Source: Phycisphaerae bacterium (GTDB taxonomy: Bacteria; Planctomycetota; Phycisphaerae; UBA1845). From it: a stretch of 64,000 nt of DNA. A program made the translations under genes and the position numbers. The DNA lies in NCBI GenBank assembly GCA_029260135.1, contig JAJDDV010000210.1:1-64000 (forward strand), written 5' to 3'. Positions 1 through 64,000 of the stretch are shown piece by piece (position 1 is the stretch's first letter; the number at the start of each line of letters is the position of its first letter). The notes beneath the pieces were generated by a model. It did no database searches. It saw only the letters and a list, made by a program, of their open reading frames with translations, and was not told the DNA's origin.

Positions 1-2811
1 GACTTCCTCGCCATCCAGGCAACCGTCGCCGTCGGTATCCGCCTGTTTCGGATCGGTTCCCGTTTCGCAAAGGTCCCGGGCGCCGCAGCAGTGGTTCGAT
101 TCGAACACATCGGCCAGGCCGTCGCCATCACCATCGGTGCAATCGGTGGAGTCGCCCTTGTAGGTTCCGCCAAGGCCCAGCTCGCAGACCTCCTGCGCCG
201 ACTGCGGACCGCCGGCCACGGTCACCTGACACGACCCGTCCGTCAGGCAGCACGCCCCTCTCGGACAGCCCGAACAGTCCGGCGGCAAAGTCTCATGAAT
301 GTGACCCCCGCCGGCGTGACCCACCTTATGGCAGCACTGATCGCCCGTCACCGGATCTTCCTCCACGCCCGGCGCGAAGTTCTGACCGCACGTAAACACC
401 GTATTCCCCCCCCTTGGACGATGCGCCCAGGGCGCGTCCCCGAGCGTCGTCAACGAAATCGGCGGCATACCGAGCGTCTGCGTGTTCAGAACACGTACGG
501 CGATCGGATCATCGACTTGCGTAAAGGTGTACACCGGTTGCACGCGGAACGTCGCCGAGAACGTTCCGCCGTTTTCGTGCGTCTTCGTCACCGACATGGT
601 CCCCGGTGGTGGCGGTGCGCCGGTAGCCAGCTTGACGCTTACGTTCCATTGCGTCGCGCCGCCTCCAGCGTACGTAACCGTGATCGGCTCACAGCTCACC
701 AAGCTGAGTTCTTCGAGTTCGATTGCCGTCGACGCCTCCGTACCGATGTCTGGCAGTTTCATCAGATCATGACGTTGCAGACTCGTGTCGAAGTCGCCGC
801 CGCCGCTTCCACCCAAAAGGATCGCGCCGTCGAACGGCTCCGACCCGGGACCGAAGAAGTCCGCCGGAATCGGTTGATCGCAGAAGCTGCTCTTCGTTCC
901 GCCGCACTCCGTTCGCCAGCAGTCCGTACCCGGACGGATGATCCCCTCACACACCTCGTCGTATCCGTTCCCGTCCGGATCGCCCTGGCAGGCACTGGCG
1001 ACGATTCCGCCGGTGGCTGTGCAATCCGAAGCCGTCTCCTCGGTGCAGCTCCCGTTGCCACGACAGCAACCCTGAACCAGGGGATTCACCGTGATCACCG
1101 CGGGCTCGAGCAGACCATACGGGACAAACGCTAACGACGAGTCGAACAGAAACGTCTCCGTCACACCCGTGTCAAACCCGATCGTGAACGTACCCTCCGC
1201 ATCCGCCGGGACGTCGAGCACAAGCGTTCCGGCATAGCCCGGCACGCCGAGGTCCTCTTCCCCGCCCCAGAGGCCTAGGGTGGCGCCGAAACGGACGGAC
1301 GGACTTGTCGTGTCCACACCCACTGTGACTCCTTGATTGTAGAAAACGTAGTCATCACGGCCGCTGAGGATGAACGCCGGCTCGCAGAATCCGCCCGTCG
1401 AAGCAGGATAGCTGCAAGTCGAGCCCCGGCAGGAGTCCATACCGACGAGGGGGCAGTCGGAATCACTGAAGCAAGGGGCGTCTGAGAAGCTGCAGACGCC
1501 GCCGTACGCGGTCGTGCACTCCGCGTCGCTCGAGCACGCCAACGTGGCAAGTCCCAAGGTCCCGGTCAAGCCGCTGGCGTATCCGTCGGCGTCGATCTGC
1601 GTCTGATACGCGCGCAGCAGCGGATCCATGTCATGATCCGGATCCCAGTCCGCGATGCGGAACTCGAGCATCACAGTCTGACCCCCGCCTTCGAGAACAA
1701 TCTCGTTTCCGATCACCGTGTGAATGCCGCTGGCATGGATCGGCAAGAGATCAACCACCGCCACGCCTTCAACGCGACAGTCCGAGTCGCAGCCGTCGCC
1801 CGGGCTGACGCCGCCGTCATCGCATTCCTCGTTGAATTCCAGCACTCCGTTTCCACAGACGCCCTCGATTCTGCACAGCTCATCGCATCCGTCATCAGGC
1901 GTCGTGTTCCCATCGTCGCACGTTTCTCCCGTCTCCAGCACCGTGTTGCCGCACGCGAACGGACCCGCCGGACAACCCGCGCCCACGAACCCGGCGTACG
2001 CCGACCCGGAACAGGGATTTCCGGATCCCGGCGCGAACGGATAGGCACGACCGGACATCGCCCCAATCACCGCTATCGTGTCGGAGACAGTGATGTGACC
2101 TTCGATCAAAGGGCCGGGACCCGTGGTGACCCCGATCAAGTCCACCCGAGTCTTGCTCGGATCGAGGTATCCGGCGAACTTCGCCATGACGCTGACGATG
2201 TCCGTGGGAACGCCGATGATTCCGTCCGAGGCACCCCACAGTCCGCCTACCGGAAGACCAACCACATCCCCATACGCACTCGTCGGAATCATGGTTGGGG
2301 TGGAGTAACTGGGTTCGTCGTCCAGCAGGCAAAGTGAATCGATAACCTGAACGCAGTAGGCACTCGAGGGGAGAATCCCCTCACCATACACATGGACCAT
2401 CTCGTACGTGCTCCAGTCCGTGAAGTACGGTTCGCACTGAAGCTGTGACGCCCAAAAAGTCACGCCCCCCCCCGGCGGGCTGCCGTACCCAACGCCGGGC
2501 GACTCGCTGGCAAGAAACGGCTCGCCCAACCACATCGACACGCCATTCCACACGTCGTAAGGACCGGGAAGGTGCGAGAACGTGACGCGAATCGCCTGCG
2601 TTTGACCGGTATTACCGGCCGAGAACGAAATGAACCGGTTCTTCGCGTTGATCACGAGCGTACCCGTGTGATCCGGGATCATCTCGGCACTCGGCGAACT
2701 CGATGCCGGGCACCCGGAGGCCTCGACCGATTCGGGAAACGAAAGGAAGGGAACACAAACGCCAAACACTGCAAACACAACGCTACCAATGCCGACTCGA
2801 CTCATCCGCAT
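1..2811 (-). CDS. Secreted Cys-rich repeat protein, C-terminus beyond window
   Basis: An uninterrupted minus-strand frame runs from ATG 2811 off the left edge (at least 937 codons), so the C-terminus is missing. The start is set by an AAGGAG seven bases upstream; a second ATG at 2805 is less well spaced. The N-terminus is a plausible signal peptide (MRMSRVGIGSVVFAVFGV). Roughly residues 287-340 hold two tandem cysteine repeats of the CGNGVLE...CDDG type (DUF4215, also called Myxococcus Cys-rich repeat). Further on come GCCRGNGSC and GACCLTDGSC motifs typical of planctomycete surface proteins, and the last visible residues (DTDGDGCLDGEE) look like a calcium-binding thrombospondin-3 or EF-hand loop. 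The gene is divergent from the first multihaem cytochrome across 745 bases. I infer a secreted structural or adhesive protein; no enzymatic motif is visible. Confidence 0.85.
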   Translation of the reverse strand, partial: MRMSRVGIGSVVFAVFGVCVPFLSFPESVEASGCPASSSPSAEMIPDHTGTLVINAKNRFISFSAGNTGQTQAIRVTFSHLPGPYDVWNGVSMWLGEPFLASESPGVGYGSPPGGGVTFWASQLQCEPYFTDWSTYEMVHVYGEGILPSSAYCVQVIDSLCLLDDEPSYSTPTMIPTSAYGDVVGLPVGGLWGASDGIIGVPTDIVSVMAKFAGYLDPSKTRVDLIGVTTGPGPLIEGHITVSDTIAVIGAMSGRAYPFAPGSGNPCSGSAYAGFVGAGCPAGPFACGNTVLETGETCDDGNTTPDDGCDELCRIEGVCGNGVLEFNEECDDGGVSPGDGCDSDCRVEGVAVVDLLPIHASGIHTVIGNEIVLEGGGQTVMLEFRIADWDPDHDMDPLLRAYQTQIDADGYASGLTGTLGLATLACSSDAECTTAYGGVCSFSDAPCFSDSDCPLVGMDSCRGSTCSYPASTGGFCEPAFILSGRDDYVFYNQGVTVGVDTTSPSVRFGATLGLWGGEEDLGVPGYAGTLVLDVPADAEGTFTIGFDTGVTETFLFDSSLAFVPYGLLEPAVITVNPLVQGCCRGNGSCTEETASDCTATGGIVASACQGDPDGNGYDEVCEGIIRPGTDCWRTECGGTKSSFCDQPIPADFFGPGSEPFDGAILLGGSGGGDFDTSLQRHDLMKLPDIGTEASTAIELEELSLVSCEPITVTYAGGGATQWNVSVKLATGAPPPPGTMSVTKTHENGGTFSATFRVQPVYTFTQVDDPIAVRVLNTQTLGMPPISLTTLGDAPWAHRPRGGNTVFTCGQNFAPGVEEDPVTGDQCCHKVGHAGGGHIHETLPPDCSGCPRGACCLTDGSCQVTVAGGPQSAQEVCELGLGGTYKGDSTDCTDGDGDGLADVFESNHCCGARDLCETGTDPKQADTDGDGCLDGEEV

Positions 2812-3556
2812 CCTTGTTCTCCTTTTGGATGTGGCCGTTCCAAGGGCCCAGCCATTCTCAGGGACCGTAACTGCGCGTACCGACACTCCAGGGAATGCGA
2901 TCGTGCTGAGGTGGACGACAACCGCAGGCAAAGAGGACGGGGCCTAGTCGGAAGGGGGACCGATCAGGACCAAGCCGACCTGCTGGTTGTTGTCGTCAAC
3001 CGTAGGGCTGACAACACCGCAAGACGTCGCACCGAACTCCGAACTCCTGATCAGCTGTCGATAATACGATTCACCGTTAGGAGACTTGACACGTCCTTGA
3101 AAGAAAATCCTGCTCGCGTTGAACGCCGAACGGTTGCCGTCGGGTTTGGCGACGCGTCCCGAGCACGATTTCGGTGCGTCGTAAGAGAGAAACTTCTCGA
3201 AATCGGGACCGAGCCTCGCGGCGTTCCCGATAGTGCGAATCGGCTCTCGGGGGCGGGGCCGAAATCGCGCGTTGACCGCGATCCACGCCTCGCCTCGAAA
3301 AAGGAGGGCGGGTGCCCGTTTCCTAGACGGAAACAGCTCGATTTCGCTGACCGCAAAAGGGCTGCCTTACGACCGCAGCGAACCGGACGAGTTTTTGAAG
3401 TGCCAATGTCCAATAGCTCTGTTTCGGACATCGGGGAACCTGGCGTCACCACCGTTGGGGATACCGGCAACCGACCCTGGTATCGAGCTTGCTATTTTAT
3501 CTGCGCGAAGATAGGCAGCCTGTGATTTGCGCTATCCACAAGAACGTAAGGAGAGA
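2812..3556. other. Divergent intergenic region between secreted protein and cytochrome 1
   Basis: This 745-base region separates two divergently transcribed secreted-protein genes and must hold both promoters. The only signals I can place are the two ribosome binding sites at its ends. I looked for a c-di-GMP (GEMM) riboswitch core, because such switches control multihaem cytochromes elsewhere, and found no convincing match. Reading frames across it lack family resemblance. Confidence 0.5.
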
Positions 3557-6500
3557 ATGGCAGTGACCACCGCGTTGACGCTAATGCTCGTCGTAACCAC
3601 CTGGGGACAGGTCGGTCCGCTTCCGCACCTCGAATCGCTGAATCAGGGTGTCGACACTCCCGCGCGGGTCGCGGTGGCTCCCGATGGTACGGTGCTGATC
3701 ACCGACCCGACGCGGAACCGTATTCTTCGATTCGACGCAGCCTCCGTCCCGCTTTCGGCGTGGATCGTGCCGGAAGGTCCCGTCGGCATCGGTGCGCACC
3801 CCGATGGGCGGTTCTTCGTCTCGCTGCAGGATGTGCCCCAGGTAGGCGTTTATGACGCGACCTTGACGCGCACTGGATTCCTCGGCGAGGGCAACCCGAT
3901 GGTCTCCTTCGTGCGTCCGACCGCCATTGCCATCAGCGACTCAACGGGCAAGGTCTACGTGGTGGATTCCGGCGGGGACAGAGTCTACGGATTCGCCGGC
4001 GACGGAACGCTGGCGTTGATGACCGGCATTCGGGGCGAACTGCCGGGTCAGCTTCAGTTCCCCAGTGCGATCGCCGTCGACGAAGGGAACAACCGCCTCG
4101 TCGTCGCAGACCATGATAACTTCAGGATTCAGATCTTTTCGACCACCGGTTTGTTTCTGCAACGCTTCGGCTATCGCATGAAGTACGTCGTGGGCGGCAC
4201 CCAGGAAGGATGGATGCCGCGCACGCTCGGGCTCGCCGTCGACGCAGCAGGCCGCATTTACGTCGCCGACGCCATGATGAGCACCGTCCGCATCTTTGAT
4301 CAAACAGGAACCGAACTGGGCAAAGTGCTCCAATACGGATCCGCACCCGGCGATCTCCGAACCCCCGGCGGCCTCGCGCTGAGCAACGACGAATCGAAAC
4401 TCTACGTCGTCAGCGCCAACACCTCCAGTGTCGAAGTCTACACCACGCCCACGCTCGGCGCGGGCGCCGATCTGGCGAGCGCAAGGCCCGACCAGGCGAT
4501 GGATCCGCCGGGCACCAACCGAAGTTTGTTCGACGTCATCGCCGCCAACACCTTGACACCGATGGTTAAGAGGAACACTCGAGCCCCGATGCGCCAGGAT
4601 GCTTCGAGCGTAGTGGCGGAGTTGCAGGCGGTCGATCCGCTGGTCAGCGTATCGCAGGCGGCGTCAGACGGTCCGCACATCATCCAGGCGTCGGTCATCT
4701 GTGGACGCTGTCACGGAATCGACGGTCAGCCCGGCGGTCACCCCGGATTGCTGGAGGGGCAGAACATGCTCTGCTTCTCGTGCCATAGTGGTGCCGGTCA
4801 GTCATCGACCCTTCCGATCCACGAAAGCGATGTGGCCGACCCCTTCGGGACGAACCCTGCGGCGATCGACGGGAAGGGTACTTCGCACGCGTGGGGCGTG
4901 CCGGCCGTCAACGCGATGGCGGATGCCGTCGGTCCCGTGCCGGGGAGTGCCATGGACCAGGAGCTTGTGGGTGGTTTGATCCTCTGCTCGACCTGCCATG
5001 ACGAGCACACCTCGGAGGCGGGCTGGCCGTATTTGCGGCGGTCGAACACCGGCGACGGCATGTGCAAAGAGTGTCATTCGGCGCGGAATCGCGGGCCGGG
5101 TCAGGGTGGGAGCCACGCCGTCGGCTTTGATTATCCCGGAGGTGTTGGCGAGTTTCCAGCAACATCCAGTATCGTGCCACTTGTTCTGAAGGATGCCAAG
5201 GTCGAGTGCCTGACCTGTCACGACATTCACAATGTGGATTCCGGAGGCGCGAACGGCGGGGCAGGAGACGGGATGCTGCTGCGTGTCGCCAACGACGAGA
5301 CATTATGTCAGACCTGTCACACGGGGCATATTGGCCACACGCCGAGCGGTTCGTGGCAGCCGACGTGTCAAGACTGTCACGCGGTTCATGATGTGTCGAA
5401 CACAAACTTGTCGTTGGTCGGCGCGACGGTTCACAACCGGACGCTGGGCGTGGACAAGACCGTGGTCTTCGCGGCGCGAGACGGGGTCGGGAGCTTCGAC
5501 GACGGCGATCCGGCGTTGAATGACGGGATCTGCCAGGTGTGTCACACGGTGACCACCTACCACAAGCACGACGGGACCGGAACGGTTCACAATGACGGGG
5601 CGACGTGCACGGTCTGTCACCCGCACGACGCCGGGTTCATGCCGACGGGGGGCGATTGTACGTCCTGCCACTCGGTGGCGCAGGACAATGGTGACGGTAT
5701 TCCTGTGGGTGGTCGTCGCGCGGTGGTCGGGGAGTTTCCCGTAGCCGATGCGCATGCGCACTACGGCGTGGATCTGGACAACAACGCTTGCCGTGTGTGC
5801 CACGACCAGTCGACGCACATGGACGGTAACGTCGACTTGATTGATCCGGACGACGGTAGTCTTTACACGTTCGTGAGCCCGGATCAGCTCACGTCGGATC
5901 CTGACCTGTCCGATTTCTGCGCCGGTTGCCACGACGCGGACGGCGCGGTTCGACTCGGCGCTTTGGCGCTGGATCCGTTCGGCAACGGCAACGTTCCGCC
6001 GCCGGTGGCGGAGAGATTCCAGGGCACGCTTCAATGGGAGGAAGAGTACGGCGATTTCTGCTTCGGGACGGAAGGCAATCTCCGCCCGGTGAACAGCCAC
6101 CACGACATCAGCGATGCGGATCAGGCGTTCAGCGGCGCGAAGATCGAGTGCCTGAGCTGTCACGGGGCGCACACGGCGTCTCAATCGCAGCCGATCTCCG
6201 ACCCGTTCAACACGACGACGGCCTGGGCGGGCGATGGCAACGGGTTCTGCCTTTCGTGTCACGCCGGCGGAGCGAGCCCCGTCGATCCCGGATTCCCCTC
6301 GGGGGTTGTCGGTCCGATTATCGATGTGACGGATCCGCGCTGGTCGTCGTTGGGCATGGACTGGTGCGAGATTCTCGACGGCGCGTGCGCGGTGGGCGAT
6401 TGCTCGTCGCTCCGAGGGGTCGACAGCAGGAAATTCGACGAGGGTCCCTGGTGGGTCCAGTACACGTGGACGCATGAGGCACACGGTCTGGACTCGAAGC

Positions 6501-7741
6501 GAGGTTGGAACGGTTACTCCGGGGCGACGGCGTACGACATGGACTGCCAGGTCTGCCACGACCCGCACGGATCGTATTCGGCGACGAACACGGCCGGGAA
6601 TCCCTACATGATCCGCGACGTTGTCGACGGCAGTGCGTTTGAGGATGACGGAAGCCTGGACGGCGGGTTCAACGGGCCGCCCTTCACAACGTTCGGGACG
6701 TCGCGCGAGGTCGTGGTCCCGGTCAGTGGGATCGACGTCGGCTGGGGCAGCCCGCAGGGGCTTTGCGAGGCCTGTCACGCGGGCTGGGTCAATTCGATGT
6801 GGGCGCACGGTATGTGCAGCGGTTGCCAAACGTGCCATGGACACGGAATGGCATGGGGGGCTGTGGATGCCGTGGACTACAACAGTGATACGCCGCTTCC
6901 GTTCAACGATACGTGCGAGCGCGGATGGATCTACGAACTCGGAGGGGCTCACGGCCCGCGGCTGAAGGTCGATGCGCCACGGGTGGAGGGCAACACGAAC
7001 GCGCTCGACGACAGCACGCCGATTTGCGGTACGGATTCACCGCGTCAGGGGTTGTGGTATGCCGTGGCGGGAACCGGCGGTACGTTGACGGTGTCCACCT
7101 GTCAGCCGGGTACGACCTTTGACACGAGTCTTCAGGTTTTTTGTGGGTGTGACTTGGTGGGCTGCGTCGGCGGGAACGACGATGACGCTTCCTGTGCGCT
7201 TTCTCCGACGAGTTCGACCTTCAGTTGGTGCTCCGATCCCGATCAGCTTTACTCCGTTCACGTCGGTGGTTCCGGTGCGAGTTCAGGCGTCTTCGAGCTG
7301 CTCCTGACGGACGACGGCATTGCCTGCGGCAGTGCGCCAGCTTGTACGCCGGATATTGGAGCTTGTTGCGTGGGCGAGACTAATACGGCCAACAACCTTC
7401 GCACCGAGTGCGACGGGCTCGGCGGCGACTGGTATCTGGGCGAGGATTGCGCAACGTTTACGTGTCCACCACTTGGTGCGTGTTGCGACGCGGGCGAGTC
7501 GTGCGTGGCGACGAACACCCAGGCTCAGTGTACGGCGCTGGGCGGGACGTGGACGACGGGGCAGGACTGTGCGACGTTTGCGTGCCCTGCTCCCGGGCTG
7601 GCTCCGCAAACGCCTGCTTCGGGCGGCGTGGCGAAGAGCGCAGAACCGCTGGATATGGGGCCTGGTTCGGTTCCGATGGGCGAGGGGGCGACGACGCGGC
7701 CGCTACACAAACCGCTGCACCGAGCGAACGAGCGCCGATAA
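3557..7741 (+). CDS. NHL-propeller/17-haem c-type cytochrome fusion (cytochrome 1)
   Basis: This 1394-residue protein starts at ATG 3557, just after AAGGAG; an in-frame GTG at 3563 would give better spacing. A short hydrophobic N-terminus (MAVTTALTLMLVVTTWG) is the likely export signal. Residues about 25-310 are NHL-type propeller blades, with repeats such as PTAIAISDSTGKVYVVDSGG. From about residue 378 to 1095 there are 17 CXXCH haem-c motifs, many followed by a second His (for example CLTCHDIH, CLSCHGAH). A region with Cys-rich loops follows, and the C-terminus carries two GACC-type cysteine repeats shared with secreted planctomycete proteins. It lacks the EF-hand-like linker of the other three cytochromes. 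The haem attachment implies export and assembly outside the cytoplasmic membrane. Electron transfer is inferred from the haems; substrate and partners are unknown. Confidence 0.9.
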   Translation: MAVTTALTLMLVVTTWGQVGPLPHLESLNQGVDTPARVAVAPDGTVLITDPTRNRILRFDAASVPLSAWIVPEGPVGIGAHPDGRFFVSLQDVPQVGVYDATLTRTGFLGEGNPMVSFVRPTAIAISDSTGKVYVVDSGGDRVYGFAGDGTLALMTGIRGELPGQLQFPSAIAVDEGNNRLVVADHDNFRIQIFSTTGLFLQRFGYRMKYVVGGTQEGWMPRTLGLAVDAAGRIYVADAMMSTVRIFDQTGTELGKVLQYGSAPGDLRTPGGLALSNDESKLYVVSANTSSVEVYTTPTLGAGADLASARPDQAMDPPGTNRSLFDVIAANTLTPMVKRNTRAPMRQDASSVVAELQAVDPLVSVSQAASDGPHIIQASVICGRCHGIDGQPGGHPGLLEGQNMLCFSCHSGAGQSSTLPIHESDVADPFGTNPAAIDGKGTSHAWGVPAVNAMADAVGPVPGSAMDQELVGGLILCSTCHDEHTSEAGWPYLRRSNTGDGMCKECHSARNRGPGQGGSHAVGFDYPGGVGEFPATSSIVPLVLKDAKVECLTCHDIHNVDSGGANGGAGDGMLLRVANDETLCQTCHTGHIGHTPSGSWQPTCQDCHAVHDVSNTNLSLVGATVHNRTLGVDKTVVFAARDGVGSFDDGDPALNDGICQVCHTVTTYHKHDGTGTVHNDGATCTVCHPHDAGFMPTGGDCTSCHSVAQDNGDGIPVGGRRAVVGEFPVADAHAHYGVDLDNNACRVCHDQSTHMDGNVDLIDPDDGSLYTFVSPDQLTSDPDLSDFCAGCHDADGAVRLGALALDPFGNGNVPPPVAERFQGTLQWEEEYGDFCFGTEGNLRPVNSHHDISDADQAFSGAKIECLSCHGAHTASQSQPISDPFNTTTAWAGDGNGFCLSCHAGGASPVDPGFPSGVVGPIIDVTDPRWSSLGMDWCEILDGACAVGDCSSLRGVDSRKFDEGPWWVQYTWTHEAHGLDSKRGWNGYSGATAYDMDCQVCHDPHGSYSATNTAGNPYMIRDVVDGSAFEDDGSLDGGFNGPPFTTFGTSREVVVPVSGIDVGWGSPQGLCEACHAGWVNSMWAHGMCSGCQTCHGHGMAWGAVDAVDYNSDTPLPFNDTCERGWIYELGGAHGPRLKVDAPRVEGNTNALDDSTPICGTDSPRQGLWYAVAGTGGTLTVSTCQPGTTFDTSLQVFCGCDLVGCVGGNDDDASCALSPTSSTFSWCSDPDQLYSVHVGGSGASSGVFELLLTDDGIACGSAPACTPDIGACCVGETNTANNLRTECDGLGGDWYLGEDCATFTCPPLGACCDAGESCVATNTQAQCTALGGTWTTGQDCATFACPAPGLAPQTPASGGVAKSAEPLDMGPGSVPMGEGATTRPLHKPLHRANERR

Positions 7742-7838
7742 CGGGCGCTCGCGCGGGTCGGCGCGGTTCTTGCACTTGTCTTTCCAGGGAATAGTTCGGA
7801 CAATGTATGGGGAGAGTCATCCTAGGAAGGGGTCCTAT

Positions 7839-8672
7839 ATGTCCTGCGTTCGATACATTGCTACATCGTTCGTTCTGCTCGGAGCGGTCTTGGGAGGTCC
7901 TGCGTCGCGTGCGGTGTCGGCGGACAGTGTCAACGTCTATCCGAACAAGGACGGCACGCTGGTGGATGGCGGGGTCCACGGTTCCTTTGGCGGAGGGGCC
8001 GACGGCATGGACTGGTTCTTCAACGGTTTCGGGAACATCCCTGAAGGTGCGATCACGCGGAGCGTATCGGACCCGGACCGGAAATTCGAGAGCCGGCTTG
8101 TTTTTGAGTATGACCTGCTGCGGGTGACGTACACGGCGCCGGTCACGGCGACGCTTCACTTCAACTTGCGGAGTGCGCCGGTTTTTCCGATTCGGCAAGT
8201 GGAGGTGTTCGTTTTCAGTTATCCGGCGGACCTTTTGGAGCAGAAGTCGGACTACGATGAAGGCCCTGCGGAGCTCCAGGGGCACGCGGTGACCATCAAC
8301 TATGGGGCTACCAAGTCGTATGTGGTGGATGTGAGTCCAGTGGTCGATGCGGCGCTGCTCTCGGGCGTAAAGAAGGTGGGGTTTCGCTTTCAGATCAACC
8401 CCGCGACGTCGAATCCGGATAGTCAGGCGTTTATCGACGCGAAGGACAGCGATCCGACGACGAAGCCGACCCTCGTGGTGAAGGACTCCGCTCCCGGAGA
8501 GGTTGACGGAGACGGCGTGGCGTCGATGGGTGACGTTCCTGAGTTCGAAACGTGCATGATGGGGCCGAGTTCTTCTCGAGGCGTTTCGTGCGAGCTGGCT
8601 GACTTCGATTCGGACGGCGATGTCGACCTACGCGACTACCAGTTCTTGCATCGTTATTTCGCGACCCGCTGA
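7839..8672 (+). CDS. Secreted protein with dockerin-like C-terminus
   Basis: I choose ATG 7839 because it places a signal peptide (MSCVRYIATSFVLLGAVLGG) at the N-terminus behind an AGGAAGGGG stretch; in-frame starts upstream would bury it. The 277-residue product has a central beta-rich domain resembling DNRLRE-type modules seen in secreted carbohydrate-binding or adhesion proteins, with paired 'LVFEYDL' and 'TKPTLVVKD' ends. The C-terminal 60 residues are a dockerin-like tail: a first calcium loop (VDGDGVASMGDV), the CMMGP motif common in planctomycetes, and a second loop (DFDSDGDVDLRDYQF). It lies between cytochromes 1 and 2, about 100 bases after the first. A structural or accessory role on the cell surface is an inference; no catalytic residues are recognisable. 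Confidence 0.8.
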   Translation: MSCVRYIATSFVLLGAVLGGPASRAVSADSVNVYPNKDGTLVDGGVHGSFGGGADGMDWFFNGFGNIPEGAITRSVSDPDRKFESRLVFEYDLLRVTYTAPVTATLHFNLRSAPVFPIRQVEVFVFSYPADLLEQKSDYDEGPAELQGHAVTINYGATKSYVVDVSPVVDAALLSGVKKVGFRFQINPATSNPDSQAFIDAKDSDPTTKPTLVVKDSAPGEVDGDGVASMGDVPEFETCMMGPSSSRGVSCELADFDSDGDVDLRDYQFLHRYFATR

Positions 8673-8680
8673 GTAAAGGG

Positions 8681-8700
8681 ACCTGCCGTCAGGGGCAGGT
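8681..8700 (+). terminator. Short hairpin after dockerin-tailed gene
   Basis: Eight bases after the stop codon a 7-bp stem (ACCTGCC/GGCAGGT) with a 6-base loop can form. No T-tract follows, so it may be only a weak or factor-assisted terminator, or an mRNA-end structure. Confidence 0.35.
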
Positions 8701-8741
8701 GGGCCAGGGTTCGTGCACAGGGCATTCCTCGCGTTTCTTCG

Positions 8742-9145
8742 TTGCCGATCGTCGGGGATGCCCGATTGACGCCCAGCACGCACGCCATTCAGGTTCCGCA
8801 TCTTCCGCGGTATTCACAGCGTTCACATCACACTCTCTTTTGGTGGCGTCTGAGCCTCACGCGCTATCATGACCTGCCCCCGTCGCAACGAGCGCCTGGG
8901 GCGACGCTGTCCAGGATTGTACGGCGTGCCCTTGCGATCCCCCGAATGGGACGGTGAGCATACCGTTCGATTGTGTCGCGGTTGTCGACAAGTTCCGTAA
9001 CGATACGTGCGCACCGATCAAGTCGAGGACGGATTTTGATCCGGCGGAGCCCAATCGGTTGATCGACGTCTTTGACATGACGCGTTGCCTGAACGCGTTC
9101 ATGGGCGCGCCGTATCCGTTCGGAGCGCCTGTAGATTGTCCGTAA
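8742..9145 (+). pseudogene. Decayed C-terminal remnant of a planctomycete surface protein
   Basis: From about 8876 a plus-strand frame without a start codon reads AWGDAVQD..., then VVDKFRND, DPAEPNRLIDVFDM and finally GAPYPFGAPVDCP, ending at 9145. From memory this is the standard tail of many Phycisphaerae-type secreted proteins (a WGD...DKF...PYPF..P..CP pattern with dockerin-like loops). Upstream, a different frame near 8760-8800 carries DARLTPSTHAIQV, which fits the segment that normally precedes the tail. The two pieces are out of frame and an in-frame TGA precedes the second. I read this as a frameshifted, truncated gene remnant. A short expressed protein from a GTG at 8954 is possible but less likely. 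Confidence 0.6.
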
Positions 9146-9870
9146 CGGGATGGCCGACCGCAAGGCGGCGCGACGGAACGCAAGCGCGGCGCCGCTCGTT
9201 CGGGAACGACCCGGCGAGCGGCGTCGGGCGTTGGACGAGCAGACGCGGAGAGGAAGTTTGCGTGGGGCCGATTCTCTCGTCCCGGCGTCGAGGTTGGGGT
9301 CTGCGCACGAAGCGGGTATAGGGTCCGATACTCGGGGTCCGGGCGATAGCGCCGTCTCCCATCATCGAGAGACCCATCCGTTTTCTTCCTGGGAGCGGGA
9401 ACTTTTTCGGGTCATCGTTCCGACGCCGGCAAACCGGGCGCCAAACGTAACTCGCTTATTTGCAGGGGGTTACGTGCAGTTCTCTCATTCTTCGGAGCCT
9501 GATACGGCGTGCGCGGTTCAGGATGGCATCACCCTTGCCCTTTCTCAAATAGAGGTAGGTTGCGTCTGTCTCGATGCGGTCTAGGTCTCATCGTTAAGAC
9601 TCTGTATTGATGTCGCGAAGCGGCGGACGACGCCTGTCGGTTTGGAGGACGCTGGAAGTAGGGATGAGATAGCGAGGATTTGACGGCAACGGCGGCGTTC
9701 CGGGCGGGTGGCCACGCTCGAAATGCCTTGTGAACCCGGAACGCTGACAAGGGGCGTGACGGTGCGGAAGCACTGTCACGCCCCTTGTTCGTTGCCTTTG
9801 GATACAACGTGAACGCTGGTACTCAACGTCGGGACTGGATGGGAATTTACCTTTCGTAGGAGTGGTGAGC
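9146..9870. other. Intergenic region before cytochrome 2
   Basis: There is no coding signal here. Visible features are a strong hairpin (listed separately) and an inverted repeat of 7 bases (ACGTAAC...GTTACGT, about 9443-9474). The promoter of cytochrome 2 presumably lies in the last 100 bases; no consensus boxes are clear. Confidence 0.5.
9747..9788. repeat. Perfect 14-bp hairpin with GNRA-type loop
   Basis: Arms 9747-9760 and 9775-9788 are perfect reverse complements (ACAAGGGGCGTGAC and partner). After one mismatched pair, a 4-bp inner stem GTGC/GCAC closes a GGAA tetraloop. It sits about 80 bases upstream of the cytochrome 2 start. No T-run follows on either strand, so it may be a terminator for the relic gene upstream or a 5' UTR structure. 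Confidence 0.6.
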
Positions 9871-12800
9871 ATGGTAGGCGCATTGATCATCGCGGTTGCA
9901 TCAGCCACCGTGGGACCGACATCCACGGTGACGCATACCGGAACGATTTCGAACGGGCTGACCAACCCGGGACGTCTTGCGGCTGGGCCGTTCGGCAGCC
10001 TGTTGGTCGCGGATCAGGCGGCGGATGCCGTTTTGGAGTATTCGACGGCGGGGGGGGGCGTGCTCGTTGCCACGCATCCTGTCGCGGATCCGGTTGGGGT
10101 CGCCCTCCTTCCGGATCTTCGGATCTTCATCGCGCACGGGGACGGAAGCCTGAACGTCTATGACGCAGGATTCGTTCTCATTGGGCCTGTCGATCCGACG
10201 CCGCTGACGATGGTGGCGCCGAATGATCTGGCATTTGATGGCGTCACCGGTGAGCTGTATGCGGTGGATTCGTACGGGGATCAGATACTGGTCTTCGCGG
10301 AATCCGCTCCGGGTGCCAACGACTGGGCACTCGTACGGGCCTGGGGCGTCGAAGGCGCGGGACTGTCGGAGTTTGAGACGCCGCAGGCGATCGCCGTGGG
10401 CGGCGGACAGGTGATCGTTACGGATACCGACAACTACCGCGTTCAGGTGTTCACCACTTCCGGGATGCTTGTTCGCAAGTTCGGATATCGCATTTTGTTC
10501 CTTCCTGGCAGTGCTGAGGGCTGGTTCGCTCGTAGCGAAGGGCTGGCGCTGGACTCCTGCGGCAACATTTATGTTTCTGATGCGCTGTTTGGGACGGTCC
10601 GTGCATTCGATCCGCTCGGAGTCGAGCTTGATCCCGCGCATCTTCCGGTGGTTGCGTATGGGGCCAACCCGGGGGATGTTCGTGTTCCGATGGACATCAC
10701 CATTTCGGGCGGCGTGTTGTATGTCGTGAGTGCTGCCAACGGGGCGGTCGAGACGTATGACGTGGCTTGCACGATGGCGGCGATGGGCTCTGCGGCCAGC
10801 GTCAGCGGTACACTCGACACGCCACGATCAACCAAGCGAGTGCGTCGGGTGAGCCCGCCGGACAATCCGTCGGATATCGCGTTGGCGATCCGGGCCGGGC
10901 GGTTCTCGCCATCGTTGGATCTGAACATGGACCGTGAGGTCGATGCGGCGGATTTGGAGATGGCGGTGAGCCAATTCGGCGTGGGTTCGGTGGATTCGTT
11001 CCTCGGCGGCGACGTTGCGACCACGAACTTCACGGCTCCGCACGTTCTGGATTTGACAGTGGCCTGCGGTCGATGTCACCACAACAACACGCCGGAGGGC
11101 GGACTTCTGACGGCCGGCGGCCAAGCCAACGTTTGTGCCTCGTGCCACACGTCCGGCGGAATTGCCGGTAACATGGTGGTCGATGTGAATCGGGGGGACA
11201 ACTCGCACGCGTGGGGTGTTGCGGCGGTGAATCCGACGTATCACTCGATGGGCCCGGATCCGGCGAGTGCCAGCGAAATGGCGCTTCACCTGGACGGCGG
11301 CGACATCCGGTGCGGTACGTGCCATAACCAACACGGCGATGACTACGGCAGCCCGTACCTTCGCTGGCCGACGGACATGGGCAAGTTGTGCATGGAGTGC
11401 CACCGCGGCGCCGATGCTCCGACGAATCATGCCGAGGGCATGGCGCACGGTCCGGAGTATTGCACGGACTGCCACGACATGCACGCCGACAACAACAACT
11501 ATGCGCTGACGAAGGCGTCGATGTACAGCTGGTACATCAACGGCTTTGCGGGCGGTATGGTCACGACCGGGTTTACCGACAACACGATCGGCGTCGGGAA
11601 CGGCGGTTTCGTCGATCCGGATGCGGACGAATTCGGATTGTGCGACGTCTGCCACCCCTACTTCGACGACAGTCAGGTGCCGCCGGTTCCGTCGGCGGAG
11701 TTCCTGGCGTTGAGCGTGCCGCACGATGCGGCCATGCCGGCGTGCACAACGTGCCACAAGCACCACAATGCATTCCTGCCTGGTCTGGGTCAAGGGTTGG
11801 CGGCGGGTGAGTATGTCGGAGCTGACACGTGTGCCCAGTGCCACGTCGGCCCGCACGGAACGTGGACGAGCACGATCCATGCGTCGGCGTTGGCGAACAT
11901 CACACCGTTCGCCAACACCAATCCGGCCTGCCTTCCGTGCCACACGGTTGGCTTCGGGCTGCCGAGCGGATTCGTGGATGAGGCGACGACGCCGCATTTG
12001 GCCGGTGTGCAGTGCGAGAACTGTCACGGCCCGGGATCGGATCACGTTAACGCGGCGCATACGACGAATATTGCGATCGATAAGACGTCGGAGCTGTGCG
12101 GCAATTGTCACACGGACAGCCACCATCCGACGATCGATGAGTGGACGACGTCCGGTCACGCCACGGCGTCCGGGAATGCTCACTACGGATCGTGCAATGC
12201 ATGTCATAAGCCGCTGGGTGATGACCCGAACACGGGTCTGCACCTGGATGTAGAATGCGTTGCGTGTCACAACTCGCACGCCCAGACGGGGAACGATACG
12301 GTTCCGAATCCTCCGCATGACAGTCAGCTTCTGCATCCTGAGACGGCAAGCCCGATTCCGTCGAACGTCATCACGGACGCGACGGACCCGGCCCGGTTTA
12401 ACCTCTGCGGTCAGTGTCACCACAGTCGCGGTCGCGTGTGGACGGCGACGAGTCGTGGACCGCACCACAGTCTGCAGGCGAATGTCTACCTTGGCGAGAT
12501 GCCGATGCCGGTGGGCGAAGAGGCCACGCCTTTGGCGCCCAACACCGTGTCGGATCACGCCGGTCTGGCGCTTCAGTGCAACACGTGCCACATGTACAAG
12601 GCGGCGCATCAGGACGGTCCGCCCGAGGTCGACGCGATCACGGGGCATAGCTGGCACGTCAACTACGAGGCGTGTGCAGGATGTCACGGTTCGGCGGCTG
12701 CGGCGCAGGCGCTGACCACGGCGATCCAAGGTACCGTCCACGCCCGCTTGGATGCAATCAAGGCTGCCATGGGTGATCCGTCACTCTGGGAGTACTCCTG

Positions 12801-14178
12801 CTGTGGCGGTCCTGCAGATCAGACGACCGTATCGGATACGCTGAAGCAGGTGCGGTTCCTGGTTGCGTACGTCGAAGGTGATGCCAGTTACGGTATCCAC
12901 AACGGTCCGTATACGGACGAGATGTTGACAGCTGCGGAGACGCTCATGGCGCTTCCGGCGTTGTCGGCCACCTACCTCGGTGCGGACGTCTGTTCCGCGT
13001 GTCACACTACGAAACACGCCGACTGGACCGGGACGCAGCACTCGCAGGCCCTGGTGAACATAACACCGTTCGCCAATACGAACCCCGTCTGTCTGGGCTG
13101 CCATACGGTCGGTTTCGGCACAGTGGGTGGTTTCGTGGATGAGGCGACAACGCCACATCTGGCGGGTGTCCAGTGCGAGAACTGCCACGGTCCGTCGAGT
13201 ACGCACGTTCTGAGGCCGTGGGATACCTCGCTGCAGCCGGTGGTAGACAAGACCGCTGAGTTGTGCGGCGCGTGCCACACGGACAGCCACCACCCGACGT
13301 ATGACGAGTGGGGGACATCACTCCACGCAAATTCAGCCGTGGATGCTCACGGAATATCGTATTGCTTCCCGTGTCACGCGCCGTTAAGTGCTGCGGGTGA
13401 TCCGGTTCTTCTCGATGTCGAGTGCGCGGCTTGCCACGACTCGCACAAGCAAACCGGCAATGATGAGATTCCGAATCCGCCACACGACAGTCAGCTGTGG
13501 CATCCGGAAGTAGCGAACCCCACTCCGTCCAACGTCATCACCGATGCGACGGACGGCGCCCGGTTCAATCTGTGCGGACAGTGTCACCACAGTCGCGGTC
13601 GAGTGTGGACGGCGACGGATCGCGGACCGCACCACAGTCTGCAGGCCAACGTCCTGCTCGGCGAGATGCCGATGCCGGTCGGTGAAGAGGGCACGCCACT
13701 GGTGGCGAACCTGACAGGTACGCACGAGTCGGCGCAGATCCAGTGCGTGACGTGTCACATGGAGACCGCGCCGCACCAGGACGGTCCGCCTGAGGTGCCT
13801 GCGAACACAGGTCACACGTACGCGATGTCGACCGGCAACTGCTCGATGGTCGGATGTCACGTGGATGAGCCCACGGCGATTGCCGCTCTGGCGGCGCGTC
13901 AGGCGACAACACAGGCGGGTATTGACGACATCACGACGCGTCTGGGCGATCCGCTGACGTGGGAGTACTCCTGCTGTGGCGGTCCGCCGGAAGCGGTGGA
14001 TTGTGCGGCTGATCCGCTCTGCTTGGTATCGCAGGATGATATCCTGGATGACATCAAGAAGATCCGGTTCCTGCTGAAGTACGTTGAGGGTGATGCGAGC
14101 CTTGGTGCGCACAACCCGATTTATGTTGCTGCGATCATTGCGGAGGCCCGGGCGATTCTGACAAGTCTCGGGATGTAG
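9871..14178 (+). CDS. NHL-propeller/24-haem c-type cytochrome fusion with duplicated c554-like module (cytochrome 2)
   Basis: ATG 9871 follows AGGAG at 8-base spacing (in-frame GTGs at 9862 and 9865 are less suited) and gives 1435 residues. A short hydrophobic leader (MVGALIIAVASATVG) precedes an NHL propeller (about residues 20-310), then an EF-hand/dockerin-like linker (DLNMDREVDAADLEMAV). Haem motifs begin near residue 400; there are 24 CXXCH plus one CX4CH (CSMVGCH, codons 13840-13860). The second half is an internal duplication: units near 11809-12969 and 12970-14160 each begin with YVGAD/YLGAD-C..CH, contain GVQCENCHGP and GQCHHSRGRVWTA, and end with EYSCCGGP. These units resemble the cytochrome c554 family. 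The CX4CH falls where unit 1 has CAGCH, so it probably still binds haem. Function beyond electron transfer is not inferable. Confidence 0.9.
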   Translation: MVGALIIAVASATVGPTSTVTHTGTISNGLTNPGRLAAGPFGSLLVADQAADAVLEYSTAGGGVLVATHPVADPVGVALLPDLRIFIAHGDGSLNVYDAGFVLIGPVDPTPLTMVAPNDLAFDGVTGELYAVDSYGDQILVFAESAPGANDWALVRAWGVEGAGLSEFETPQAIAVGGGQVIVTDTDNYRVQVFTTSGMLVRKFGYRILFLPGSAEGWFARSEGLALDSCGNIYVSDALFGTVRAFDPLGVELDPAHLPVVAYGANPGDVRVPMDITISGGVLYVVSAANGAVETYDVACTMAAMGSAASVSGTLDTPRSTKRVRRVSPPDNPSDIALAIRAGRFSPSLDLNMDREVDAADLEMAVSQFGVGSVDSFLGGDVATTNFTAPHVLDLTVACGRCHHNNTPEGGLLTAGGQANVCASCHTSGGIAGNMVVDVNRGDNSHAWGVAAVNPTYHSMGPDPASASEMALHLDGGDIRCGTCHNQHGDDYGSPYLRWPTDMGKLCMECHRGADAPTNHAEGMAHGPEYCTDCHDMHADNNNYALTKASMYSWYINGFAGGMVTTGFTDNTIGVGNGGFVDPDADEFGLCDVCHPYFDDSQVPPVPSAEFLALSVPHDAAMPACTTCHKHHNAFLPGLGQGLAAGEYVGADTCAQCHVGPHGTWTSTIHASALANITPFANTNPACLPCHTVGFGLPSGFVDEATTPHLAGVQCENCHGPGSDHVNAAHTTNIAIDKTSELCGNCHTDSHHPTIDEWTTSGHATASGNAHYGSCNACHKPLGDDPNTGLHLDVECVACHNSHAQTGNDTVPNPPHDSQLLHPETASPIPSNVITDATDPARFNLCGQCHHSRGRVWTATSRGPHHSLQANVYLGEMPMPVGEEATPLAPNTVSDHAGLALQCNTCHMYKAAHQDGPPEVDAITGHSWHVNYEACAGCHGSAAAAQALTTAIQGTVHARLDAIKAAMGDPSLWEYSCCGGPADQTTVSDTLKQVRFLVAYVEGDASYGIHNGPYTDEMLTAAETLMALPALSATYLGADVCSACHTTKHADWTGTQHSQALVNITPFANTNPVCLGCHTVGFGTVGGFVDEATTPHLAGVQCENCHGPSSTHVLRPWDTSLQPVVDKTAELCGACHTDSHHPTYDEWGTSLHANSAVDAHGISYCFPCHAPLSAAGDPVLLDVECAACHDSHKQTGNDEIPNPPHDSQLWHPEVANPTPSNVITDATDGARFNLCGQCHHSRGRVWTATDRGPHHSLQANVLLGEMPMPVGEEGTPLVANLTGTHESAQIQCVTCHMETAPHQDGPPEVPANTGHTYAMSTGNCSMVGCHVDEPTAIAALAARQATTQAGIDDITTRLGDPLTWEYSCCGGPPEAVDCAADPLCLVSQDDILDDIKKIRFLLKYVEGDASLGAHNPIYVAAIIAEARAILTSLGM

Positions 14179-14323
14179 TCCCGCGGCGATGACATCGGCA
14201 CATGGGGAGGGCGACCCGTGCCCGCGCGATCATCGCCCCGCTGAATGCGGAAGATCGTACCGGGCGCCTCCCCGTGCCGGTGTGATCGGCAGGGCTCACC
14301 GAAGTCCTAGAAGACGGTTCATT

Positions 14324-14366
14324 GACCGTGAGCAGTCGTAAGAGCGGCTGCCACGGTCTTTTTTTT
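14324..14366 (+). terminator. Intrinsic terminator between cytochromes 2 and 3
   Basis: A GACCGTG/CACGGTC stem (14324-14330 with 14352-14358) with possible inner GCAG/CTGC pairing is followed by eight T residues (14359-14366). This is the clearest plus-strand terminator in the array and suggests cytochrome 2 ends its transcript here. Confidence 0.75.
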
Positions 14367-14551
14367 GCGCCATCGAAGATCTTGCCGCCGGGGCGTTGCC
14401 CGTTCCGGTCTTGCGGTTCTATCCCACGCCTACCGAGTCCGTCCGTGGTCTATTGCCATTTGTGAGAAGTTGGCTAGTTTGACGAACGACCGAGCCGGGG
14501 CTCATACTGCCCAGGTTCACACTCACGCGGCGCGCTAAAGGAGTAGTGGGA
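14367..14551. promoter_or_regulatory. Upstream region of cytochrome 3
   Basis: This short region between the terminator and the start of cytochrome 3 must contain its promoter. It ends in AAAGGAG eight bases before ATG 14552. I see no clear -35/-10 pair. Confidence 0.35.
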
Positions 14552-16711
14552 ATGATCGTCACGTCTTTGATCGCTCTTGGTTTGTCGACGGTGGGGCCGA
14601 CATCTACCGTGACCCATACGGGGAGGATTTCGGAGGGGCTGGTCCATCCAGGTCGTTTGGCGGCTAGACAGGGCGGTGGCGTGTACGTAACCGATTCGCC
14701 AAGCGGCCATGTGCTGGAGTATGACGGCGGCGGGACGTTGGTGGCCACGCACGCCGTTGCGGCGCCGATGGGGATCGCCTCACTCGCGGATGGACGGGTC
14801 TTCGTTTCTCACGCAGACGGATCGTTGAATGTGTACGACGCGGCGTTCTCGTTGCTGGGGCCGGTGAGCGCTACGCCACTCAGTCTGACATCGCCGAACG
14901 ATCTGGCCGTTCACGCGGCGACGGGGGAGTTGTACGCGGTGGACGCTCAGGGCGATCAGATTCTGGTGTTCGCCGAGTCGTCGTTGGGAGCGGGCGACTG
15001 GGGATTGGCGAGGGCGTGGGGGATCAGAGGATCGGGATTGTCGGGGTTCGAGACTCCGCAAGCGATCGCGATCGACCCCGTCAAAGAGCACGTCATCGTT
15101 ACGGATGTCGACAACTATCGCGTTCAGGTCTTCAGCACGACCGGGATCGTGCAGTTCGCGTTCGGGCATCGGATTCTGTTTCTTCCGGGGAGTGAACGGG
15201 GCTGGTTCATGCGAAGCGAGGGCGTGGCCGTCGATGCGTGTGGCAACATCTACGTGGCGGATGCGTTAATGGGAACGGTTCGCGTGTTCGACTCTCGAGG
15301 CGGTGAGCTCGACCCGGCGCACGCACCGGTCGTCTCTTTTGGATCGGGACCGGGTGACGTTCGGACGCCTTGCGACGTCTTGATTGTCGGGGATCGGCTC
15401 CATGTGGTCAGCGCAAACCGCTCATCGGTCGAGGTATATGACGTGACGTGTACGGTGGGTGTGGTCGGCGCCGGCGCGATCGTCACCGGGCGAGGTGGAT
15501 ACGATGCAGAGGAGCGCGGTCGCGGTTCTGACGGTAAGTTGCATCGACGGCCGGTCGTACCGGATCATCCGTTTGAAGTCGTAGCGGCTCTCGAAACGGG
15601 GGTCTTCTCGGCATCGGCGGATCTGAATCTCGATCGCGTCGTCGACGTGGATGATCTGGCGATGGCGACGAGGCGGTTCGGTGTCGGGGGCGTCGAATCG
15701 GTCCTTCAGGCATGGAGCGCCGAAGGCGGGATCGCGCTAACCGACTTTGCGCCGCCGCATGTGATCGATATTCCGATCGCGTGCGGGCGGTGTCATTCGG
15801 ATGGAATTCCGGATGGAGGCATGACGACGGCGGCGGGACAGGCGAACCTCTGCATGTCCTGTCATACCGCATCGGGAATCGCGTCGACGTCGGTCCTCCG
15901 TGACGCGGACCGGGCCGATCCGTATGGCTCCGGTCGCGGAACATCGCACGCGTGGGATGTTCCGGCGATCAATGCTGCGGCGGGGGCAGTGGGGCCGAGT
16001 GCGGGGAGCGAGATGGAACGCTATCTCGACGAAGGTCGAATCAAGTGCGCGACCTGTCACGATCAGCACGATGACACGTACGGTTCGTACCTGCGTCAGT
16101 GGAACAACGTGGATCAAATGTGTCGTGATTGTCATGCCGCGCGAGTGACCGGCGCCGGGTCTCACCCGGTGGGTATGGTCTACGCAGACGACGCGGCACA
16201 CGCCGCCGTCGAGGATCTGACGGGAGTCGTACTCAAGGAAGGCCAAGTACAGTGCATGAGCTGTCACGGCGCCCATCACATGGACTCTGGGGGCGCGAAC
16301 GGAGGCCTGGGCGATGGCAACCTGCTGCGGACGGCCAACGACGAGGCCCTCTGCATGACGTGCCACACGGGTCCGGACGCGCCGATGTTTCACGGCACGG
16401 TGTTCCCGCAGAATTGCCGTGTGTGCCATCACGTCCACCAGGACGCCACCTCGAACCTGTCGCTGATCGGGGAGAACCTGGAGACTTTTATCGGGCCGGC
16501 GTCGATCGTCTTTTGGGACAACAGCATCGGCGTTGGTCCGGGCGCGTTCGTCGATCCCGATCCGAATGTCCGAGGGATCTGCGAGGGGTGTCACAGCTAT
16601 CCTCCGACGATACTTCCCGCAACCGCGCCGGCCCACACGATCGATCCGCCGATGGCGGCGTGTACGTCGTGCCACGAACATCGCAACGGATTCGAGATCG
16701 TCGCGCCGTAA
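14552..16711 (+). CDS. NHL-propeller/9-haem c-type cytochrome fusion (cytochrome 3)
   Basis: This is the shortest of the four cytochromes (719 residues). ATG 14552 is chosen for its AAGGAG at 8-base spacing over a GTG at 14546. Leader MIVTSLIALGLSTVG leads into the shared VGPTSTVTHTG segment, an NHL propeller (about residues 20-310), then a linker with an EF-hand/dockerin-like loop (DLNLDRVVDVDDLAMA). Nine CXXCH motifs follow from about residue 411 to 709. Most correspond to the haem region at the start of cytochromes 1 and 2 (CGRCHSDG, CMSCHTAS, CATCHDQH). It ends shortly after the ninth motif and has no C-terminal adhesive domain. I infer an exported electron carrier that keeps the basic haem domain without the modules added in cytochromes 2 and 4. 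Confidence 0.9.
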   Translation: MIVTSLIALGLSTVGPTSTVTHTGRISEGLVHPGRLAARQGGGVYVTDSPSGHVLEYDGGGTLVATHAVAAPMGIASLADGRVFVSHADGSLNVYDAAFSLLGPVSATPLSLTSPNDLAVHAATGELYAVDAQGDQILVFAESSLGAGDWGLARAWGIRGSGLSGFETPQAIAIDPVKEHVIVTDVDNYRVQVFSTTGIVQFAFGHRILFLPGSERGWFMRSEGVAVDACGNIYVADALMGTVRVFDSRGGELDPAHAPVVSFGSGPGDVRTPCDVLIVGDRLHVVSANRSSVEVYDVTCTVGVVGAGAIVTGRGGYDAEERGRGSDGKLHRRPVVPDHPFEVVAALETGVFSASADLNLDRVVDVDDLAMATRRFGVGGVESVLQAWSAEGGIALTDFAPPHVIDIPIACGRCHSDGIPDGGMTTAAGQANLCMSCHTASGIASTSVLRDADRADPYGSGRGTSHAWDVPAINAAAGAVGPSAGSEMERYLDEGRIKCATCHDQHDDTYGSYLRQWNNVDQMCRDCHAARVTGAGSHPVGMVYADDAAHAAVEDLTGVVLKEGQVQCMSCHGAHHMDSGGANGGLGDGNLLRTANDEALCMTCHTGPDAPMFHGTVFPQNCRVCHHVHQDATSNLSLIGENLETFIGPASIVFWDNSIGVGPGAFVDPDPNVRGICEGCHSYPPTILPATAPAHTIDPPMAACTSCHEHRNGFEIVAP

Positions 16712-17286
16712 AGAGCAAGTGCGTCGTTCAGCATCTTGCGCCAAACGGAATAACACTTCCGGGCATCTCTTCGTCGCGTCACCTTCGCGTGTCTCCCCGT
16801 GTCGCTGTCGGCACTCAGGAATGAGGCTTACACAGGTTCGAGCTGACGGCGGTTCGTACGGAGAATGTCGTTCCTGAGGGGCTGCCTCTCGGTTGTATGC
16901 GAACGACCTCTTCCTTGACCAACAGTCGCTGTTTCGATCGGCGTCGGGTCGGATGAGTTGTGTCGAACCGTACTCGCCGGTGGTAACGCCGTGTACGCAG
17001 GTTCCCAAACACTGGAAGTGCGAGCCGCGGAAATCTCTGAGTTGGGAATATCGAGGGGGCGGGCCCGGCCTGAAACTGGCGGGTCTTGAACTCGCAAAAC
17101 CCTCAAGAGTATAGGCTTATGGTCGTTTCGCTGGATTTCGGGTACCGCAAATCTCACGATCGATAACAAACGGCATCGCACTTGCTAAATATGGGGCGGA
17201 GCGCGGGGCTGCATCCTGCGAGATTCGGGCTTGGGCTGGCCGGGCCAATATTCTACGTATTGAGAACAGCTAAAGGAGCGGGAAGT
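16712..17286. other. Intergenic region before cytochrome 4
   Basis: About 575 bases without a recognisable gene. An in-frame start at 17182 would add 35 residues to cytochrome 4, but those residues do not resemble its paralogues' N-termini. I see no hairpin with a T-tract after cytochrome 3, so read-through is possible. Confidence 0.5.
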
Positions 17287-20200
17287 ATGGTAGGCGCACT
17301 GTTAATCGCCATCGCATCGGTCTCGGTGGGGCCGACATCCACGGTTTCGCATACGGGGACGATCTCGACGGGGCTGCACACACCCGGACGCATCGCGGTG
17401 CCAGCCGGCGGCGGGTTGTTCGTCACGGATCAACCGAACGATCAGATTCTCCAGTACGATGCAGCCGGCGCGCTCGTTGCGGCGTACGCTGTAGCGGATC
17501 CGATGGGCATTGCCACGCTTTCGGACGGGCGCGTCTTTGTCTCGCAGGGAGATGGCACGCTCAACGTTTTCGACGCCGCTTTCGGGCTCATCGGGACAGT
17601 CAATCCGGCGCCACTCACGATGGTCGCGCCGAATGACTTGGCTGTGGATGCCACGACGGATGAGTTGTATGCCGTCGACGCGTACGGTCATCAGGTCATG
17701 GTCTTCGCGGAATCGGCGCCGTTGGCGAATGACTGGGCGTTGGCTGTGGCGTGGGGCATCGAGGGGGCCGGACTCTCCCAGTTCGAGACACCGCAGGCGA
17801 TTGCGGTCGACGGCGCGAACAACCGCGTGATCGTGACCGACACGGACAACTATCGAGTGCAGGTTTTCAGTACGGCAGGGATCCTGCAGTTCAGTTTCGG
17901 ATACCGGGTTCTCTTTCTCCCCAACAGTGATGACGGTTGGTTTGCGCGCAGTGAAGGACTCGCGCTGGATGCGTGCGGAAACATCTATGTCGCAGATGCG
18001 CTGTTTGGCACGGTTCGCGCGTTCGACCCGACCGGCGCGGAGATTGATCCCGCTCACACGCCGGCGATCACTTACGGAACCAATCCCGGTCAGGTTCGAG
18101 TTCCGATGGATATGTTGATTTCCGCAGGCACGCTCTACGTCGTGAGTGCCGCGAATGCCACCGTCGAGACCTACTCCGTCGGTTGTTCGGTTGCGGCGTC
18201 GAGTGGCGGAACGGCGAGCGTGCCGGCGCTTCCGACGCGGGACGCGAAGAAGGTGCGTCGAGTCAGTCCGCCCGACAATCCAGGGACCATCGCGGTCGCC
18301 ATCGAGCGTGGCGAGTTCTCGCGAACGCTTGACCTCAACGCCGACCGCCAGGTCGATACGACCGACCTGGAGATCGCCGTCGGCCAGTTCGGCGTGGGCT
18401 CGGTCGACGAGTTCCTCGGTGAGGGCGGGGTCGCCACGACGACCTTCGAGGCGCCGCACGTGCTCGATCTCACGTTCGCTTGTGGTCGCTGTCACCATGA
18501 CGCCTCTCCCGACGGCGGGATGCTCGCTGTGAATGGCCAGCAGAACCTCTGTCTGTCCTGTCACACGTCGTCCGGTGTGGCTTCGACGTCAATTATCTCC
18601 GAGCAGAACTACGGGGTAGCACACCCGATCGGGATTCCGGCAGACCAGGGCCTCTCACTGGGGCCGGATCCAACCAGTTACGCGGAGCTTGCCTTGCACC
18701 TGGACAACGGGAACATCCGTTGCGGAACTTGCCATAACCCCCACAGCGATGACGTCGGGTCGCCTCTGCTGCGGGCTCCGATCGGAAACGCCGCGCTCTG
18801 CAGTGAGTGCCACGTAGAGGGCGCTCAGTGGGCGTTGGCAGGCCACTCTCATGGAGATGACACAGCGTTCAACTATCCCGTGGGTCCCGGACGTGAGTCC
18901 TGCGCGAAGTGTCATTCGGGCCTCGGGCACATCGACTTTGCCAACGGTGTCCCACAGGCGCAGCGGCGGACCGATAAGCAGGTCCACTCCTGCTTCGTAT
19001 GCCACGGTGTCCACGAGAACGGCAACGCGCACCTTCTTCGTCTGAACGGTCAGGTGACGTTGCCCGGCGATCACGTTGTGGACGCAGGTGACGACGCCAA
19101 CTGCATGGAATGTCACAACGGTCGTTACGCACCAAACACGGGTCACAGCACGCCCCACTACCTTCCCGGCGCCGTGGTCTTGCTCGGACTCAACGGCATC
19201 GATTTCGGCAACACGATTGACCAGTCGGCGCACGCCGTTCTGGCTGGGTGTGTTGACTGTCACATGGCTGCCACGCCGGGTACGCCCAAAGACGGCATAC
19301 AAAGTCCGGGGGAGGATAAGGTGGGTGGGCACACGTTCAATCTCGTGTATCACGATGCTACGGGGACCGACCCGGACGACGGTTTCGAGAACGCGCCGAA
19401 CGCTTGTGGCACCTGCCACCCTGGTCTGAACACCGTGAATCGAACGGCGTGGGGTGATTATGACGGTAGCGGTACGACCGACGGTATCCAGGACGAATTG
19501 ACCGGGCTTCTCGCCGCTGCTCACGGGGCGATTCTTGGCGCCGGTGCGGTGGATCTCGGTCACTATCCCTACTGGGATTTCAGTAGTGTGGCGCCTGTTG
19601 ATGACGAGACCGTTCGAGGGGCCGTCTGGAACTACGAGCTGATCGAAAACGATGGCAGCCTTGGCGTTCATAACGTGGGTTTTGCGGTGGGCTTGCTGCA
19701 GGCGACTTACCGTGAGCTGACCGGTATGGATGTCCCGGGCGCGAGCCTCCGTTATTCCTTCGGACCCAATGCCCGGCGAGGCGGGCTGCTCTACGACAAG
19801 TGGTGGGCGGTCAACGGAGCAGCGACTCCGACGGGAGACCACCTGCTGTATCCGGCGATCGGACAGAAGACCGGAAACACAACCTATCGCTGCAAAGAAT
19901 GCCACGGTTGGGACTACATCGGGGATCTTGGTCGCTATGAAAGCGGCAGCCACTTCACCGGCATCATGGGCGTCTCAACCGCGGCCGCCACGTGGAACGA
20001 TCAGGAGATGTTTGACATCATCAAGAACCCGGACGGCGATGGTACGGGCGGTACGACCGTAAACGGGCACAACTTCGCTGCGTACGGTCTGAGTGACTTC
20101 GACATTCTGGATCTTGTTGAGTTCCTTAAGACTGAGGTAGTTGATACGAGCCCCTACATCAATCGGGCGGGTGTACCTGGCGCATACAGCTACACCTTCA

Positions 20201-21846
20201 ACGGCGAGGTAGGTAACGGGTTTGGGCTTTATAGTGGTGGATCTAACGCCAATGCCGCCTGCTATGCGTGCCACGGCGCCGATGGCCGAACGCTGGACTT
20301 TGGCGGCGGGGTCTTCGTCGGTACGCTGGCCAACGACAATCCGCAGGAAGTTTTGCACAAGATTCGATTCGGGCAGCCCACGACGGCGATGACCAGCTTC
20401 GTGAAGCTCGGTTTGTCTCCTCAGGATGCCGCTGACGTCGGTGCCTATGCTGAGACACTGCCGACCGCAGCCGCGGTTGGCGGTGATGTGGTTCGCGGTG
20501 GGTTGTTGTACGACAAGTGGTGGGCCGTGAACGGCGCGCCGGCGCCGACGGTCGACAGTCCGATCTGGGCGCTGCAAAGCACGAACACGCGAAGCGGGTC
20601 CACCACGTATCGCTGCAAGGAATGTCACGGGTGGGACTACAAGGGAGCCGCCGGCGCCTACGGAAGCGGTAGTCATTTCACGGGCTTCACCGGGATCCTG
20701 AACACGGCCATGACCCAGGCCGAGCTGGTGACGTTCCTCACTACGGGCACGTATCCTGATGCCAGCGTGGTTCCCGATCATGTGATCGCCGACCTCACGG
20801 CGACGGACATCGATGATCTGGCGGCGTTCATGGCCACCGAGCTCGTTGACACGGACCTGTACATCGACTTTGCGACGAAGGCGTTTATCAACCCTGACCT
20901 TGGCAACGGGTTCGGCTACTACAGCGGACAACTTGATGGCGGTACGGCATGTTATCTGTGCCACGGCGCCGACGGACGAACGCTGGACTTCGGTGGCGGG
21001 ACGTTCATCGGGACGGTCGCCAACGGTAATCCTTGGGAGGCGTTGCACAAGACTCGCTTCGGTCAGCCCGGAACGGGCATGTGCAGCCTCGTGCAACGGG
21101 GCCACACCGCCCAGGATGCAGCGGACGTCAGCGGGTACACCCAGACACTTCCCGCTGCAGCCGCGGTTGGCGGTGATGTGGTTCGCGGTGGTTTGCTGTA
21201 TGACAAGTGGTGGGCCGTAAACGGCGCGCCGGCGCCGACGGTCGACAGTCCGATCTGGGCGCTGCAAAGCACGAACACGCGAAGCGGGTCCACCACGTAT
21301 CGCTGCAAGGAATGTCACGGGTGGGACTACAAGGGAGCCGCCGGAGCCTACGGAAGCGGTAGCCATTTCACGGGCTTCACCGGGATCCTGAACACGGCCA
21401 TGAACCAGGCCGAGCTGGTGACGTTCCTCACGACGGGCACGTATCCCGATGCCACTGTCGTTCCCGATCACGTGATCGCCGACCTCACGGCGACGGACAT
21501 CGATGACCTGGCGGCGTTCGTGGCCACCGAGCTCGTCGATGCGGATCTGTATATCGACTTCGCGACGAAGGCGTTTATCGGAACCGGCGTTCCGGACGGT
21601 CAGGATCTGTTCACGGGTGTGACGGATCCCGTTTCCGATTGCACGCTGTGCCACGGTGTGGACGGAACGGCGATCGACTTCGGCGGCGCGACGTACGTAG
21701 GTACCGTAGCCAATGGAAATCCTTGGGAGATGTTGCACAAAGTTCGATTCGGGCAACCCGCCTCAGCGATGCCCAGCCACGTGCGTCTGGGCTTGACGAC
21801 GCAGCAGGCCGCCGATTTGGGAGTATGGGCACAGACGTTGCCGTAG
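17287..21846 (+). CDS. NHL-propeller/15-haem c-type cytochrome fusion with three tandem dihaem modules (cytochrome 4)
   Basis: ATG 17287 follows AAAGGAG and aligns with the MVGAL start of cytochrome 2; it gives 1519 residues. The leader and VGPTSTVSHTG segment, NHL propeller (about 20-320) and EF-hand-like linker (DLNADRQVDTTDLEIAV) match its paralogues. Nine CXXCH motifs lie in the central region (about residues 398-720). The C-terminal third holds three tandem modules, each starting GGLLYDKWWAVNG and carrying CKECHGWDY plus a second motif such as CYACHGADGRTLDF, so six more haems. The modules resemble class I c-type cytochrome (mono/dihaem CccA-like) folds. Modules 2 and 3 are nearly identical at DNA level with a 690-base period. 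I infer an exported redox protein grown by recent module duplication. Confidence 0.9.
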   Translation: MVGALLIAIASVSVGPTSTVSHTGTISTGLHTPGRIAVPAGGGLFVTDQPNDQILQYDAAGALVAAYAVADPMGIATLSDGRVFVSQGDGTLNVFDAAFGLIGTVNPAPLTMVAPNDLAVDATTDELYAVDAYGHQVMVFAESAPLANDWALAVAWGIEGAGLSQFETPQAIAVDGANNRVIVTDTDNYRVQVFSTAGILQFSFGYRVLFLPNSDDGWFARSEGLALDACGNIYVADALFGTVRAFDPTGAEIDPAHTPAITYGTNPGQVRVPMDMLISAGTLYVVSAANATVETYSVGCSVAASSGGTASVPALPTRDAKKVRRVSPPDNPGTIAVAIERGEFSRTLDLNADRQVDTTDLEIAVGQFGVGSVDEFLGEGGVATTTFEAPHVLDLTFACGRCHHDASPDGGMLAVNGQQNLCLSCHTSSGVASTSIISEQNYGVAHPIGIPADQGLSLGPDPTSYAELALHLDNGNIRCGTCHNPHSDDVGSPLLRAPIGNAALCSECHVEGAQWALAGHSHGDDTAFNYPVGPGRESCAKCHSGLGHIDFANGVPQAQRRTDKQVHSCFVCHGVHENGNAHLLRLNGQVTLPGDHVVDAGDDANCMECHNGRYAPNTGHSTPHYLPGAVVLLGLNGIDFGNTIDQSAHAVLAGCVDCHMAATPGTPKDGIQSPGEDKVGGHTFNLVYHDATGTDPDDGFENAPNACGTCHPGLNTVNRTAWGDYDGSGTTDGIQDELTGLLAAAHGAILGAGAVDLGHYPYWDFSSVAPVDDETVRGAVWNYELIENDGSLGVHNVGFAVGLLQATYRELTGMDVPGASLRYSFGPNARRGGLLYDKWWAVNGAATPTGDHLLYPAIGQKTGNTTYRCKECHGWDYIGDLGRYESGSHFTGIMGVSTAAATWNDQEMFDIIKNPDGDGTGGTTVNGHNFAAYGLSDFDILDLVEFLKTEVVDTSPYINRAGVPGAYSYTFNGEVGNGFGLYSGGSNANAACYACHGADGRTLDFGGGVFVGTLANDNPQEVLHKIRFGQPTTAMTSFVKLGLSPQDAADVGAYAETLPTAAAVGGDVVRGGLLYDKWWAVNGAPAPTVDSPIWALQSTNTRSGSTTYRCKECHGWDYKGAAGAYGSGSHFTGFTGILNTAMTQAELVTFLTTGTYPDASVVPDHVIADLTATDIDDLAAFMATELVDTDLYIDFATKAFINPDLGNGFGYYSGQLDGGTACYLCHGADGRTLDFGGGTFIGTVANGNPWEALHKTRFGQPGTGMCSLVQRGHTAQDAADVSGYTQTLPAAAAVGGDVVRGGLLYDKWWAVNGAPAPTVDSPIWALQSTNTRSGSTTYRCKECHGWDYKGAAGAYGSGSHFTGFTGILNTAMNQAELVTFLTTGTYPDATVVPDHVIADLTATDIDDLAAFVATELVDADLYIDFATKAFIGTGVPDGQDLFTGVTDPVSDCTLCHGVDGTAIDFGGATYVGTVANGNPWEMLHKVRFGQPASAMPSHVRLGLTTQQAADLGVWAQTLP
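20467..21580 (+). repeat. Near-identical 690-bp direct repeat inside cytochrome 4
   Basis: The segment from about 20467 to 20890 recurs from about 21157 to 21580 with only scattered, mostly third-position changes. Long stretches around the CKECHGWDYKG haem site match almost base for base. A third, more diverged copy begins near 19774. This indicates a recent in-frame tandem duplication. Confidence 0.9.
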
Positions 21847-21883
21847 CGCTCACCCGTTCGGACAAACAGTAGCGGATGGTTAC

Positions 21884-21920
21884 AGCCACCCCCCGCAGCG
21901 TACTGCTGCGGGGGGTGGCT
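21884..21920. terminator. Strong hairpin between convergent cytochrome 4 and folK
   Basis: A perfect 15-bp G+C-rich stem (21884-21898 with 21906-21920) lies in the 107-base gap between genes that converge. The flanking T-tract is weak on the plus strand. It can serve both directions. Confidence 0.75.
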
Positions 21921-21953
21921 TTCGACATAGCGATAGCGATCCCAACTCGCCCA

Positions 21954-22487
21954 TCATGATTCCAGGATGCGTACGACGGAGTCGGGCCCCTCACCCGCTC
22001 GCCGCTGCCGAGCGAGTTGTGCGATCGTGAGGTTCAGCACCGGGTGTACAACGTCGCCGGCGATCTCGACCAGGGGTTCCAGAACGAATCCGCGCTCGTG
22101 CAGCCGCGGGTGCGGAAGTGACAGTCGCTCGTCCGCGATGATGAGGTCGCCGCAGAGTAGAATGTCGATGTCGATTTCGCGCGGTGCCCATCGCTGCGAG
22201 CGAACACGACCGAGCGAGGATTCGATCTCGAGGACGACGTCGAGAAGCCGGACGGGCGTGAGCGTTGTCCGTACTCCAGCCGCGGTGTTGAGGTAGGGGG
22301 GTTGAGCGGAGGGACCGCCGACGGGCGCCGTCTGGAAGATCGATGCCATCTTGATGAGATCGATCTTGGGGTGGGCGGCGAGCTTCACTATGGCAGTCCG
22401 GATGTTCGGTTCGCGATCGCCCAGATTCGAACCCAGGCCCAGAAACACCGTTACTGTATCGCTCGATCCACTCACAGGCGTAGTCAC
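21954..22487 (-). CDS. folK: 2-amino-4-hydroxy-6-hydroxymethyldihydropteridine pyrophosphokinase
   Basis: This 177-residue protein transfers pyrophosphate from ATP to 6-hydroxymethyl-dihydropterin in folate synthesis. Family motifs are all present: FLGLGSNLGDRE near the N-terminus, the RSQRWAPREIDIDILL signature, and LSLPHPRLHERGFVLEPL. The length matches HPPK. It starts at a GTG (22487) that overlaps the TGA of the upstream dapL gene by GTGA, so the two are translationally coupled. Pairing folate and diaminopimelate genes is a matter of operon convenience rather than a shared pathway. No other folate gene is in the window. Confidence 0.93.
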   Translation of the reverse strand: MTTPVSGSSDTVTVFLGLGSNLGDREPNIRTAIVKLAAHPKIDLIKMASIFQTAPVGGPSAQPPYLNTAAGVRTTLTPVRLLDVVLEIESSLGRVRSQRWAPREIDIDILLCGDLIIADERLSLPHPRLHERGFVLEPLVEIAGDVVHPVLNLTIAQLARQRRAGEGPDSVVRILES

Positions 22488-23650
22488 CAGCCCAGTTTTG
22501 CGATCCTCTCCACGGCTTCGCGGGTGCGCTCTTCTGGAACCGTCAGCGCAAATCGGACGTAGCCTTCACCCGTTGGTCCGAACCCACTGCCGGGAATGAC
22601 GACGACGTCGGCTTCGTCCAGAAGACGCGTTGCCAGGTCCATGGAGCCCACGCCGGCGGGGCACTCGGCCCAAAGGTAGATCGTGGCTGCGGGCGGGTCG
22701 ACCGACCAACCCGCATTTCGCAATCCCTCCACAAGGATGTCTCGGCGCGCACGATAGATGCCTCGTTGACCCCTTACCTCTGCTCGCTCAAATCCGTCAA
22801 GGGCTGTGATGCCGGCATGCTGTACTGCGGCGAACGCGCCGGAGTCGATGTTGCTCTTGACGTCAGCCAGTGCGGCGAGCGCTTGGGGCTGTCCAACGGC
22901 GAATCCGATACGCCAACCGGTCATGTTGAAGGTTTTCGAGAGCGAATGGAACTCGATGGCGACATCGCCCGCGCCGCTGACCTCGAGGATGCTGGGGGGT
23001 GGGTCGTCGAAGAAGAGTTCGTTGTAGGCGGCGTCTTGGGCGATCAGGATGTCGTGCTCTTTGGCAACGGCGACGGCCTGGTCGAAGAATGATCGCGGGG
23101 CGACGGCGGCCGTCGGATTGTTTGGATAGTTGAGCCACATCAGAGACGCTGTTTGACGAATGGCTGGTGGAATCTCTTCGAGTTTGGGAAGCCAGTCGTT
23201 GTCGGGTCGAAGCGGCATCGTGTGGCAGTGAGCATCGGCGAAGATCGCTCCAGAGGCATAGACCGGGTATCCGGGCTGGGGGATCAGTGCGATGTCCCCG
23301 GGATCGAGCACGGCGGTACCCAGGTGGGCGATGCCCTCCTTGGCGCCGAGGAGGACGAGAACCTGCGCATCCGGGTCAAGCGTCACGGCGTAGCGACGCT
23401 GGAAGAAGTCGGCAAAGGCCTTTCGAAGTTCGGGCATCCCGCGGCTTGACGAGTATTGGTGGTTGGCGGGATCGCGGATGGCGGCGGCCATGCGATCGAT
23501 GATGAAGTCCGGCGTGGGGCCGTCGGGGTCGCCGACGCCGAAATCGATGACATCGCGACCGTCGGCGATGGCTTGGTCCTTCTTGCGGTCGATTTCGACG
23601 AACAAGTATTTCGGGAGTTTCGTCAGACGTTCGGCTCGCCCGTCGTTCAT
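22484..23650 (-). CDS. dapL: LL-diaminopimelate aminotransferase (class I/II PLP aminotransferase)
   Basis: This is a fold-type I aminotransferase of about 388 residues. It carries DFGVGDPDGPTPDFII near the start, the YPNNPTAA substrate-binding turn, and the PLP-lysine segment SLSKTFNMTGWR. Overall it reads as the DapL branch, which converts tetrahydrodipicolinate and glutamate to LL-diaminopimelate for lysine and peptidoglycan. An aspartate or other amino-acid transaminase cannot be excluded without a tree. I prefer ATG 23650, about nine bases after GAGG; an in-frame ATG at 23659 sits on top of that site. It follows the sulfatase-like gene by 12 bases and overlaps folK, so the three are probably one transcript. 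Confidence 0.82.
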   Translation of the reverse strand: MNDGRAERLTKLPKYLFVEIDRKKDQAIADGRDVIDFGVGDPDGPTPDFIIDRMAAAIRDPANHQYSSSRGMPELRKAFADFFQRRYAVTLDPDAQVLVLLGAKEGIAHLGTAVLDPGDIALIPQPGYPVYASGAIFADAHCHTMPLRPDNDWLPKLEEIPPAIRQTASLMWLNYPNNPTAAVAPRSFFDQAVAVAKEHDILIAQDAAYNELFFDDPPPSILEVSGAGDVAIEFHSLSKTFNMTGWRIGFAVGQPQALAALADVKSNIDSGAFAAVQHAGITALDGFERAEVRGQRGIYRARRDILVEGLRNAGWSVDPPAATIYLWAECPAGVGSMDLATRLLDEADVVVIPGSGFGPTGEGYVRFALTVPEERTREAVERIAKLGW

Positions 23651-23662
23651 TTGTCTCATCCT

Positions 23663-25072
23663 CTAATTCCCGCCGATGTAACCGAGTGACTGCAGTTCTT
23701 GGAGGTGCTCCGGCGATGCGGGGAGCGACGTTTCGGTGCCGAGCCGAAGTACCTCGCACTCAGCGAGACGGTTTTGCAGGCGTGCGTACAGGTCGCGAGC
23801 GACATCGGCATGGGTGTTGACGACATTGGTCAACTCCAGCGGGTCGGCTTGGAGGTCGTAGAGCTCGATCTGCCTGCCTTCGGCGGTACCCTTCTTGCAG
23901 CGGCTGCACGCGGGGTGGACGCCCGCGCCGGGCAGGTTCACCACGAGCTTCCATCGCTGCGTGCGGAGCCCGGAGAGGTGCTTGGGGTCGTTGCCCATTC
24001 CTGTGTACATGAAGACGGCGTCGCTGAGGGTACCCTTGCGGCCGCGGATCATCCCTGAGCGGTCCGCTCCGTGGAAGGGTCTCTCTGACTCGAGCCCAAA
24101 CAGCGCCAAGACGGTCGGAAGGATATCGATGGTTCCGACGTGATGGGGAAGGCGCTGTGCGGGGATGCCGGGGCCCAGCAGGATCAGGGGTACGTGGGTC
24201 AGCTCGTCGTAGAGCGTGCTGATATGGTCGCATCCGCCGTGTTCGTAGAATTCATCACCGTGATCGGACGTGAGGATCACGAGGGTGTTTTCCATCAGCC
24301 CGCGTTTCTCGAGGTAGGCGATGAAGTCACCTATCATCTCGTCCACGAATCCGATTTCGCCGTCGTACTGCGAAACGACGTAGGTGAGGTCTTCGGGTGA
24401 GGGGCGTTGTTTGCCCGGACCGAATTCGCGGATGTTATAGGAACCGCTGTAACCGTCAGAGAACCGCGTGTCGTAAGGCGCGGGCGGAATGTAGGGGCGA
24501 TGGGCGTTGAAACCGTGGAGGAACAGGAAGAAAGGCTGATCTGCGTTCTTTTCGAGCCATCGTTTTGCGGGCGGGATGTTGTACTCGAACCGCCGCCCCT
24601 TGCTCTGGAACGAATCGAACCCGACGTTGAGCCCGTATCGGGCGCTGGCGTACGCACCGCCTGTGAACGCACCGGATCGAAATCCGTGACGACCGAGGAT
24701 TCGAGCCATGGTGTCGTAGTGGTTGTTCAGTCGGCCGGGCTCGGGATAGTAGACGCAGCGGTGGGTGGCCGGCTCGAGACCGGTGAACATCGTCAGGTGG
24801 GCCGGGACGGTCCAGCTGGAGGAGCTAGTGCAGTTCTCGAAGAGGGTACCGGTTTTGGCGTAGGCGTCGATCCGAGGCGTCGTCGGGCGGTCGTAGCCGT
24901 AGCACCCGAGGTGGTCGGCGCGGACGGTGTCCAGGCTGATCAGGATGAGGTTCCGGGGGCGGACCGTGGGCTGCTCCGGTTCGTCGCGAGCGCATCCGCT
25001 GACCGTCAGCATCGCAGCCACCAACGGTGCGACATCTAACCGAGTCCATCGTTTCAGGCTTGGAAGGTCCAT
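23663..25072 (-). CDS. Sulfatase-like lipoprotein with Thr at the nucleophile position
   Basis: This alkaline-phosphatase-superfamily protein (469 residues from ATG 25072) begins with a lipoprotein signal ending MLTVSGC, so it is predicted to be lipid-anchored outside the cytoplasmic membrane. Metal-site motifs are recognisable: LISLDTVRADHLGCYGY early, and LTSDHGDEFYEHG later. The classical sulfatase core (C/S-X-P-X-R) is replaced by TVPAHLTMFTG, so a formylglycine cannot be made at that place; Thr could act as a direct nucleophile, as in phosphotransferases of this superfamily. It ends with LQELQSLGYIGGN, a tail common in such planctomycete proteins. It may hydrolyse or transfer a phospho- or sulfo-group, substrate unknown. 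Earlier in-frame starts up to 25261 would hide the lipobox. Confidence 0.8.
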   Translation of the reverse strand: MDLPSLKRWTRLDVAPLVAAMLTVSGCARDEPEQPTVRPRNLILISLDTVRADHLGCYGYDRPTTPRIDAYAKTGTLFENCTSSSSWTVPAHLTMFTGLEPATHRCVYYPEPGRLNNHYDTMARILGRHGFRSGAFTGGAYASARYGLNVGFDSFQSKGRRFEYNIPPAKRWLEKNADQPFFLFLHGFNAHRPYIPPAPYDTRFSDGYSGSYNIREFGPGKQRPSPEDLTYVVSQYDGEIGFVDEMIGDFIAYLEKRGLMENTLVILTSDHGDEFYEHGGCDHISTLYDELTHVPLILLGPGIPAQRLPHHVGTIDILPTVLALFGLESERPFHGADRSGMIRGRKGTLSDAVFMYTGMGNDPKHLSGLRTQRWKLVVNLPGAGVHPACSRCKKGTAEGRQIELYDLQADPLELTNVVNTHADVARDLYARLQNRLAECEVLRLGTETSLPASPEHLQELQSLGYIGGN

Positions 25073-25244
25073 TCCGACGTACCGTGTCCGGTCCCGGTTT
25101 TCCGTGATCGCACGTCTGGAATCCGCCGGCTGACCGGGTCTTTCACGCCGCAGGTTCCACGTCCGAGACGATAGCAGAAGTGCGTAGTGGAGGCTACGCA
25201 GAGCGTTTGTGGGCGATGCGGCCCCGGGATCTTGCCCGCGCATG

Positions 25245-25275
25245 AAAAAGAGGCGACCCACGTCGGGATCGCCTC
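25245..25275 (-). terminator. Minus-strand terminator after small Cys-rich gene
   Basis: Read on the minus strand, GAGGCGA pairs with TCGCCTC (25269-25275 with 25250-25256) and is followed by five T residues. It lies about 65 bases after the stop of the 25342-25722 gene and separates it from the sulfatase-like gene. Confidence 0.75.
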
Positions 25276-25341
25276 GTTTGCTTGCGCTCGGAAGCGCGGT
25301 GTGTCATCTGCGCTGCCGCAGCAGCGCCGGGTATGACACGC

Positions 25342-25722
25342 TTACTTGGGGAAGCAGAAGGATCTTCCGCTGACCGTCGGGGAGGTGGCAACCATAAAGC
25401 TGCCCGTCTTGCTCCGGCAGACGGCCTTGATCGTGGTCTTCCCGAACTTCGCGCAAAGAACGGTCTTGCACGCGTTCGGCGTAGGCGTGCGGACGTTGAA
25501 GTTCTTGTTGCAGGTCTTGGCCCAGCGGGCGACCTGCGTGGGGGTGACCATCTGCACCACCGCGCCCTTGTTGATCCAGTTCGCGAAGGTGTTCAGGGTC
25601 GTGGGGCTCGGACGCGTGCACTTGGCAGCGCCTTTGGTCTGGTCGAACAATTTCTTGAACGACTGGATCTTGCGAGCGAATGTGTTGCAGCATCCCTTGT
25701 ATGCGGCCGGTGTGTTCGTCAT
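25342..25722 (-). CDS. Small basic eight-cysteine protein of unknown function
   Basis: ATG 25722 has an excellent GAGGAG five bases upstream, giving 126 residues; the longer in-frame reading to 25884 has no such site. The product is Lys/Thr rich, has eight cysteines including a CC pair near the start (KGCCNTF), and no signal peptide or membrane segment. The middle (NKGAVVQMVTPTQVARWAK) and C-terminus (FGKTTIKAVCRSKTGSFMVA) look like ordered, conserved sequence, and the C-terminus ends in FCFPK. It has its own terminator, so it is probably a monocistronic, possibly well expressed gene. The basic charge could fit nucleic-acid binding, but that is speculation. I do not recognise a named family. 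Confidence 0.8.
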   Translation of the reverse strand: MTNTPAAYKGCCNTFARKIQSFKKLFDQTKGAAKCTRPSPTTLNTFANWINKGAVVQMVTPTQVARWAKTCNKNFNVRTPTPNACKTVLCAKFGKTTIKAVCRSKTGSFMVATSPTVSGRSFCFPK

Positions 25723-26269
25723 TGATACTCCTCGTTTGGTTGTGTGGCCACTGGTGCGATTCGAGGTGGTTACCCGGTTGTACGCACACGATTGCGTACC
25801 ACCGGACGTCATCTTCCGCGACGACGTCCTCGATCGATTGCCACTGTTTCCTCTGACGTTCGTTGCCATTTCGAAGATCTCCAAAAGCTACAATTTCACC
25901 ATTGCACTCCCGCCGTCCGGCTTCATCGGAAACGATGCGGTGGCTCTTGAGCTACGGGGGCCTTGGCCGAGTACGCGCGAACTCTGATCGCGGCGTCATT
26001 CATGGCTCAATGTGGCGGCGACGTGGTCGGTGACCTATCGGGCGGGTCCGATGAGGCGGTCAAAAAGAGGCGATACTACTGCAAAAACAGGCGTTTTCTA
26101 CTGTCCATTCGATCCTCGCGCGAAACGCAAAGGTCAGTGCATCGTGCGTAACACCTGGTGGACTTCGACCTTGACGCGCGCGGAAAAAAAACTGAATTTG
26201 TGGGAGATCGACGGCAGATACCGCTGGACACGTTACATCCGATAGCCCGACATTCTCACCCTTCCGGGG
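25723..26269. other. Intergenic region between Cys-rich gene and ECF sigma gene
   Basis: About 550 bases with no supported gene. The reading frames that cross it are antisense extensions or short, without family resemblance. It should contain the promoter of the 25342-25722 gene. Confidence 0.5.
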
Positions 26270-26863
26270 TTACGATCCTTCAAGAAGTGAGGCCTGCTCG
26301 CGCAATTGCCTGAGGCCTTCAAACAGGCGAGATTTGACCAATGACTCCGGGACACTCAGCACTTCCGCGATGTCCGATCGCGGGAGACCCTCCACGTACC
26401 GGAGGCGTAGGACCTCCCGCTGCGCGTCCGGAAGCCGCCGCACGAGGTCGCTGAGCTGCGATTTCTGCTCGGTTCGGACCAGTCGCGTGAGCTGACCGGT
26501 GAGCACCTCATGGATCTGAGACTCAGCGGGGAGCGGCGCGAGGTCCTTTCTCCGTTTGTGCTGCCGGAGCAGGTTCAGGCAGTGGTTTCGGGCGATTCGA
26601 TAGATCCAGGGGCGAAACCGCTCGGGGAAGGAGGGCGCGGTGAGGACCTTGCAGCAGATCTCTTGCACGGCATCCTCTACTTCGTCGGACCGACCGAGAT
26701 AACCCCAGCAAAAGCGGACCAAAGCCTCGCGATAGAGGCGATCGAGCAACGATCCTGCCATAGCGTCGCCGTTTCGCAGGCTGACGAGCAGTGACGTGGT
26801 CATCTGCTCCACGTCAGATTGGCCGGATTCATCTTGAGCCCGCGCAGGGTCATCCCAAGTCAT
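26270..26863 (-). CDS. ECF-type RNA polymerase sigma factor
   Basis: This 197-residue protein has a sigma-70 region 2 (LVRFCWGYLGRSDEVEDAVQEICCKVL, then FRPWIYRIARNHCLNLLRQ) and region 4 (LPDAQREVLRLRYVEGLPRSDIAEVLSVPESLVKSRLFEGLRQLR) joined by a variable linker. No region 1 or 3 is seen, as in extracytoplasmic-function factors. It lies 67 bases downstream of a kinase gene on the same strand. Planctomycete ECF groups are often encoded next to Ser/Thr kinases, so the kinase may control it in place of, or along with, an anti-sigma factor. The target promoters are unknown. Confidence 0.9.
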   Translation of the reverse strand: MTWDDPARAQDESGQSDVEQMTTSLLVSLRNGDAMAGSLLDRLYREALVRFCWGYLGRSDEVEDAVQEICCKVLTAPSFPERFRPWIYRIARNHCLNLLRQHKRRKDLAPLPAESQIHEVLTGQLTRLVRTEQKSQLSDLVRRLPDAQREVLRLRYVEGLPRSDIAEVLSVPESLVKSRLFEGLRQLREQASLLEGS

Positions 26864-26930
26864 GGGCGCGATCCCGCGGCGGATCCCAAGGGAAGGTCAA
26901 TGCGCCGGCCTGAAATGCGTGCGAGCAACA

Positions 26931-28547
26931 CTATCTGGAGTTCTCCTTTAACCGCCCTTGACGTCGCAGAGTGCGAGATTCCTCCAACGCATCGAGAACG
27001 GCCTCGGTCTCCGCAAACATCTCGGGATTGTCCCATACCTGCGGGCTGTACAAGGTTCGCAGTCCCTCCAACGCCCTTTGCCGTTCGGCGACCCAGGAGG
27101 CTCGCTTTTCGTCGTAAACGTCCAGCGCCTCCTGCAGAAGGTCCCAGGCTTCATCGTAGTCATTTTCAGCAGGCGTGTCTCGTTGAAGATTGCGCTGGAT
27201 CAGAAGCAGTCCGAGCTCCAAGAGAACCTGTGCCTCGCGCTCGGTGTCCGCGAGTGCCGTAAACACCTGGAGGGCGCCTCGGTATTTGGGCTCGGCCTGA
27301 TCGTAACGGCCGTCGTTGTGAAGAAAACTCGCATAATCCTGTTCGATGATGGCGGGCCGCAGTTCGAGCAGGCGTTCGTTTCGCTCAAAGCCTCTCCGCC
27401 GTTCGGTTTCCAGATGGTCCACCCAGAGTCGGGCGCCGATCACGATGAAAAGAGAGGCGACGGCGAACGTCACGAAGATGCGGTGTCGGACGATGAACTT
27501 TCGAATCTGGTAGAGTCCGTTTCCGCGACGCGCCAGGACCGGTTGGTTCGTCACGAATCGTTCGACGTCATCCGCGAGAAGTGCCGCGCTCTGGTAGCGA
27601 CGTTCCGGCTCCTTGGCGAGGGCCTTCTGGACGATGATCTCGAGGTCCCCCCGCAGCGAGCGGTCGATACTCGCCGGTCTTCGTGGTGGATCTTCGCAGA
27701 TAATCCGCACGGCCTCCGGCAGCGCCGCGCGTTTGACGGTGTAAGGAAGGCGGTCGGTCAGAAGCTCGTAGAGCGTAACGCCGAGCGAATAGACGTCACT
27801 ACGAACGTCGATCGCGTCTTGATCTCCGCGAACCTCTTCGGGGCTCATATACGGAAGCGTACCCATCATGCGCCCCACGTCCGTAATGAGTGTGGATACG
27901 GCGACCTGCGGATCGTTGATGCGCGCCAAGCCGAAGTCGAGGATCTTCGGATTCCCCTGTGCATCGACGAGTATGTTGGTGGGTTTGAGGTCTCGGTGAA
28001 TCACGCCGCGCTGGTGAGCGTAGTTGATCGCATCGCAGATCAGGTTGAACAGGCGCAGGCGGTCGACACGAGACATCTGCCGCTCTCGCATATACGCATT
28101 CAGCGGAATGCCGTGCACCAGTTCCATCGCAAAGTAGTCCTGGCCGTCCTCGGAACGTCCGGCCTGGTAGACCGCGGCGATCGCCGGATGCTTGAGGCGC
28201 GCGAGCGTTTGTGCTTCCCGCTGAAAGAGACGGATGCGGTATTCGTCCGCGTGCTGACCGCTGCGTACCACTTTGATGGCCACGAGCCGTTGAGGCGACT
28301 GCTGCTCGCCTTCATAGACGATCCCCATCCCTCCCTCGCCGATGCACCGGAGGATGCGAAAGGGACCGATCCTGGCGGGGACGTTCGGTTTGCGGGGGGG
28401 GGCGGTCTCGGAAACGGCGCGGATTCCCGCACGGATTTCAGCCGCCCGCGACCGGCACTCGCTGCAGCGCTCGATGTGGTTGACCACGTCGGGCGCATTC
28501 CGGTCGATACCGCTCCAGAGCTCTTCCTCGGAAAGGGTGCAACTCAT
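26931..28547 (-). CDS. Membrane Ser/Thr protein kinase with N-terminal zinc-finger
   Basis: The 538-residue product starts with a short HX3CX2C motif (H24, C28, C31), the zinc-binding signature of ZAS-type anti-sigma domains. A complete kinase domain follows (about residues 62-335): glycine loop GEGGMGIVYEG, lysine in VAIKVV (K92), HRDLKPTN catalytic loop, DFG, and SPEEVRG. A single hydrophobic segment near 365-385 (FVTFAVASLFIVIGARLWV) places the C-terminal 150 residues, which look helical and TPR-like, on the other side of the membrane. The downstream gene is an ECF sigma factor, and the joint presence of an anti-sigma-like zinc motif and a kinase strongly suggests that this protein senses an envelope signal and regulates that sigma factor by phosphorylation. 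Confidence 0.9.
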   Translation of the reverse strand: MSCTLSEEELWSGIDRNAPDVVNHIERCSECRSRAAEIRAGIRAVSETAPPRKPNVPARIGPFRILRCIGEGGMGIVYEGEQQSPQRLVAIKVVRSGQHADEYRIRLFQREAQTLARLKHPAIAAVYQAGRSEDGQDYFAMELVHGIPLNAYMRERQMSRVDRLRLFNLICDAINYAHQRGVIHRDLKPTNILVDAQGNPKILDFGLARINDPQVAVSTLITDVGRMMGTLPYMSPEEVRGDQDAIDVRSDVYSLGVTLYELLTDRLPYTVKRAALPEAVRIICEDPPRRPASIDRSLRGDLEIIVQKALAKEPERRYQSAALLADDVERFVTNQPVLARRGNGLYQIRKFIVRHRIFVTFAVASLFIVIGARLWVDHLETERRRGFERNERLLELRPAIIEQDYASFLHNDGRYDQAEPKYRGALQVFTALADTEREAQVLLELGLLLIQRNLQRDTPAENDYDEAWDLLQEALDVYDEKRASWVAERQRALEGLRTLYSPQVWDNPEMFAETEAVLDALEESRTLRRQGRLKENSR

Positions 28548-28954
28548 CCAGATTCGCCCACTGCGCCGGACCGTCCCCAGCGGACTCCGATTCGACTGGA
28601 GCGCCCGCCCGGGCTACATCGTGCCGACCGATTTCACTTCAATCACAAATCATAGTGCCGAAATCCGCAGGAATATTCAAATCGAAAGAAATCCGCTCGT
28701 ATTTATCCGCCGAATTCGCCGGACTGGTGTCTTAGTGGATAGAGGCGACAAAAACGCCGGGACGCCAGTAGTATCGACGTCCGGCGGTCTTGGTCTTGCG
28801 ACGTCAAGGCGGAGTAGGTTCCGGTTCCTTGCCTTGTGTATGACGAGTTCTTGGTGTATCGTTGAGGATCTGTGCCAAGCGAAGATTAAAGTGGCCATGT
28901 AAGGCGGTGGGTCCGGCCTGGTTGCCGGGGCTCGTCTTACGGGGAGAAACAGAC
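28548..28954. promoter_or_regulatory. Divergent region between kinase and pseudopilin genes
   Basis: This 407-base gap separates divergent genes and should hold both promoters. The first 200 bases next to the kinase include an A+T-richer stretch (about 28660-28745). No repeat or hairpin with a T-tract is evident. The pseudopilin ribosome site GGGGAG ends the region. Confidence 0.4.
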
Positions 28955-30139
28955 ATGTTGGGTACGCGAAACGTTCGTCGGACTTGGAAGGGAGGCTTCA
29001 CGCTGATTGAGCTTCTCGTGGTGATCGCGATTATCGCTCTGCTGATCTCGATTCTGCTTCCGTCGTTGGAGCAGGCACGACGTCAGGCCAAGCGTGTTTC
29101 CTGCACCTCGCATATCAAGAACATTGCAACGAGCAGCCGCGTGTACGAGGCGGATGATCCCAACGGCTGGGGGATTCCTGTTCACCCGATGCAGTATTCT
29201 CAGTGTCCGGGGCAGCTTCCCGGCGAACTCTGCAGCGATCCGCTGTTCATCGGTGCATATGAGTGGGGCGGCAAGAGTGGTGTCGGACGAGAGTCGTGGA
29301 TTACGGGCTCCCCCGGTGATTCAAACAACAGCAAGTACGGGTCCAAAGCAGGGTTTGGACCGAGTACACGTCCGATGAACGGGATCCTGTATCCGGGCGG
29401 GTTCAAGGAAGCAAAGGGGGCCGGCCGGTTTGATCGTAAGCAGGCTGAGCGGGATACGAGGCTCGACCTCGAACTGTTCAACTGTCCCGGCGATGACGGG
29501 CCACCGCGAGGTGCCCACTGTCCGGACTGGCTTGCCGCCAGTGAACGATCTTCCTACGACCACTTTGGCAACAGCTACGCCGCAAACGTCTTTATGGTCT
29601 GGTCTTCGGGCGGATCTCTCGACGAGGACGCAGGGTTCGAGGACGGTGAAATGGGAAGCAATTCACCCTACATGCGTCCGACATCCCGTATTCTGACGCC
29701 GGCAAGGACGCTTTACTACGAAGAGAACATCGGTCGTTGGGCGTGGTCCTGTCGGCGTGAGCTAGACGCGGCGAATGACGCCTGGGCCGGAACCGGCGGG
29801 CAGGCGGGCTGTGCGTTTATTGGTCCGGGAGTCGACCCCGGACCCACCAAGACACTCGCCGGTTGGCATGGTTTGGACTGGACCTACAACCGTGCGTTCG
29901 TTGACGGACATGCCGACATGCAGAAGATCTACCTTGAGGGTACTGAGGACGAAGAGGGTTACGCGCTTCACTATCGCAACGAACGGGTTGGCGGCCCCGG
30001 CAATCGGTGCATTCTCGTTCGCGGCGAAGGATGGCAGAAGGACACGCTTCCTCAAGGATTCATTCGGACACGGTTGACGCATTCCGGTGACGGCCGCCCG
30101 TCCTATGAGGATTGCGTTTGGTCGGCCACGGGCCCCTAA
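28955..30139 (+). CDS. Type IV pilin/type II secretion pseudopilin-like protein
   Basis: The 394-residue protein starts at ATG 28955 (GGGGAG at 8 bases). After a short basic leader comes the prepilin peptidase site and hydrophobic helix [18 protein letters not shown], with Glu at mature position 5 and then an alpha-helical [13 protein letters not shown] segment. The remaining residues form a large C-terminal domain with several cysteines and references of the type seen in planctomycete pseudopilins (for example [24 protein letters not shown]). These proteins are common in many copies in Planctomycetota and their function is unclear. No secretion ATPase or peptidase gene is nearby, so partners lie outside the window. 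A terminator follows at 30241-30272. Confidence 0.85.
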
Positions 30140-30240
30140 GTTCTTTAACGTCGCGCTCCGTTGCCCTGCTTGAGGCTTCTCGATGGAAGGTCTTGGGGAT
30201 TGGGGGGGAACGCGGAGCGAGACGAGGGTGTTGTGCGAGA

Positions 30241-30272
30241 CGCCGTCGGGTTCTGACACCCGGCGGCGTTTT
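30241..30272 (+). terminator. Intrinsic terminator after pseudopilin gene
   Basis: An 11-bp stem with one G-T wobble (30241-30251 with 30258-30268) and a 6-base loop is followed by TTTTCTC. It closes the pseudopilin transcript before the next plus-strand gene. Confidence 0.8.
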
Positions 30273-30435
30273 CTCTGCTCCTCGCGAGGAGGCGATGATC
30301 GTTCCGGTCGGCGCTTCAAGCCGCATGTGCCAACGCCAATCACGGGCGCTTGCCCGCCATGTCACAATGCCCTAGAGTCGCTTCCTGAGCGGCACCATCG
30401 TCGTGCCGAGTGGCTTTGCCGTTGTAGGAGGATTG

Positions 30436-31764
30436 ATGTCCATGCCGTCCGATCAACCGATTCGGGTCCTCATCATGGGGGCTGCCGGTCGCGATTTTCA
30501 CGATTTCAATACGTTTTGGCGCAACAATCCGCGGTATAAGGTCGTCGCGTTTACCGCAGCCCAGATCCCGGATATCCATGGTCGAACGTATCCGCCGGAG
30601 CTCTCCGGCGTGGATTATCCCGAGGGCATCGCGATAGAGCCGGAGGAAAAGCTTGTCGAGCTGATCGAGAAGCACAAGGTAGACCAGGTCGCCATGGCGT
30701 ACTCGGACCTTTCCCACGAAGACGTCATGCACAAGGCCGCCCTCGTGAACGCCGCCGGCGCGGACTTTCGCATGCTGAGCCCGCTACGGACGATGGTGAA
30801 ATCAACCAAGCCCGTGATCGCGGTCTGCGCGGTTCGCACCGGTTGCGGCAAGAGCCAGACGTCGCGCGCCATCACGGAGATTCTGAAATCGATGGGCAAA
30901 CGGGTGGCTGCGGTGCGGCATCCTATGCCCTACGGGGACCTGACACGGCAAATCTGCCAGCGTTTCGCCAGCATCGAGGATATGGTGCGCCACGAGTGTA
31001 CGATTGAGGAGCGAGAGGAATACGAACCGCACATTCGCGCGGGCAACGTCGTTTTTGCCGGCGTCGACTACGAGCGAATTCTCCGCGAGGCCGAGAAGGA
31101 AGCGGATGTCGTGCTCTGGGACGGAGGCAACAACGACGCTGCGTTCTTCAAGCCCGACCTCTACATCGTCGTGGCCGATCCGCATCGTCCAGGCCATGAA
31201 GTGCGTTACTATCCCGGCGAGACGAATGCGCGATTGGCCGACGTCGTTGTGATCAACAAGGTGAAGACCGCCAAGGCGGAGGATGTCGAAACGGTCGAAG
31301 CCAACATTCGGCGCGTCAACCCGACGGCGCGGCTGATCCGGGCGGATTCACCCGTCACGGTGGATAATCCTGCGGCCATTCAAGGGAAACGGGTACTGGT
31401 TGTCGAAGACGGTCCCACACTGACGCACGGAGAGATGACCTACGGCGCAGGTCACGTGGCGGCGCGGGCGAACGGTGCCGCCCAGATCGTTGATCCCCGC
31501 CCCTACGCGGTCGGATCGATCAAAGCCACCTTCGAGAAGTACACGCATGTGACCGAGGTGCTTCCGGCGATGGGGTATGGCCAAAAGCAGATTTCAGAAC
31601 TCGAAGCCACGATCAACGCGACCGATTGCGACATGGTCTTGATCGGCACGCCGATCGATCTGGGACTGCTGCTCAAGATCAACAAGCCGTCACAGCGTGT
31701 GCGCTACGAACTTGCCGCCGAGGCCACGGAGGCCTTGAAGACCGAGGTTCAACGTGTGGTTTGA
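30436..31764 (+). CDS. Cyclic 2,3-diphosphoglycerate synthetase-like P-loop protein
   Basis: ATG 30436 follows AGGAGG five bases upstream and gives 442 residues. The N-terminal third is Rossmann-like (VLIMGAAGRDFHDFNTF). A P-loop CAVRTGCGKSQTSRAI lies about a third of the way in, followed by DVVLWDGGNNDAAF (Walker B/switch-like) and VVINKVKTA, a guanine-specificity-like NKxx motif. This matches the family named for archaeal cyclic 2,3-DPG synthetase, a GTPase-like fold. The bacterial members probably have another role. It converges, 18 bases apart, with a carbamate kinase gene in an ornithine/citrulline cluster; I recall such homologues near carbamoyl-phosphate enzymes, so a role in carbamoyl or amino-acid metabolism is possible. 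Confidence 0.75.
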   Translation: MSMPSDQPIRVLIMGAAGRDFHDFNTFWRNNPRYKVVAFTAAQIPDIHGRTYPPELSGVDYPEGIAIEPEEKLVELIEKHKVDQVAMAYSDLSHEDVMHKAALVNAAGADFRMLSPLRTMVKSTKPVIAVCAVRTGCGKSQTSRAITEILKSMGKRVAAVRHPMPYGDLTRQICQRFASIEDMVRHECTIEEREEYEPHIRAGNVVFAGVDYERILREAEKEADVVLWDGGNNDAAFFKPDLYIVVADPHRPGHEVRYYPGETNARLADVVVINKVKTAKAEDVETVEANIRRVNPTARLIRADSPVTVDNPAAIQGKRVLVVEDGPTLTHGEMTYGAGHVAARANGAAQIVDPRPYAVGSIKATFEKYTHVTEVLPAMGYGQKQISELEATINATDCDMVLIGTPIDLGLLLKINKPSQRVRYELAAEATEALKTEVQRVV

Positions 31765-31782
31765 GCGTCGAGATTAGAGGAA

Positions 31783-32742
31783 CTAGGCTCGTGTGATGAC
31801 CGTTCCGATCCGCCCCTCGGCTGCGTCTGCGGCGGATTCGAGCGGGCCGATGACCGCCCGCGCGTTTTCACTGGAGCTGCATCGCAGGAAATCCAGCGCG
31901 CCCTGCACCTTGGGTCCCATCGAACCCGGAGGGAACTGCCCTTCCTTCATCCAACGTTCTGCCTGCTCGACCGTCATGTGGTCGACGGCCTGCTCGTCGG
32001 GACGACCGAAGTTGATCGAAACGCGATCGACGTTGGACAGAATCATCAGCGTATCGGCGCCGATCTGCGACGCGAGCAAGGCACTGGCGAGATCCTTGTC
32101 GATGACGGCTCGGATACCGTGCAGACCGGTGCGAGCGTCGCGAATCACGGGGATGCCGCCGCCGCCGCAGGCAACGAGAATCTCACCCGCCGTCACCGCC
32201 CGACGAATGCTCTCGAGTTCCAGAATGCGCTTCGGGATCGGCGAAGGTACGACGCGACGGTAGACGCCGTCTGACACTTCGCGTGTTTGCCACCCTTCCT
32301 CTTCATGGAGGCGGATCGACTCCTCCTCGCTGAGCATTCGACCGATCGGCTTGGTCGGATTCTCGAACGCAGGGTCGGTCGCTTCAACGAGGATTGTCGT
32401 GACAAACGTCGTCACGAGGTGTTCATGGCCTCGACTGGCAAGCTCGTTCATCAGCGTCTGCGCGATCATGTAGCCCATTCCGCCCTGCACGTGGGCGACG
32501 GCCACTTCCATCGGTAGCGGATAGATGACATCGGCGGCGGCCTGGTTACGCAGCAGGAAGTTGCCGATTTGCGGTCCGTTTCCGTGCGTGATGACGAGTT
32601 GGTGCCCGGCTTCAACCAGATGGACGAGCGATCTCGCCGTCATGCGCGAGTTGGCAAACTGCTCCTCGACATTGCCCACCTGGTTCGGTTGGGAAATGGC
32701 GTTTCCGCCCAGGGCTACGACAATCAGTGATTTGTCATCCAT
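31783..32742 (-). CDS. arcC: Carbamate kinase
   Basis: The 319-residue protein has the amino-acid kinase fold: LIVVALGGNAI at the start, VITHGNGPQIGNF, the GGMGYMIAQTL segment, and the C-terminal VDRVSINFG and MGPKVQGALDF motifs. It phosphorylates ADP from carbamoyl phosphate (or the reverse), linking ornithine carbamoyltransferase to ATP. I prefer ATG 32742 because it places the family's start at a normal distance; an in-frame GTG at 32763 adds seven residues. It lies downstream of argF (69 bases) on the same strand, consistent with a citrulline breakdown direction that yields ATP, CO2 and ammonia. No arginine deiminase gene is visible. Confidence 0.93.
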   Translation of the reverse strand: MDDKSLIVVALGGNAISQPNQVGNVEEQFANSRMTARSLVHLVEAGHQLVITHGNGPQIGNFLLRNQAAADVIYPLPMEVAVAHVQGGMGYMIAQTLMNELASRGHEHLVTTFVTTILVEATDPAFENPTKPIGRMLSEEESIRLHEEEGWQTREVSDGVYRRVVPSPIPKRILELESIRRAVTAGEILVACGGGGIPVIRDARTGLHGIRAVIDKDLASALLASQIGADTLMILSNVDRVSINFGRPDEQAVDHMTVEQAERWMKEGQFPPGSMGPKVQGALDFLRCSSSENARAVIGPLESAADAAEGRIGTVITRA

Positions 32743-32811
32743 CGCCGAGTTCCACGCACTCACGCTTACGTTCTATCGGGAGAACCCGGCGACAGCGCCG
32801 GGTAGGGCATT

Positions 32812-33747
32812 CTAGGCGCGTCCCTTGAGATGGACCATCAGCGCATTCTGCGCGTGCATCCGGTTCTCGGCCTGATCGAAAATGGCGGATCCGGGCAGAC
32901 GTGACGTCTCATAATCGATTTCGTCGCCGTAGTGCGCGGGCAGGCAGTGAAGGATCGTCGCGTCGGGGGCGGCGATCTTCATCGTCTCGCCGTCGATGCG
33001 GTACGCAGTGAAAACCTGCCGCCGGGCAGCGGCCTCGTCCTCTTGCCCCATCGACGCCCAGACGTCCGTGTAGAGCACGTCCGCTCCGGACGCGGCGCCG
33101 AGGTCGTTCGCAACCGTGATGATGGAGCCCGTTTCTGCCCCGATCTGCGTCGACTGCGTCTTCACCTTCTCGTCGGGTTCATGACCCGGCGGCGTGATGA
33201 CCGTCATGTGCATGCCGACCCGTGAGGCACCGAGCATGAGCGAATGGGCGACGTTGTTGCCGTCGCCAATGAAGCAGGCTTTGACGCCATCGAGCTTGCC
33301 CTTCCGTTCGATGATCGTCTGGAAGTCCGCCAGAATCTGGCAGGGGTGTTCCCAATCGCTCAGGCCGTTGATGATGGGTACGGTTGCGTGCTTGGCGAGG
33401 TCTTCGACGATATCGTGACCGAAGACACGGGCCATGATGATGTCGACGTAACGCGACAACACCATCGCGATGTCTTCGGTCGTTTCTCGCTTGCTGAGGC
33501 TGATGTCAGTGGGAGCCAGGTAGATCGCGTGACCGCCGAGTTTGGTCATGCCGGTTTCAAAGGAAACCCGTGTACGTAGCGAGGGCTTCTGGAAGATCAT
33601 GGCCAGCGTCATGCCCTTCAGCGGGAACTTGTCCGGAGGATAGCCGCCGCTTTTCAGCGTCTTCGCGGTATCGAGAACATCAAGCGTCTCCTCCCTGCTG
33701 AGGTCGAGCATCGAAAGGAAGTGCCTGTCTTTCAGGTTCGAAGTCAA
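32812..33747 (-). CDS. argF: Ornithine carbamoyltransferase
   Basis: This enzyme exchanges ornithine plus carbamoyl phosphate with citrulline. Motifs: carbamoyl-phosphate loop KPSLRTRVSFE, HPCQILADF, FIGDGNNVAHSL, and HCLPAHYGDEI near the C-terminus. I choose TTG 33747 as start: it lies 8 bases after a clean AGGAG and gives 311 residues, the usual OTC length. A frame from 33798 would add residues that no relative has and lacks an upstream site. The gene sits between carbamate kinase and a small unknown membrane protein. Whether the cluster runs toward citrulline synthesis or breakdown cannot be settled from sequence; the carbamate kinase and ornithine aminotransferase neighbours favour breakdown. 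Confidence 0.9.
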   Translation of the reverse strand: MTSNLKDRHFLSMLDLSREETLDVLDTAKTLKSGGYPPDKFPLKGMTLAMIFQKPSLRTRVSFETGMTKLGGHAIYLAPTDISLSKRETTEDIAMVLSRYVDIIMARVFGHDIVEDLAKHATVPIINGLSDWEHPCQILADFQTIIERKGKLDGVKACFIGDGNNVAHSLMLGASRVGMHMTVITPPGHEPDEKVKTQSTQIGAETGSIITVANDLGAASGADVLYTDVWASMGQEDEAAARRQVFTAYRIDGETMKIAAPDATILHCLPAHYGDEIDYETSRLPGSAIFDQAENRMHAQNALMVHLKGRA

Positions 33748-33813
33748 CGGTTGAACTCCTGAATATCGAGTCGTGATGTAGGGTGCATCTTGGTGCACCT
33801 GATGTCTGCTTCG

Positions 33814-34701
33814 TTACGACCGGGTCGCGCCGCGGTTCTTTTTCCGGGTCAGCACCAGCGCCAGGGTCATGACCACGGCGATACCGGCGCAGATCCATGC
33901 CCCCAGCAGTGCAGGATCGATTCCCGAGTGATCAGTGGGTCCGGAACTCGATCCGCTCGCGGTCTCGCTGCGCGCGGTCACCGGTGCGTCACGCCGCGCA
34001 GCCGTCTCAGCTTCAGGGAGGGCCGAAGGATTGTCGAACGACAGGACGAAGGCCGGCAGGAAGGCGAGTGAATCGAGCAACTGGGCTCGCTCGTCTTCGC
34101 GACGCGACCAGTCTTCCATCCGATCGTAGTAGACAGCCTGGACGAACGCCGTGCGGCCGAACCGAGCGACCGCTCGCGCCCGAACGACTCCACCATCCGG
34201 GACTTCATTGTCGGCGTCATGCGTCAGGCGCAGCTCCGCCTCGTCAAAATGAGGCTTCTGAAACGCCGAGTCAGCCTCCCCCGTTGGTCCCGCAGTGACG
34301 CCCGGTCCCGCCAGGTCTCTGACAAATCCGCGGATGTCTTCCAGCCCGGGCGTGCGCTCGATGCCCAGACGGCGATAGGGCGTCACCTGGATCAGGACAT
34401 ACGGATAATCTAACCAGTTTTCGATGTCGTCCGGCTGAAGCGCGGCATCGAAGAGGACCTTGGAATCCGGCTCCAACACGCGGTCGGCGTGCTCGCTCAG
34501 AATCTCGTCGGGAACCGTCATCCAGCTGCGAGGAGACTCGACGGTGTAGCCATACTTCTCGCTACCCAGCTTCGTGGTCGCGTCTTGCGCCATAAGTGAC
34601 GCGCCACACAGCAGAGTGATTCCCAAGGCCGCCTCTCGCGGCGTCGTTCGGATTCGTCGAGGCACGGGCGTTGGTTCCGGATTGTTCTCTTGCTCTCGCA
34701 T
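33814..34701 (-). CDS. Exported protein with C-terminal membrane anchor, unknown function
   Basis: The 295-residue product has an N-terminal hydrophobic segment (AALGITLLCGASLMAQ), probably a signal peptide, and a C-terminal membrane helix (LLGAWICAGIAVVMTLALVLT) ending in a basic RKKNRG cluster. The region between is soluble: it includes YGYTVESPRSWMTVPDE and LIQVTPYRRLGIERT, a pattern I associate loosely with proteins that carry a compact beta domain (PsbP/DUF1795-like), without certainty. It starts five bases after the stop of rocD and precedes argF, so it is part of that operon although its link to ornithine metabolism is unclear. No catalytic motif is visible. Confidence 0.75.
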   Translation of the reverse strand: MREQENNPEPTPVPRRIRTTPREAALGITLLCGASLMAQDATTKLGSEKYGYTVESPRSWMTVPDEILSEHADRVLEPDSKVLFDAALQPDDIENWLDYPYVLIQVTPYRRLGIERTPGLEDIRGFVRDLAGPGVTAGPTGEADSAFQKPHFDEAELRLTHDADNEVPDGGVVRARAVARFGRTAFVQAVYYDRMEDWSRREDERAQLLDSLAFLPAFVLSFDNPSALPEAETAARRDAPVTARSETASGSSSGPTDHSGIDPALLGAWICAGIAVVMTLALVLTRKKNRGATRS

Positions 34702-34706
34702 AGGGG

Positions 34707-35939
34707 TTACGACAGGACCTTCTCCAAACGCGCCAGCGCCCAGTCGATTTCATCCTTGGTGATGCACAGCGGCGGTGCAAGCCGCATGGTCTGCTCGTGC
34801 GTGTCCTTGCAGAGCATGCCTTCCTGCATGAGCTGCTCGCAGAACACCCTGGCCTTGCCGGCGTCGGGATGGAAGTCGATCCCGATCCACAGTCCGCAGC
34901 CGCGAATCGTCTCGATCTTGTCCGTCTTGATGGCCTTGATTCTGCCCAGCAGATACTCGCCCATCTCCTTGGCGTTGTTCTGATAGTGGTTGGTCTGGAG
35001 CATCGCAACCACCCGTCGGGCGATCGCACACGCCAGCGGATTCCCGCCGAACGTGCTGCCATGATCGCCGGGCGTGAAGACGCTCAGAATCTCTCGAGAG
35101 GAAACCACCGCCGACACCGGCATGATGCCGCCGCCCAGGGCCTTGCCGAGCGTGAAGACGTCCGGCTTGACGTTCTCATGGTCGCAGCAGAATGTCGTGC
35201 CGGTCCGGCCGAGACCGGACTGAATCTCGTCGGCGATGAAGAGAATGTTTTTCTCGCTGCAAACCTCGCGCACGGCTTTGAGGTATCCGGTCGGCGGCAT
35301 GATGATGCCGGCTTCGCCCTGGATGGGCTCTACCAAAAATGCCACGGTGTTGTCATCAATGGCATGTTTGAGGGCTTCGATGTCGCCGTACTTGATAATT
35401 TCAAATCCTGGTGTGAACGGTCCGAATCCGGCGCGACATTGGGGGTCCGTGCTGAAGCTGACGATGGTTGTGGTTCGTCCGTGGAAGTTGTTTTCGCAGC
35501 AGAGGATCTTGGCCCTGCCCTCCGCAACGCCCTTTTTCATATAACCCCACTTGCGTGCGGTTTTGATGGCGGTTTCGACGGCTTCGGCGCCGGTGTTCAT
35601 GGGAAGGACGGCTTCCATCCCGGCGAGATCGGCTAGTTCCTTGCAGAGCGGTCCGAGCTGGTCGTTCTGGAATGCCCTGGAGGTCAGCGTGACGGTGTCC
35701 AGCTGCTGTTTGGTGGCGGCGATGAGTTCGGCGTTGGAGTGGCCGAAATTGACGGCCGAGTAAGCGGCGAGCATGTCCATGTAACGCTTGCCGTCGGCGT
35801 CTTCAACCCACACGCCGTCGGCCTTGGCGACCACGACGGGCAGCGGGTGATAGTTGTGAGCGGCGTATCGCTCGACCATGTCCATATGCTGCCGGCCCGT
35901 CATGGCCGGGCAATCAACCGATGCTGATGGAGTACTCAT
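34707..35939 (-). CDS. rocD: Ornithine aminotransferase (ornithine--oxo-acid transaminase)
   Basis: This class III PLP aminotransferase (410 residues) converts ornithine and 2-oxoglutarate to glutamate semialdehyde and glutamate. Motifs include NTGAEAVETAIKTARKWGY near the PLP phosphate site, NNFHGRTTTIVSFS, VEPIQGEAGI, DEIQSGLGRTG, and the lysine segment FTLGKALGGGIMPVSA. ATG 35939 has AAGGAA about 8 bases upstream. It is the first gene of a minus-strand cluster with the unknown membrane protein, ornithine carbamoyltransferase and carbamate kinase, consistent with ornithine disposal. A close relative, acetylornithine aminotransferase, is the main alternative; the DEIQSGLGRTG and FHGRTTTIVSFS segments fit RocD better. 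Confidence 0.9.
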   Translation of the reverse strand: MSTPSASVDCPAMTGRQHMDMVERYAAHNYHPLPVVVAKADGVWVEDADGKRYMDMLAAYSAVNFGHSNAELIAATKQQLDTVTLTSRAFQNDQLGPLCKELADLAGMEAVLPMNTGAEAVETAIKTARKWGYMKKGVAEGRAKILCCENNFHGRTTTIVSFSTDPQCRAGFGPFTPGFEIIKYGDIEALKHAIDDNTVAFLVEPIQGEAGIIMPPTGYLKAVREVCSEKNILFIADEIQSGLGRTGTTFCCDHENVKPDVFTLGKALGGGIMPVSAVVSSREILSVFTPGDHGSTFGGNPLACAIARRVVAMLQTNHYQNNAKEMGEYLLGRIKAIKTDKIETIRGCGLWIGIDFHPDAGKARVFCEQLMQEGMLCKDTHEQTMRLAPPLCITKDEIDWALARLEKVLS

Positions 35940-36467
35940 CGAATCTGTTCCTTGCTAATGCCAAATACAGTGTGTCTGCTGGGTAGGCCTCTTACCCTGT
36001 CAGGCGACCGACGTGGAATCGGTCCCACACACGGTTTCGGCGGGAGTATATCCAGACTCGAGCGGCGCTTGCAACCCAGGAATCAAGCGGTTTTCTCGTT
36101 GTTCGGTGAGTCGTGCGACGGAGTGCGTTTAACGCGTTTAAACCGTGCTCGGGCGACAGAAACCGAAGATGGTTCGGGCGACGGAGGTCGAATTTGAAGC
36201 TGGCGGCACACGCGGGTAGGGGGGGGCGTCGGCGATGCGGGGCGTTGACCCGAATCGCCGCGATCACGTCCAGCCGATCGCAGCGCAGCTCGGACGGTCA
36301 TTTCGAAGGGACACTCACCCGGCCTTTCACAAGCCTGAATCCTGCCCTCACGTAACCAGCGTCTCAGCGGCCGACGGCCCTGGTTGTTATCGGGCCGAGG
36401 GCGCAGTCAAATCGTGTGCGCCGCGGTGCAGACGCACCACATGGAATCTCGAACAAGGAGAACGCAG
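35940..36467. other. Divergent intergenic region between rocD and DUF1579-like gene
   Basis: About 530 bases with promoters for both flanking genes. A near-palindrome of GTTTAA/TTAAAC halves (about 36127-36145) is the only visible structure and could be a regulator site. No coding signal is evident. Confidence 0.4.
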
Positions 36468-37109
36468 ATGTCTTGGCATTTCAGACCACTCACTCTCGCT
36501 GTTCTGTGGGCGACGCTAGGCACTCAAGGGTGCGCCACTCCGACCACGGCGAGCCGTGCGGAGAGGCAGGCGTTGCAGCGCATCGTGGCACTGGAGAAGC
36601 TCAACGCCTTCGTCGGTCGATGGGAGGTGACGGGCGAGGCGCGACCGGTGGGGCTCGGAAGGACGGTTCCGTTCCACGGCGTCAACGAGGTTCGGCCGGG
36701 CGGTGACGGTGCATTCATCGTGGCGCAAGGCGAGACGCGTTCGGAGGGACGCGAGCCGGCGCAAGGGATGGCGATCTGGACGTACGACGCGCGTGGCGGG
36801 CGGTACCGCGGCGTGTCCATCAGCGAAAACGGTGATGCGGCGATGAGCACGGGGTGGTATGACGAGTCGACGAAGACGTGGCACCTGCGTTCGAACAGTC
36901 GAGGATCGGCCGGGCGAATGTGGTGGGTCGGAGAAGTCCGTTTCGACAATGAGAACACAAAGACGGAGCGGTGGCGCGGTTATCGCCTCGGCGGTTTCGT
37001 CAAGAAGGTCGAGATCAGCAAAACCGAACACCGTTGCGTAGGACCGGGGCGCTCGTCGGACATGGATTACATTCCACCGATGGAGACCGGTTCGGCGTCG
37101 AGGCCGTAA
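36468..37109 (+). CDS. DUF1579-like exported protein
   Basis: ATG 36468 sits 7 bases after AAGGAG and yields 213 residues. The N-terminus is a signal (LTLAVLWATLGTQGCA) with Cys after Gly, possibly a lipoprotein although the lipobox (TQGC) is weak. The mature domain is beta-rich: LNAFVGRWEVTGEARP, then GAFIVAQGETRSEGREP and MAIWTYDARGGRYRGVSIS, a pattern like DUF1579 or lipocalin-type barrels. The gene converges with the response regulator gene, overlapping it by 43 bases at their 3' ends. Function is unknown; binding of a small hydrophobic ligand is speculation from the fold. Confidence 0.7.
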   Translation: MSWHFRPLTLAVLWATLGTQGCATPTTASRAERQALQRIVALEKLNAFVGRWEVTGEARPVGLGRTVPFHGVNEVRPGGDGAFIVAQGETRSEGREPAQGMAIWTYDARGGRYRGVSISENGDAAMSTGWYDESTKTWHLRSNSRGSAGRMWWVGEVRFDNENTKTERWRGYRLGGFVKKVEISKTEHRCVGPGRSSDMDYIPPMETGSASRP

Positions 37110-38470
37110 CGTTTCATCTTCTTGTAGAGCGTCGTCCGGTTGATGCCCAGGTGGTCGGCGGTGAGTTGGCGGTTCCAGCCCGAGGCGCGGAGGGCGGTTT
37201 CGATGATGCGTTTCTCGGGCCCCTCGAGCGCTTCGCGGAGTGTCATCGTCTGGGCGGGCTTGTCGGGCCCAAGCGTCGATGCGGCTTCGACGATTCGGGG
37301 CGGAAGATCGTCGACACTCACGCGGCGCCCCTTGCACAGCACGACCGCGCGCTCGATCGCGTTTTCCAGTTCGCGCACGTTGCCGGGCCAGTGGTGGCGT
37401 TGGAGCACCTGCATCGCGTCGTCATCGAAGTCGAGGATGGCTCGCTTCGACTTCTGACAGAAGCTGTTGAGGAAGTGCCTGGCCAGAAGGGGAATGTCGC
37501 TGACGCGCTCGGACAACGTCGGCATCTCGATGGTCACCACGTTGACGCGGTAGTAGAGGTCTTCCCGGAATCGGCCGGCTGCGACCTCGGATTCGAGGTC
37601 GACGTTGGAGGCCAGGATGACGCGGACGTCGACCGTCTCGGTCTTGTTGCTGCCGACGGGCTCAAACTGCTGCGATTGGAGAAAGCGAAGTAGCTTGACC
37701 TGCAGGCCGGGCGAGGCGCAGGCGATCTCGTCGAGGAAGATCGTTCCGCCGTGGGCGGCTTTGAACTTGCCGGCTTTGGCCGCGACGGCGCCGGTGAACG
37801 CTCCGCGGGCATGACCGAAGAGCTCGCTTTCGAGAAGGGTCTCGGGAATGGAACCGCAACTGACCTCGACGAAGGGTTTGTCGCGTCGATCCCCTCGCTG
37901 ATGGACCACGCCGGCCAGAAGCGACTTGCCGGTTCCCGAATCGCCTTGAATGAGCACGGTGACACTCGCGTCGGCGACGGCTTCGACCAGTTCGAGCAGC
38001 TTGAGCATGCGGTAGTCATGCCCGACGATGGCCTCGAGTCCGAATCGCTCGTCGAGCCGCTGCTTGAGCACGCGGTTTTCCTTGAGAACGGCCTGCTGGG
38101 CGATCGCCCGCTCGATGCAGACCTTGAGCTCCTCGTCGACGACGGGCTTGGTGAGGTAATCGAACGCGCCCATCTTGATGGCTTCGACGGCGCTCTCGAT
38201 CGTGCCGTATCCGGTGAGCATGATAATGCCGACATCGGAGAAGCGTTTGCGAACGAGGTGGAGCAGCTCGAACCCGTTTCCGCCGGGCATGTTGACGTCG
38301 GTGATGACGAGGTCGATCGACTGACCCTCGAGCATCTGCGTCGCCTCTTTGAGCGATTGTGCGGTGTCGACGTCGTAGCCTTCCACGCGGATGAACTCGC
38401 TGAGCGAGTCGAGAATGATCCGGTCGTCGTCGACGATGAGGATGCTGGGCTTCTTATCCGTTGTGGGCAT
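37067..38470 (-). CDS. Sigma-54-dependent response regulator (NtrC family)
   Basis: The 467-residue protein has a receiver domain (phosphoacceptor D58 in LVITDVNMPG), an AAA+ domain with Walker A GDSGTGKS, the sigma-54 contact loop GAFTGA, and the GGTIFLDEIACASPGLQVKLLRFLQ and NVRELENAIERAV segments, and a Fis-type helix-turn-helix near the C-terminus (GWNRQLTADHLGINRTTLYKK). It activates transcription from sigma-54 promoters when phosphorylated. The ATG overlaps the histidine kinase stop (TAATG), so the two are coupled and presumably partners. Targets are unknown; a possible sigma-54 box occurs before 7839. Confidence 0.93.
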   Translation of the reverse strand: MPTTDKKPSILIVDDDRIILDSLSEFIRVEGYDVDTAQSLKEATQMLEGQSIDLVITDVNMPGGNGFELLHLVRKRFSDVGIIMLTGYGTIESAVEAIKMGAFDYLTKPVVDEELKVCIERAIAQQAVLKENRVLKQRLDERFGLEAIVGHDYRMLKLLELVEAVADASVTVLIQGDSGTGKSLLAGVVHQRGDRRDKPFVEVSCGSIPETLLESELFGHARGAFTGAVAAKAGKFKAAHGGTIFLDEIACASPGLQVKLLRFLQSQQFEPVGSNKTETVDVRVILASNVDLESEVAAGRFREDLYYRVNVVTIEMPTLSERVSDIPLLARHFLNSFCQKSKRAILDFDDDAMQVLQRHHWPGNVRELENAIERAVVLCKGRRVSVDDLPPRIVEAASTLGPDKPAQTMTLREALEGPEKRIIETALRASGWNRQLTADHLGINRTTLYKKMKRYGLDAEPVSIGGM

Positions 38471-39666
38471 TATCTGTTTTCCTGCGTTGATGTCGGTTTG
38501 GCGGCGGAAGGCGATGCAGTACTCACATCGCGCTCGACCGGTGATTCGGTCAGCGAAGCGTTCGATCGGCAACGGCTCCTGGGAATCCGGATCGTGAAGA
38601 CGGCGCCGCCTTCATCGGCGTTGGCGGCGTGAATCGTTCCGTTCATGTCTTCAATGAAGTCCTTGCAGATCGCCAGACCCAATCCCGTGCCCTTTCCTGC
38701 GGGCTTGGTGGTGAAGAACGGTTCGAACACCCTCTGGGGCGGATCGGGAAGTCCCGGTCCGGTGTCCGAGACCTCGATGATGACGTCGTCATTCACGATG
38801 CCGGTCGTGATCGAGAGGCGTCCACCATTCGTCATGGCGTCGATCGCGTTCTTGAGCAGGTTGCAGCAAACCTGGAAGAGCCTGGTTCCGCAGACCGCGG
38901 GCATCTCTTGGGTATGGAAATCCGCGGCGACGATGACGCCGTTTGCGTCCGCGGCTGAGGCTGTGCTGCGAAGCGCCTGTTCGACGATCTCGTTGATATT
39001 GACGGCATCGAAGGCGCCGTCGGTGGTGCGGGAGAACTCGAGCAGGTCGCCGATGATCTGCACCATGCGCATCAGGCCGGTTCGTGACTCAGTCAGATAG
39101 GATTTGAGCTTGGATCCTTCCGAATCGTCCACCAGTCGCATGGCCAGGTTCGTGTATCGCAGGATGCCGTCGAGCGGGTTGTTGAGTTCGTGTGCGACGC
39201 GGGCGGCCAGCTTGCCGAGCGATGCCAGGCGCGTCGACACCTCGAGCTGGTGCTCGAGCGCTTCGTGCTCCGGTCCTTCGAGGATCAGGATCACGATACC
39301 GCTGGCATCCTGCGCATCGTTCTCTCGAAATGCCGAACAGCGGATCGTCACGAGGGAGGGCGACGCGCGACCCGGTAGCTGTAGCGCGCCGGCGAATTGC
39401 CGATCCGTTCCGCCAGTGATGATCCGTCTGATTTCATCGTTCCAGCCGTCGAAGGCCGCGATGATGCGGAGTTTCGTGGCGGCGGTATCGAGCGTCGGAC
39501 CGTCCGGTAACCACTCGGTGGCCAGGGCATTGCGATAGCCGATGTTGCCCTCGCCGTCGACGACGAGCAGTCCGCCGCCCAACGCGTCGAGAATCGCCGC
39601 TTTGCTGACGTCGAGGTGCATTGCACCGTTTCGAGTCGTGTCGGAGGTCTGGGTGTGGGTGGTCAT
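38470..39666 (-). CDS. PAS-domain sensor histidine kinase
   Basis: From ATG 39666 the product is 398 residues. An N-terminal PAS-like domain (LGGGLLVVDGEGNIGYRN) leads into an HisKA dimerisation helix (ASLGKLAARVAHELNNPLDGI with the phosphoacceptor His) and an HATPase_c domain: N box LLKNAIDAM, DTGPGLPD, and GKGTGLGLAICK. No membrane segment is visible, so it senses a cytoplasmic signal. It is fused by a 1-base stop/start overlap to the NtrC-type regulator. An in-frame ATG at 39723 would add 19 residues, and neither start has a strong ribosome site. Confidence 0.9.
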   Translation of the reverse strand: MTTHTQTSDTTRNGAMHLDVSKAAILDALGGGLLVVDGEGNIGYRNALATEWLPDGPTLDTAATKLRIIAAFDGWNDEIRRIITGGTDRQFAGALQLPGRASPSLVTIRCSAFRENDAQDASGIVILILEGPEHEALEHQLEVSTRLASLGKLAARVAHELNNPLDGILRYTNLAMRLVDDSEGSKLKSYLTESRTGLMRMVQIIGDLLEFSRTTDGAFDAVNINEIVEQALRSTASAADANGVIVAADFHTQEMPAVCGTRLFQVCCNLLKNAIDAMTNGGRLSITTGIVNDDVIIEVSDTGPGLPDPPQRVFEPFFTTKPAGKGTGLGLAICKDFIEDMNGTIHAANADEGGAVFTIRIPRSRCRSNASLTESPVERDVSTASPSAAKPTSTQENR

Positions 39667-39885
39667 TTTGTTGACTCGCCGGCGGTGATGCCCCTCTCTT
39701 GCGTCGGTCGATGTTGCCCCCATGCAACATCCGTGCTGGTGGGTTCATCGGCAATGAGAGCAGGGCGTTTCAGAAAGCGTTGATTTGGCGAAACATGGAC
39801 GTGGGGCGATCGGGTAACGTTTGTGATCCGTTCACCCCGCTTGTCCTTCGACAATGGACGGAGACCGGCGTGCTCTCGATGTTGC

Positions 39886-39908
39886 CCGCTCCCTCACGGT
39901 CGTGGCTC
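39886..39908. repeat. Dispersed 23-base repeat, copy 1
   Basis: This 23-base segment (containing CCGCTCCCTCACGGTCG) recurs at 48606-48628 with one difference. Both copies lie between genes. I recall similar short elements in planctomycete genomes but cannot verify that here. Confidence 0.65.
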
Positions 39909-40394
39909 TGATCGGTGAGACGCGTATGGAAGTCGGTTATCGGGCGCGGCGGCTGCGACGGCTTTCCGAACACCGTCAACGAGTGGGGCAATGTTCGCTA
40001 CGGCTCCATCGCCTCCGACGAGCAGATCATCGCTCCCGCTCAACCAGACCACCGCCTTCACAATCACCGACGGCACGGCCGTCAACGTGGTTGAGTGTCT
40101 GGCGACGCGCAATACCGAAGAGCACTTGCTCAGCCGACCTTCGAGTAACCTGGTCGTGGCGGTCCAATCCACCGTCAACCCCTTACCGTGCGGGAAAGCG
40201 CCTCCTTCGCGTCTGCCGATTTCAGTATGCGTTCGATGCTCTGCCCATCCAAGGATGCCCTTCGTATGCCCCGAGGACTACTCGTCGGGCGTGAGGACTC
40301 CGGGAGATCAACGAGCCACCCGATTCAGTCGGCACAATGATGATTGCAGCCATTGTGATGCTCGTCTTTGATCGAGTCTTCCGCCGAATGTCAT

Positions 40395-40871
40395 TCACTG
40401 TGACTGGAGTTGTGTTTGTTCACCCGGTCTTTGGGTCGGAATGGTAAGTCCCGTGAGAAATCTGTGCGTCTCATGCCAATAGCTGTTGACGGAGCGCAAC
40501 AAATAGACGCGGGGCACGTGGCGCCATCGGCGGTAGCCGGTGAGTTCCGTGCGTTGGACGGCCCGCAGGATCTTGCCGTTTGGCCTTTTGGAGAAGTAAC
40601 AGACACCGATCCGCAGTCTTTCCTGGGAAGGGGGCAAGTTGCCCCGGTTGGTCTCGCCAAGTACGCCGTTGGCGAGAGGATAAGCGACCCTTCCTGAACA
40701 TTCGGCGGTGTCGGCCACCGCGATCTTCGACCGACCGAGGGCCGTGAAAACACTGGACGCGCCGGGCGTTCGCAGGAAGTCCCTTTCCATTCCATGGTCC
40801 GGCGGATGGTGCGGACGTCGGGGACTAGCCCGGCGCCCACCTCGGCCGGTGAGTCTCGAATCAAGTGTCAT
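40395..40871 (-). pseudogene. Possible relic of a Cys-rich secreted protein
   Basis: Two overlapping minus-strand frames each hold parts of what looks like one GACC-type cysteine repeat: one has GVCYFSKRPNGKILRAVQRTELTGYR, the other ATCPASICC a little later. Joined by a frameshift, they would make a repeat of the kind found in the 1-2811, 3557-7741 and 41215-42393 proteins. No intact frame connects them. This is an eye-read of weak similarity. Confidence 0.3.
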
Positions 40872-41214
40872 TGGGACAGGGGCGGTCTCGGTGGCGTATG
40901 GGATACATTCTATCTGTAGTAGCCGTAGTGAATCCGTTCGATGCTCATCGGGTGTAGGGCATTCCTACCCGGTGGTGCGCCCACCGGTCATTCAGCGCTC
41001 CGCCGTCGGAGAGGATCCGTTTCCAAGATGCAAGACCGAGGCCCATCTTCTTCGTGCGCCACGTGCGCCGCCCAAGCTTCGGTTGTGCTGATTCCTCTCA
41101 ACCATCGTCTGTGCGGAGGTGCATCCACGATTTGATGGGTGCGAACGTCGAATCGGAGTTCAGGCGTTCGCCCAGCGCTAATATTGACCTTGTAACGCAA
41201 TCGGAGAAAGAACG

Positions 41215-42393
41215 ATGATGTTAAGAATGGCATCCCTTCATAATCGTGCATGGTGTCTGACCGCTGCACTGTTCATCGCAGGTCCGGTCGCTTTGTGTCT
41301 TGGGGCGTTGAAGCCGGGCGACCCTCAAGTGGGCCCACATGCCTGCTGTAACCCGGAAGACGGCGAATGCGTGAGGTTCAGCGGATACCGTGCGTGCGAG
41401 GAGGGTTGGAATGATCAGGGCAACTATTCCGATTGCCTGGGCCTCGGGGCGTGCATGTTTTCAGACGGTACGTGCGAGGAGGTCGACGATCAGTGCTGCG
41501 ACGACATGGGCGGCGTATCCAATGGCGTAGGTTCCTTCTGCGGGGCCTGTCAGCTCCCGAGTGGTGCCTGTGCAGAAATCTCCCTGGCTGACTGCGACGC
41601 GGCCGGCGGAACGCCTCTCGGGGCGGGCACCGAGTGCGCCGAACTGGGAGCCTGTTGCTTGATCGATTTTTCTGCGGGTCGGGGTGGGGATGGCCCCCCT
41701 GTCAATTGTCTCATCAGGGATCGAGATGTCTGTTACAACGAGTTGGCCGGTTTTCCGGGTGTTCCTGGGACGGACTGCAGCGACCTGTCGGATACCGACC
41801 AACCCTGGTCGGACGACGTTCCGAACGTGTGCGACAACTGCCCCCTCTATCCGCACTATGTCCATGACCAGGCGTACGACTGCAACGGAGATCAGGACAC
41901 GACGGACCCGACCGAGACGCCCGTGGACAGGAACGGTGACGGGATTCCAGATCCCGTGCAGTGCGACACCGACTTGGATGGGCACGGGAACTGGTGTGAC
42001 AACTGTGAAGACGATGCGAACGGAAACTGGGCGGGCCCCAACGACCAGTTCGACTGTGACGGCGACGGCATCGGCGATGTGTGCGATACGGATCCCCCGG
42101 ACTGCGACGGTGATGGATTCGCCGATCCCTGCGAGGGCAGCGATGGCGACAACGATACGGATGGCGATGGGGTGACGGACGATGTTGATGTCTGTGATTT
42201 CACGCCGGGAAATGCCATCGGCGAGGTCTTCCAGGCTGAGGGGCACCGCCTGCGCGGAACGATCTATGGCGATCTGGACGGCGATTGTGATCGCGATCAG
42301 GCGGATCTGGATCTTCTGGACCTTCTGGGTACCACGGAGGCGAGCTGTAACGATGGCGTGGCGAGTTTCGAGGCATTCTGCCCGGCGCCCTGA
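41215..42393 (+). CDS. Secreted Cys-rich protein with thrombospondin-3-type calcium repeats
   Basis: The 392-residue product starts at ATG 41215 (GGAG at 9-base spacing) with a signal peptide (WCLTAALFIAGPVALCLG). The first half has GACC-type cysteine repeats (HACCNPEDGEC, GACMFSDGTC, GACCLIDFS). The second half is made of Asp-rich calcium loops (DRNGDGIPD, DTDLDGHGNWCDNC, DCDGDGIGDVCD, DTDGDGVTDDVDVCD), the thrombospondin type 3 pattern, and a dockerin-like end (IYGDLDGDCDRDQADLDLLD). Such proteins are probably calcium-stabilised surface or matrix components. No catalytic domain is visible. Regulation is not evident. Confidence 0.85.
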   Translation: MMLRMASLHNRAWCLTAALFIAGPVALCLGALKPGDPQVGPHACCNPEDGECVRFSGYRACEEGWNDQGNYSDCLGLGACMFSDGTCEEVDDQCCDDMGGVSNGVGSFCGACQLPSGACAEISLADCDAAGGTPLGAGTECAELGACCLIDFSAGRGGDGPPVNCLIRDRDVCYNELAGFPGVPGTDCSDLSDTDQPWSDDVPNVCDNCPLYPHYVHDQAYDCNGDQDTTDPTETPVDRNGDGIPDPVQCDTDLDGHGNWCDNCEDDANGNWAGPNDQFDCDGDGIGDVCDTDPPDCDGDGFADPCEGSDGDNDTDGDGVTDDVDVCDFTPGNAIGEVFQAEGHRLRGTIYGDLDGDCDRDQADLDLLDLLGTTEASCNDGVASFEAFCPAP

Positions 42394-42840
42394 TCGTTCG
42401 GCGACCGGCGGACGAAGTGCTCGTGGCCTGACTCGGGTGTGTGCTGACGAGGGCGGTGGATGACGCGTTACCGCCGGGGCCACTAAACCAACGAATTCGG
42501 AAAACTGCCAGGCCGCGGGTACCGGGGTCATTCTACTTCGGTCCGCGGCTGCGGCATGCGCGGGATTGTGGATCGCATCCGTTCTCTTGGACGACGGGGA
42601 GCGCACGTCTGGGATGTCGTGAGCGAGACCGTTTCGGCCGGAGATCAGCGCACTGGAACGGGCACGCACGGGCGGGTGTCATCGCGTTTTCTTTCATGTC
42701 GTCGGATGTTGTCGTCTACGGTCGAAAACCGTGCATTTCGGCTGCAATACTTGTCGTAATGGTCCGAATGAACACAGTAGTGGTTATACTGCGCCGTTGG
42801 TGACAGGACGTGTCGTCTGCGCCGTAGAAAAGATGTGATC
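42394..42840. other. Intergenic region before exporter operon
   Basis: About 450 bases with no supported gene and no terminator-like hairpin after the 41215 gene. It presumably contains the promoter of the operon that starts at 42841. Confidence 0.5.
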
Positions 42841-43590
42841 ATGGATGCTGTGATGCGAAGCGAGATGGCGGATGGGCCCAAGGAGGCGGTGCGGTTGCGC
42901 CATGCACTTATGGTCTACACGTCGCCGCGTAGGCTCTTCTCGCGGGTCGAGGACACGGGGCATTATGGTTTGGCGCTGGTTGCGTTGCTGGGTCTCGTGA
43001 CGTTGATCGGGTACGCGCAGAATCAGACGGGTTTGATTGATCGCGTCGTCGATCAGCAGACGGAGAAGCAGTTGGCGGCGTTGGAGACGGCACAGGGCGA
43101 CCTGGTGGATCGTGTGCAGCTTCGCGACCAGATGGATGCGATCCGCAAGACGGGCGTGTTCAACAAGACGATTACCCGTTTGGGCAAGGTGGTGCTGCTG
43201 CCGACCTGGTTTCTCGCGTCGTTTCTGTTGATCGCGTCGATGCTCTACGCGGTGGTCGCGTTGACCGGGCGCAAGCCGGAGTATCACACGCTGATGTCGA
43301 TCTGCGTATATGCCGGTTTCCTCGAGCTGGTCGGTTTGATCGTGCAGTCCGGGATGATGGTCTATTACCGTACGCACGAGGTTTCGACGTCGCTGGGGAT
43401 GTTGGCCCCGGTGGGCGAAAAATCGTTTCTTTACGCCATCGATCCGTTTCGGATCTGGTTTTGGATTCTGGTGGCGATTGGTTTGACGGTGACACAGCAA
43501 CTCAGCCGGCGGATGGCGATTGTGACGTGTACGTTGGCGGCTTTGATCGCCATGGGCGTACACGGGGCGGCGCAGTACGTGGGAACGTAA
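42841..43590 (+). CDS. Yip1-family-like integral membrane protein
   Basis: The 249-residue protein has about five hydrophobic segments: YGLALVALLGLVTLIGYA, then after a charged helical loop LLPTWFLASFLLIASMLYAVV, ICVYAGFLELVGLIV, WFWILVAIGLTVTQQL and VTCTLAALIAMGV. This arrangement and the short cytoplasmic N-terminus resemble the YIP1 family of bacterial membrane proteins, whose function is not defined. It begins an apparent operon with a MacA-like adaptor 50 bases later. It may help assemble or regulate that exporter, though this is inferred only from the gene order. An alternative GTG start lies six bases upstream. Confidence 0.7.
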   Translation: MDAVMRSEMADGPKEAVRLRHALMVYTSPRRLFSRVEDTGHYGLALVALLGLVTLIGYAQNQTGLIDRVVDQQTEKQLAALETAQGDLVDRVQLRDQMDAIRKTGVFNKTITRLGKVVLLPTWFLASFLLIASMLYAVVALTGRKPEYHTLMSICVYAGFLELVGLIVQSGMMVYYRTHEVSTSLGMLAPVGEKSFLYAIDPFRIWFWILVAIGLTVTQQLSRRMAIVTCTLAALIAMGVHGAAQYVGT

Positions 43591-43640
43591 GAGCGGCATC
43601 TCATGGGAGTCGCTGGACAACTGCGAAGGAGTAGAGGGTC

Positions 43641-45035
43641 ATGAAGGGTTTGATCACGCTGGTGGTGCTCATCGGGATCTGCGCGGGTGTGTTCGCGTTG
43701 GGTAACCTGCGGCGCGGCGAGGACAAGAAACCGATTATCCACGTGGCGGAGGAGGTGGCGCTGACGGTGGCGACCTCCAAGCCCAGCCGCGAGCCGATCA
43801 CACGTTTCGTTCAGGCTCCGGGTGACGTGGAGGCTGCGACCGAGGTGGATATCTCATCGGAGCTGGTGTCGAAGATCGAGCAGATGCCGATCGAAGAGGG
43901 CGACGTGGTGAAGAAGGGCGATCTTCTTTGCCGCCTGGATGACGATCGATTGGTGGCAGAGGTGGAGTCCGGCAAGGCTCGAATCGAGCAACTGAAGGCG
44001 TCGATCGCCCAGGCGCAGGCCGATCTCGACAAGGCGGAGCGCGACGTGGACCGGCAGCGTTCGCTCTCGGAGTCGAACGCGACGTCTCACCTCGAGATGG
44101 CGGATCACCTGACGATTCTGAAGAAGGCCCGGGCGAATCGCACGATGCGGGAGCAGGAGCTGGTGCAGGCCCAGGCCTATCTGACGCGTATGGAGGAGGA
44201 TCTCAAGCGAACGATTATCACTTCGCCGATCGACGGTGTGGTCTCGAGCCTCAAGGCCAAGGAGGGCGAAGTTGTTGTCACGGGAACGATGAACAACCCC
44301 GGCACGGTGATCATGAGCATCAGCGATCTTTCGAAGATGCAGGTTCGGACGCGCGTGGATGAGGTGGATGTTCCCATGGTCAAGGATGCCCAGAAGGCGC
44401 GCGTCTATCTGCAATCGGATCCGGACAAGCCGATACCGGCGCGGGTGGTACGGGTGGCGTCGAAGGGGTCGCGACCGACGGGGCGGGATGTCGTGACGTT
44501 CGAGACGTTGTTGGAGGTGCTCTCCAACGATCCGCGCATCAAACCGGGGATGACGGCCAACGTCGAGATCGAGGTCGCCCGGCAGGAGGATACCATCACG
44601 ATTCCGGTCGAAGCGATCGCGAACCGATTGCGGAAGGACCTTCCCGACGAAATCGTCAAGGAGGTCGACGCCCAACAGGCCAATCTCGATCTGTCGAAGC
44701 GCGCTCGCCGCGCACAGTACATCAACGTCGTCTTCATCAAGAACGGCGAGAAGGCCATCGTGCGTCCGGTGGATGTCGGCATCGCCGACACACGCCGCGT
44801 CGAGATTCTCCGCGGGGTCGGTATGGAGGACGAGATCATCACCGGACCGTATCGCAGCATCGATCAACTCAAGGATGGACGCAAGGTGGCGTTGGCGGAG
44901 GTGCCCAAGAAGCCGGAAGGCGAAGAGGGGGCGGAGACGGACTCCGAGCGTGAAGAGAAACGCGCCAGTGACGACGAGGACGCCGGAAGTGACTCGGGCG
45001 GCAAGAAGGAAGCTGCCGTGGCCAAGGGAGGCTAG
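43641..45035 (+). CDS. MacA-like periplasmic adaptor (membrane fusion protein)
   Basis: The 464-residue product has an N-terminal membrane anchor ([18 protein letters not shown]), a split lipoyl domain ([22 protein letters not shown] at one end, [22 protein letters not shown] at the other), a long alpha-hairpin coiled coil between them, and beta-barrel sequence ([13 protein letters not shown]...) . The C-terminus is a Lys/Glu-rich charged tail. Adaptors of this family bridge ABC permeases to an outer-membrane channel or extracytoplasmic target. The downstream ATPase starts 2 bases after its stop and two MacB-like permeases follow, so this is the adaptor of that transporter. The cargo is unknown. 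Confidence 0.9.
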
Positions 45036-45037
45036 CG

Positions 45038-45781
45038 ATGGGTGACACCAACGGCGCGTTGATTGAGCTCATCGGTCTGGAGAAGACGTATCGGGTCGGA
45101 ACGGAGATCGTCCGCGCGCTGCGTGGGGTCACGGTTTCGATCCACGAGAACGAATACGTCGCGATCATGGGTCCCAGCGGTTCGGGCAAGAGCACGTTGA
45201 TGAACATCGTCGGTTGTCTGGATATTCCGACGGGCGGGACGTTCAATCTTCGCGGTAAGGACGTTTCCAAGCTGTCGCAATCGCGCCTCGCGCGCATCCG
45301 CGGCAGGCAAATCGGGTTTGTGTTCCAGAGCTTCGAGCTGCTGCCCCGAACGACGGCGCTCAAGAATGTTCAGCTTCCTCTGCTCTACGCTCAGGTCTCT
45401 CATCAGCGAAAACGGGCCCTGGCTGCGTTGGAACGCGTCTCGTTGTCGGACCGAGCGAAGCACCGTCCGAATCAGCTTTCCGGCGGGCAGAAGCAGCGCG
45501 TCGCCATTGCTCGCGCGCTGGCGCAAGAGCCGGACATCATTCTTGCCGACGAGCCGACGGGAAACCTCGACAGTGAGACCGGCGAAGAGATCATGACCAT
45601 CTTCGATTCGCTGCACGCCGACGGGCAGACCATCATCATCGTGACACACGAAGAGAGTATCGCCGCGCGCTGCCGGCGCGTGATCCGTTTGAAAGACGGT
45701 CTGATCGAGTCGGACGAGCGCCGCGGTGATTCGTTGCCGCAAGCGGAGGTGTCGCGGGCGGTCAGCCTGGCGGCTTCATGA
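45038..45781 (+). CDS. ABC transporter ATPase (MacB/LolD type)
   Basis: A 247-residue ATPase with Walker [11 protein letters not shown]-loop [20 protein letters not shown], signature LSGGQKQR and Walker [13 protein letters not shown], then the switch His in IVTHEES. The LolD/MacB type is indicated by the short length, the 'ADEPTGNLD' signature and the neighbours. It starts 2 bases after the adaptor and overlaps the first permease by ATGA. It powers export by the two permeases. Confidence 0.95.
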
Positions 45782-47055
45782 TGCTACGCCCTATCCGATG
45801 GCTTTTGCGGCTTTTCCCCTGGATGATCAGCGTTATTCTGCGCAACGGGCAGAACGTCATCACGGCGTTCGTGCAGATCTGGGCGAACAAGGGTCGTTCT
45901 ATCCTGACGACGCTGGGGATCATCATTGCGGTGACGTCGATCATCGCGGTGGTGTCGTTCGTCCAGGGGTTCGGCAACTTCATCACCGACATGGTTCGGG
46001 GGTACGGCACGCAGTTCATGGTTGTGCGCCCCTACACGCCGCCGGAGCGATATCGCGCGGGTCTGGGCCGCGTGACGCTGGACCTCAGCGACATCGAGGC
46101 GGTTCGCGTGGAGTGTGACGCGCTCTCGCGTTTGACGCCGTTTGTCTACACCGGCGAGGCGGAGGTGGTCTACGGATCGGAGAAGGCCGAGGGCGTTCCG
46201 ATGCGGGGCGTCACCGAGGACTATCAGACGATCCGGAATTTCTATGTCGATGCCGGCCGGTTTTTCGGCCCGGTGGATGTGGAAACGGCGGCGCACGTCG
46301 TTGTGCTGGGGCGCACGCTGCTCAAGTCGCTTCAGTGTGATGAGTCGATCATCGGTGAATACGTCTATATCGGTGGAGCCCGGTTCCGCGTGATCGGTTT
46401 GTTGCAGCGAAAGGGCAGTTTTGGACCGGAGGACCAGGACGAGACCATCATGGTCCCGTACACGACGGCCATCAAGTTGTACCCTGATCTGCGCAAGAGC
46501 ATTCCGTTTCTTGTCGAGGCCGACGGGGAGGGCAACATCGACAAGGCGTATGGGCAGATCACACGCGTCTTGCGGCGCCGTCACAGTCTCCAGGCCGGGC
46601 AACCCGACGATTTCCGGATCGATCGCCAGGACCAGATGGTTCGGCAATTCGAGCGGGTGAAGACGGTCGCCTCGAGTATTCTGGCGGGGATCGTGAGCAT
46701 CTCGCTCGTGGTCGGCGGCGTCGGCATTATGAACATCATGCTGGTGTCGGTGACGGAGCGAACCCGCGAGATCGGTCTGCGCAAGAGCGTCGGTGGGCGC
46801 CGTCGGGACATCCTTCTGCAGTTTCTGACCGAAGCCGTCGTGCTCTGCACCATTGGAGGACTGATCGGTGTGGGGTTCGGTTTTGCGATATCGTACCTGG
46901 CGTCGCTTCACCCCAACATGGTGGAGCTGGACACGCCTTGGTGGTCGGTCGCGCTGGCGCTCGCTTTCTCGGCGGGGGCCGGTGTGATCTTCGGCATCAT
47001 CCCCGCGTTCAAAGCGGCGGTGATTCACCCGATCGATGCGATGAGGCACGAGTAG
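45778..47055 (+). CDS. MacB-like ABC permease 1
   Basis: The 425-residue permease has one N-terminal membrane helix ([20 protein letters not shown]), a large extracytoplasmic MacB_PCD domain, and a C-terminal FtsX domain with about three helices ([33 protein letters not shown]). It has a conserved tail [12 protein letters not shown]. It overlaps the ATPase by 4 bases and is followed 13 bases later by a second permease of the same kind. I infer a mechanotransmission-type exporter made from two paralogous permeases (a heterodimer) with one shared ATPase and adaptor. Confidence 0.92.
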
Positions 47056-47068
47056 AGAGACAGCTCCT

Positions 47069-48400
47069 ATGTCCACAGCACCATCGCCTTCGATCTCCGC
47101 CACGCCGTCGGCTCGCCGGCCGAGCCGAATCCTTCGGATCATCGGCGCGCCGTTTCGGTTTCTGCTCTCGCTTGGCGCGCGCATCGAACGCCACTGGCAG
47201 AATATCCTCACCGCGTTCGTGCAGATCTGGGCGAACAAAGCCCGGTCACTCCTGACGACGCTGGGGATCATCATTGCCGTCACGTCGACGATTACCGTCG
47301 TCTCGTTCGTTCAAGGGTTCGGCGACTACGTGACGGGTATGCTTCGCGGGTTCGGGACGAACATGATGTTCGTCTTCCCGTGGTATCCGTCGGGCATGCA
47401 GGGGCGCATGATGGGGCGGGTGACCATGGACATTGACGACGTCCGCGCGGCCGCCAGCGAGTGCGATAAGGTCCGTCGTGTATCGCCGCTTGTCTTCATG
47501 GGGTCGACCGTCGAGTACGGGCGCGAGAAGGTAGAAGGCGCGTCCGTCCGCGGTACGACCGAGCAGTACCAGAGCATTCGCAACTTCTTCGTGGACAAGG
47601 GTCGCTTCTTCGGCCCGATCGACGTCGAGTTCGGCACGTACGTTTGCGTCGTCGGCCGGGAGATTCTCAAGCAGCTCGGCTGCGACGATAACATCGTCGA
47701 TGAGCACATTTTCATTGACGGACTGCGCTTTCGAGTGCTGGGCATTCTCGAGCCCAAGGGGCAGTTGTTCGACGAGAACCAGGACGAGGTCATCCTCATT
47801 CCGCACACGACGGCCGTGAAGATGGCGCCCTTCAACCGCCGGTTCATGCCGTTCATTGTGGAAGCGACGAGCGAGGGGGAGGTTGAAGAGTCGGCACTTC
47901 AATTGACGCGCGTGCTGCGCGCGCGCCACGGTCTGCGCCCGGGGCAACCGAATGACTTCCGCATTTTCCGTCAGGACGAGCTGCTGCGCGATTTCGGCCG
48001 CATTCAGAACATCGTCACCGGAGTGCTCGCCGGAATTGTCGGGATATCGCTGATCGTCGGCGGCATCGGGATTATGAATGTCATGCTGGTGTCCGTGACG
48101 GAGCGCACCCGCGAGATCGGTCTGCGCAAGTCCGTCGGTGGCCGGCGGCGAGACATCATGGCGCAGTTCCTGACCGAGGCCGTCGTTCTCGCGACACTCG
48201 GCGGTGCGATCGGCATCACGCTCGGTTACGGCATCGGCGCGCTGGCCTCACTCCATCCGGACATGGTCGAAGTCGTCGTTCCCGCGTGGATCGTCATCTT
48301 GGCGCTGGGGTTCTCAGCCGGCGTCGGCGTGGTGTTCGGCATCGTCCCGGCCTTCAAAGCCGCCATCCTTCACCCCATCGACGCACTACGACACGAGTAA
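47069..48400 (+). CDS. MacB-like ABC permease 2 (paralogue of permease 1)
   Basis: The 443-residue protein is closely similar to the preceding permease: matching N-terminal helix ([20 protein letters not shown]), MacB_PCD-like periplasmic domain, and FtsX segment ending AILHPIDALRHE. It has a longer N-terminal cytoplasmic extension than its neighbour (about 20 residues rich in Ser and Pro). The tandem arrangement implies a duplication within the operon and a likely heterodimeric permease. It is the last gene in the operon. Confidence 0.92.
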   Translation: MSTAPSPSISATPSARRPSRILRIIGAPFRFLLSLGARIERHWQNILTAFVQIWANKARSLLTTLGIIIAVTSTITVVSFVQGFGDYVTGMLRGFGTNMMFVFPWYPSGMQGRMMGRVTMDIDDVRAAASECDKVRRVSPLVFMGSTVEYGREKVEGASVRGTTEQYQSIRNFFVDKGRFFGPIDVEFGTYVCVVGREILKQLGCDDNIVDEHIFIDGLRFRVLGILEPKGQLFDENQDEVILIPHTTAVKMAPFNRRFMPFIVEATSEGEVEESALQLTRVLRARHGLRPGQPNDFRIFRQDELLRDFGRIQNIVTGVLAGIVGISLIVGGIGIMNVMLVSVTERTREIGLRKSVGGRRRDIMAQFLTEAVVLATLGGAIGITLGYGIGALASLHPDMVEVVVPAWIVILALGFSAGVGVVFGIVPAFKAAILHPIDALRHE

Positions 48401-48692
48401 GTCTCAGTGTGGCACCGGTCTTCATCGATTGGGTGCCATGGCCAAGCGAAGCGCGGCCATGCTGTGTGGCACCGATCTTCAACCGGTGAAGCATCCCTCT
48501 CAGAACCGCGACAGTGATGGAGCGGGCATGGCGATCCACTCGCTCCGTCGCGTGACTTCTGAAACAGAAAACTAGTGCGTAGGTCGGGCTTTGCCCGCCG
48601 CTAGTCCGCTCCCTCACGGTCGCGGCTCGGAAAGGGCGCCGCCGGACGATACGGACCAAACAAGAACTCGAACGACCTTTCTAGAATCGGCA
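48401..48692. repeat. Palindrome- and repeat-rich intergenic region
   Basis: This gap between convergent genes contains two copies (about 48418-48450 and 48458-48486) of a short palindromic element built around GGCACCGATCTTCAACCGG, a sequence GGCCAAGCGAAGCGC, and the second copy of a 23-base repeat at 48606-48628. They look like REP-type dispersed repeats. No T-tract terminator is evident. Confidence 0.6.
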
Positions 48693-49217
48693 CTAGCCGG
48701 TGATACCTAAATCCGCCTTCGTGAACAGCGAATCAAACACGAACCCAGCCCCTTCGATGTTCTCTCTGGCCCCTTCCTGTCGGTCGATGACCGAGACGAT
48801 CCGCTCGACCTTTGCGCCGAGACCTGTAATCATCTTGGCGGCTTCGAGCACCTGCCCACCGGTCGTGGCGATGTCCTCGACCAGCAAGACGGAATCGCCG
48901 TCTGTCAACTTACCCTCGAAGGGCTTACCGGTGCCGTAGTCCTTTTTGGCGTTACGAATGATGACCCAAGGCCTTCCCGAGGCCATGGACGTCGATGCGG
49001 CCAGCCCCACACCGCCGAGTTCCGCTCCGGCGATCAGCGTCGTCGAGCCCGCGAGATACGTCGCGAACATCTCGCCGAGTGCCTTGAGAATGTCCGGCTG
49101 CGTTTCGAACAAATACTTGTCGAGATAGTAGTGGCTCTTGCGGCCTGAACGGAGCGTGAACTCGCCTTCGAGATAGGCGGCTTGCTTGATGCGACCAGCC
49201 AGTTCCTCGCGTTGCAT
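48693..49217 (-). CDS. pyrE: Orotate phosphoribosyltransferase
   Basis: This 174-residue type I phosphoribosyltransferase adds PRPP to orotate in pyrimidine synthesis. The PRPP motif VLLVEDIATTGGQVLEA is clear, along with FTLRSGRKSHYYLDKYLF near the start and PWVIIRNAKKDYGTGKP (mobile loop). I choose ATG 49217, which has AGGAAGG about 10 bases before it; an in-frame ATG at 49238 adds seven residues. It lies downstream of purB on the same strand, separated by a palindromic repeat, so co-transcription is uncertain. Confidence 0.93.
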   Translation of the reverse strand: MQREELAGRIKQAAYLEGEFTLRSGRKSHYYLDKYLFETQPDILKALGEMFATYLAGSTTLIAGAELGGVGLAASTSMASGRPWVIIRNAKKDYGTGKPFEGKLTDGDSVLLVEDIATTGGQVLEAAKMITGLGAKVERIVSVIDRQEGARENIEGAGFVFDSLFTKADLGITG

Positions 49218-49242
49218 GGGTTCTATGCCTTCCTGCATGTGG

Positions 49243-49261
49243 CACCGGTTTTCAACCGGTG
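49243..49261. repeat. Perfect palindrome of the dispersed GGCACCGGTT family
   Basis: CACCGGTT and AACCGGTG with a 3-base loop form a perfect hairpin between purB and pyrE. Related copies lie at 48418-48450 and 48458-48486, all in intergenic DNA. Confidence 0.7.
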
Positions 49262-49279
49262 AGCCGTAGATGAAGTCCG

Positions 49280-50710
49280 TCAGACCGACAGGTCTGTGTC
49301 TCTTGAAAGCACCTTGCGATATCGCCGCCGAATCGGCGTCACGTACTCTTTGACGAATGCGTCCACCTGCTGCGGAGCACGTCCGATGAAGCTTCTGGGT
49401 TTCATCAACTCGTCGACATCCACCGCGTCGAACGCGGGGTCGTTCTTGATACGCTCGAGAAGATCGTTGTGTTTGCCTTCCAGCTTTACCTTTGCCGCCG
49501 CCGCGTGCGAGTGACGTCGGATGCGCTCGTGAAGATCCTGCCGATCGCCGCCCGCCGCGGTAGCCGCCATCATGATGTTCTCGCTGGCCATGAAGGGTAG
49601 CTCAGCCCGCAAGTGCGCCGCGATGACCTTCGGATAGACGACCAAACCGCGCGCGACGTTCGTGACCGTGCGGAGCATTCCATCGGTCGCCAGGAACGCT
49701 TCCGGAATGCTCATGCGCTTGTTGGCAGAGTCGTCCAGCGTCCGCTCGAACCACTGTTCCGCCGCCGTCTGAAACGGCGACTGCACCAGCGAAAGAACGA
49801 AGCGAGCCAGTCCCGTCACACGCTCACACCGCATCGGATTCCGCTTGTAGGCCATCGCGCTCGACCCGACCTGCGATTTCTCGAACGGCTCCTCGATTTC
49901 CTTGCGATTGGCGAGCAGGCGGACATCGTTGGCCAGCTTGTGAACACTGGCGGCGATCCCGCCGAGTGTTGCGCCGATCTGCGCATCGACCTTCCGCGAG
50001 TAGGTCTGCCCGGTGATCGGTTCGACCTGCGTGAAGTCGAACCGCTTGGCGACGACCCGTTCCAGCCGAAGCACCCTTTCATGATTCCCGTCGAACAGCG
50101 CCAGGAAGCTCGCCTGCGTTCCCGTTGTCCCCTTCACGCCCCGGAAGCGCAGGTCCGCCAGGCGGTGCTCCACCTCGTCGAGATCGCGAACCAGGTCGTA
50201 GCACCACAGGGCGGCGCGCTTGCCGACGGTGGTCACCTGCGCGGGTTGATAGTGTGTCAGACCCAGCGTGGGCAGTTGTCGGTGCGTCCTGGCGAAAGCC
50301 GCTAGGGCATCGATGCTGCACGCAAGCCACTCGCCGATCATCGTCAGCGCGTCACGCATGATGATCAGATCCGCGTTGTCGACGATGTACGCGCTGGTCG
50401 CACCCAGGTGCAGAATACCGCGGGCGTTCGGGGCCAAATCACCCCAGGCGTGCAGATGAGCCATCACGTCGTGGCGAAGTCGCTTCTCGTGGCGCGCCGC
50501 GGCGGCGAAGTCAATTTCCTCGATCGTTCGCTTCAGCTGTGCGATCTGCTTGGCCGTGATCTTCAATCCCGCTTGTCGCTGAGCCTCAGCCAGGGCAAGC
50601 CACAACCGGCGCCACGTAAGAATGCGGTGCCGTGCCCCGAACAGTTCGGACATTTCCCGCGAGGCGTATCGTTCGACGAGCGGAGATTCGTAGACGTCGT
50701 GCCGTGCCAT
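49280..50710 (-). CDS. purB: Adenylosuccinate lyase
   Basis: This fumarase/aspartase-superfamily enzyme (476 residues from ATG 50710) splits SAICAR and adenylosuccinate in purine synthesis. The signature GSSAMAYKRNPMRCE is exact for the family, with GILHLGATSAYIVDNADL and LPTLGLTHYQPAQVTTVGKR (the His of the active site) upstream. The length matches family members. There is no strong ribosome binding site near the chosen ATG; an in-frame start at 50764 has no better support. It is on the same strand as pyrE but separated by a palindromic repeat. Confidence 0.93.
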   Translation of the reverse strand: MARHDVYESPLVERYASREMSELFGARHRILTWRRLWLALAEAQRQAGLKITAKQIAQLKRTIEEIDFAAAARHEKRLRHDVMAHLHAWGDLAPNARGILHLGATSAYIVDNADLIIMRDALTMIGEWLACSIDALAAFARTHRQLPTLGLTHYQPAQVTTVGKRAALWCYDLVRDLDEVEHRLADLRFRGVKGTTGTQASFLALFDGNHERVLRLERVVAKRFDFTQVEPITGQTYSRKVDAQIGATLGGIAASVHKLANDVRLLANRKEIEEPFEKSQVGSSAMAYKRNPMRCERVTGLARFVLSLVQSPFQTAAEQWFERTLDDSANKRMSIPEAFLATDGMLRTVTNVARGLVVYPKVIAAHLRAELPFMASENIMMAATAAGGDRQDLHERIRRHSHAAAAKVKLEGKHNDLLERIKNDPAFDAVDVDELMKPRSFIGRAPQQVDAFVKEYVTPIRRRYRKVLSRDTDLSV

Positions 50711-50877
50711 AGGTCGATTCAGATCTTGAGGACCGCGACGGGGCTGACCGCGAGCCCCACACATACCATTCTACCCATTCGACGGCTTTGAGCCACCGTG
50801 GTATCCTTCGGTCTGTGAGCCGTTTCAGGCAGCTTGTCGAACGGCGTTGCGCTACTGTTCGAATCGGCGAGATCACC

Positions 50878-51991
50878 ATGAACCACGAAGACCCGACAGC
50901 CACTCTTCAAGACCTCTCATCCCGGATCGTCGCCATCCGGGACTCTCTTTGACTTCCCTGACAAACTGGACCAGCTCACCGCCGTGGAACAGAAGATGGC
51001 CGCCCCGACCTTCTGGGAGGATCCGGAAGCGGCGAAAGATACGGTCGCACAGCTCAAATCGCTCAGAGCGATCGTGGACCCGGTGCGCGATGCCGTCAGC
51101 CGGGCCGAGGACCTCTCGGCCATGCTCGAACTCCTTGCCGAGCAGGACGATCCCGACACCCGCGCCGAGCTGGACGCCGATCTGACGGCGCTATCCTCAG
51201 CCGTCAACCGCGTGGAGTTGCTGACGCTGTTGAGCGGTCCCAACGACGCGCGCGACTGCTACTTCAATATCCAGGCCGGTACCGGTGGGGCCGACGCCCA
51301 GGACTGGGCGGAGATGCTGCTACGCCTCTACCTTCGCTTCTTCGAGCGATCCGGTTTCGGTGTGGAAGAGCTGGCCCTGCGCTACGGCGAAGAGGCGGGA
51401 ATCCAGTCGTGTAACCTGCTGGTTCGAGGACCTTACACGTTCGGCCTGCTTTCCTGTGAGATGGGCGTTCACCGTTTGGTTCGGATTTCGCCGTTTAGTG
51501 CCCAGGGTAAGCGCGAAACCAGCTTCGCCTCGGTCGACGTGCAGCCCGAGTTGGACGACATCGACATCGACATCAACTGGGACGAAGACGTGCGAGAGGA
51601 CACTTATCGCGCAAGCGGCAAGGGCGGGCAACACGTCAACAAGACGTCATCGGCCGTCCGGCTGACCCATCTCGAGACGGGGATCGTCGCCCAATGCCAG
51701 AACGAACGATCCCAGCACAAGAACCGCGCCACCGCACGCCGCATGCTGATGGCCAGGCTTCACCAGGTCGAGGAAGACAAGCGCAACAGTGAGACGACTC
51801 GGATTTATAGTGAGAAGGGCCAGATCGGGTGGGGCAACGCCATCCGCAGCTACTTCCTCTACCCCGAGCAGCGTGTGAAGGACTCCCGTACCGCGGCCGT
51901 CACCGCCAATACGCAGGGCGTTCTCGACGGCGACATTCAGAGGTTCATCGACGCGGAACTCCGACGCCGCGCGGGCGCGCGGCATCGGTAG
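50878..51991 (+). CDS. prfB: Peptide chain release factor 2 with programmed +1 frameshift
   Basis: Release factor 2 reads UGA and UAA stops. A first frame from ATG 50878 has 24 codons and ends in TGA at 50950-50952; the rest reads in the +1 frame from 50951 (join 50878-50949, 50951-51991). The slippery site is CTT TGA C, as in the classical autoregulated prfB. The upstream Shine-Dalgarno-like element is a weak CCGGGAC instead of the strong AGGGGG of E. coli. The fused protein is 370 residues with the stop-codon tripeptide SPF (in VRISPFSAQ) and the peptidyl-transferase GGQ (KGGQHVNKTSSAVRL). Low RF2 makes ribosomes pause at the internal UGA and shift, restoring RF2. Confidence 0.92.
50950..50953 (+). 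promoter_or_regulatory. prfB: Programmed +1 frameshift site in prfB
   Basis: The internal stop TGA followed by C, preceded by CTT, is the conserved slippery site of RF2 genes; the shift makes the Leu codon pair with UUU and translation continues at GAC. The expected upstream Shine-Dalgarno-like hexamer is only partly present. Confidence 0.9.
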
Positions 51992-52106
51992 TGCATCGGC
52001 GGGACGGGCGCCAGTCCATGGCTTCAGGAGCGCACAACGATCACGGTCCGTTCACAGGCATCCGACCGTGACGGACGAGGACGGCGTTCTGCACGTGGTC
52101 CGGAGA

Positions 52107-52211
52107 TCAGGCGCCCAGGCCAAGACCACCCAGGATATTCGCCAGAAACCCGTTGAGAATCGCGGAGAGAATCTGGTTAACGAAGTCAAGAAAGAGAAGA
52201 TTGAAATCCAT
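52107..52211 (-). CDS. 34-residue hydrophobic micropeptide
   Basis: ATG 52211 follows AAGGA at about 8-base spacing, and the frame runs 34 residues to TGA at 52107-52109. The sequence (MDFNLLFLDFVNQILSAI, then LNGFLANILGGLGLGA) is strongly hydrophobic, with a short acidic start and a Gly-rich end, so a single membrane helix is plausible. Its isolated position, good ribosome site and composition argue against chance. Possible roles include a membrane-active toxin-type peptide or a small regulator of a membrane protein; neither has direct evidence. I see no antitoxin RNA or partner beside it. Confidence 0.5.
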   Translation of the reverse strand: MDFNLLFLDFVNQILSAILNGFLANILGGLGLGA

Positions 52212-52441
52212 TTGAGAAGTCCTTTCTGTTAATCTCGGTCAACGGCGAGCATTCGCCGACGCGACCAACTGACGGTCCGACGCGCCTTGCACCGGACGCC
52301 AGGCGAGCCAATTGCCGCGGAGTATACCGACCGGCGCAGCGAACGCCAGCATGGAATAGTATCGGTACTTGTAAGGCATTTAGGCGCGAGAATCCGCGCG
52401 AATCGTGGCTCGGCGCCGCCCGAAAGCGGCCTGTGAGGCTG

Positions 52442-52936
52442 CTAATCGGGGTGCGCCGCGGCTGGCGGGTCCGTCGCCCATTCCTCCTCGTAGAGATGGT
52501 ACTCAGCCTGCGTCATCCCCAGCTGGCGGTAAGTGTTCATCGCCCGCTGGTTGTCATGGTGTACGTAGAGCCTTAAGCCACAGACATCCGGCCGGGCCTT
52601 CGCCAGGGCTCGAATGTGCTGGTGCAGCGCCCGGAAAACGCCCTTTCGGCGGTGCTCCGGCGCGATGAATACGCTCTGAATCCACCAGAAATAGCCGTTT
52701 CGCCAGTCGCTCCACTCGGTCGTGAACATCGTCTGCCCGGCGATCTCCCCGTCGATCTCGGCCAGAAAGTAGACCGACCGACCGGGATCGGCGAGCGCCT
52801 GCCGTACCCCGGCCGTCACCGTTTCGGAGTCGAGGTCCCTACCCTCGGTCTCGACGGCCATCGCCTGGTTGAACGCGACGACGGTCTCAAGGTCCGAAGG
52901 ACCGGCTTGACGGATGTGGACGGGTTCGTCGCTCAT
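52442..52936 (-). CDS. GNAT-family N-acetyltransferase
   Basis: From ATG 52936 the product is 164 residues with the acetyl-CoA-binding motif (SVFIAPEHRRKGVFRALHQHI) and preceding beta strand (YFLAEIDGEIAGQTMFTTE). The C-terminal VHHDNQRAMNTYRQLGM segment is typical of the GNAT fold. The acceptor substrate is unknown. A longer reading to 53056 would run up to the subtilase stop but has no support. It is a member of a two-gene minus-strand set with the protease upstream of it. Confidence 0.85.
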   Translation of the reverse strand: MSDEPVHIRQAGPSDLETVVAFNQAMAVETEGRDLDSETVTAGVRQALADPGRSVYFLAEIDGEIAGQTMFTTEWSDWRNGYFWWIQSVFIAPEHRRKGVFRALHQHIRALAKARPDVCGLRLYVHHDNQRAMNTYRQLGMTQAEYHLYEEEWATDPPAAAHPD

Positions 52937-53055
52937 AGTTCGCTGCCCGGACTGTCTACACGATGTGATAGCGGCTTTCAAGCACTGGACGTGGACCGAT
53001 GGACAAGGACTGACCACGTCGAGCGAGAGTTTCTTCCCCGGCGCGGCCGCGCTCA

Positions 53056-54168
53056 TCAGGGGGCCGTGTCCAGCCCGCGCTGCCGCAATGCCTTTTGGAC
53101 TTGTTCGACAAAGCGCCGAGGGCTCACGATCCGGCCGCGTCGAAATATCGTGCCCGTCTCGTAGAGCCAGCGCTGCATCGTCTCCGCGTCGAGCGTCGGG
53201 TCGATCTGAAGCCCGAGCGCGACGACGCCGGCGAGGTACGGCGCGGCCCAGCTCAACCCGCCGTCCGGCCAGAAGATGTAGTCGGTCTTACCCTCGTAGC
53301 TCGCCGTGGTTCGATTGTCGATGGGAACGCCCAGTTGCCCCTTGAGCAGAAGGTCTTTCGGGCCTCGCAGGAAATAGCACACGTTGTAGCCGGCAGGATC
53401 GTCCACGTCCTCAAAGAGCGGACAACCGATGCCGACCATGTTGCCGGAGCAGTGAATCACCAGCAAACCGGCCTTCCGCGCATCTTCCAGCGCGTCTTTC
53501 CACTTTGGTAGATTCTTGTGCTTCCGCACAAAACCCATCGAAACGCTGACCACCTTGATCCGTTCCGTCGGTGGATGTTCCTCGTTGAACGTGAGGATCT
53601 GTCTCAACGCCTCGGTCCTGTACCTGTAGTCCATCTTCCAGCTCGGTTCAGCCCAGTAATACAGCGAGGCACCGGGCGCGACGCCACATCGTTGACCGAC
53701 CAGCAAGCTGGCCACAGCCGCACCGTGCATCTGCGGCTTCACGCCGGCGCACTTGATCGCCGTGTAGCTCGCGACCCTCCCTTTGTATTCCTCGTGCCCG
53801 CGAAGGAGCGGTTGGTCGATGATCGCGACTCGAACGCCTTTTCCGGTGATCCCCTTTGCGTGCAAGGCTCGCACACCAAGCCCCGGGTCCTTCCCGAGCA
53901 CCAGGATCTCTTTCGGATCGAAGCCAGCCGGAAGTCTCTTCGCCGGCGGCCAGACGGTTCGGCTATCGAAGGTGACCTTCCGGAGCACAGAGAGGTGGTC
54001 GCGAAGATCGACGGACGCAAGCGATCGTCCCGATCGCAGCAGCATCGTCTGGCGAAGGTCGTCGAATTCCTGAGGGTGGTTGGGATCGGCGCTGGTAAGG
54101 GGGCTTGGGGGGGCAAAGGTGACAGCGGTGAGACAACTGATGGTGCATATCAGCCGGAACGGACTCAT
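53056..54168 (-). CDS. Secreted subtilisin-like (S8) serine protease
   Basis: The 370-residue protein begins at ATG 54168, 8 bases after AAGGAG, with a signal peptide (FRLICTISCLTAVTFAPP). The S8 triad is recognisable though its neighbourhoods are diverged: Asp118 in VRVAIIDQP (classical DTG changed), His148 in QMHGAAVASLLVG (HGT changed to HGA), Asn243 in CSGN, and Ser306 in GLSWAAPYLAG (GTSMA changed). All four catalytic residues are kept, so it is probably active or a specialised variant. The short pro-region before the catalytic domain is about 100 residues. It is divergent from the chaperone operon. Confidence 0.82.
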   Translation of the reverse strand: MSPFRLICTISCLTAVTFAPPSPLTSADPNHPQEFDDLRQTMLLRSGRSLASVDLRDHLSVLRKVTFDSRTVWPPAKRLPAGFDPKEILVLGKDPGLGVRALHAKGITGKGVRVAIIDQPLLRGHEEYKGRVASYTAIKCAGVKPQMHGAAVASLLVGQRCGVAPGASLYYWAEPSWKMDYRYRTEALRQILTFNEEHPPTERIKVVSVSMGFVRKHKNLPKWKDALEDARKAGLLVIHCSGNMVGIGCPLFEDVDDPAGYNVCYFLRGPKDLLLKGQLGVPIDNRTTASYEGKTDYIFWPDGGLSWAAPYLAGVVALGLQIDPTLDAETMQRWLYETGTIFRRGRIVSPRRFVEQVQKALRQRGLDTAP

Positions 54169-54554
54169 CGTCTGTTCTCCTTGAACGGAGGTGCCGATGT
54201 CGGTCGCGCACCGGCAACCACTGGGCGCAGGATCTCGCCAGATTGTAGCGGCAGAATCTCGGTACTTCTCCGGCGGACCTGCATTCGGCTGTCAATTTGG
54301 CACCCCAGGACCGACCTCGGCGAGCCGCCTGCCAAGCTGGCAGCGCGCACTTGAAACATCTGCTCCACTGACAGAGCCATAAGCGCTTTCCAGATAAGAC
54401 GTTAGAGAAGTTGCCGCTGTGCGGCCGAAGTGGCTTGGCGATTGCCCTTGCACCTTCAGCGACCGGTGCGCCGGGGGAACACCCGCGCGGACTGGTCAAT
54501 AGCAAAAGGCAGTGACGACGCTTCTTTCCTCGAAGTGACAAGGAGATACCTGAT
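54169..54554. promoter_or_regulatory. Divergent region before chaperone operon
   Basis: This 386-base region between the protease and groEL1 must hold the chaperone promoter. I found no CIRCE element (TTAGCACTC-N9-GAGTGCTAA) or clear heat-shock sigma boxes, so control by HrcA at this site is not supported. Confidence 0.45.
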
Positions 54555-56186
<1,632 letters not shown>

Positions 56187-56210
56187 ACTCTCAGCGGAGA
56201 TGAAATAGCA

Positions 56211-56537
56211 ATGGCAAGCGCAACCGCAACGAAATCAAAGACCAAAGTCAAGTTCCGTCCCATGGACGATCGCGTGCTCATTCAGCCGGTCGAGGCAGAC
56301 GAGAGAACCGCGGGGGGAATCATCCTCCCCGACGCCGCCCGCGAGAAGCCGCAGCGCGGCGTCATCGTAGCGACGGGGCCGGGAAAGCTGCTCGACACCG
56401 GAAACCGCGGCGAAATGTGCGTCTCCCTCGGCGACGAGGTCTTTTACGGAAAGTACGCCGGAACCGAAATCGAATTCGGTATGGACAAGTACGTCGTCCT
56501 TCGCGAGAGCGACATCCTGGCGATCGTGGACAAGTAG
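56211..56537 (+). CDS. groES: Co-chaperonin GroES
   Basis: The 108-residue protein has the mobile-loop segment ADERTAGGIILPDAAREKPQRG and the conserved VLIQPVEA and YVVLRESDILAIV. It starts with a short Lys-rich extension compared with most GroES. It sits between two groEL genes, 24 bases after the first and 100 bases before the second, and could cap either ring. Confidence 0.95.
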   Translation: MASATATKSKTKVKFRPMDDRVLIQPVEADERTAGGIILPDAAREKPQRGVIVATGPGKLLDTGNRGEMCVSLGDEVFYGKYAGTEIEFGMDKYVVLRESDILAIVDK

Positions 56538-56637
56538 AACCGACCAGCATTTGGCTTTGCGACGGCGGTGCCCGAGTGGAAAGCCGTCTGAGTCGTAGGG
56601 CTGAGGGTTGATCGCTCATAGCGATAAGGAGTTGGCC

Positions 56638-58254
56638 ATGGCCAAGCAAATGATGTTTTCCCAGGAAGGGCGACAGCAGATCCTGGAGGGACTGACGAAA
56701 CTGGCGGATGCGGTCCGCGTGACGATGGGACCGACCGGCCGAAACGTCATCCTGCAGAAGTCGTTCGGTTCGCCGCGCGTCACCAAGGACGGCGTTTCCG
56801 TGAGCAAAGAGGTCGAGCTTCCCCAGCCGTTCGAGAACATGGGCGCGAAGCTCATCAATCAGGTCGCATCGAAGACCAGCGATGAAGTCGGCGACGGGAC
56901 CACCTCCGCCACCATCCTGGCGGAAGCGATCTTCCAAGAGGGTTTCAAAGCCGTCTCGTCGGGGGCAAGTCCCATGGCGGTGAAACGCGGCATCGAACTG
57001 GCGGTTACGGCGGCCGTCGGTGCCATCAAGGATGCGTCGACGAAGGTGAAGTCCAACGACCAGCTCGCCGAGATTGCCACCATCGCCTCGAATGGCGACG
57101 TGGAAATCGGCAAGCTGCTCGCGAGCGCGCTCGAGGCCGTGGGCACCGAGGGCGTCGTCGAGGTTGAAGAGGGCAAGTCGCTCGAGACCGAGAAGGAAAT
57201 CGTCGACGGTATGCAGTTCGACAAGGGCTTCCTTTCACCCTACTTCATGACCGATCCCGGATCGCTCGAGTGCGTGCTGACCGACCCGTCCATCCTCGTC
57301 TACGAGAAGAAAATCTCAAACCTGCGCGACTTCCTGCCCCTGCTCGAGAGCATCTCCAGCGGCGGAAAGCAGTTGCTCGTCATCGCCGAAGACGTCGAAG
57401 GCGAAGCGCTGGCTGCGCTCGTGGTCAACAAGATGCGCGGCGTGTTGAAGTGCTGTGCCGTCAAAGCACCCGGTTTCGGCGACCGCCGAAAGGCCATGCT
57501 GGGCGACATCGCCACACTGACCGGTGCGACGATGATCAGCGAAGATCTCGGGATCAAGCTGGAAAATATCGAGATGAAAGACCTCGGCACGGCCAAGAAG
57601 GTCGTCATCACGAAGGACGACGCCACCGTGATTGAGGGCGGCGGCAAGAAGTCCGACCTCAAATCGCGATGTGACCAGATTCGTAGCCAGATCGAGAAGA
57701 CCACCAGCGACTACGACCGCGAGAAGCTCCAGGAACGCCTGGCGAAGCTGACCGGCGGCGTCGCCGTCATTCGCGTCGGCGGTGCGACCGAGATCGAGGT
57801 CAAAGAACGCAAGGACCTCGTCGACGACGCGTTCCACGCGACGCGTGCCGCAGCCGAAGAGGGGATCGTCCCCGGCGGTGGAGTGGCCTTCCTTCGTGCA
57901 ATCCCGGCCGTCGAGAAGGCGCGCGACAAGGCGCGCGGCGACGAGAAAACCGGCGTCGACATCGTCGCCAAGGCGCTGCGTTCGCCTACCCGCCAGATTG
58001 TCTGCAACGGTGGTCGAGAGGGCGATGTTGTCGTCGAGCAGATCCTCGAGAAGAAGGGCAACTTCGGTTTCGACGCCCGCAAGGGTGATTTCTGCGACAT
58101 GGTCAAGTGTGGCATCGTCGATCCGGCGAAAGTCTCCAGGATCGCACTGGAGAGTGCAGCCAGCGTGGCCGGACTGCTGCTCACCACCGAGGTGCTGGTG
58201 ACGGAGTTGAAGGAGAAGGACGAAGGCAAGGCGATCGCCCATGCGGTCCGATAG
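56638..58254 (+). CDS. groEL: Chaperonin GroEL, copy 2
   Basis: This 538-residue GroEL starts at ATG 56638 behind AAGGAG; an in-frame start at 56608 adds ten residues that paralogues lack. It keeps the ATP-site [28 protein letters not shown] and [15 protein letters not shown] motifs. The C-terminus ([16 protein letters not shown]) has no Gly-Gly-Met tail. It differs from copy 1 in many positions and may serve different substrates or conditions. The stop is immediately followed by the dnaJ start, indicating strong coupling. Confidence 0.96.
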
Positions 58255-59391
58255 ATGAGTGTGTCTAGCGCGAAGCGCGATTACTATGAGGTGCTCGGCG
58301 TGGGGCGTGATGCCGCGCCCGAGCAAGTCAAGAAGGCCTATCGCAGGCTCGCGCACAAATATCATCCGGACCGAAACAGCGAGAGCGGTGCCGAAGCCAA
58401 GTTCAAGGAAGCGGCCGAGGCGTACGAAGTCCTCTCCGACGCCACCAAGAGACAGCGGTATGACCAGCACGGTCACGCCGGTCTCAGCGGCGTCGGCATG
58501 CACGACTTCTCTCACATGGGTGTCGATGACATCTTCTCGATGTTCAACGACATCTTCAGCGACGCATTCGGTGGCAGTCGCCGTGGCCGAAACCGCGGCG
58601 CCGACCTCCAGACCGAGGTCGAGCTTTCACTGGCCGAGGTGCTCTCCGGTGCCCAGCGACCGCTCAGCTTCAGCCTTCACGATACGTGCGATACGTGCGC
58701 CGGAACCGGTGCCGCCCCGGGTTCGCAGCGCCAGAGCTGTCATACCTGTGGCGGTTATGGCCAGGTCGAGCAGGCGGGCGGACTCGGTTCGCTCTTCGGA
58801 CGCGTCATCAGAACGTGTCCGACGTGCCACGGTCGCGGTTCTACGATTGTGACACCCTGTGGCAGTTGCCGCGGGTCCGGACGAACGCCCAAGGAGCGGT
58901 CGGTGACCGTGCAGATTCCGCCGGGCGTTCACGATGGTCAGGCGGTCCGCCTTCGAGGTGAGGGCGAACCCGGTGAAGACGGTTCGCAACGCGGAGACCT
59001 GCACTGTTACATTCGCGTGAAACCGCACCCGTTTCTGGAACGCAACAACAGCGACCTTGTCTGTCGCATGCCGATCAGCTTCACCCAGGCGGCACTCGGC
59101 GCAAACGTCGAAGTGCCCACGCTGACCGGCAAAGCCGATCTGAAGGTTCCCCGCGGAACGCAGCACGGGCAGGTATTCCGTCTGAACGGCTTGGGCGTTC
59201 CCGACATGCGCAGCGGTCGTCGGGGTGATGAACTCGTTCAGGTCCTGGTCGAGATTCCGCGAAAACTGCGGCGCGAACAGGAGAAGCTTCTGCGAGAGTT
59301 CGCCTCCACGGAAGACAGGACCGTGCTGCCCGAGTCGAGGGGATTCTTCGACAGACTGATGGAGTACATCGCCGGGTCCAATGGCGACTAG
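58255..59391 (+). CDS. dnaJ: Chaperone DnaJ (type I Hsp40)
   Basis: The 378-residue protein has a J domain with HPD (HKYHPDRN), a Gly/Phe-rich region, and four zinc-finger CXXCXGXG repeats ([32 protein letters not shown]), then the two C-terminal peptide-binding domains. ATG directly follows the groEL2 TAG. DnaJ stimulates DnaK ATPase; no dnaK gene lies in this window, so its partner is elsewhere in the genome. Confidence 0.97.
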
Positions 59392-59420
59392 TGCGATGAC
59401 GATTGAGTGAATCTCGAGCG

Positions 59421-60092
59421 ATGAAGAAGAGGAAGGCCAAGACGAAGTCCACGCCCGAACAGGAACCGAAAGTGGACCTTGCGATCGAAGACGCGTCCGC
59501 GGTCGCCGCTGCACCCGCACCGGTCGACGGTTCGGATCCCTCGTCCACCTCGGATACCCCGGTCGACGAGGCTCCCGATACGCTCGAGTCGTTGCAGGCC
59601 AGAATCGACAAACTGACCGACAGTCTCCTGCGGGCCAAGGCGGATTATAAAAACCTCGAACGTCGCGGAACCGTTGAACGTTCTGAGGCGATCCGATTCG
59701 CGAACGCCGAACTCATGAGATCGCTGCTGGGCGTTATGGATGACTTCGAGCGTTCACTGGAAGCCTCAGCATCAACGGACTCAACGTCCGCCCTTACCGA
59801 TGGCGTTCGCTTGATCTACGAGAACATGCTCAAGGCGATGACCTCTCACGGGCTGGAACCGATCGACGCGCTCCATCGACCGTTTGACCCCAGCGTTCAC
59901 GAAGCCATGATGCAGCAACCGTCAGCCGAGTTCCCACCGGGGACGGTGATCCAGGAGCTGGCACGTGGATATCAGTTGCGAGACCGCGTACTGCGACCCT
60001 CGAAGGTGATTGTCTCAGCCGCCGCAGCACGTTCCGACACGTCTGATTCAGATCAGCCCCAGGACGCGTCGGTGCAAACGGACCGGGAGTAG
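59421..60092 (+). CDS. grpE: Nucleotide exchange factor GrpE
   Basis: From ATG 59421 the product is 223 residues. An acidic disordered N-terminus leads into a long coiled coil (ESLQARIDKLTDSLLRAKADYKNLERR) and the C-terminal beta domain (FDPSVHEAMMQQ, then PPGTVIQELARGYQLRDRVLRPSKV). It exchanges ADP on DnaK. A TTG at 59403 in frame is an alternative start. It follows dnaJ in the chaperone operon. Confidence 0.95.
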   Translation: MKKRKAKTKSTPEQEPKVDLAIEDASAVAAAPAPVDGSDPSSTSDTPVDEAPDTLESLQARIDKLTDSLLRAKADYKNLERRGTVERSEAIRFANAELMRSLLGVMDDFERSLEASASTDSTSALTDGVRLIYENMLKAMTSHGLEPIDALHRPFDPSVHEAMMQQPSAEFPPGTVIQELARGYQLRDRVLRPSKVIVSAAAARSDTSDSDQPQDASVQTDRE

Positions 60093-60116
60093 AACCAACA
60101 GCCACGGCGAGCCCAC

Positions 60117-60467
60117 ATGCCGACCTATGAATATGAGTGTGCGAAGTGCGGAACCGTCTTTGACCTGTTCCAGCCCATCACCGAGCCGGCCAGGCGCAGG
60201 TTGAAGAAGAGCGATCCCCATCCCTGCGACTGCAAAGCCCAGGTCAAACGTCGCATCGGAACCGGCGCCGGCGTCATCTTCAAAGGTAGCGGTTTCTACC
60301 AGACAGACTATCGCAGCGAGAGCTACAGGAAGGCCGCCAAGGCCGAGAAGGAAGCCGGTTCCAAGAAACCCGTTGAAAAGAAACCCGCTGATAAGAAAGC
60401 CGGCGACGGAAAGGGCGAAAAGGTGAAACCCTCGACCCCAAAGAAGAGCACCGACGCCAACGGATAA
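60117..60467 (+). CDS. FmdB-family zinc-ribbon protein
   Basis: The 116-residue protein begins MPTYEYECAKCGTVFDLFQP, the FmdB/putative regulatory zinc-ribbon start; the second Cys pair (HPCDCKAQVKRRI) is shortened. A GSGFYQTDYRSESYRK segment follows, then a Lys/Pro-rich tail of low complexity (about 45 residues). The family is found widely and its role is unproved. It lies 24 bases after grpE and 15 before yacG, in the same operon. Confidence 0.88.
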   Translation: MPTYEYECAKCGTVFDLFQPITEPARRRLKKSDPHPCDCKAQVKRRIGTGAGVIFKGSGFYQTDYRSESYRKAAKAEKEAGSKKPVEKKPADKKAGDGKGEKVKPSTPKKSTDANG

Positions 60468-60482
60468 AGGCGATTCCCTGGC

Positions 60483-60686
60483 ATGCCGACCTTCGAGTGT
60501 CCCATCTGCCGTGAAACCGTCAAGGTCGCCGAGCTTGTCGATGCGCCGTTCCGTCCGTTCTGCAGTGAGCGATGCAAGTTGATCGATCTGGGCCGCTGGC
60601 TGGACGGTACCTACAAGATCACCGAGTCCACCAAGCCGGAGGACCGGTCGCAAGCGGAACGGGGCGATGACGAGAGCGAACGCTAG
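60483..60686 (+). CDS. yacG: YacG-family zinc protein (DNA gyrase inhibitor)
   Basis: The 67-residue product has the four-Cys pattern of YacG (CPICRE, then FCSERCKLIDLGRWLDGTYKI), a zinc-binding protein reported to inhibit DNA gyrase in E. coli. The C-terminal tail is acidic and disordered. It is the last gene of the chaperone operon. Confidence 0.92.
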   Translation: MPTFECPICRETVKVAELVDAPFRPFCSERCKLIDLGRWLDGTYKITESTKPEDRSQAERGDDESER

Positions 60687-60910
60687 TGCTCTTTGACACG
60701 TGAAATGATGGGTGGCACCAAGCGAAGCGCCGCCAGTTGATCGTGGTGACGGCAGGGCGGGACCCGGACCTCGTCGGGCTTCGCGGAAGCCTCCACCGGA
60801 TGGCATCCATCCTCTGAGGTGCAACGAAGCACTCGTCATCGGCAGTGAGCATGGACAATCTGCGGCCGATCGGTCGCATCGAAACGGCGGCACCCGATGA
60901 TCGAAAGTCC
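60687..60910. other. Gap between convergent yacG and membrane protein genes
   Basis: This 224-base gap contains a short segment resembling the GGCACC/AAGCGAAGCGC repeat material (about 60712-60735) but no clear terminator. No gene is seen. Confidence 0.5.
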
Positions 60911-63900
60911 TCAGGGTGGGGGGGCGCTATCGGTCGGTCGTGAAGTGTCGTCGCTTGGCGCGATGAGTGCGGGTACACGTTCCGCCTGCTGGGCCTGTGC
61001 TCGCGCGTCCTCAAAGACCTTCCACAACGCCTTCATCGACGCGCTGTCGGGCCTGTCCTTGATCGCGTGGGCTACGAAGTCCTCAACCAGCGACGGCGCC
61101 AAGCCCAGGCGAAGGGCCTCGCGCAGATGCTCGCCGGTCTTCGCATCATCACGCATCCGCCACATCAAGTTCGCGGCAGCGAAGTACGCCTCGGGATCTT
61201 CAGCATTCAGTGTCAGCGCGCGCTGGGCCCAGTATTGCACCCTCTCGAGAATCTCAGCCGGCCAGGGCTCTTTTGGATCCGCCGGCGGGAGGGTATTCAA
61301 CAACGACTCCCCAAGCTGCGTATACCGAACGCCCACCTCGCGACGAATCAGTTTCTCTTCCATGCCGGTCGGGAGCATTCGATGTAGTTCCTGTGCCGCC
61401 TCCTTCTCGCGGCCGCTGGCAAGGAGGTAATCCGCCCGCCGAGACTCGACGTTGTATCGCAGTTTGCGTCCCAGCAGCGACGCCGGCGCGAGGGCGATCG
61501 CCCGCTGGGCACTCGCCAAAGCAGCCGATGGATCCGTGGGATCGCTGTAGAACCGCGAATCCGCCAACTCAGCGTAAAAACTCGCCGCGCCGTACGGTGA
61601 CCGAACCGCAAGCCGCTCATACGCGGGGATCGCCGATTCCAGTAACGTCCGCGCGCCTTGATAATCACCGACGAGGAATCGAAACGTCGCCGCGAGCCGA
61701 ATCTGCTCCCCCGCCCACATCTCGACCGGCTCGGTCGCCGTTTCCGACGCATCCAGACGCCTCAACTCCTGTTGCGCGATTTTGATCAGCCCCGAATACT
61801 CGGCGTCAAACCCCGGCAATGCACCCAACCCCCGCAGCACGTCAATATAAGGCCGGGTGATTCGCCCGCGCCGAAGCGGTCGCGCTAGAATCTCAGTAAC
61901 GTCGGCCAATGGCGGAAGAGGATCACCCGCCGCCAACAGCGCACCGACATATTCCGCCGCAATCGATGCGTCGAACGGCTGCCGGGTAAGTTCGCGTTCG
62001 ATCGAGATGACCGCGTTTTGCAGCAACGCCTGCTGCTTCTCGCGATCGCTGTGCGCCGCCGCGTTGTACGCGCGCGCCAGGCTGAAACGATGCGCCAATC
62101 GTCCGTGGTTCACAAACCCGGGCGAGCGCTCGATCAGTCGCTTCAGCCATCCACTGCCTTCCTCACAGTGAAGATCGCTCAGGCGATAGTCGTCTTCCGC
62201 CAACGCCAGAAGCCGCGCGATCGGTGGTTCCGCGTCGTACGCCCGTTGCTGACGATCCCGAGCCCGGGCCTGCAGGAACTCGGCCGCGCGGAGATGCGCC
62301 TCGCTCAAACGAAAGAGATGGGTCAGGGCTCGCTGCGGACTGAGCCGCCGCGTCGCCCGTTCCGCCAGGCGAATGGTCTCGTCCAAGTTCTCGGTGTAGA
62401 ACGATTCCCCCATCAAAAAACCGTTGCGCGCCGCGACAAAATCCTGTCTGGCGAGTGCGAGACAGGAGAGCCCCAGACCGATGCCCGTCAAACCGAGGAC
62501 CCACCGGCGCGCACCGCCGACCCTGACGCGCCGCTCGGACCGGACTGAAGCCTGACCGCCCAGCGCCCAGATGAGTCCGACAACGGTGAAGAACACCAAC
62601 GGTAGCCCGCCGGTGCGCAGACCGACCCCCAACGCTTCCTCCGCAATCAACCCAACCAGCGCACCCATCAATCCGATCAACGCCCAACGCTGCGATGACG
62701 GCGGCGCAGTGGCCAGCGTCGCTTCTCCTGCCGCCAGCGTGAGCAGAAGCGCCGTCGCGATCAGCGCGATACCGATGGATCCGAGGTTCGCCATGACCTC
62801 GAGCCATTCATTGTGGGCGTGAGCAATGCGCGCGTTGAAGACCTCCGGATCCTCCAATACGTCGTCCGCCGCGTACGAATCGCCCATCAGGGCGAACCCA
62901 GCCTGGCCGTGTCCGCGAAGCGGTTGCTCCGTGTACATGCGCCATGCGTAACTCCACGAGTAAACGCGCAACCGAGCCGTCGCACCGCGCCCGCCTGCTG
63001 TCGGAGCGTCGACGAGGCCTATGAAGTACACCCATCCCACCACCAGAAGACCGGTTGCGAGCAGGATGGGAACCACCTTCGCACGACCGCGCAGTGCGAA
63101 GAACGCCATGCCCAATCCGCCCAGCGCCAATCCGACCGCTGCGCCGCGCGAACCGGTCAACGCGAACGCCCAGACGCAGACCGCCAGGCCCACAAGGACC
63201 ACGCATAACAACACGATCGGCTGCCGGCGACGTTCGCGCACCGCTCGCAGCGCGCTTTCGATGCCCAGGGAGAGCCCCAGGACGATTCCCGGAATCAGCG
63301 CAGCCGCGAGAAACGTGGGATTGCCGAACGGGAACTTCGCGCGAAGGTAGGGGTTGCGGCCGAAGTAGTACCAGATCGCCATCGCCGACGTGATCGCGGC
63401 AATGATGAAAACGATACGTGAGGCGATCAACGCCGCAGCCGGGCTGAGTCCACGACCCAGTGCGAACGACCAGACAAAGTAGATCGTCAGCAAGACGCTC
63501 GCGCCCACAGCCAGGTCCGGCGCTGACGACCATCGGCTGCTCGCAAACGACCACAGCAGGTAGAGTCCGCACATGAGCTGGGCGGCGACGAGCGGCGCAA
63601 TGTGGGCCTTCCGGTCCGTCGGAACCGCGCCCGACGCTTCGCTCGCAGCGACCGGGACGGAAGGGTCTTCCGCCGACGCCTCGGCTTCATCCGTCGGCGA
63701 GCGAACGAGCGTCGCGATGCTCACCGCCAGAATCCCCAGGCACGCGCCCACCGCCAGGATGAAGCTCTTGACGTCGCCCGCGTGATTGGTCGGAAACTGG
63801 AAGTTCAGGCAGAGGACCTCGACGAACGCACGCAGCAGCGACCCCTCTTGCCATTCGACCGCACCGTCGACCGGGATTGGTGCATCGCTGGCGCTGAGCA

Positions 63901-63997
63901 GCAACGAACCGCCCCCCAAGGTCATCGCCACGACGATGATCATGACCACGTGAAGTGGGCGAATGCGATCGGGATCATGGATCAGCTGGACGTTCAT
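60911..63997 (-). CDS. O-antigen ligase/polymerase-like membrane protein with C-terminal TPR region
   Basis: The 1028-residue protein starts near the right edge (ATG 63997), so a longer N-terminus cannot be excluded. The first half has ten or more hydrophobic segments and the Wzy_C/O-antigen ligase pattern, including GSRGAAVGLALGGLGMAFF and a loop with HAHNEWLEVMANLG (the conserved His-Asn region). The second half (about residue 510 onward) is soluble, alpha-helical and repetitive, with TPR-like stretches such as AEAYFAAANLMWRMRDD-type helices and LASAQRAIALAPASLLG. I infer a glycan polymerase or ligase with a periplasmic TPR domain that could organise partners. No other glycan gene is in view. 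Confidence 0.82.
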   Translation of the reverse strand: MNVQLIHDPDRIRPLHVVMIIVVAMTLGGGSLLLSASDAPIPVDGAVEWQEGSLLRAFVEVLCLNFQFPTNHAGDVKSFILAVGACLGILAVSIATLVRSPTDEAEASAEDPSVPVAASEASGAVPTDRKAHIAPLVAAQLMCGLYLLWSFASSRWSSAPDLAVGASVLLTIYFVWSFALGRGLSPAAALIASRIVFIIAAITSAMAIWYYFGRNPYLRAKFPFGNPTFLAAALIPGIVLGLSLGIESALRAVRERRRQPIVLLCVVLVGLAVCVWAFALTGSRGAAVGLALGGLGMAFFALRGRAKVVPILLATGLLVVGWVYFIGLVDAPTAGGRGATARLRVYSWSYAWRMYTEQPLRGHGQAGFALMGDSYAADDVLEDPEVFNARIAHAHNEWLEVMANLGSIGIALIATALLLTLAAGEATLATAPPSSQRWALIGLMGALVGLIAEEALGVGLRTGGLPLVFFTVVGLIWALGGQASVRSERRVRVGGARRWVLGLTGIGLGLSCLALARQDFVAARNGFLMGESFYTENLDETIRLAERATRRLSPQRALTHLFRLSEAHLRAAEFLQARARDRQQRAYDAEPPIARLLALAEDDYRLSDLHCEEGSGWLKRLIERSPGFVNHGRLAHRFSLARAYNAAAHSDREKQQALLQNAVISIERELTRQPFDASIAAEYVGALLAAGDPLPPLADVTEILARPLRRGRITRPYIDVLRGLGALPGFDAEYSGLIKIAQQELRRLDASETATEPVEMWAGEQIRLAATFRFLVGDYQGARTLLESAIPAYERLAVRSPYGAASFYAELADSRFYSDPTDPSAALASAQRAIALAPASLLGRKLRYNVESRRADYLLASGREKEAAQELHRMLPTGMEEKLIRREVGVRYTQLGESLLNTLPPADPKEPWPAEILERVQYWAQRALTLNAEDPEAYFAAANLMWRMRDDAKTGEHLREALRLGLAPSLVEDFVAHAIKDRPDSASMKALWKVFEDARAQAQQAERVPALIAPSDDTSRPTDSAPPP

Positions 63998-64000
63998 GTG

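Follow-up and report, generated by a model that had tools for sequence, protein, structure and literature searches.

NHL propeller–multihaem cytochrome fusions in Phycisphaerae and their link to an OmcE/Uet-like electron-transfer gene cluster

Genes for NHL propeller proteins have often been reported beside nanowire and porin-cytochrome genes, and separate NHL proteins accompany multihaem electron-conduit genes in the Uet system (PMC10734462), in D. ferrophilus (PMC9769857) and in Geoalkalibacter (PMC12016550); a demonstrated role for the propeller was not found in the literature we searched. Extracellular filaments are built by OmcE, and in them, as in OmcS, the haem at the subunit interface takes a ligand from the adjacent subunit (PMC9473688, PMC12954529); what such filaments do physiologically is disputed (PMC11077965). 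The window (the whole 64,000-nucleotide stretch that was analysed, positions 1 to 64,000 of contig JAJDDV010000210.1 from a Phycisphaerae bacterium) carries four genes in which an NHL propeller is covalently joined to a multihaem cytochrome. A preliminary description had named no described system of this architecture; separate NHL and multihaem conduit genes are in fact known, whereas a family of covalent fusions, with the regulation that it probably has, was not found described in the literature searched. On the evidence below we consider it reasonably probable that the products of the four genes are exported cytochromes accessory to an OmcE/Uet-type pathway of extracellular electron transfer, controlled by sigma-54 and provided with exchangeable distal haem modules.

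All four fusions lie on the forward strand, and each begins with a leader and an NHL propeller. Fusion 1 (3557..7741; clade A of the tree described below) continues into a 4-haem core, a conserved 13-haem tail and a cysteine-rich C-terminal end, with 17 CXXCH motifs. The other three belong to clade B: fusion 2 (9862..14178) has an EF-hand/dockerin-like linker, the haem core and a cytochrome c554-like tail (24 CXXCH plus one CX4CH, CSMVGCH); fusion 3 (14546..16711), the shortest of the four, has an EF-hand-like linker and 9 haems; and fusion 4 (about 17287..21846, the more probable start lying near 17287) has an EF-hand-like linker and a 9-haem block followed by six class-I cytochrome c domains of one haem each, with 15 CXXCH in all. 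Our recount of the motifs reproduced the values first counted by eye, 17, 24 (+1), 9 and 15 (65 in total), and a chance origin was ruled out by composition-preserving shuffles, which held a mean of 0.02–0.14 CXXCH per protein and a maximum of 2. Cytochrome Pfam families scored above cut-off behind the NHL region, and together with the 65 motifs and with leader peptides judged by eye this bore out the description of the products as exported multihaem c-type proteins. The fusions showed neither a lipobox nor any other signal for export to the surface, and the proteins could be periplasmic. The array runs fusion-partner-fusion-fusion-fusion with spacings of 0.1–1.2 kb between genes, and therefore does not form one tight operon. 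The same genome has a fifth copy on another contig (C156:39869-41425, locus L077), cut short by the contig end and carrying at least 10 haems. That the fusion might be an assembly error, raised in the preliminary description as a concern, was ruled out by paralogues of 33–64% identity and by homologues in some 25 other, independent assemblies. At the edge of the window (1-2943, minus strand) is the gene of a large exported protein, truncated by the end of the contig, that matches DUF4215 and has cysteine-rich repeats resembling the C-terminal end of fusion 1.

The assignment of the propeller to the NHL type was upheld both by profile and by predicted fold: Pfam PF01436 scored 65.5, 40.0, 48.3 and 49.0 bits in proteins 1–4 (curated cut-off 20), and protein 3 was predicted to be six-bladed. 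An AlphaFold2 model of protein 3, built with 34 relatives, placed the propeller at residues 1–290 (pLDDT mostly >90, lower at about 190–210) and a helical EF-hand-like segment at about 329–379 (pLDDT 67–92); the four-haem region was partly confident, and beyond residue 490 the model was unreliable (pLDDT <50) and gives no usable propeller-haem contacts. The best PDB matches to the propeller by Foldseek were the NHL domains of Thin and TRIM2 (E-values 1e-21 to 1e-19). The EF-hand/dockerin-like linker of clade B had no match to PF00404 (Dockerin type I).

When the four proteins were compared, homology extended past the propeller, covering about 530 residues (propeller, linker and first four haems) at 33–64% identity. 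The haem part of this core follows the pattern PH...CGRCH ... LCxSCH ... SHxWG ... CxTCHxxH ... LCxECH, and the PH before its first haem is invariant. The VGPTSTV(T/S)HTG segment that had been noted as shared by three is indeed common to proteins 2–4; protein 1 is without it. A tree of the core resolved clades A and B (support 100/100 each), clade A joining protein 1 with the fifth copy on contig C156 and clade B holding proteins 2–4. Genes 2, 3 and 4 grouped together at 93/94, with genes 2 and 4 as sisters at 100/98, and to judge from this tree the clade B proteins were duplicated inside this lineage. A clade A member adjoins clade B members both in a related locus (L002) and in the window, and fusion copy number differs among genomes. 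The tree grouping and the variable copy number are what would be expected if the array were a lineage-specific duplication with no coherent system behind it, its paralogues kept by chance; we already disfavour this reading and regard it as hardly credible, given that frames of up to 1,559 residues stay open, that tails are about 60% identical between genomes, and that the partner gene and promoter motifs described below are conserved.

Beyond the core the tails of the four proteins diverge, and each has its own relatives. The tail of protein 1 is 60–66% identical to those of relatives sharing its whole length (a frame-broken relative, L024, was left aside), while the propellers of the same relatives are 48–56% identical, which contradicts the idea that the propeller alone is constrained. 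Part of the tail of protein 2 resembles cytochrome c554 (PF13435, E-value 1e-20; PDB 1BVB, 5e-10), and in both L003 and L009 the identity of this tail is 61%. Protein 3 has five haems after the core. The short multihaem block of protein 4, which recurs in 12 relatives, is followed by the six class-I domains. A clade A protein of L031 bears a protein 2-type tail, and tail modules must therefore have been exchanged. By sequence, then, the distal tails are a limited set of conserved modules (a 13-haem type, a c554-like type and class-I cytochrome c chains). As it stood, the earlier suggestion that propellers bind a partner while the haem regions vary found no support in this comparison, as the first four haems are constant and the distal tails are conserved modules.

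The c554-like tail (PF13435 1e-20; 1BVB 5e-10) also invites a different reading, namely that the fusions are periplasmic nitrogen-cycle cytochromes whose tails take electrons from hydroxylamine oxidoreductase-type enzymes, with the propeller as a docking platform; linkage to the cytochrome cluster described below would then reflect a shared periplasmic haem pool and not export to the outside. Three of the related loci, L006, L007 and L009, come from the MAGs OFTM250, OFTM286 and OFTM285, which were proposed as possible anammox bacteria outside Brocadiales and reported to carry hao and hydrazine-synthase-like genes (PMC10732223); the main text of that paper makes no mention of NHL proteins. A tunnel biofilm that oxidises iron and manganese was the source of some related MAGs (PMC10732223), an origin that does not settle the direction of electron flow. 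We consider the nitrogen-cycle reading unlikely: the c554-like tail is present in some members of the fusion family only, the constant parts look like electron-conduit proteins, the fusion tracks an OmcE-like gene across genomes (see below), and no hydrazine synthase chain appeared in PDB searches with protein 1 (E-values up to 0.1) or with the core profile (up to 0.01). Homology to HzsA, HzsB or HzsC thus found no support among these PDB matches.

The fusion family recurs within the window's order. Full-length matches (E-value of 1e-40 or better) were found in 34 of its 114 genomes, across five families, and in none of 391 other planctomycetes at that threshold with 3–6 candidates per genome scored; when the threshold was relaxed, again with few candidates per genome scored, matches beyond the order covered the propeller only. 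The fusion is probably absent outside the order. A search of the genomes of 84,980 species with just two peptide patterns, both from the propeller, found full-length relatives only in Phycisphaerae/Planctomycetota assemblies. Neighbourhoods were compared across about 30 related genomes, and the array itself, whose recurrence had been named as something that would support a system, does have counterparts, e.g., fusion-fusion-partner-fusion in L002. A third, divergent fusion type, encoded by a single gene with NHL plus about 14 haems at near-constant spacing, was seen in two further families of the window's order (L063-L067, L070); its tails are at most weakly akin to those in the window.

Between fusions 1 and 2 lies a conserved partner gene (7839..8672, forward strand) encoding a secreted protein with no haem, predicted to consist of a carbohydrate-binding-module-like beta-sandwich and a helical, dockerin-like C-terminal segment (model pLDDT 79). 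Fourteen related loci have it next to a fusion (L002, L004-L007, L009, L010, L012, L014, L015, L019, L020, L026 and L032), and 30 of the 31 genomes that have it are fusion-positive. Its fold matched chondroitin-sulphate- and alginate-binding modules (E-values 7e-9 to 7e-8) at 10–15% identity, and it scored 21.3 bits against PF00404, under the cut-off of 22.9; because of the low fold identity and the sub-threshold dockerin match, its tie to polysaccharide is a proposal only. A true dockerin was rejected for both partner and fusion linkers, which scored below the Pfam cut-off or had no match and are called dockerin-like here, and a DNRLRE domain was rejected for the partner, which had no Pfam match to it and has a fold that fits carbohydrate-binding modules. 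The fifth fusion has a divergent neighbour (L077:3869-6250, minus strand) that encodes a partner-like N-terminal domain, a weakly lipase-like middle and an IPTL-CTERM sorting signal, hinting at surface anchoring.

In 12 related loci (L004, L006, L007, L012, L014, L020, L022, L025, L027, L029, L030 and L032) a fusion adjoins or sits inside a cluster of electron-transfer genes. Annotated by homology, and with some members missing or lost at contig ends, the cluster usually runs from a 5-haem gene through a histidine kinase, an NtrC-type regulator, an unknown exported protein and the 13-haem and tetrahaem genes to NHLa and a 5-haem gene. In L014 the fusion stands between two cluster halves and is followed by NHLa, 5-haem, NHLb and 11-haem genes, and in L022 the OmcE-like tetrahaem gene is directly upstream of the fusion and in the same orientation. 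In the window's own genome a complete cluster is found on contig C189 (L076), including P0006, P0013, P0009 and P0012 (the tetrahaem, undecahaem and NHL proteins) and P0011, a 698-residue putative outer-membrane porin that looks beta-barrel-like by eye and matched no Pfam family; the array is on C124, apart from the cluster, so the link in this genome rests on the relatives. A second NHL/multihaem cluster in the same genome (L075, C160:555-10426), with 8-haem, NHL, 4-haem, 11-haem and NHL genes, resembles the C189 cluster yet is distinct from it.

The cluster tetrahaem protein matched OmcE (7TFS) over nearly its whole mature chain (E-value 1e-18 alone, 6e-32 as a profile) and, to judge from these alignments, is a full-length, four-haem OmcE homologue; the 11-haem protein also holds an OmcE-like region (6e-29). 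For the haem core of the fusions OmcE was again the best PDB match (6e-10), with other multihaem proteins close behind, and in hhalign its lead was modest (98.1% versus 96.9% for the 13-haem protein, with the 5-haem protein close also). Across the 114 genomes the fusion and the OmcE-like gene occur together in 32, the fusion alone in 2, the OmcE-like gene alone in 1 and neither in 79 (Fisher p 9e-25, a value that ignores shared ancestry); the OmcE-like threshold was 1e-70, and at 1e-50 there were three more genomes with the OmcE-like gene only. The nearest unfused propeller to the fusions was NHLb (118–126 bits in Phycisphaerae, NHLa scoring 72–82), and the nearest unfused haem protein to the core was the 11-haem protein (44–54 bits in Phycisphaerae, 60 for an Opitutae relative, against 31 for the OmcE-like protein). 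Since the 11-haem gene directly follows NHLb and overlaps it, a Rosetta-stone argument suggests that the fused unit does the job of the pair; on these relationships the fusion is a covalently joined form of the known separate pair of NHL and OmcE-like 11-haem proteins. An unfused arrangement of overlapping NHL and 11-haem genes was seen in Opitutae (Verrucomicrobiota; L034:1958-4740), whose products were, among the unfused proteins tested, the closest to both fusion halves.

Because the core resembles a subunit family that polymerises, the fusions might instead cap, anchor or seed OmcE-like filaments, their tails chiefly storing charge. The invariant PH before the first core haem fits this structural role, as does the ligation of the interfacial haem by the neighbouring subunit in OmcE and OmcS (PMC9473688, PMC12954529). 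We nevertheless think it quite improbable, as the tails are conserved as much as the propellers or more, suggesting specific partners, and as the core has 3 invariant non-CXXCH histidines versus 5 in the OmcE-like protein.

The genes also appear to share their mode of control. Scoring candidate sites as matches to the 12 positions of the sigma-54 consensus TGGCACG-N4-TTGCW, we found at least 10 of 12 upstream of 22 of 30 fusion genes in relatives, mostly 80–180 bp before the mature protein, against a background of 2.1% of random segments from the same loci (binomial p about 1e-30, with no correction for homology). Sites also preceded kinase-regulator operons (7/8) and partner genes (7/14); an identical scan upstream of the 5-haem gene found none in 11. 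The window's own sites, all on the forward strand, are weaker than those of the relatives (9–10 of 12): candidate promoters for gene 1 (3478..3493, TGGTATCGAGCTTGCT, 9/12, weak if taken alone), the partner gene (7759..7774, CGGCGCGGTTCTTGCA, 10/12) and gene 4 (17171..17186, CGGCATCGCACTTGCT, 9/12), and a weak candidate upstream of gene 2 (9524..9539, TGGCATCACCCTTGCC, 9/12); for gene 3 the window scan gave no sigma-54-like site. RpoN is encoded in the window's genome, and the cluster regulator has GAFTGA in all examined loci except L007. From these motifs, sigma-54 regulation of the fusion genes is likely. About 15 kb downstream of the array, the window holds a kinase/sigma-54 regulator pair (37070-39744, minus strand) with GAFTGA present, whose regulator matches that of the cluster (2e-102); this pair could be the array's own activator.

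That a kinase/regulator pair adjoins the fusion in relatives might also mean that the fusions are haem-based sensors, the propeller binding a ligand and the haems reporting redox state to the linked kinase. This seems to us highly improbable: dozens of haems exceed any sensor's need, the cluster kinase is on another contig in the window's genome, and domain searches found no signalling domain in the fusions. Thus, where an electron-transfer or sensing apparatus had been proposed, the linkage to an OmcE/Uet-like cluster strongly indicates electron transfer, whereas sensing found no support.

We therefore return to accessory cytochromes of an extracellular electron-transfer system. From the architecture, homology, synteny, co-occurrence and enriched sigma-54 motifs, which are established, we infer a location outside the cell, docking, an electron path and tethering along the following lines. 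A signal would reach the NtrC-type two-component system, upon which sigma-54 RNA polymerase would transcribe the secreted partner along with the fusions. The propeller would dock the fusion onto the conduit, be it the porin, the 11-haem protein or the OmcE-like filament; the proximal four-haem core could then trade electrons with the conduit, and the distal tail module would exchange them with various external donors or acceptors. The EF-hand/dockerin-like linker of clade B, together with the carbohydrate-binding fold and dockerin-like end of the partner, may tether the assembly to extracellular polysaccharide. A bolder version, which we think rather unlikely, is a "plug board": sigma-54-controlled fusions clip onto an OmcE-like nanowire or conduit, the carbohydrate-binding partner holds them in the matrix by dockerin-like contacts, and interchangeable tails serve different minerals, partners or enzymes. 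A natural fusion of an NHL propeller with an OmcE-like cytochrome is evolutionary evidence of a single functional unit, and makes the job of the propeller testable. It also points to elaborate, probably sigma-54-regulated extracellular electron transfer in uncultured Phycisphaerae that inhabit groundwater, tunnels and sediments; metal cycling in these habitats is so far a suggestion.

Each part of the fusions can be set beside something already described. The NHL/TRIM-type six-bladed propellers resemble their N-terminal 290 residues in sequence and predicted fold, although the known propeller structures carry no haem and the fusions do. Hydrazine synthase of anammox planctomycetes likewise combines a beta-propeller with c-type haem; it shares this pairing and the phylum, but the propeller of the fusions is of the NHL type and has a long haem tail. 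Cytochrome c554 of Nitrosomonas (1BVB), which is like part of the tail of protein 2, is a free small periplasmic protein, whereas its counterpart here is a module in a 24-haem fusion. The OmcE filament of Geobacter sulfurreducens (7TFS) is homologous to the linked tetrahaem protein and is the best PDB match of the fusion core; compared with OmcE, a subunit known to polymerise, the fusions have in addition a propeller and about 5 to 40 more haems. The Uet porin-cytochrome pathway of 'Ca. Tenderia' and Gallionella has much of the same gene content: the tetrahaem, 11-haem, two NHL and putative porin proteins of the C189 cluster match the UetA, UetJ, UetHI and UetC kinds (PMC10734462), and in place of the trihaems of Uet (UetDEG) there are 5-haem and 13-haem proteins. 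In Uet the NHL and haem proteins are separate, whereas this genome has an extra family that fuses them. Since every part has a recognisable relative the family is not categorically new; it is a real family of fusions, one that enlarges a type of electron-conduit system already known.
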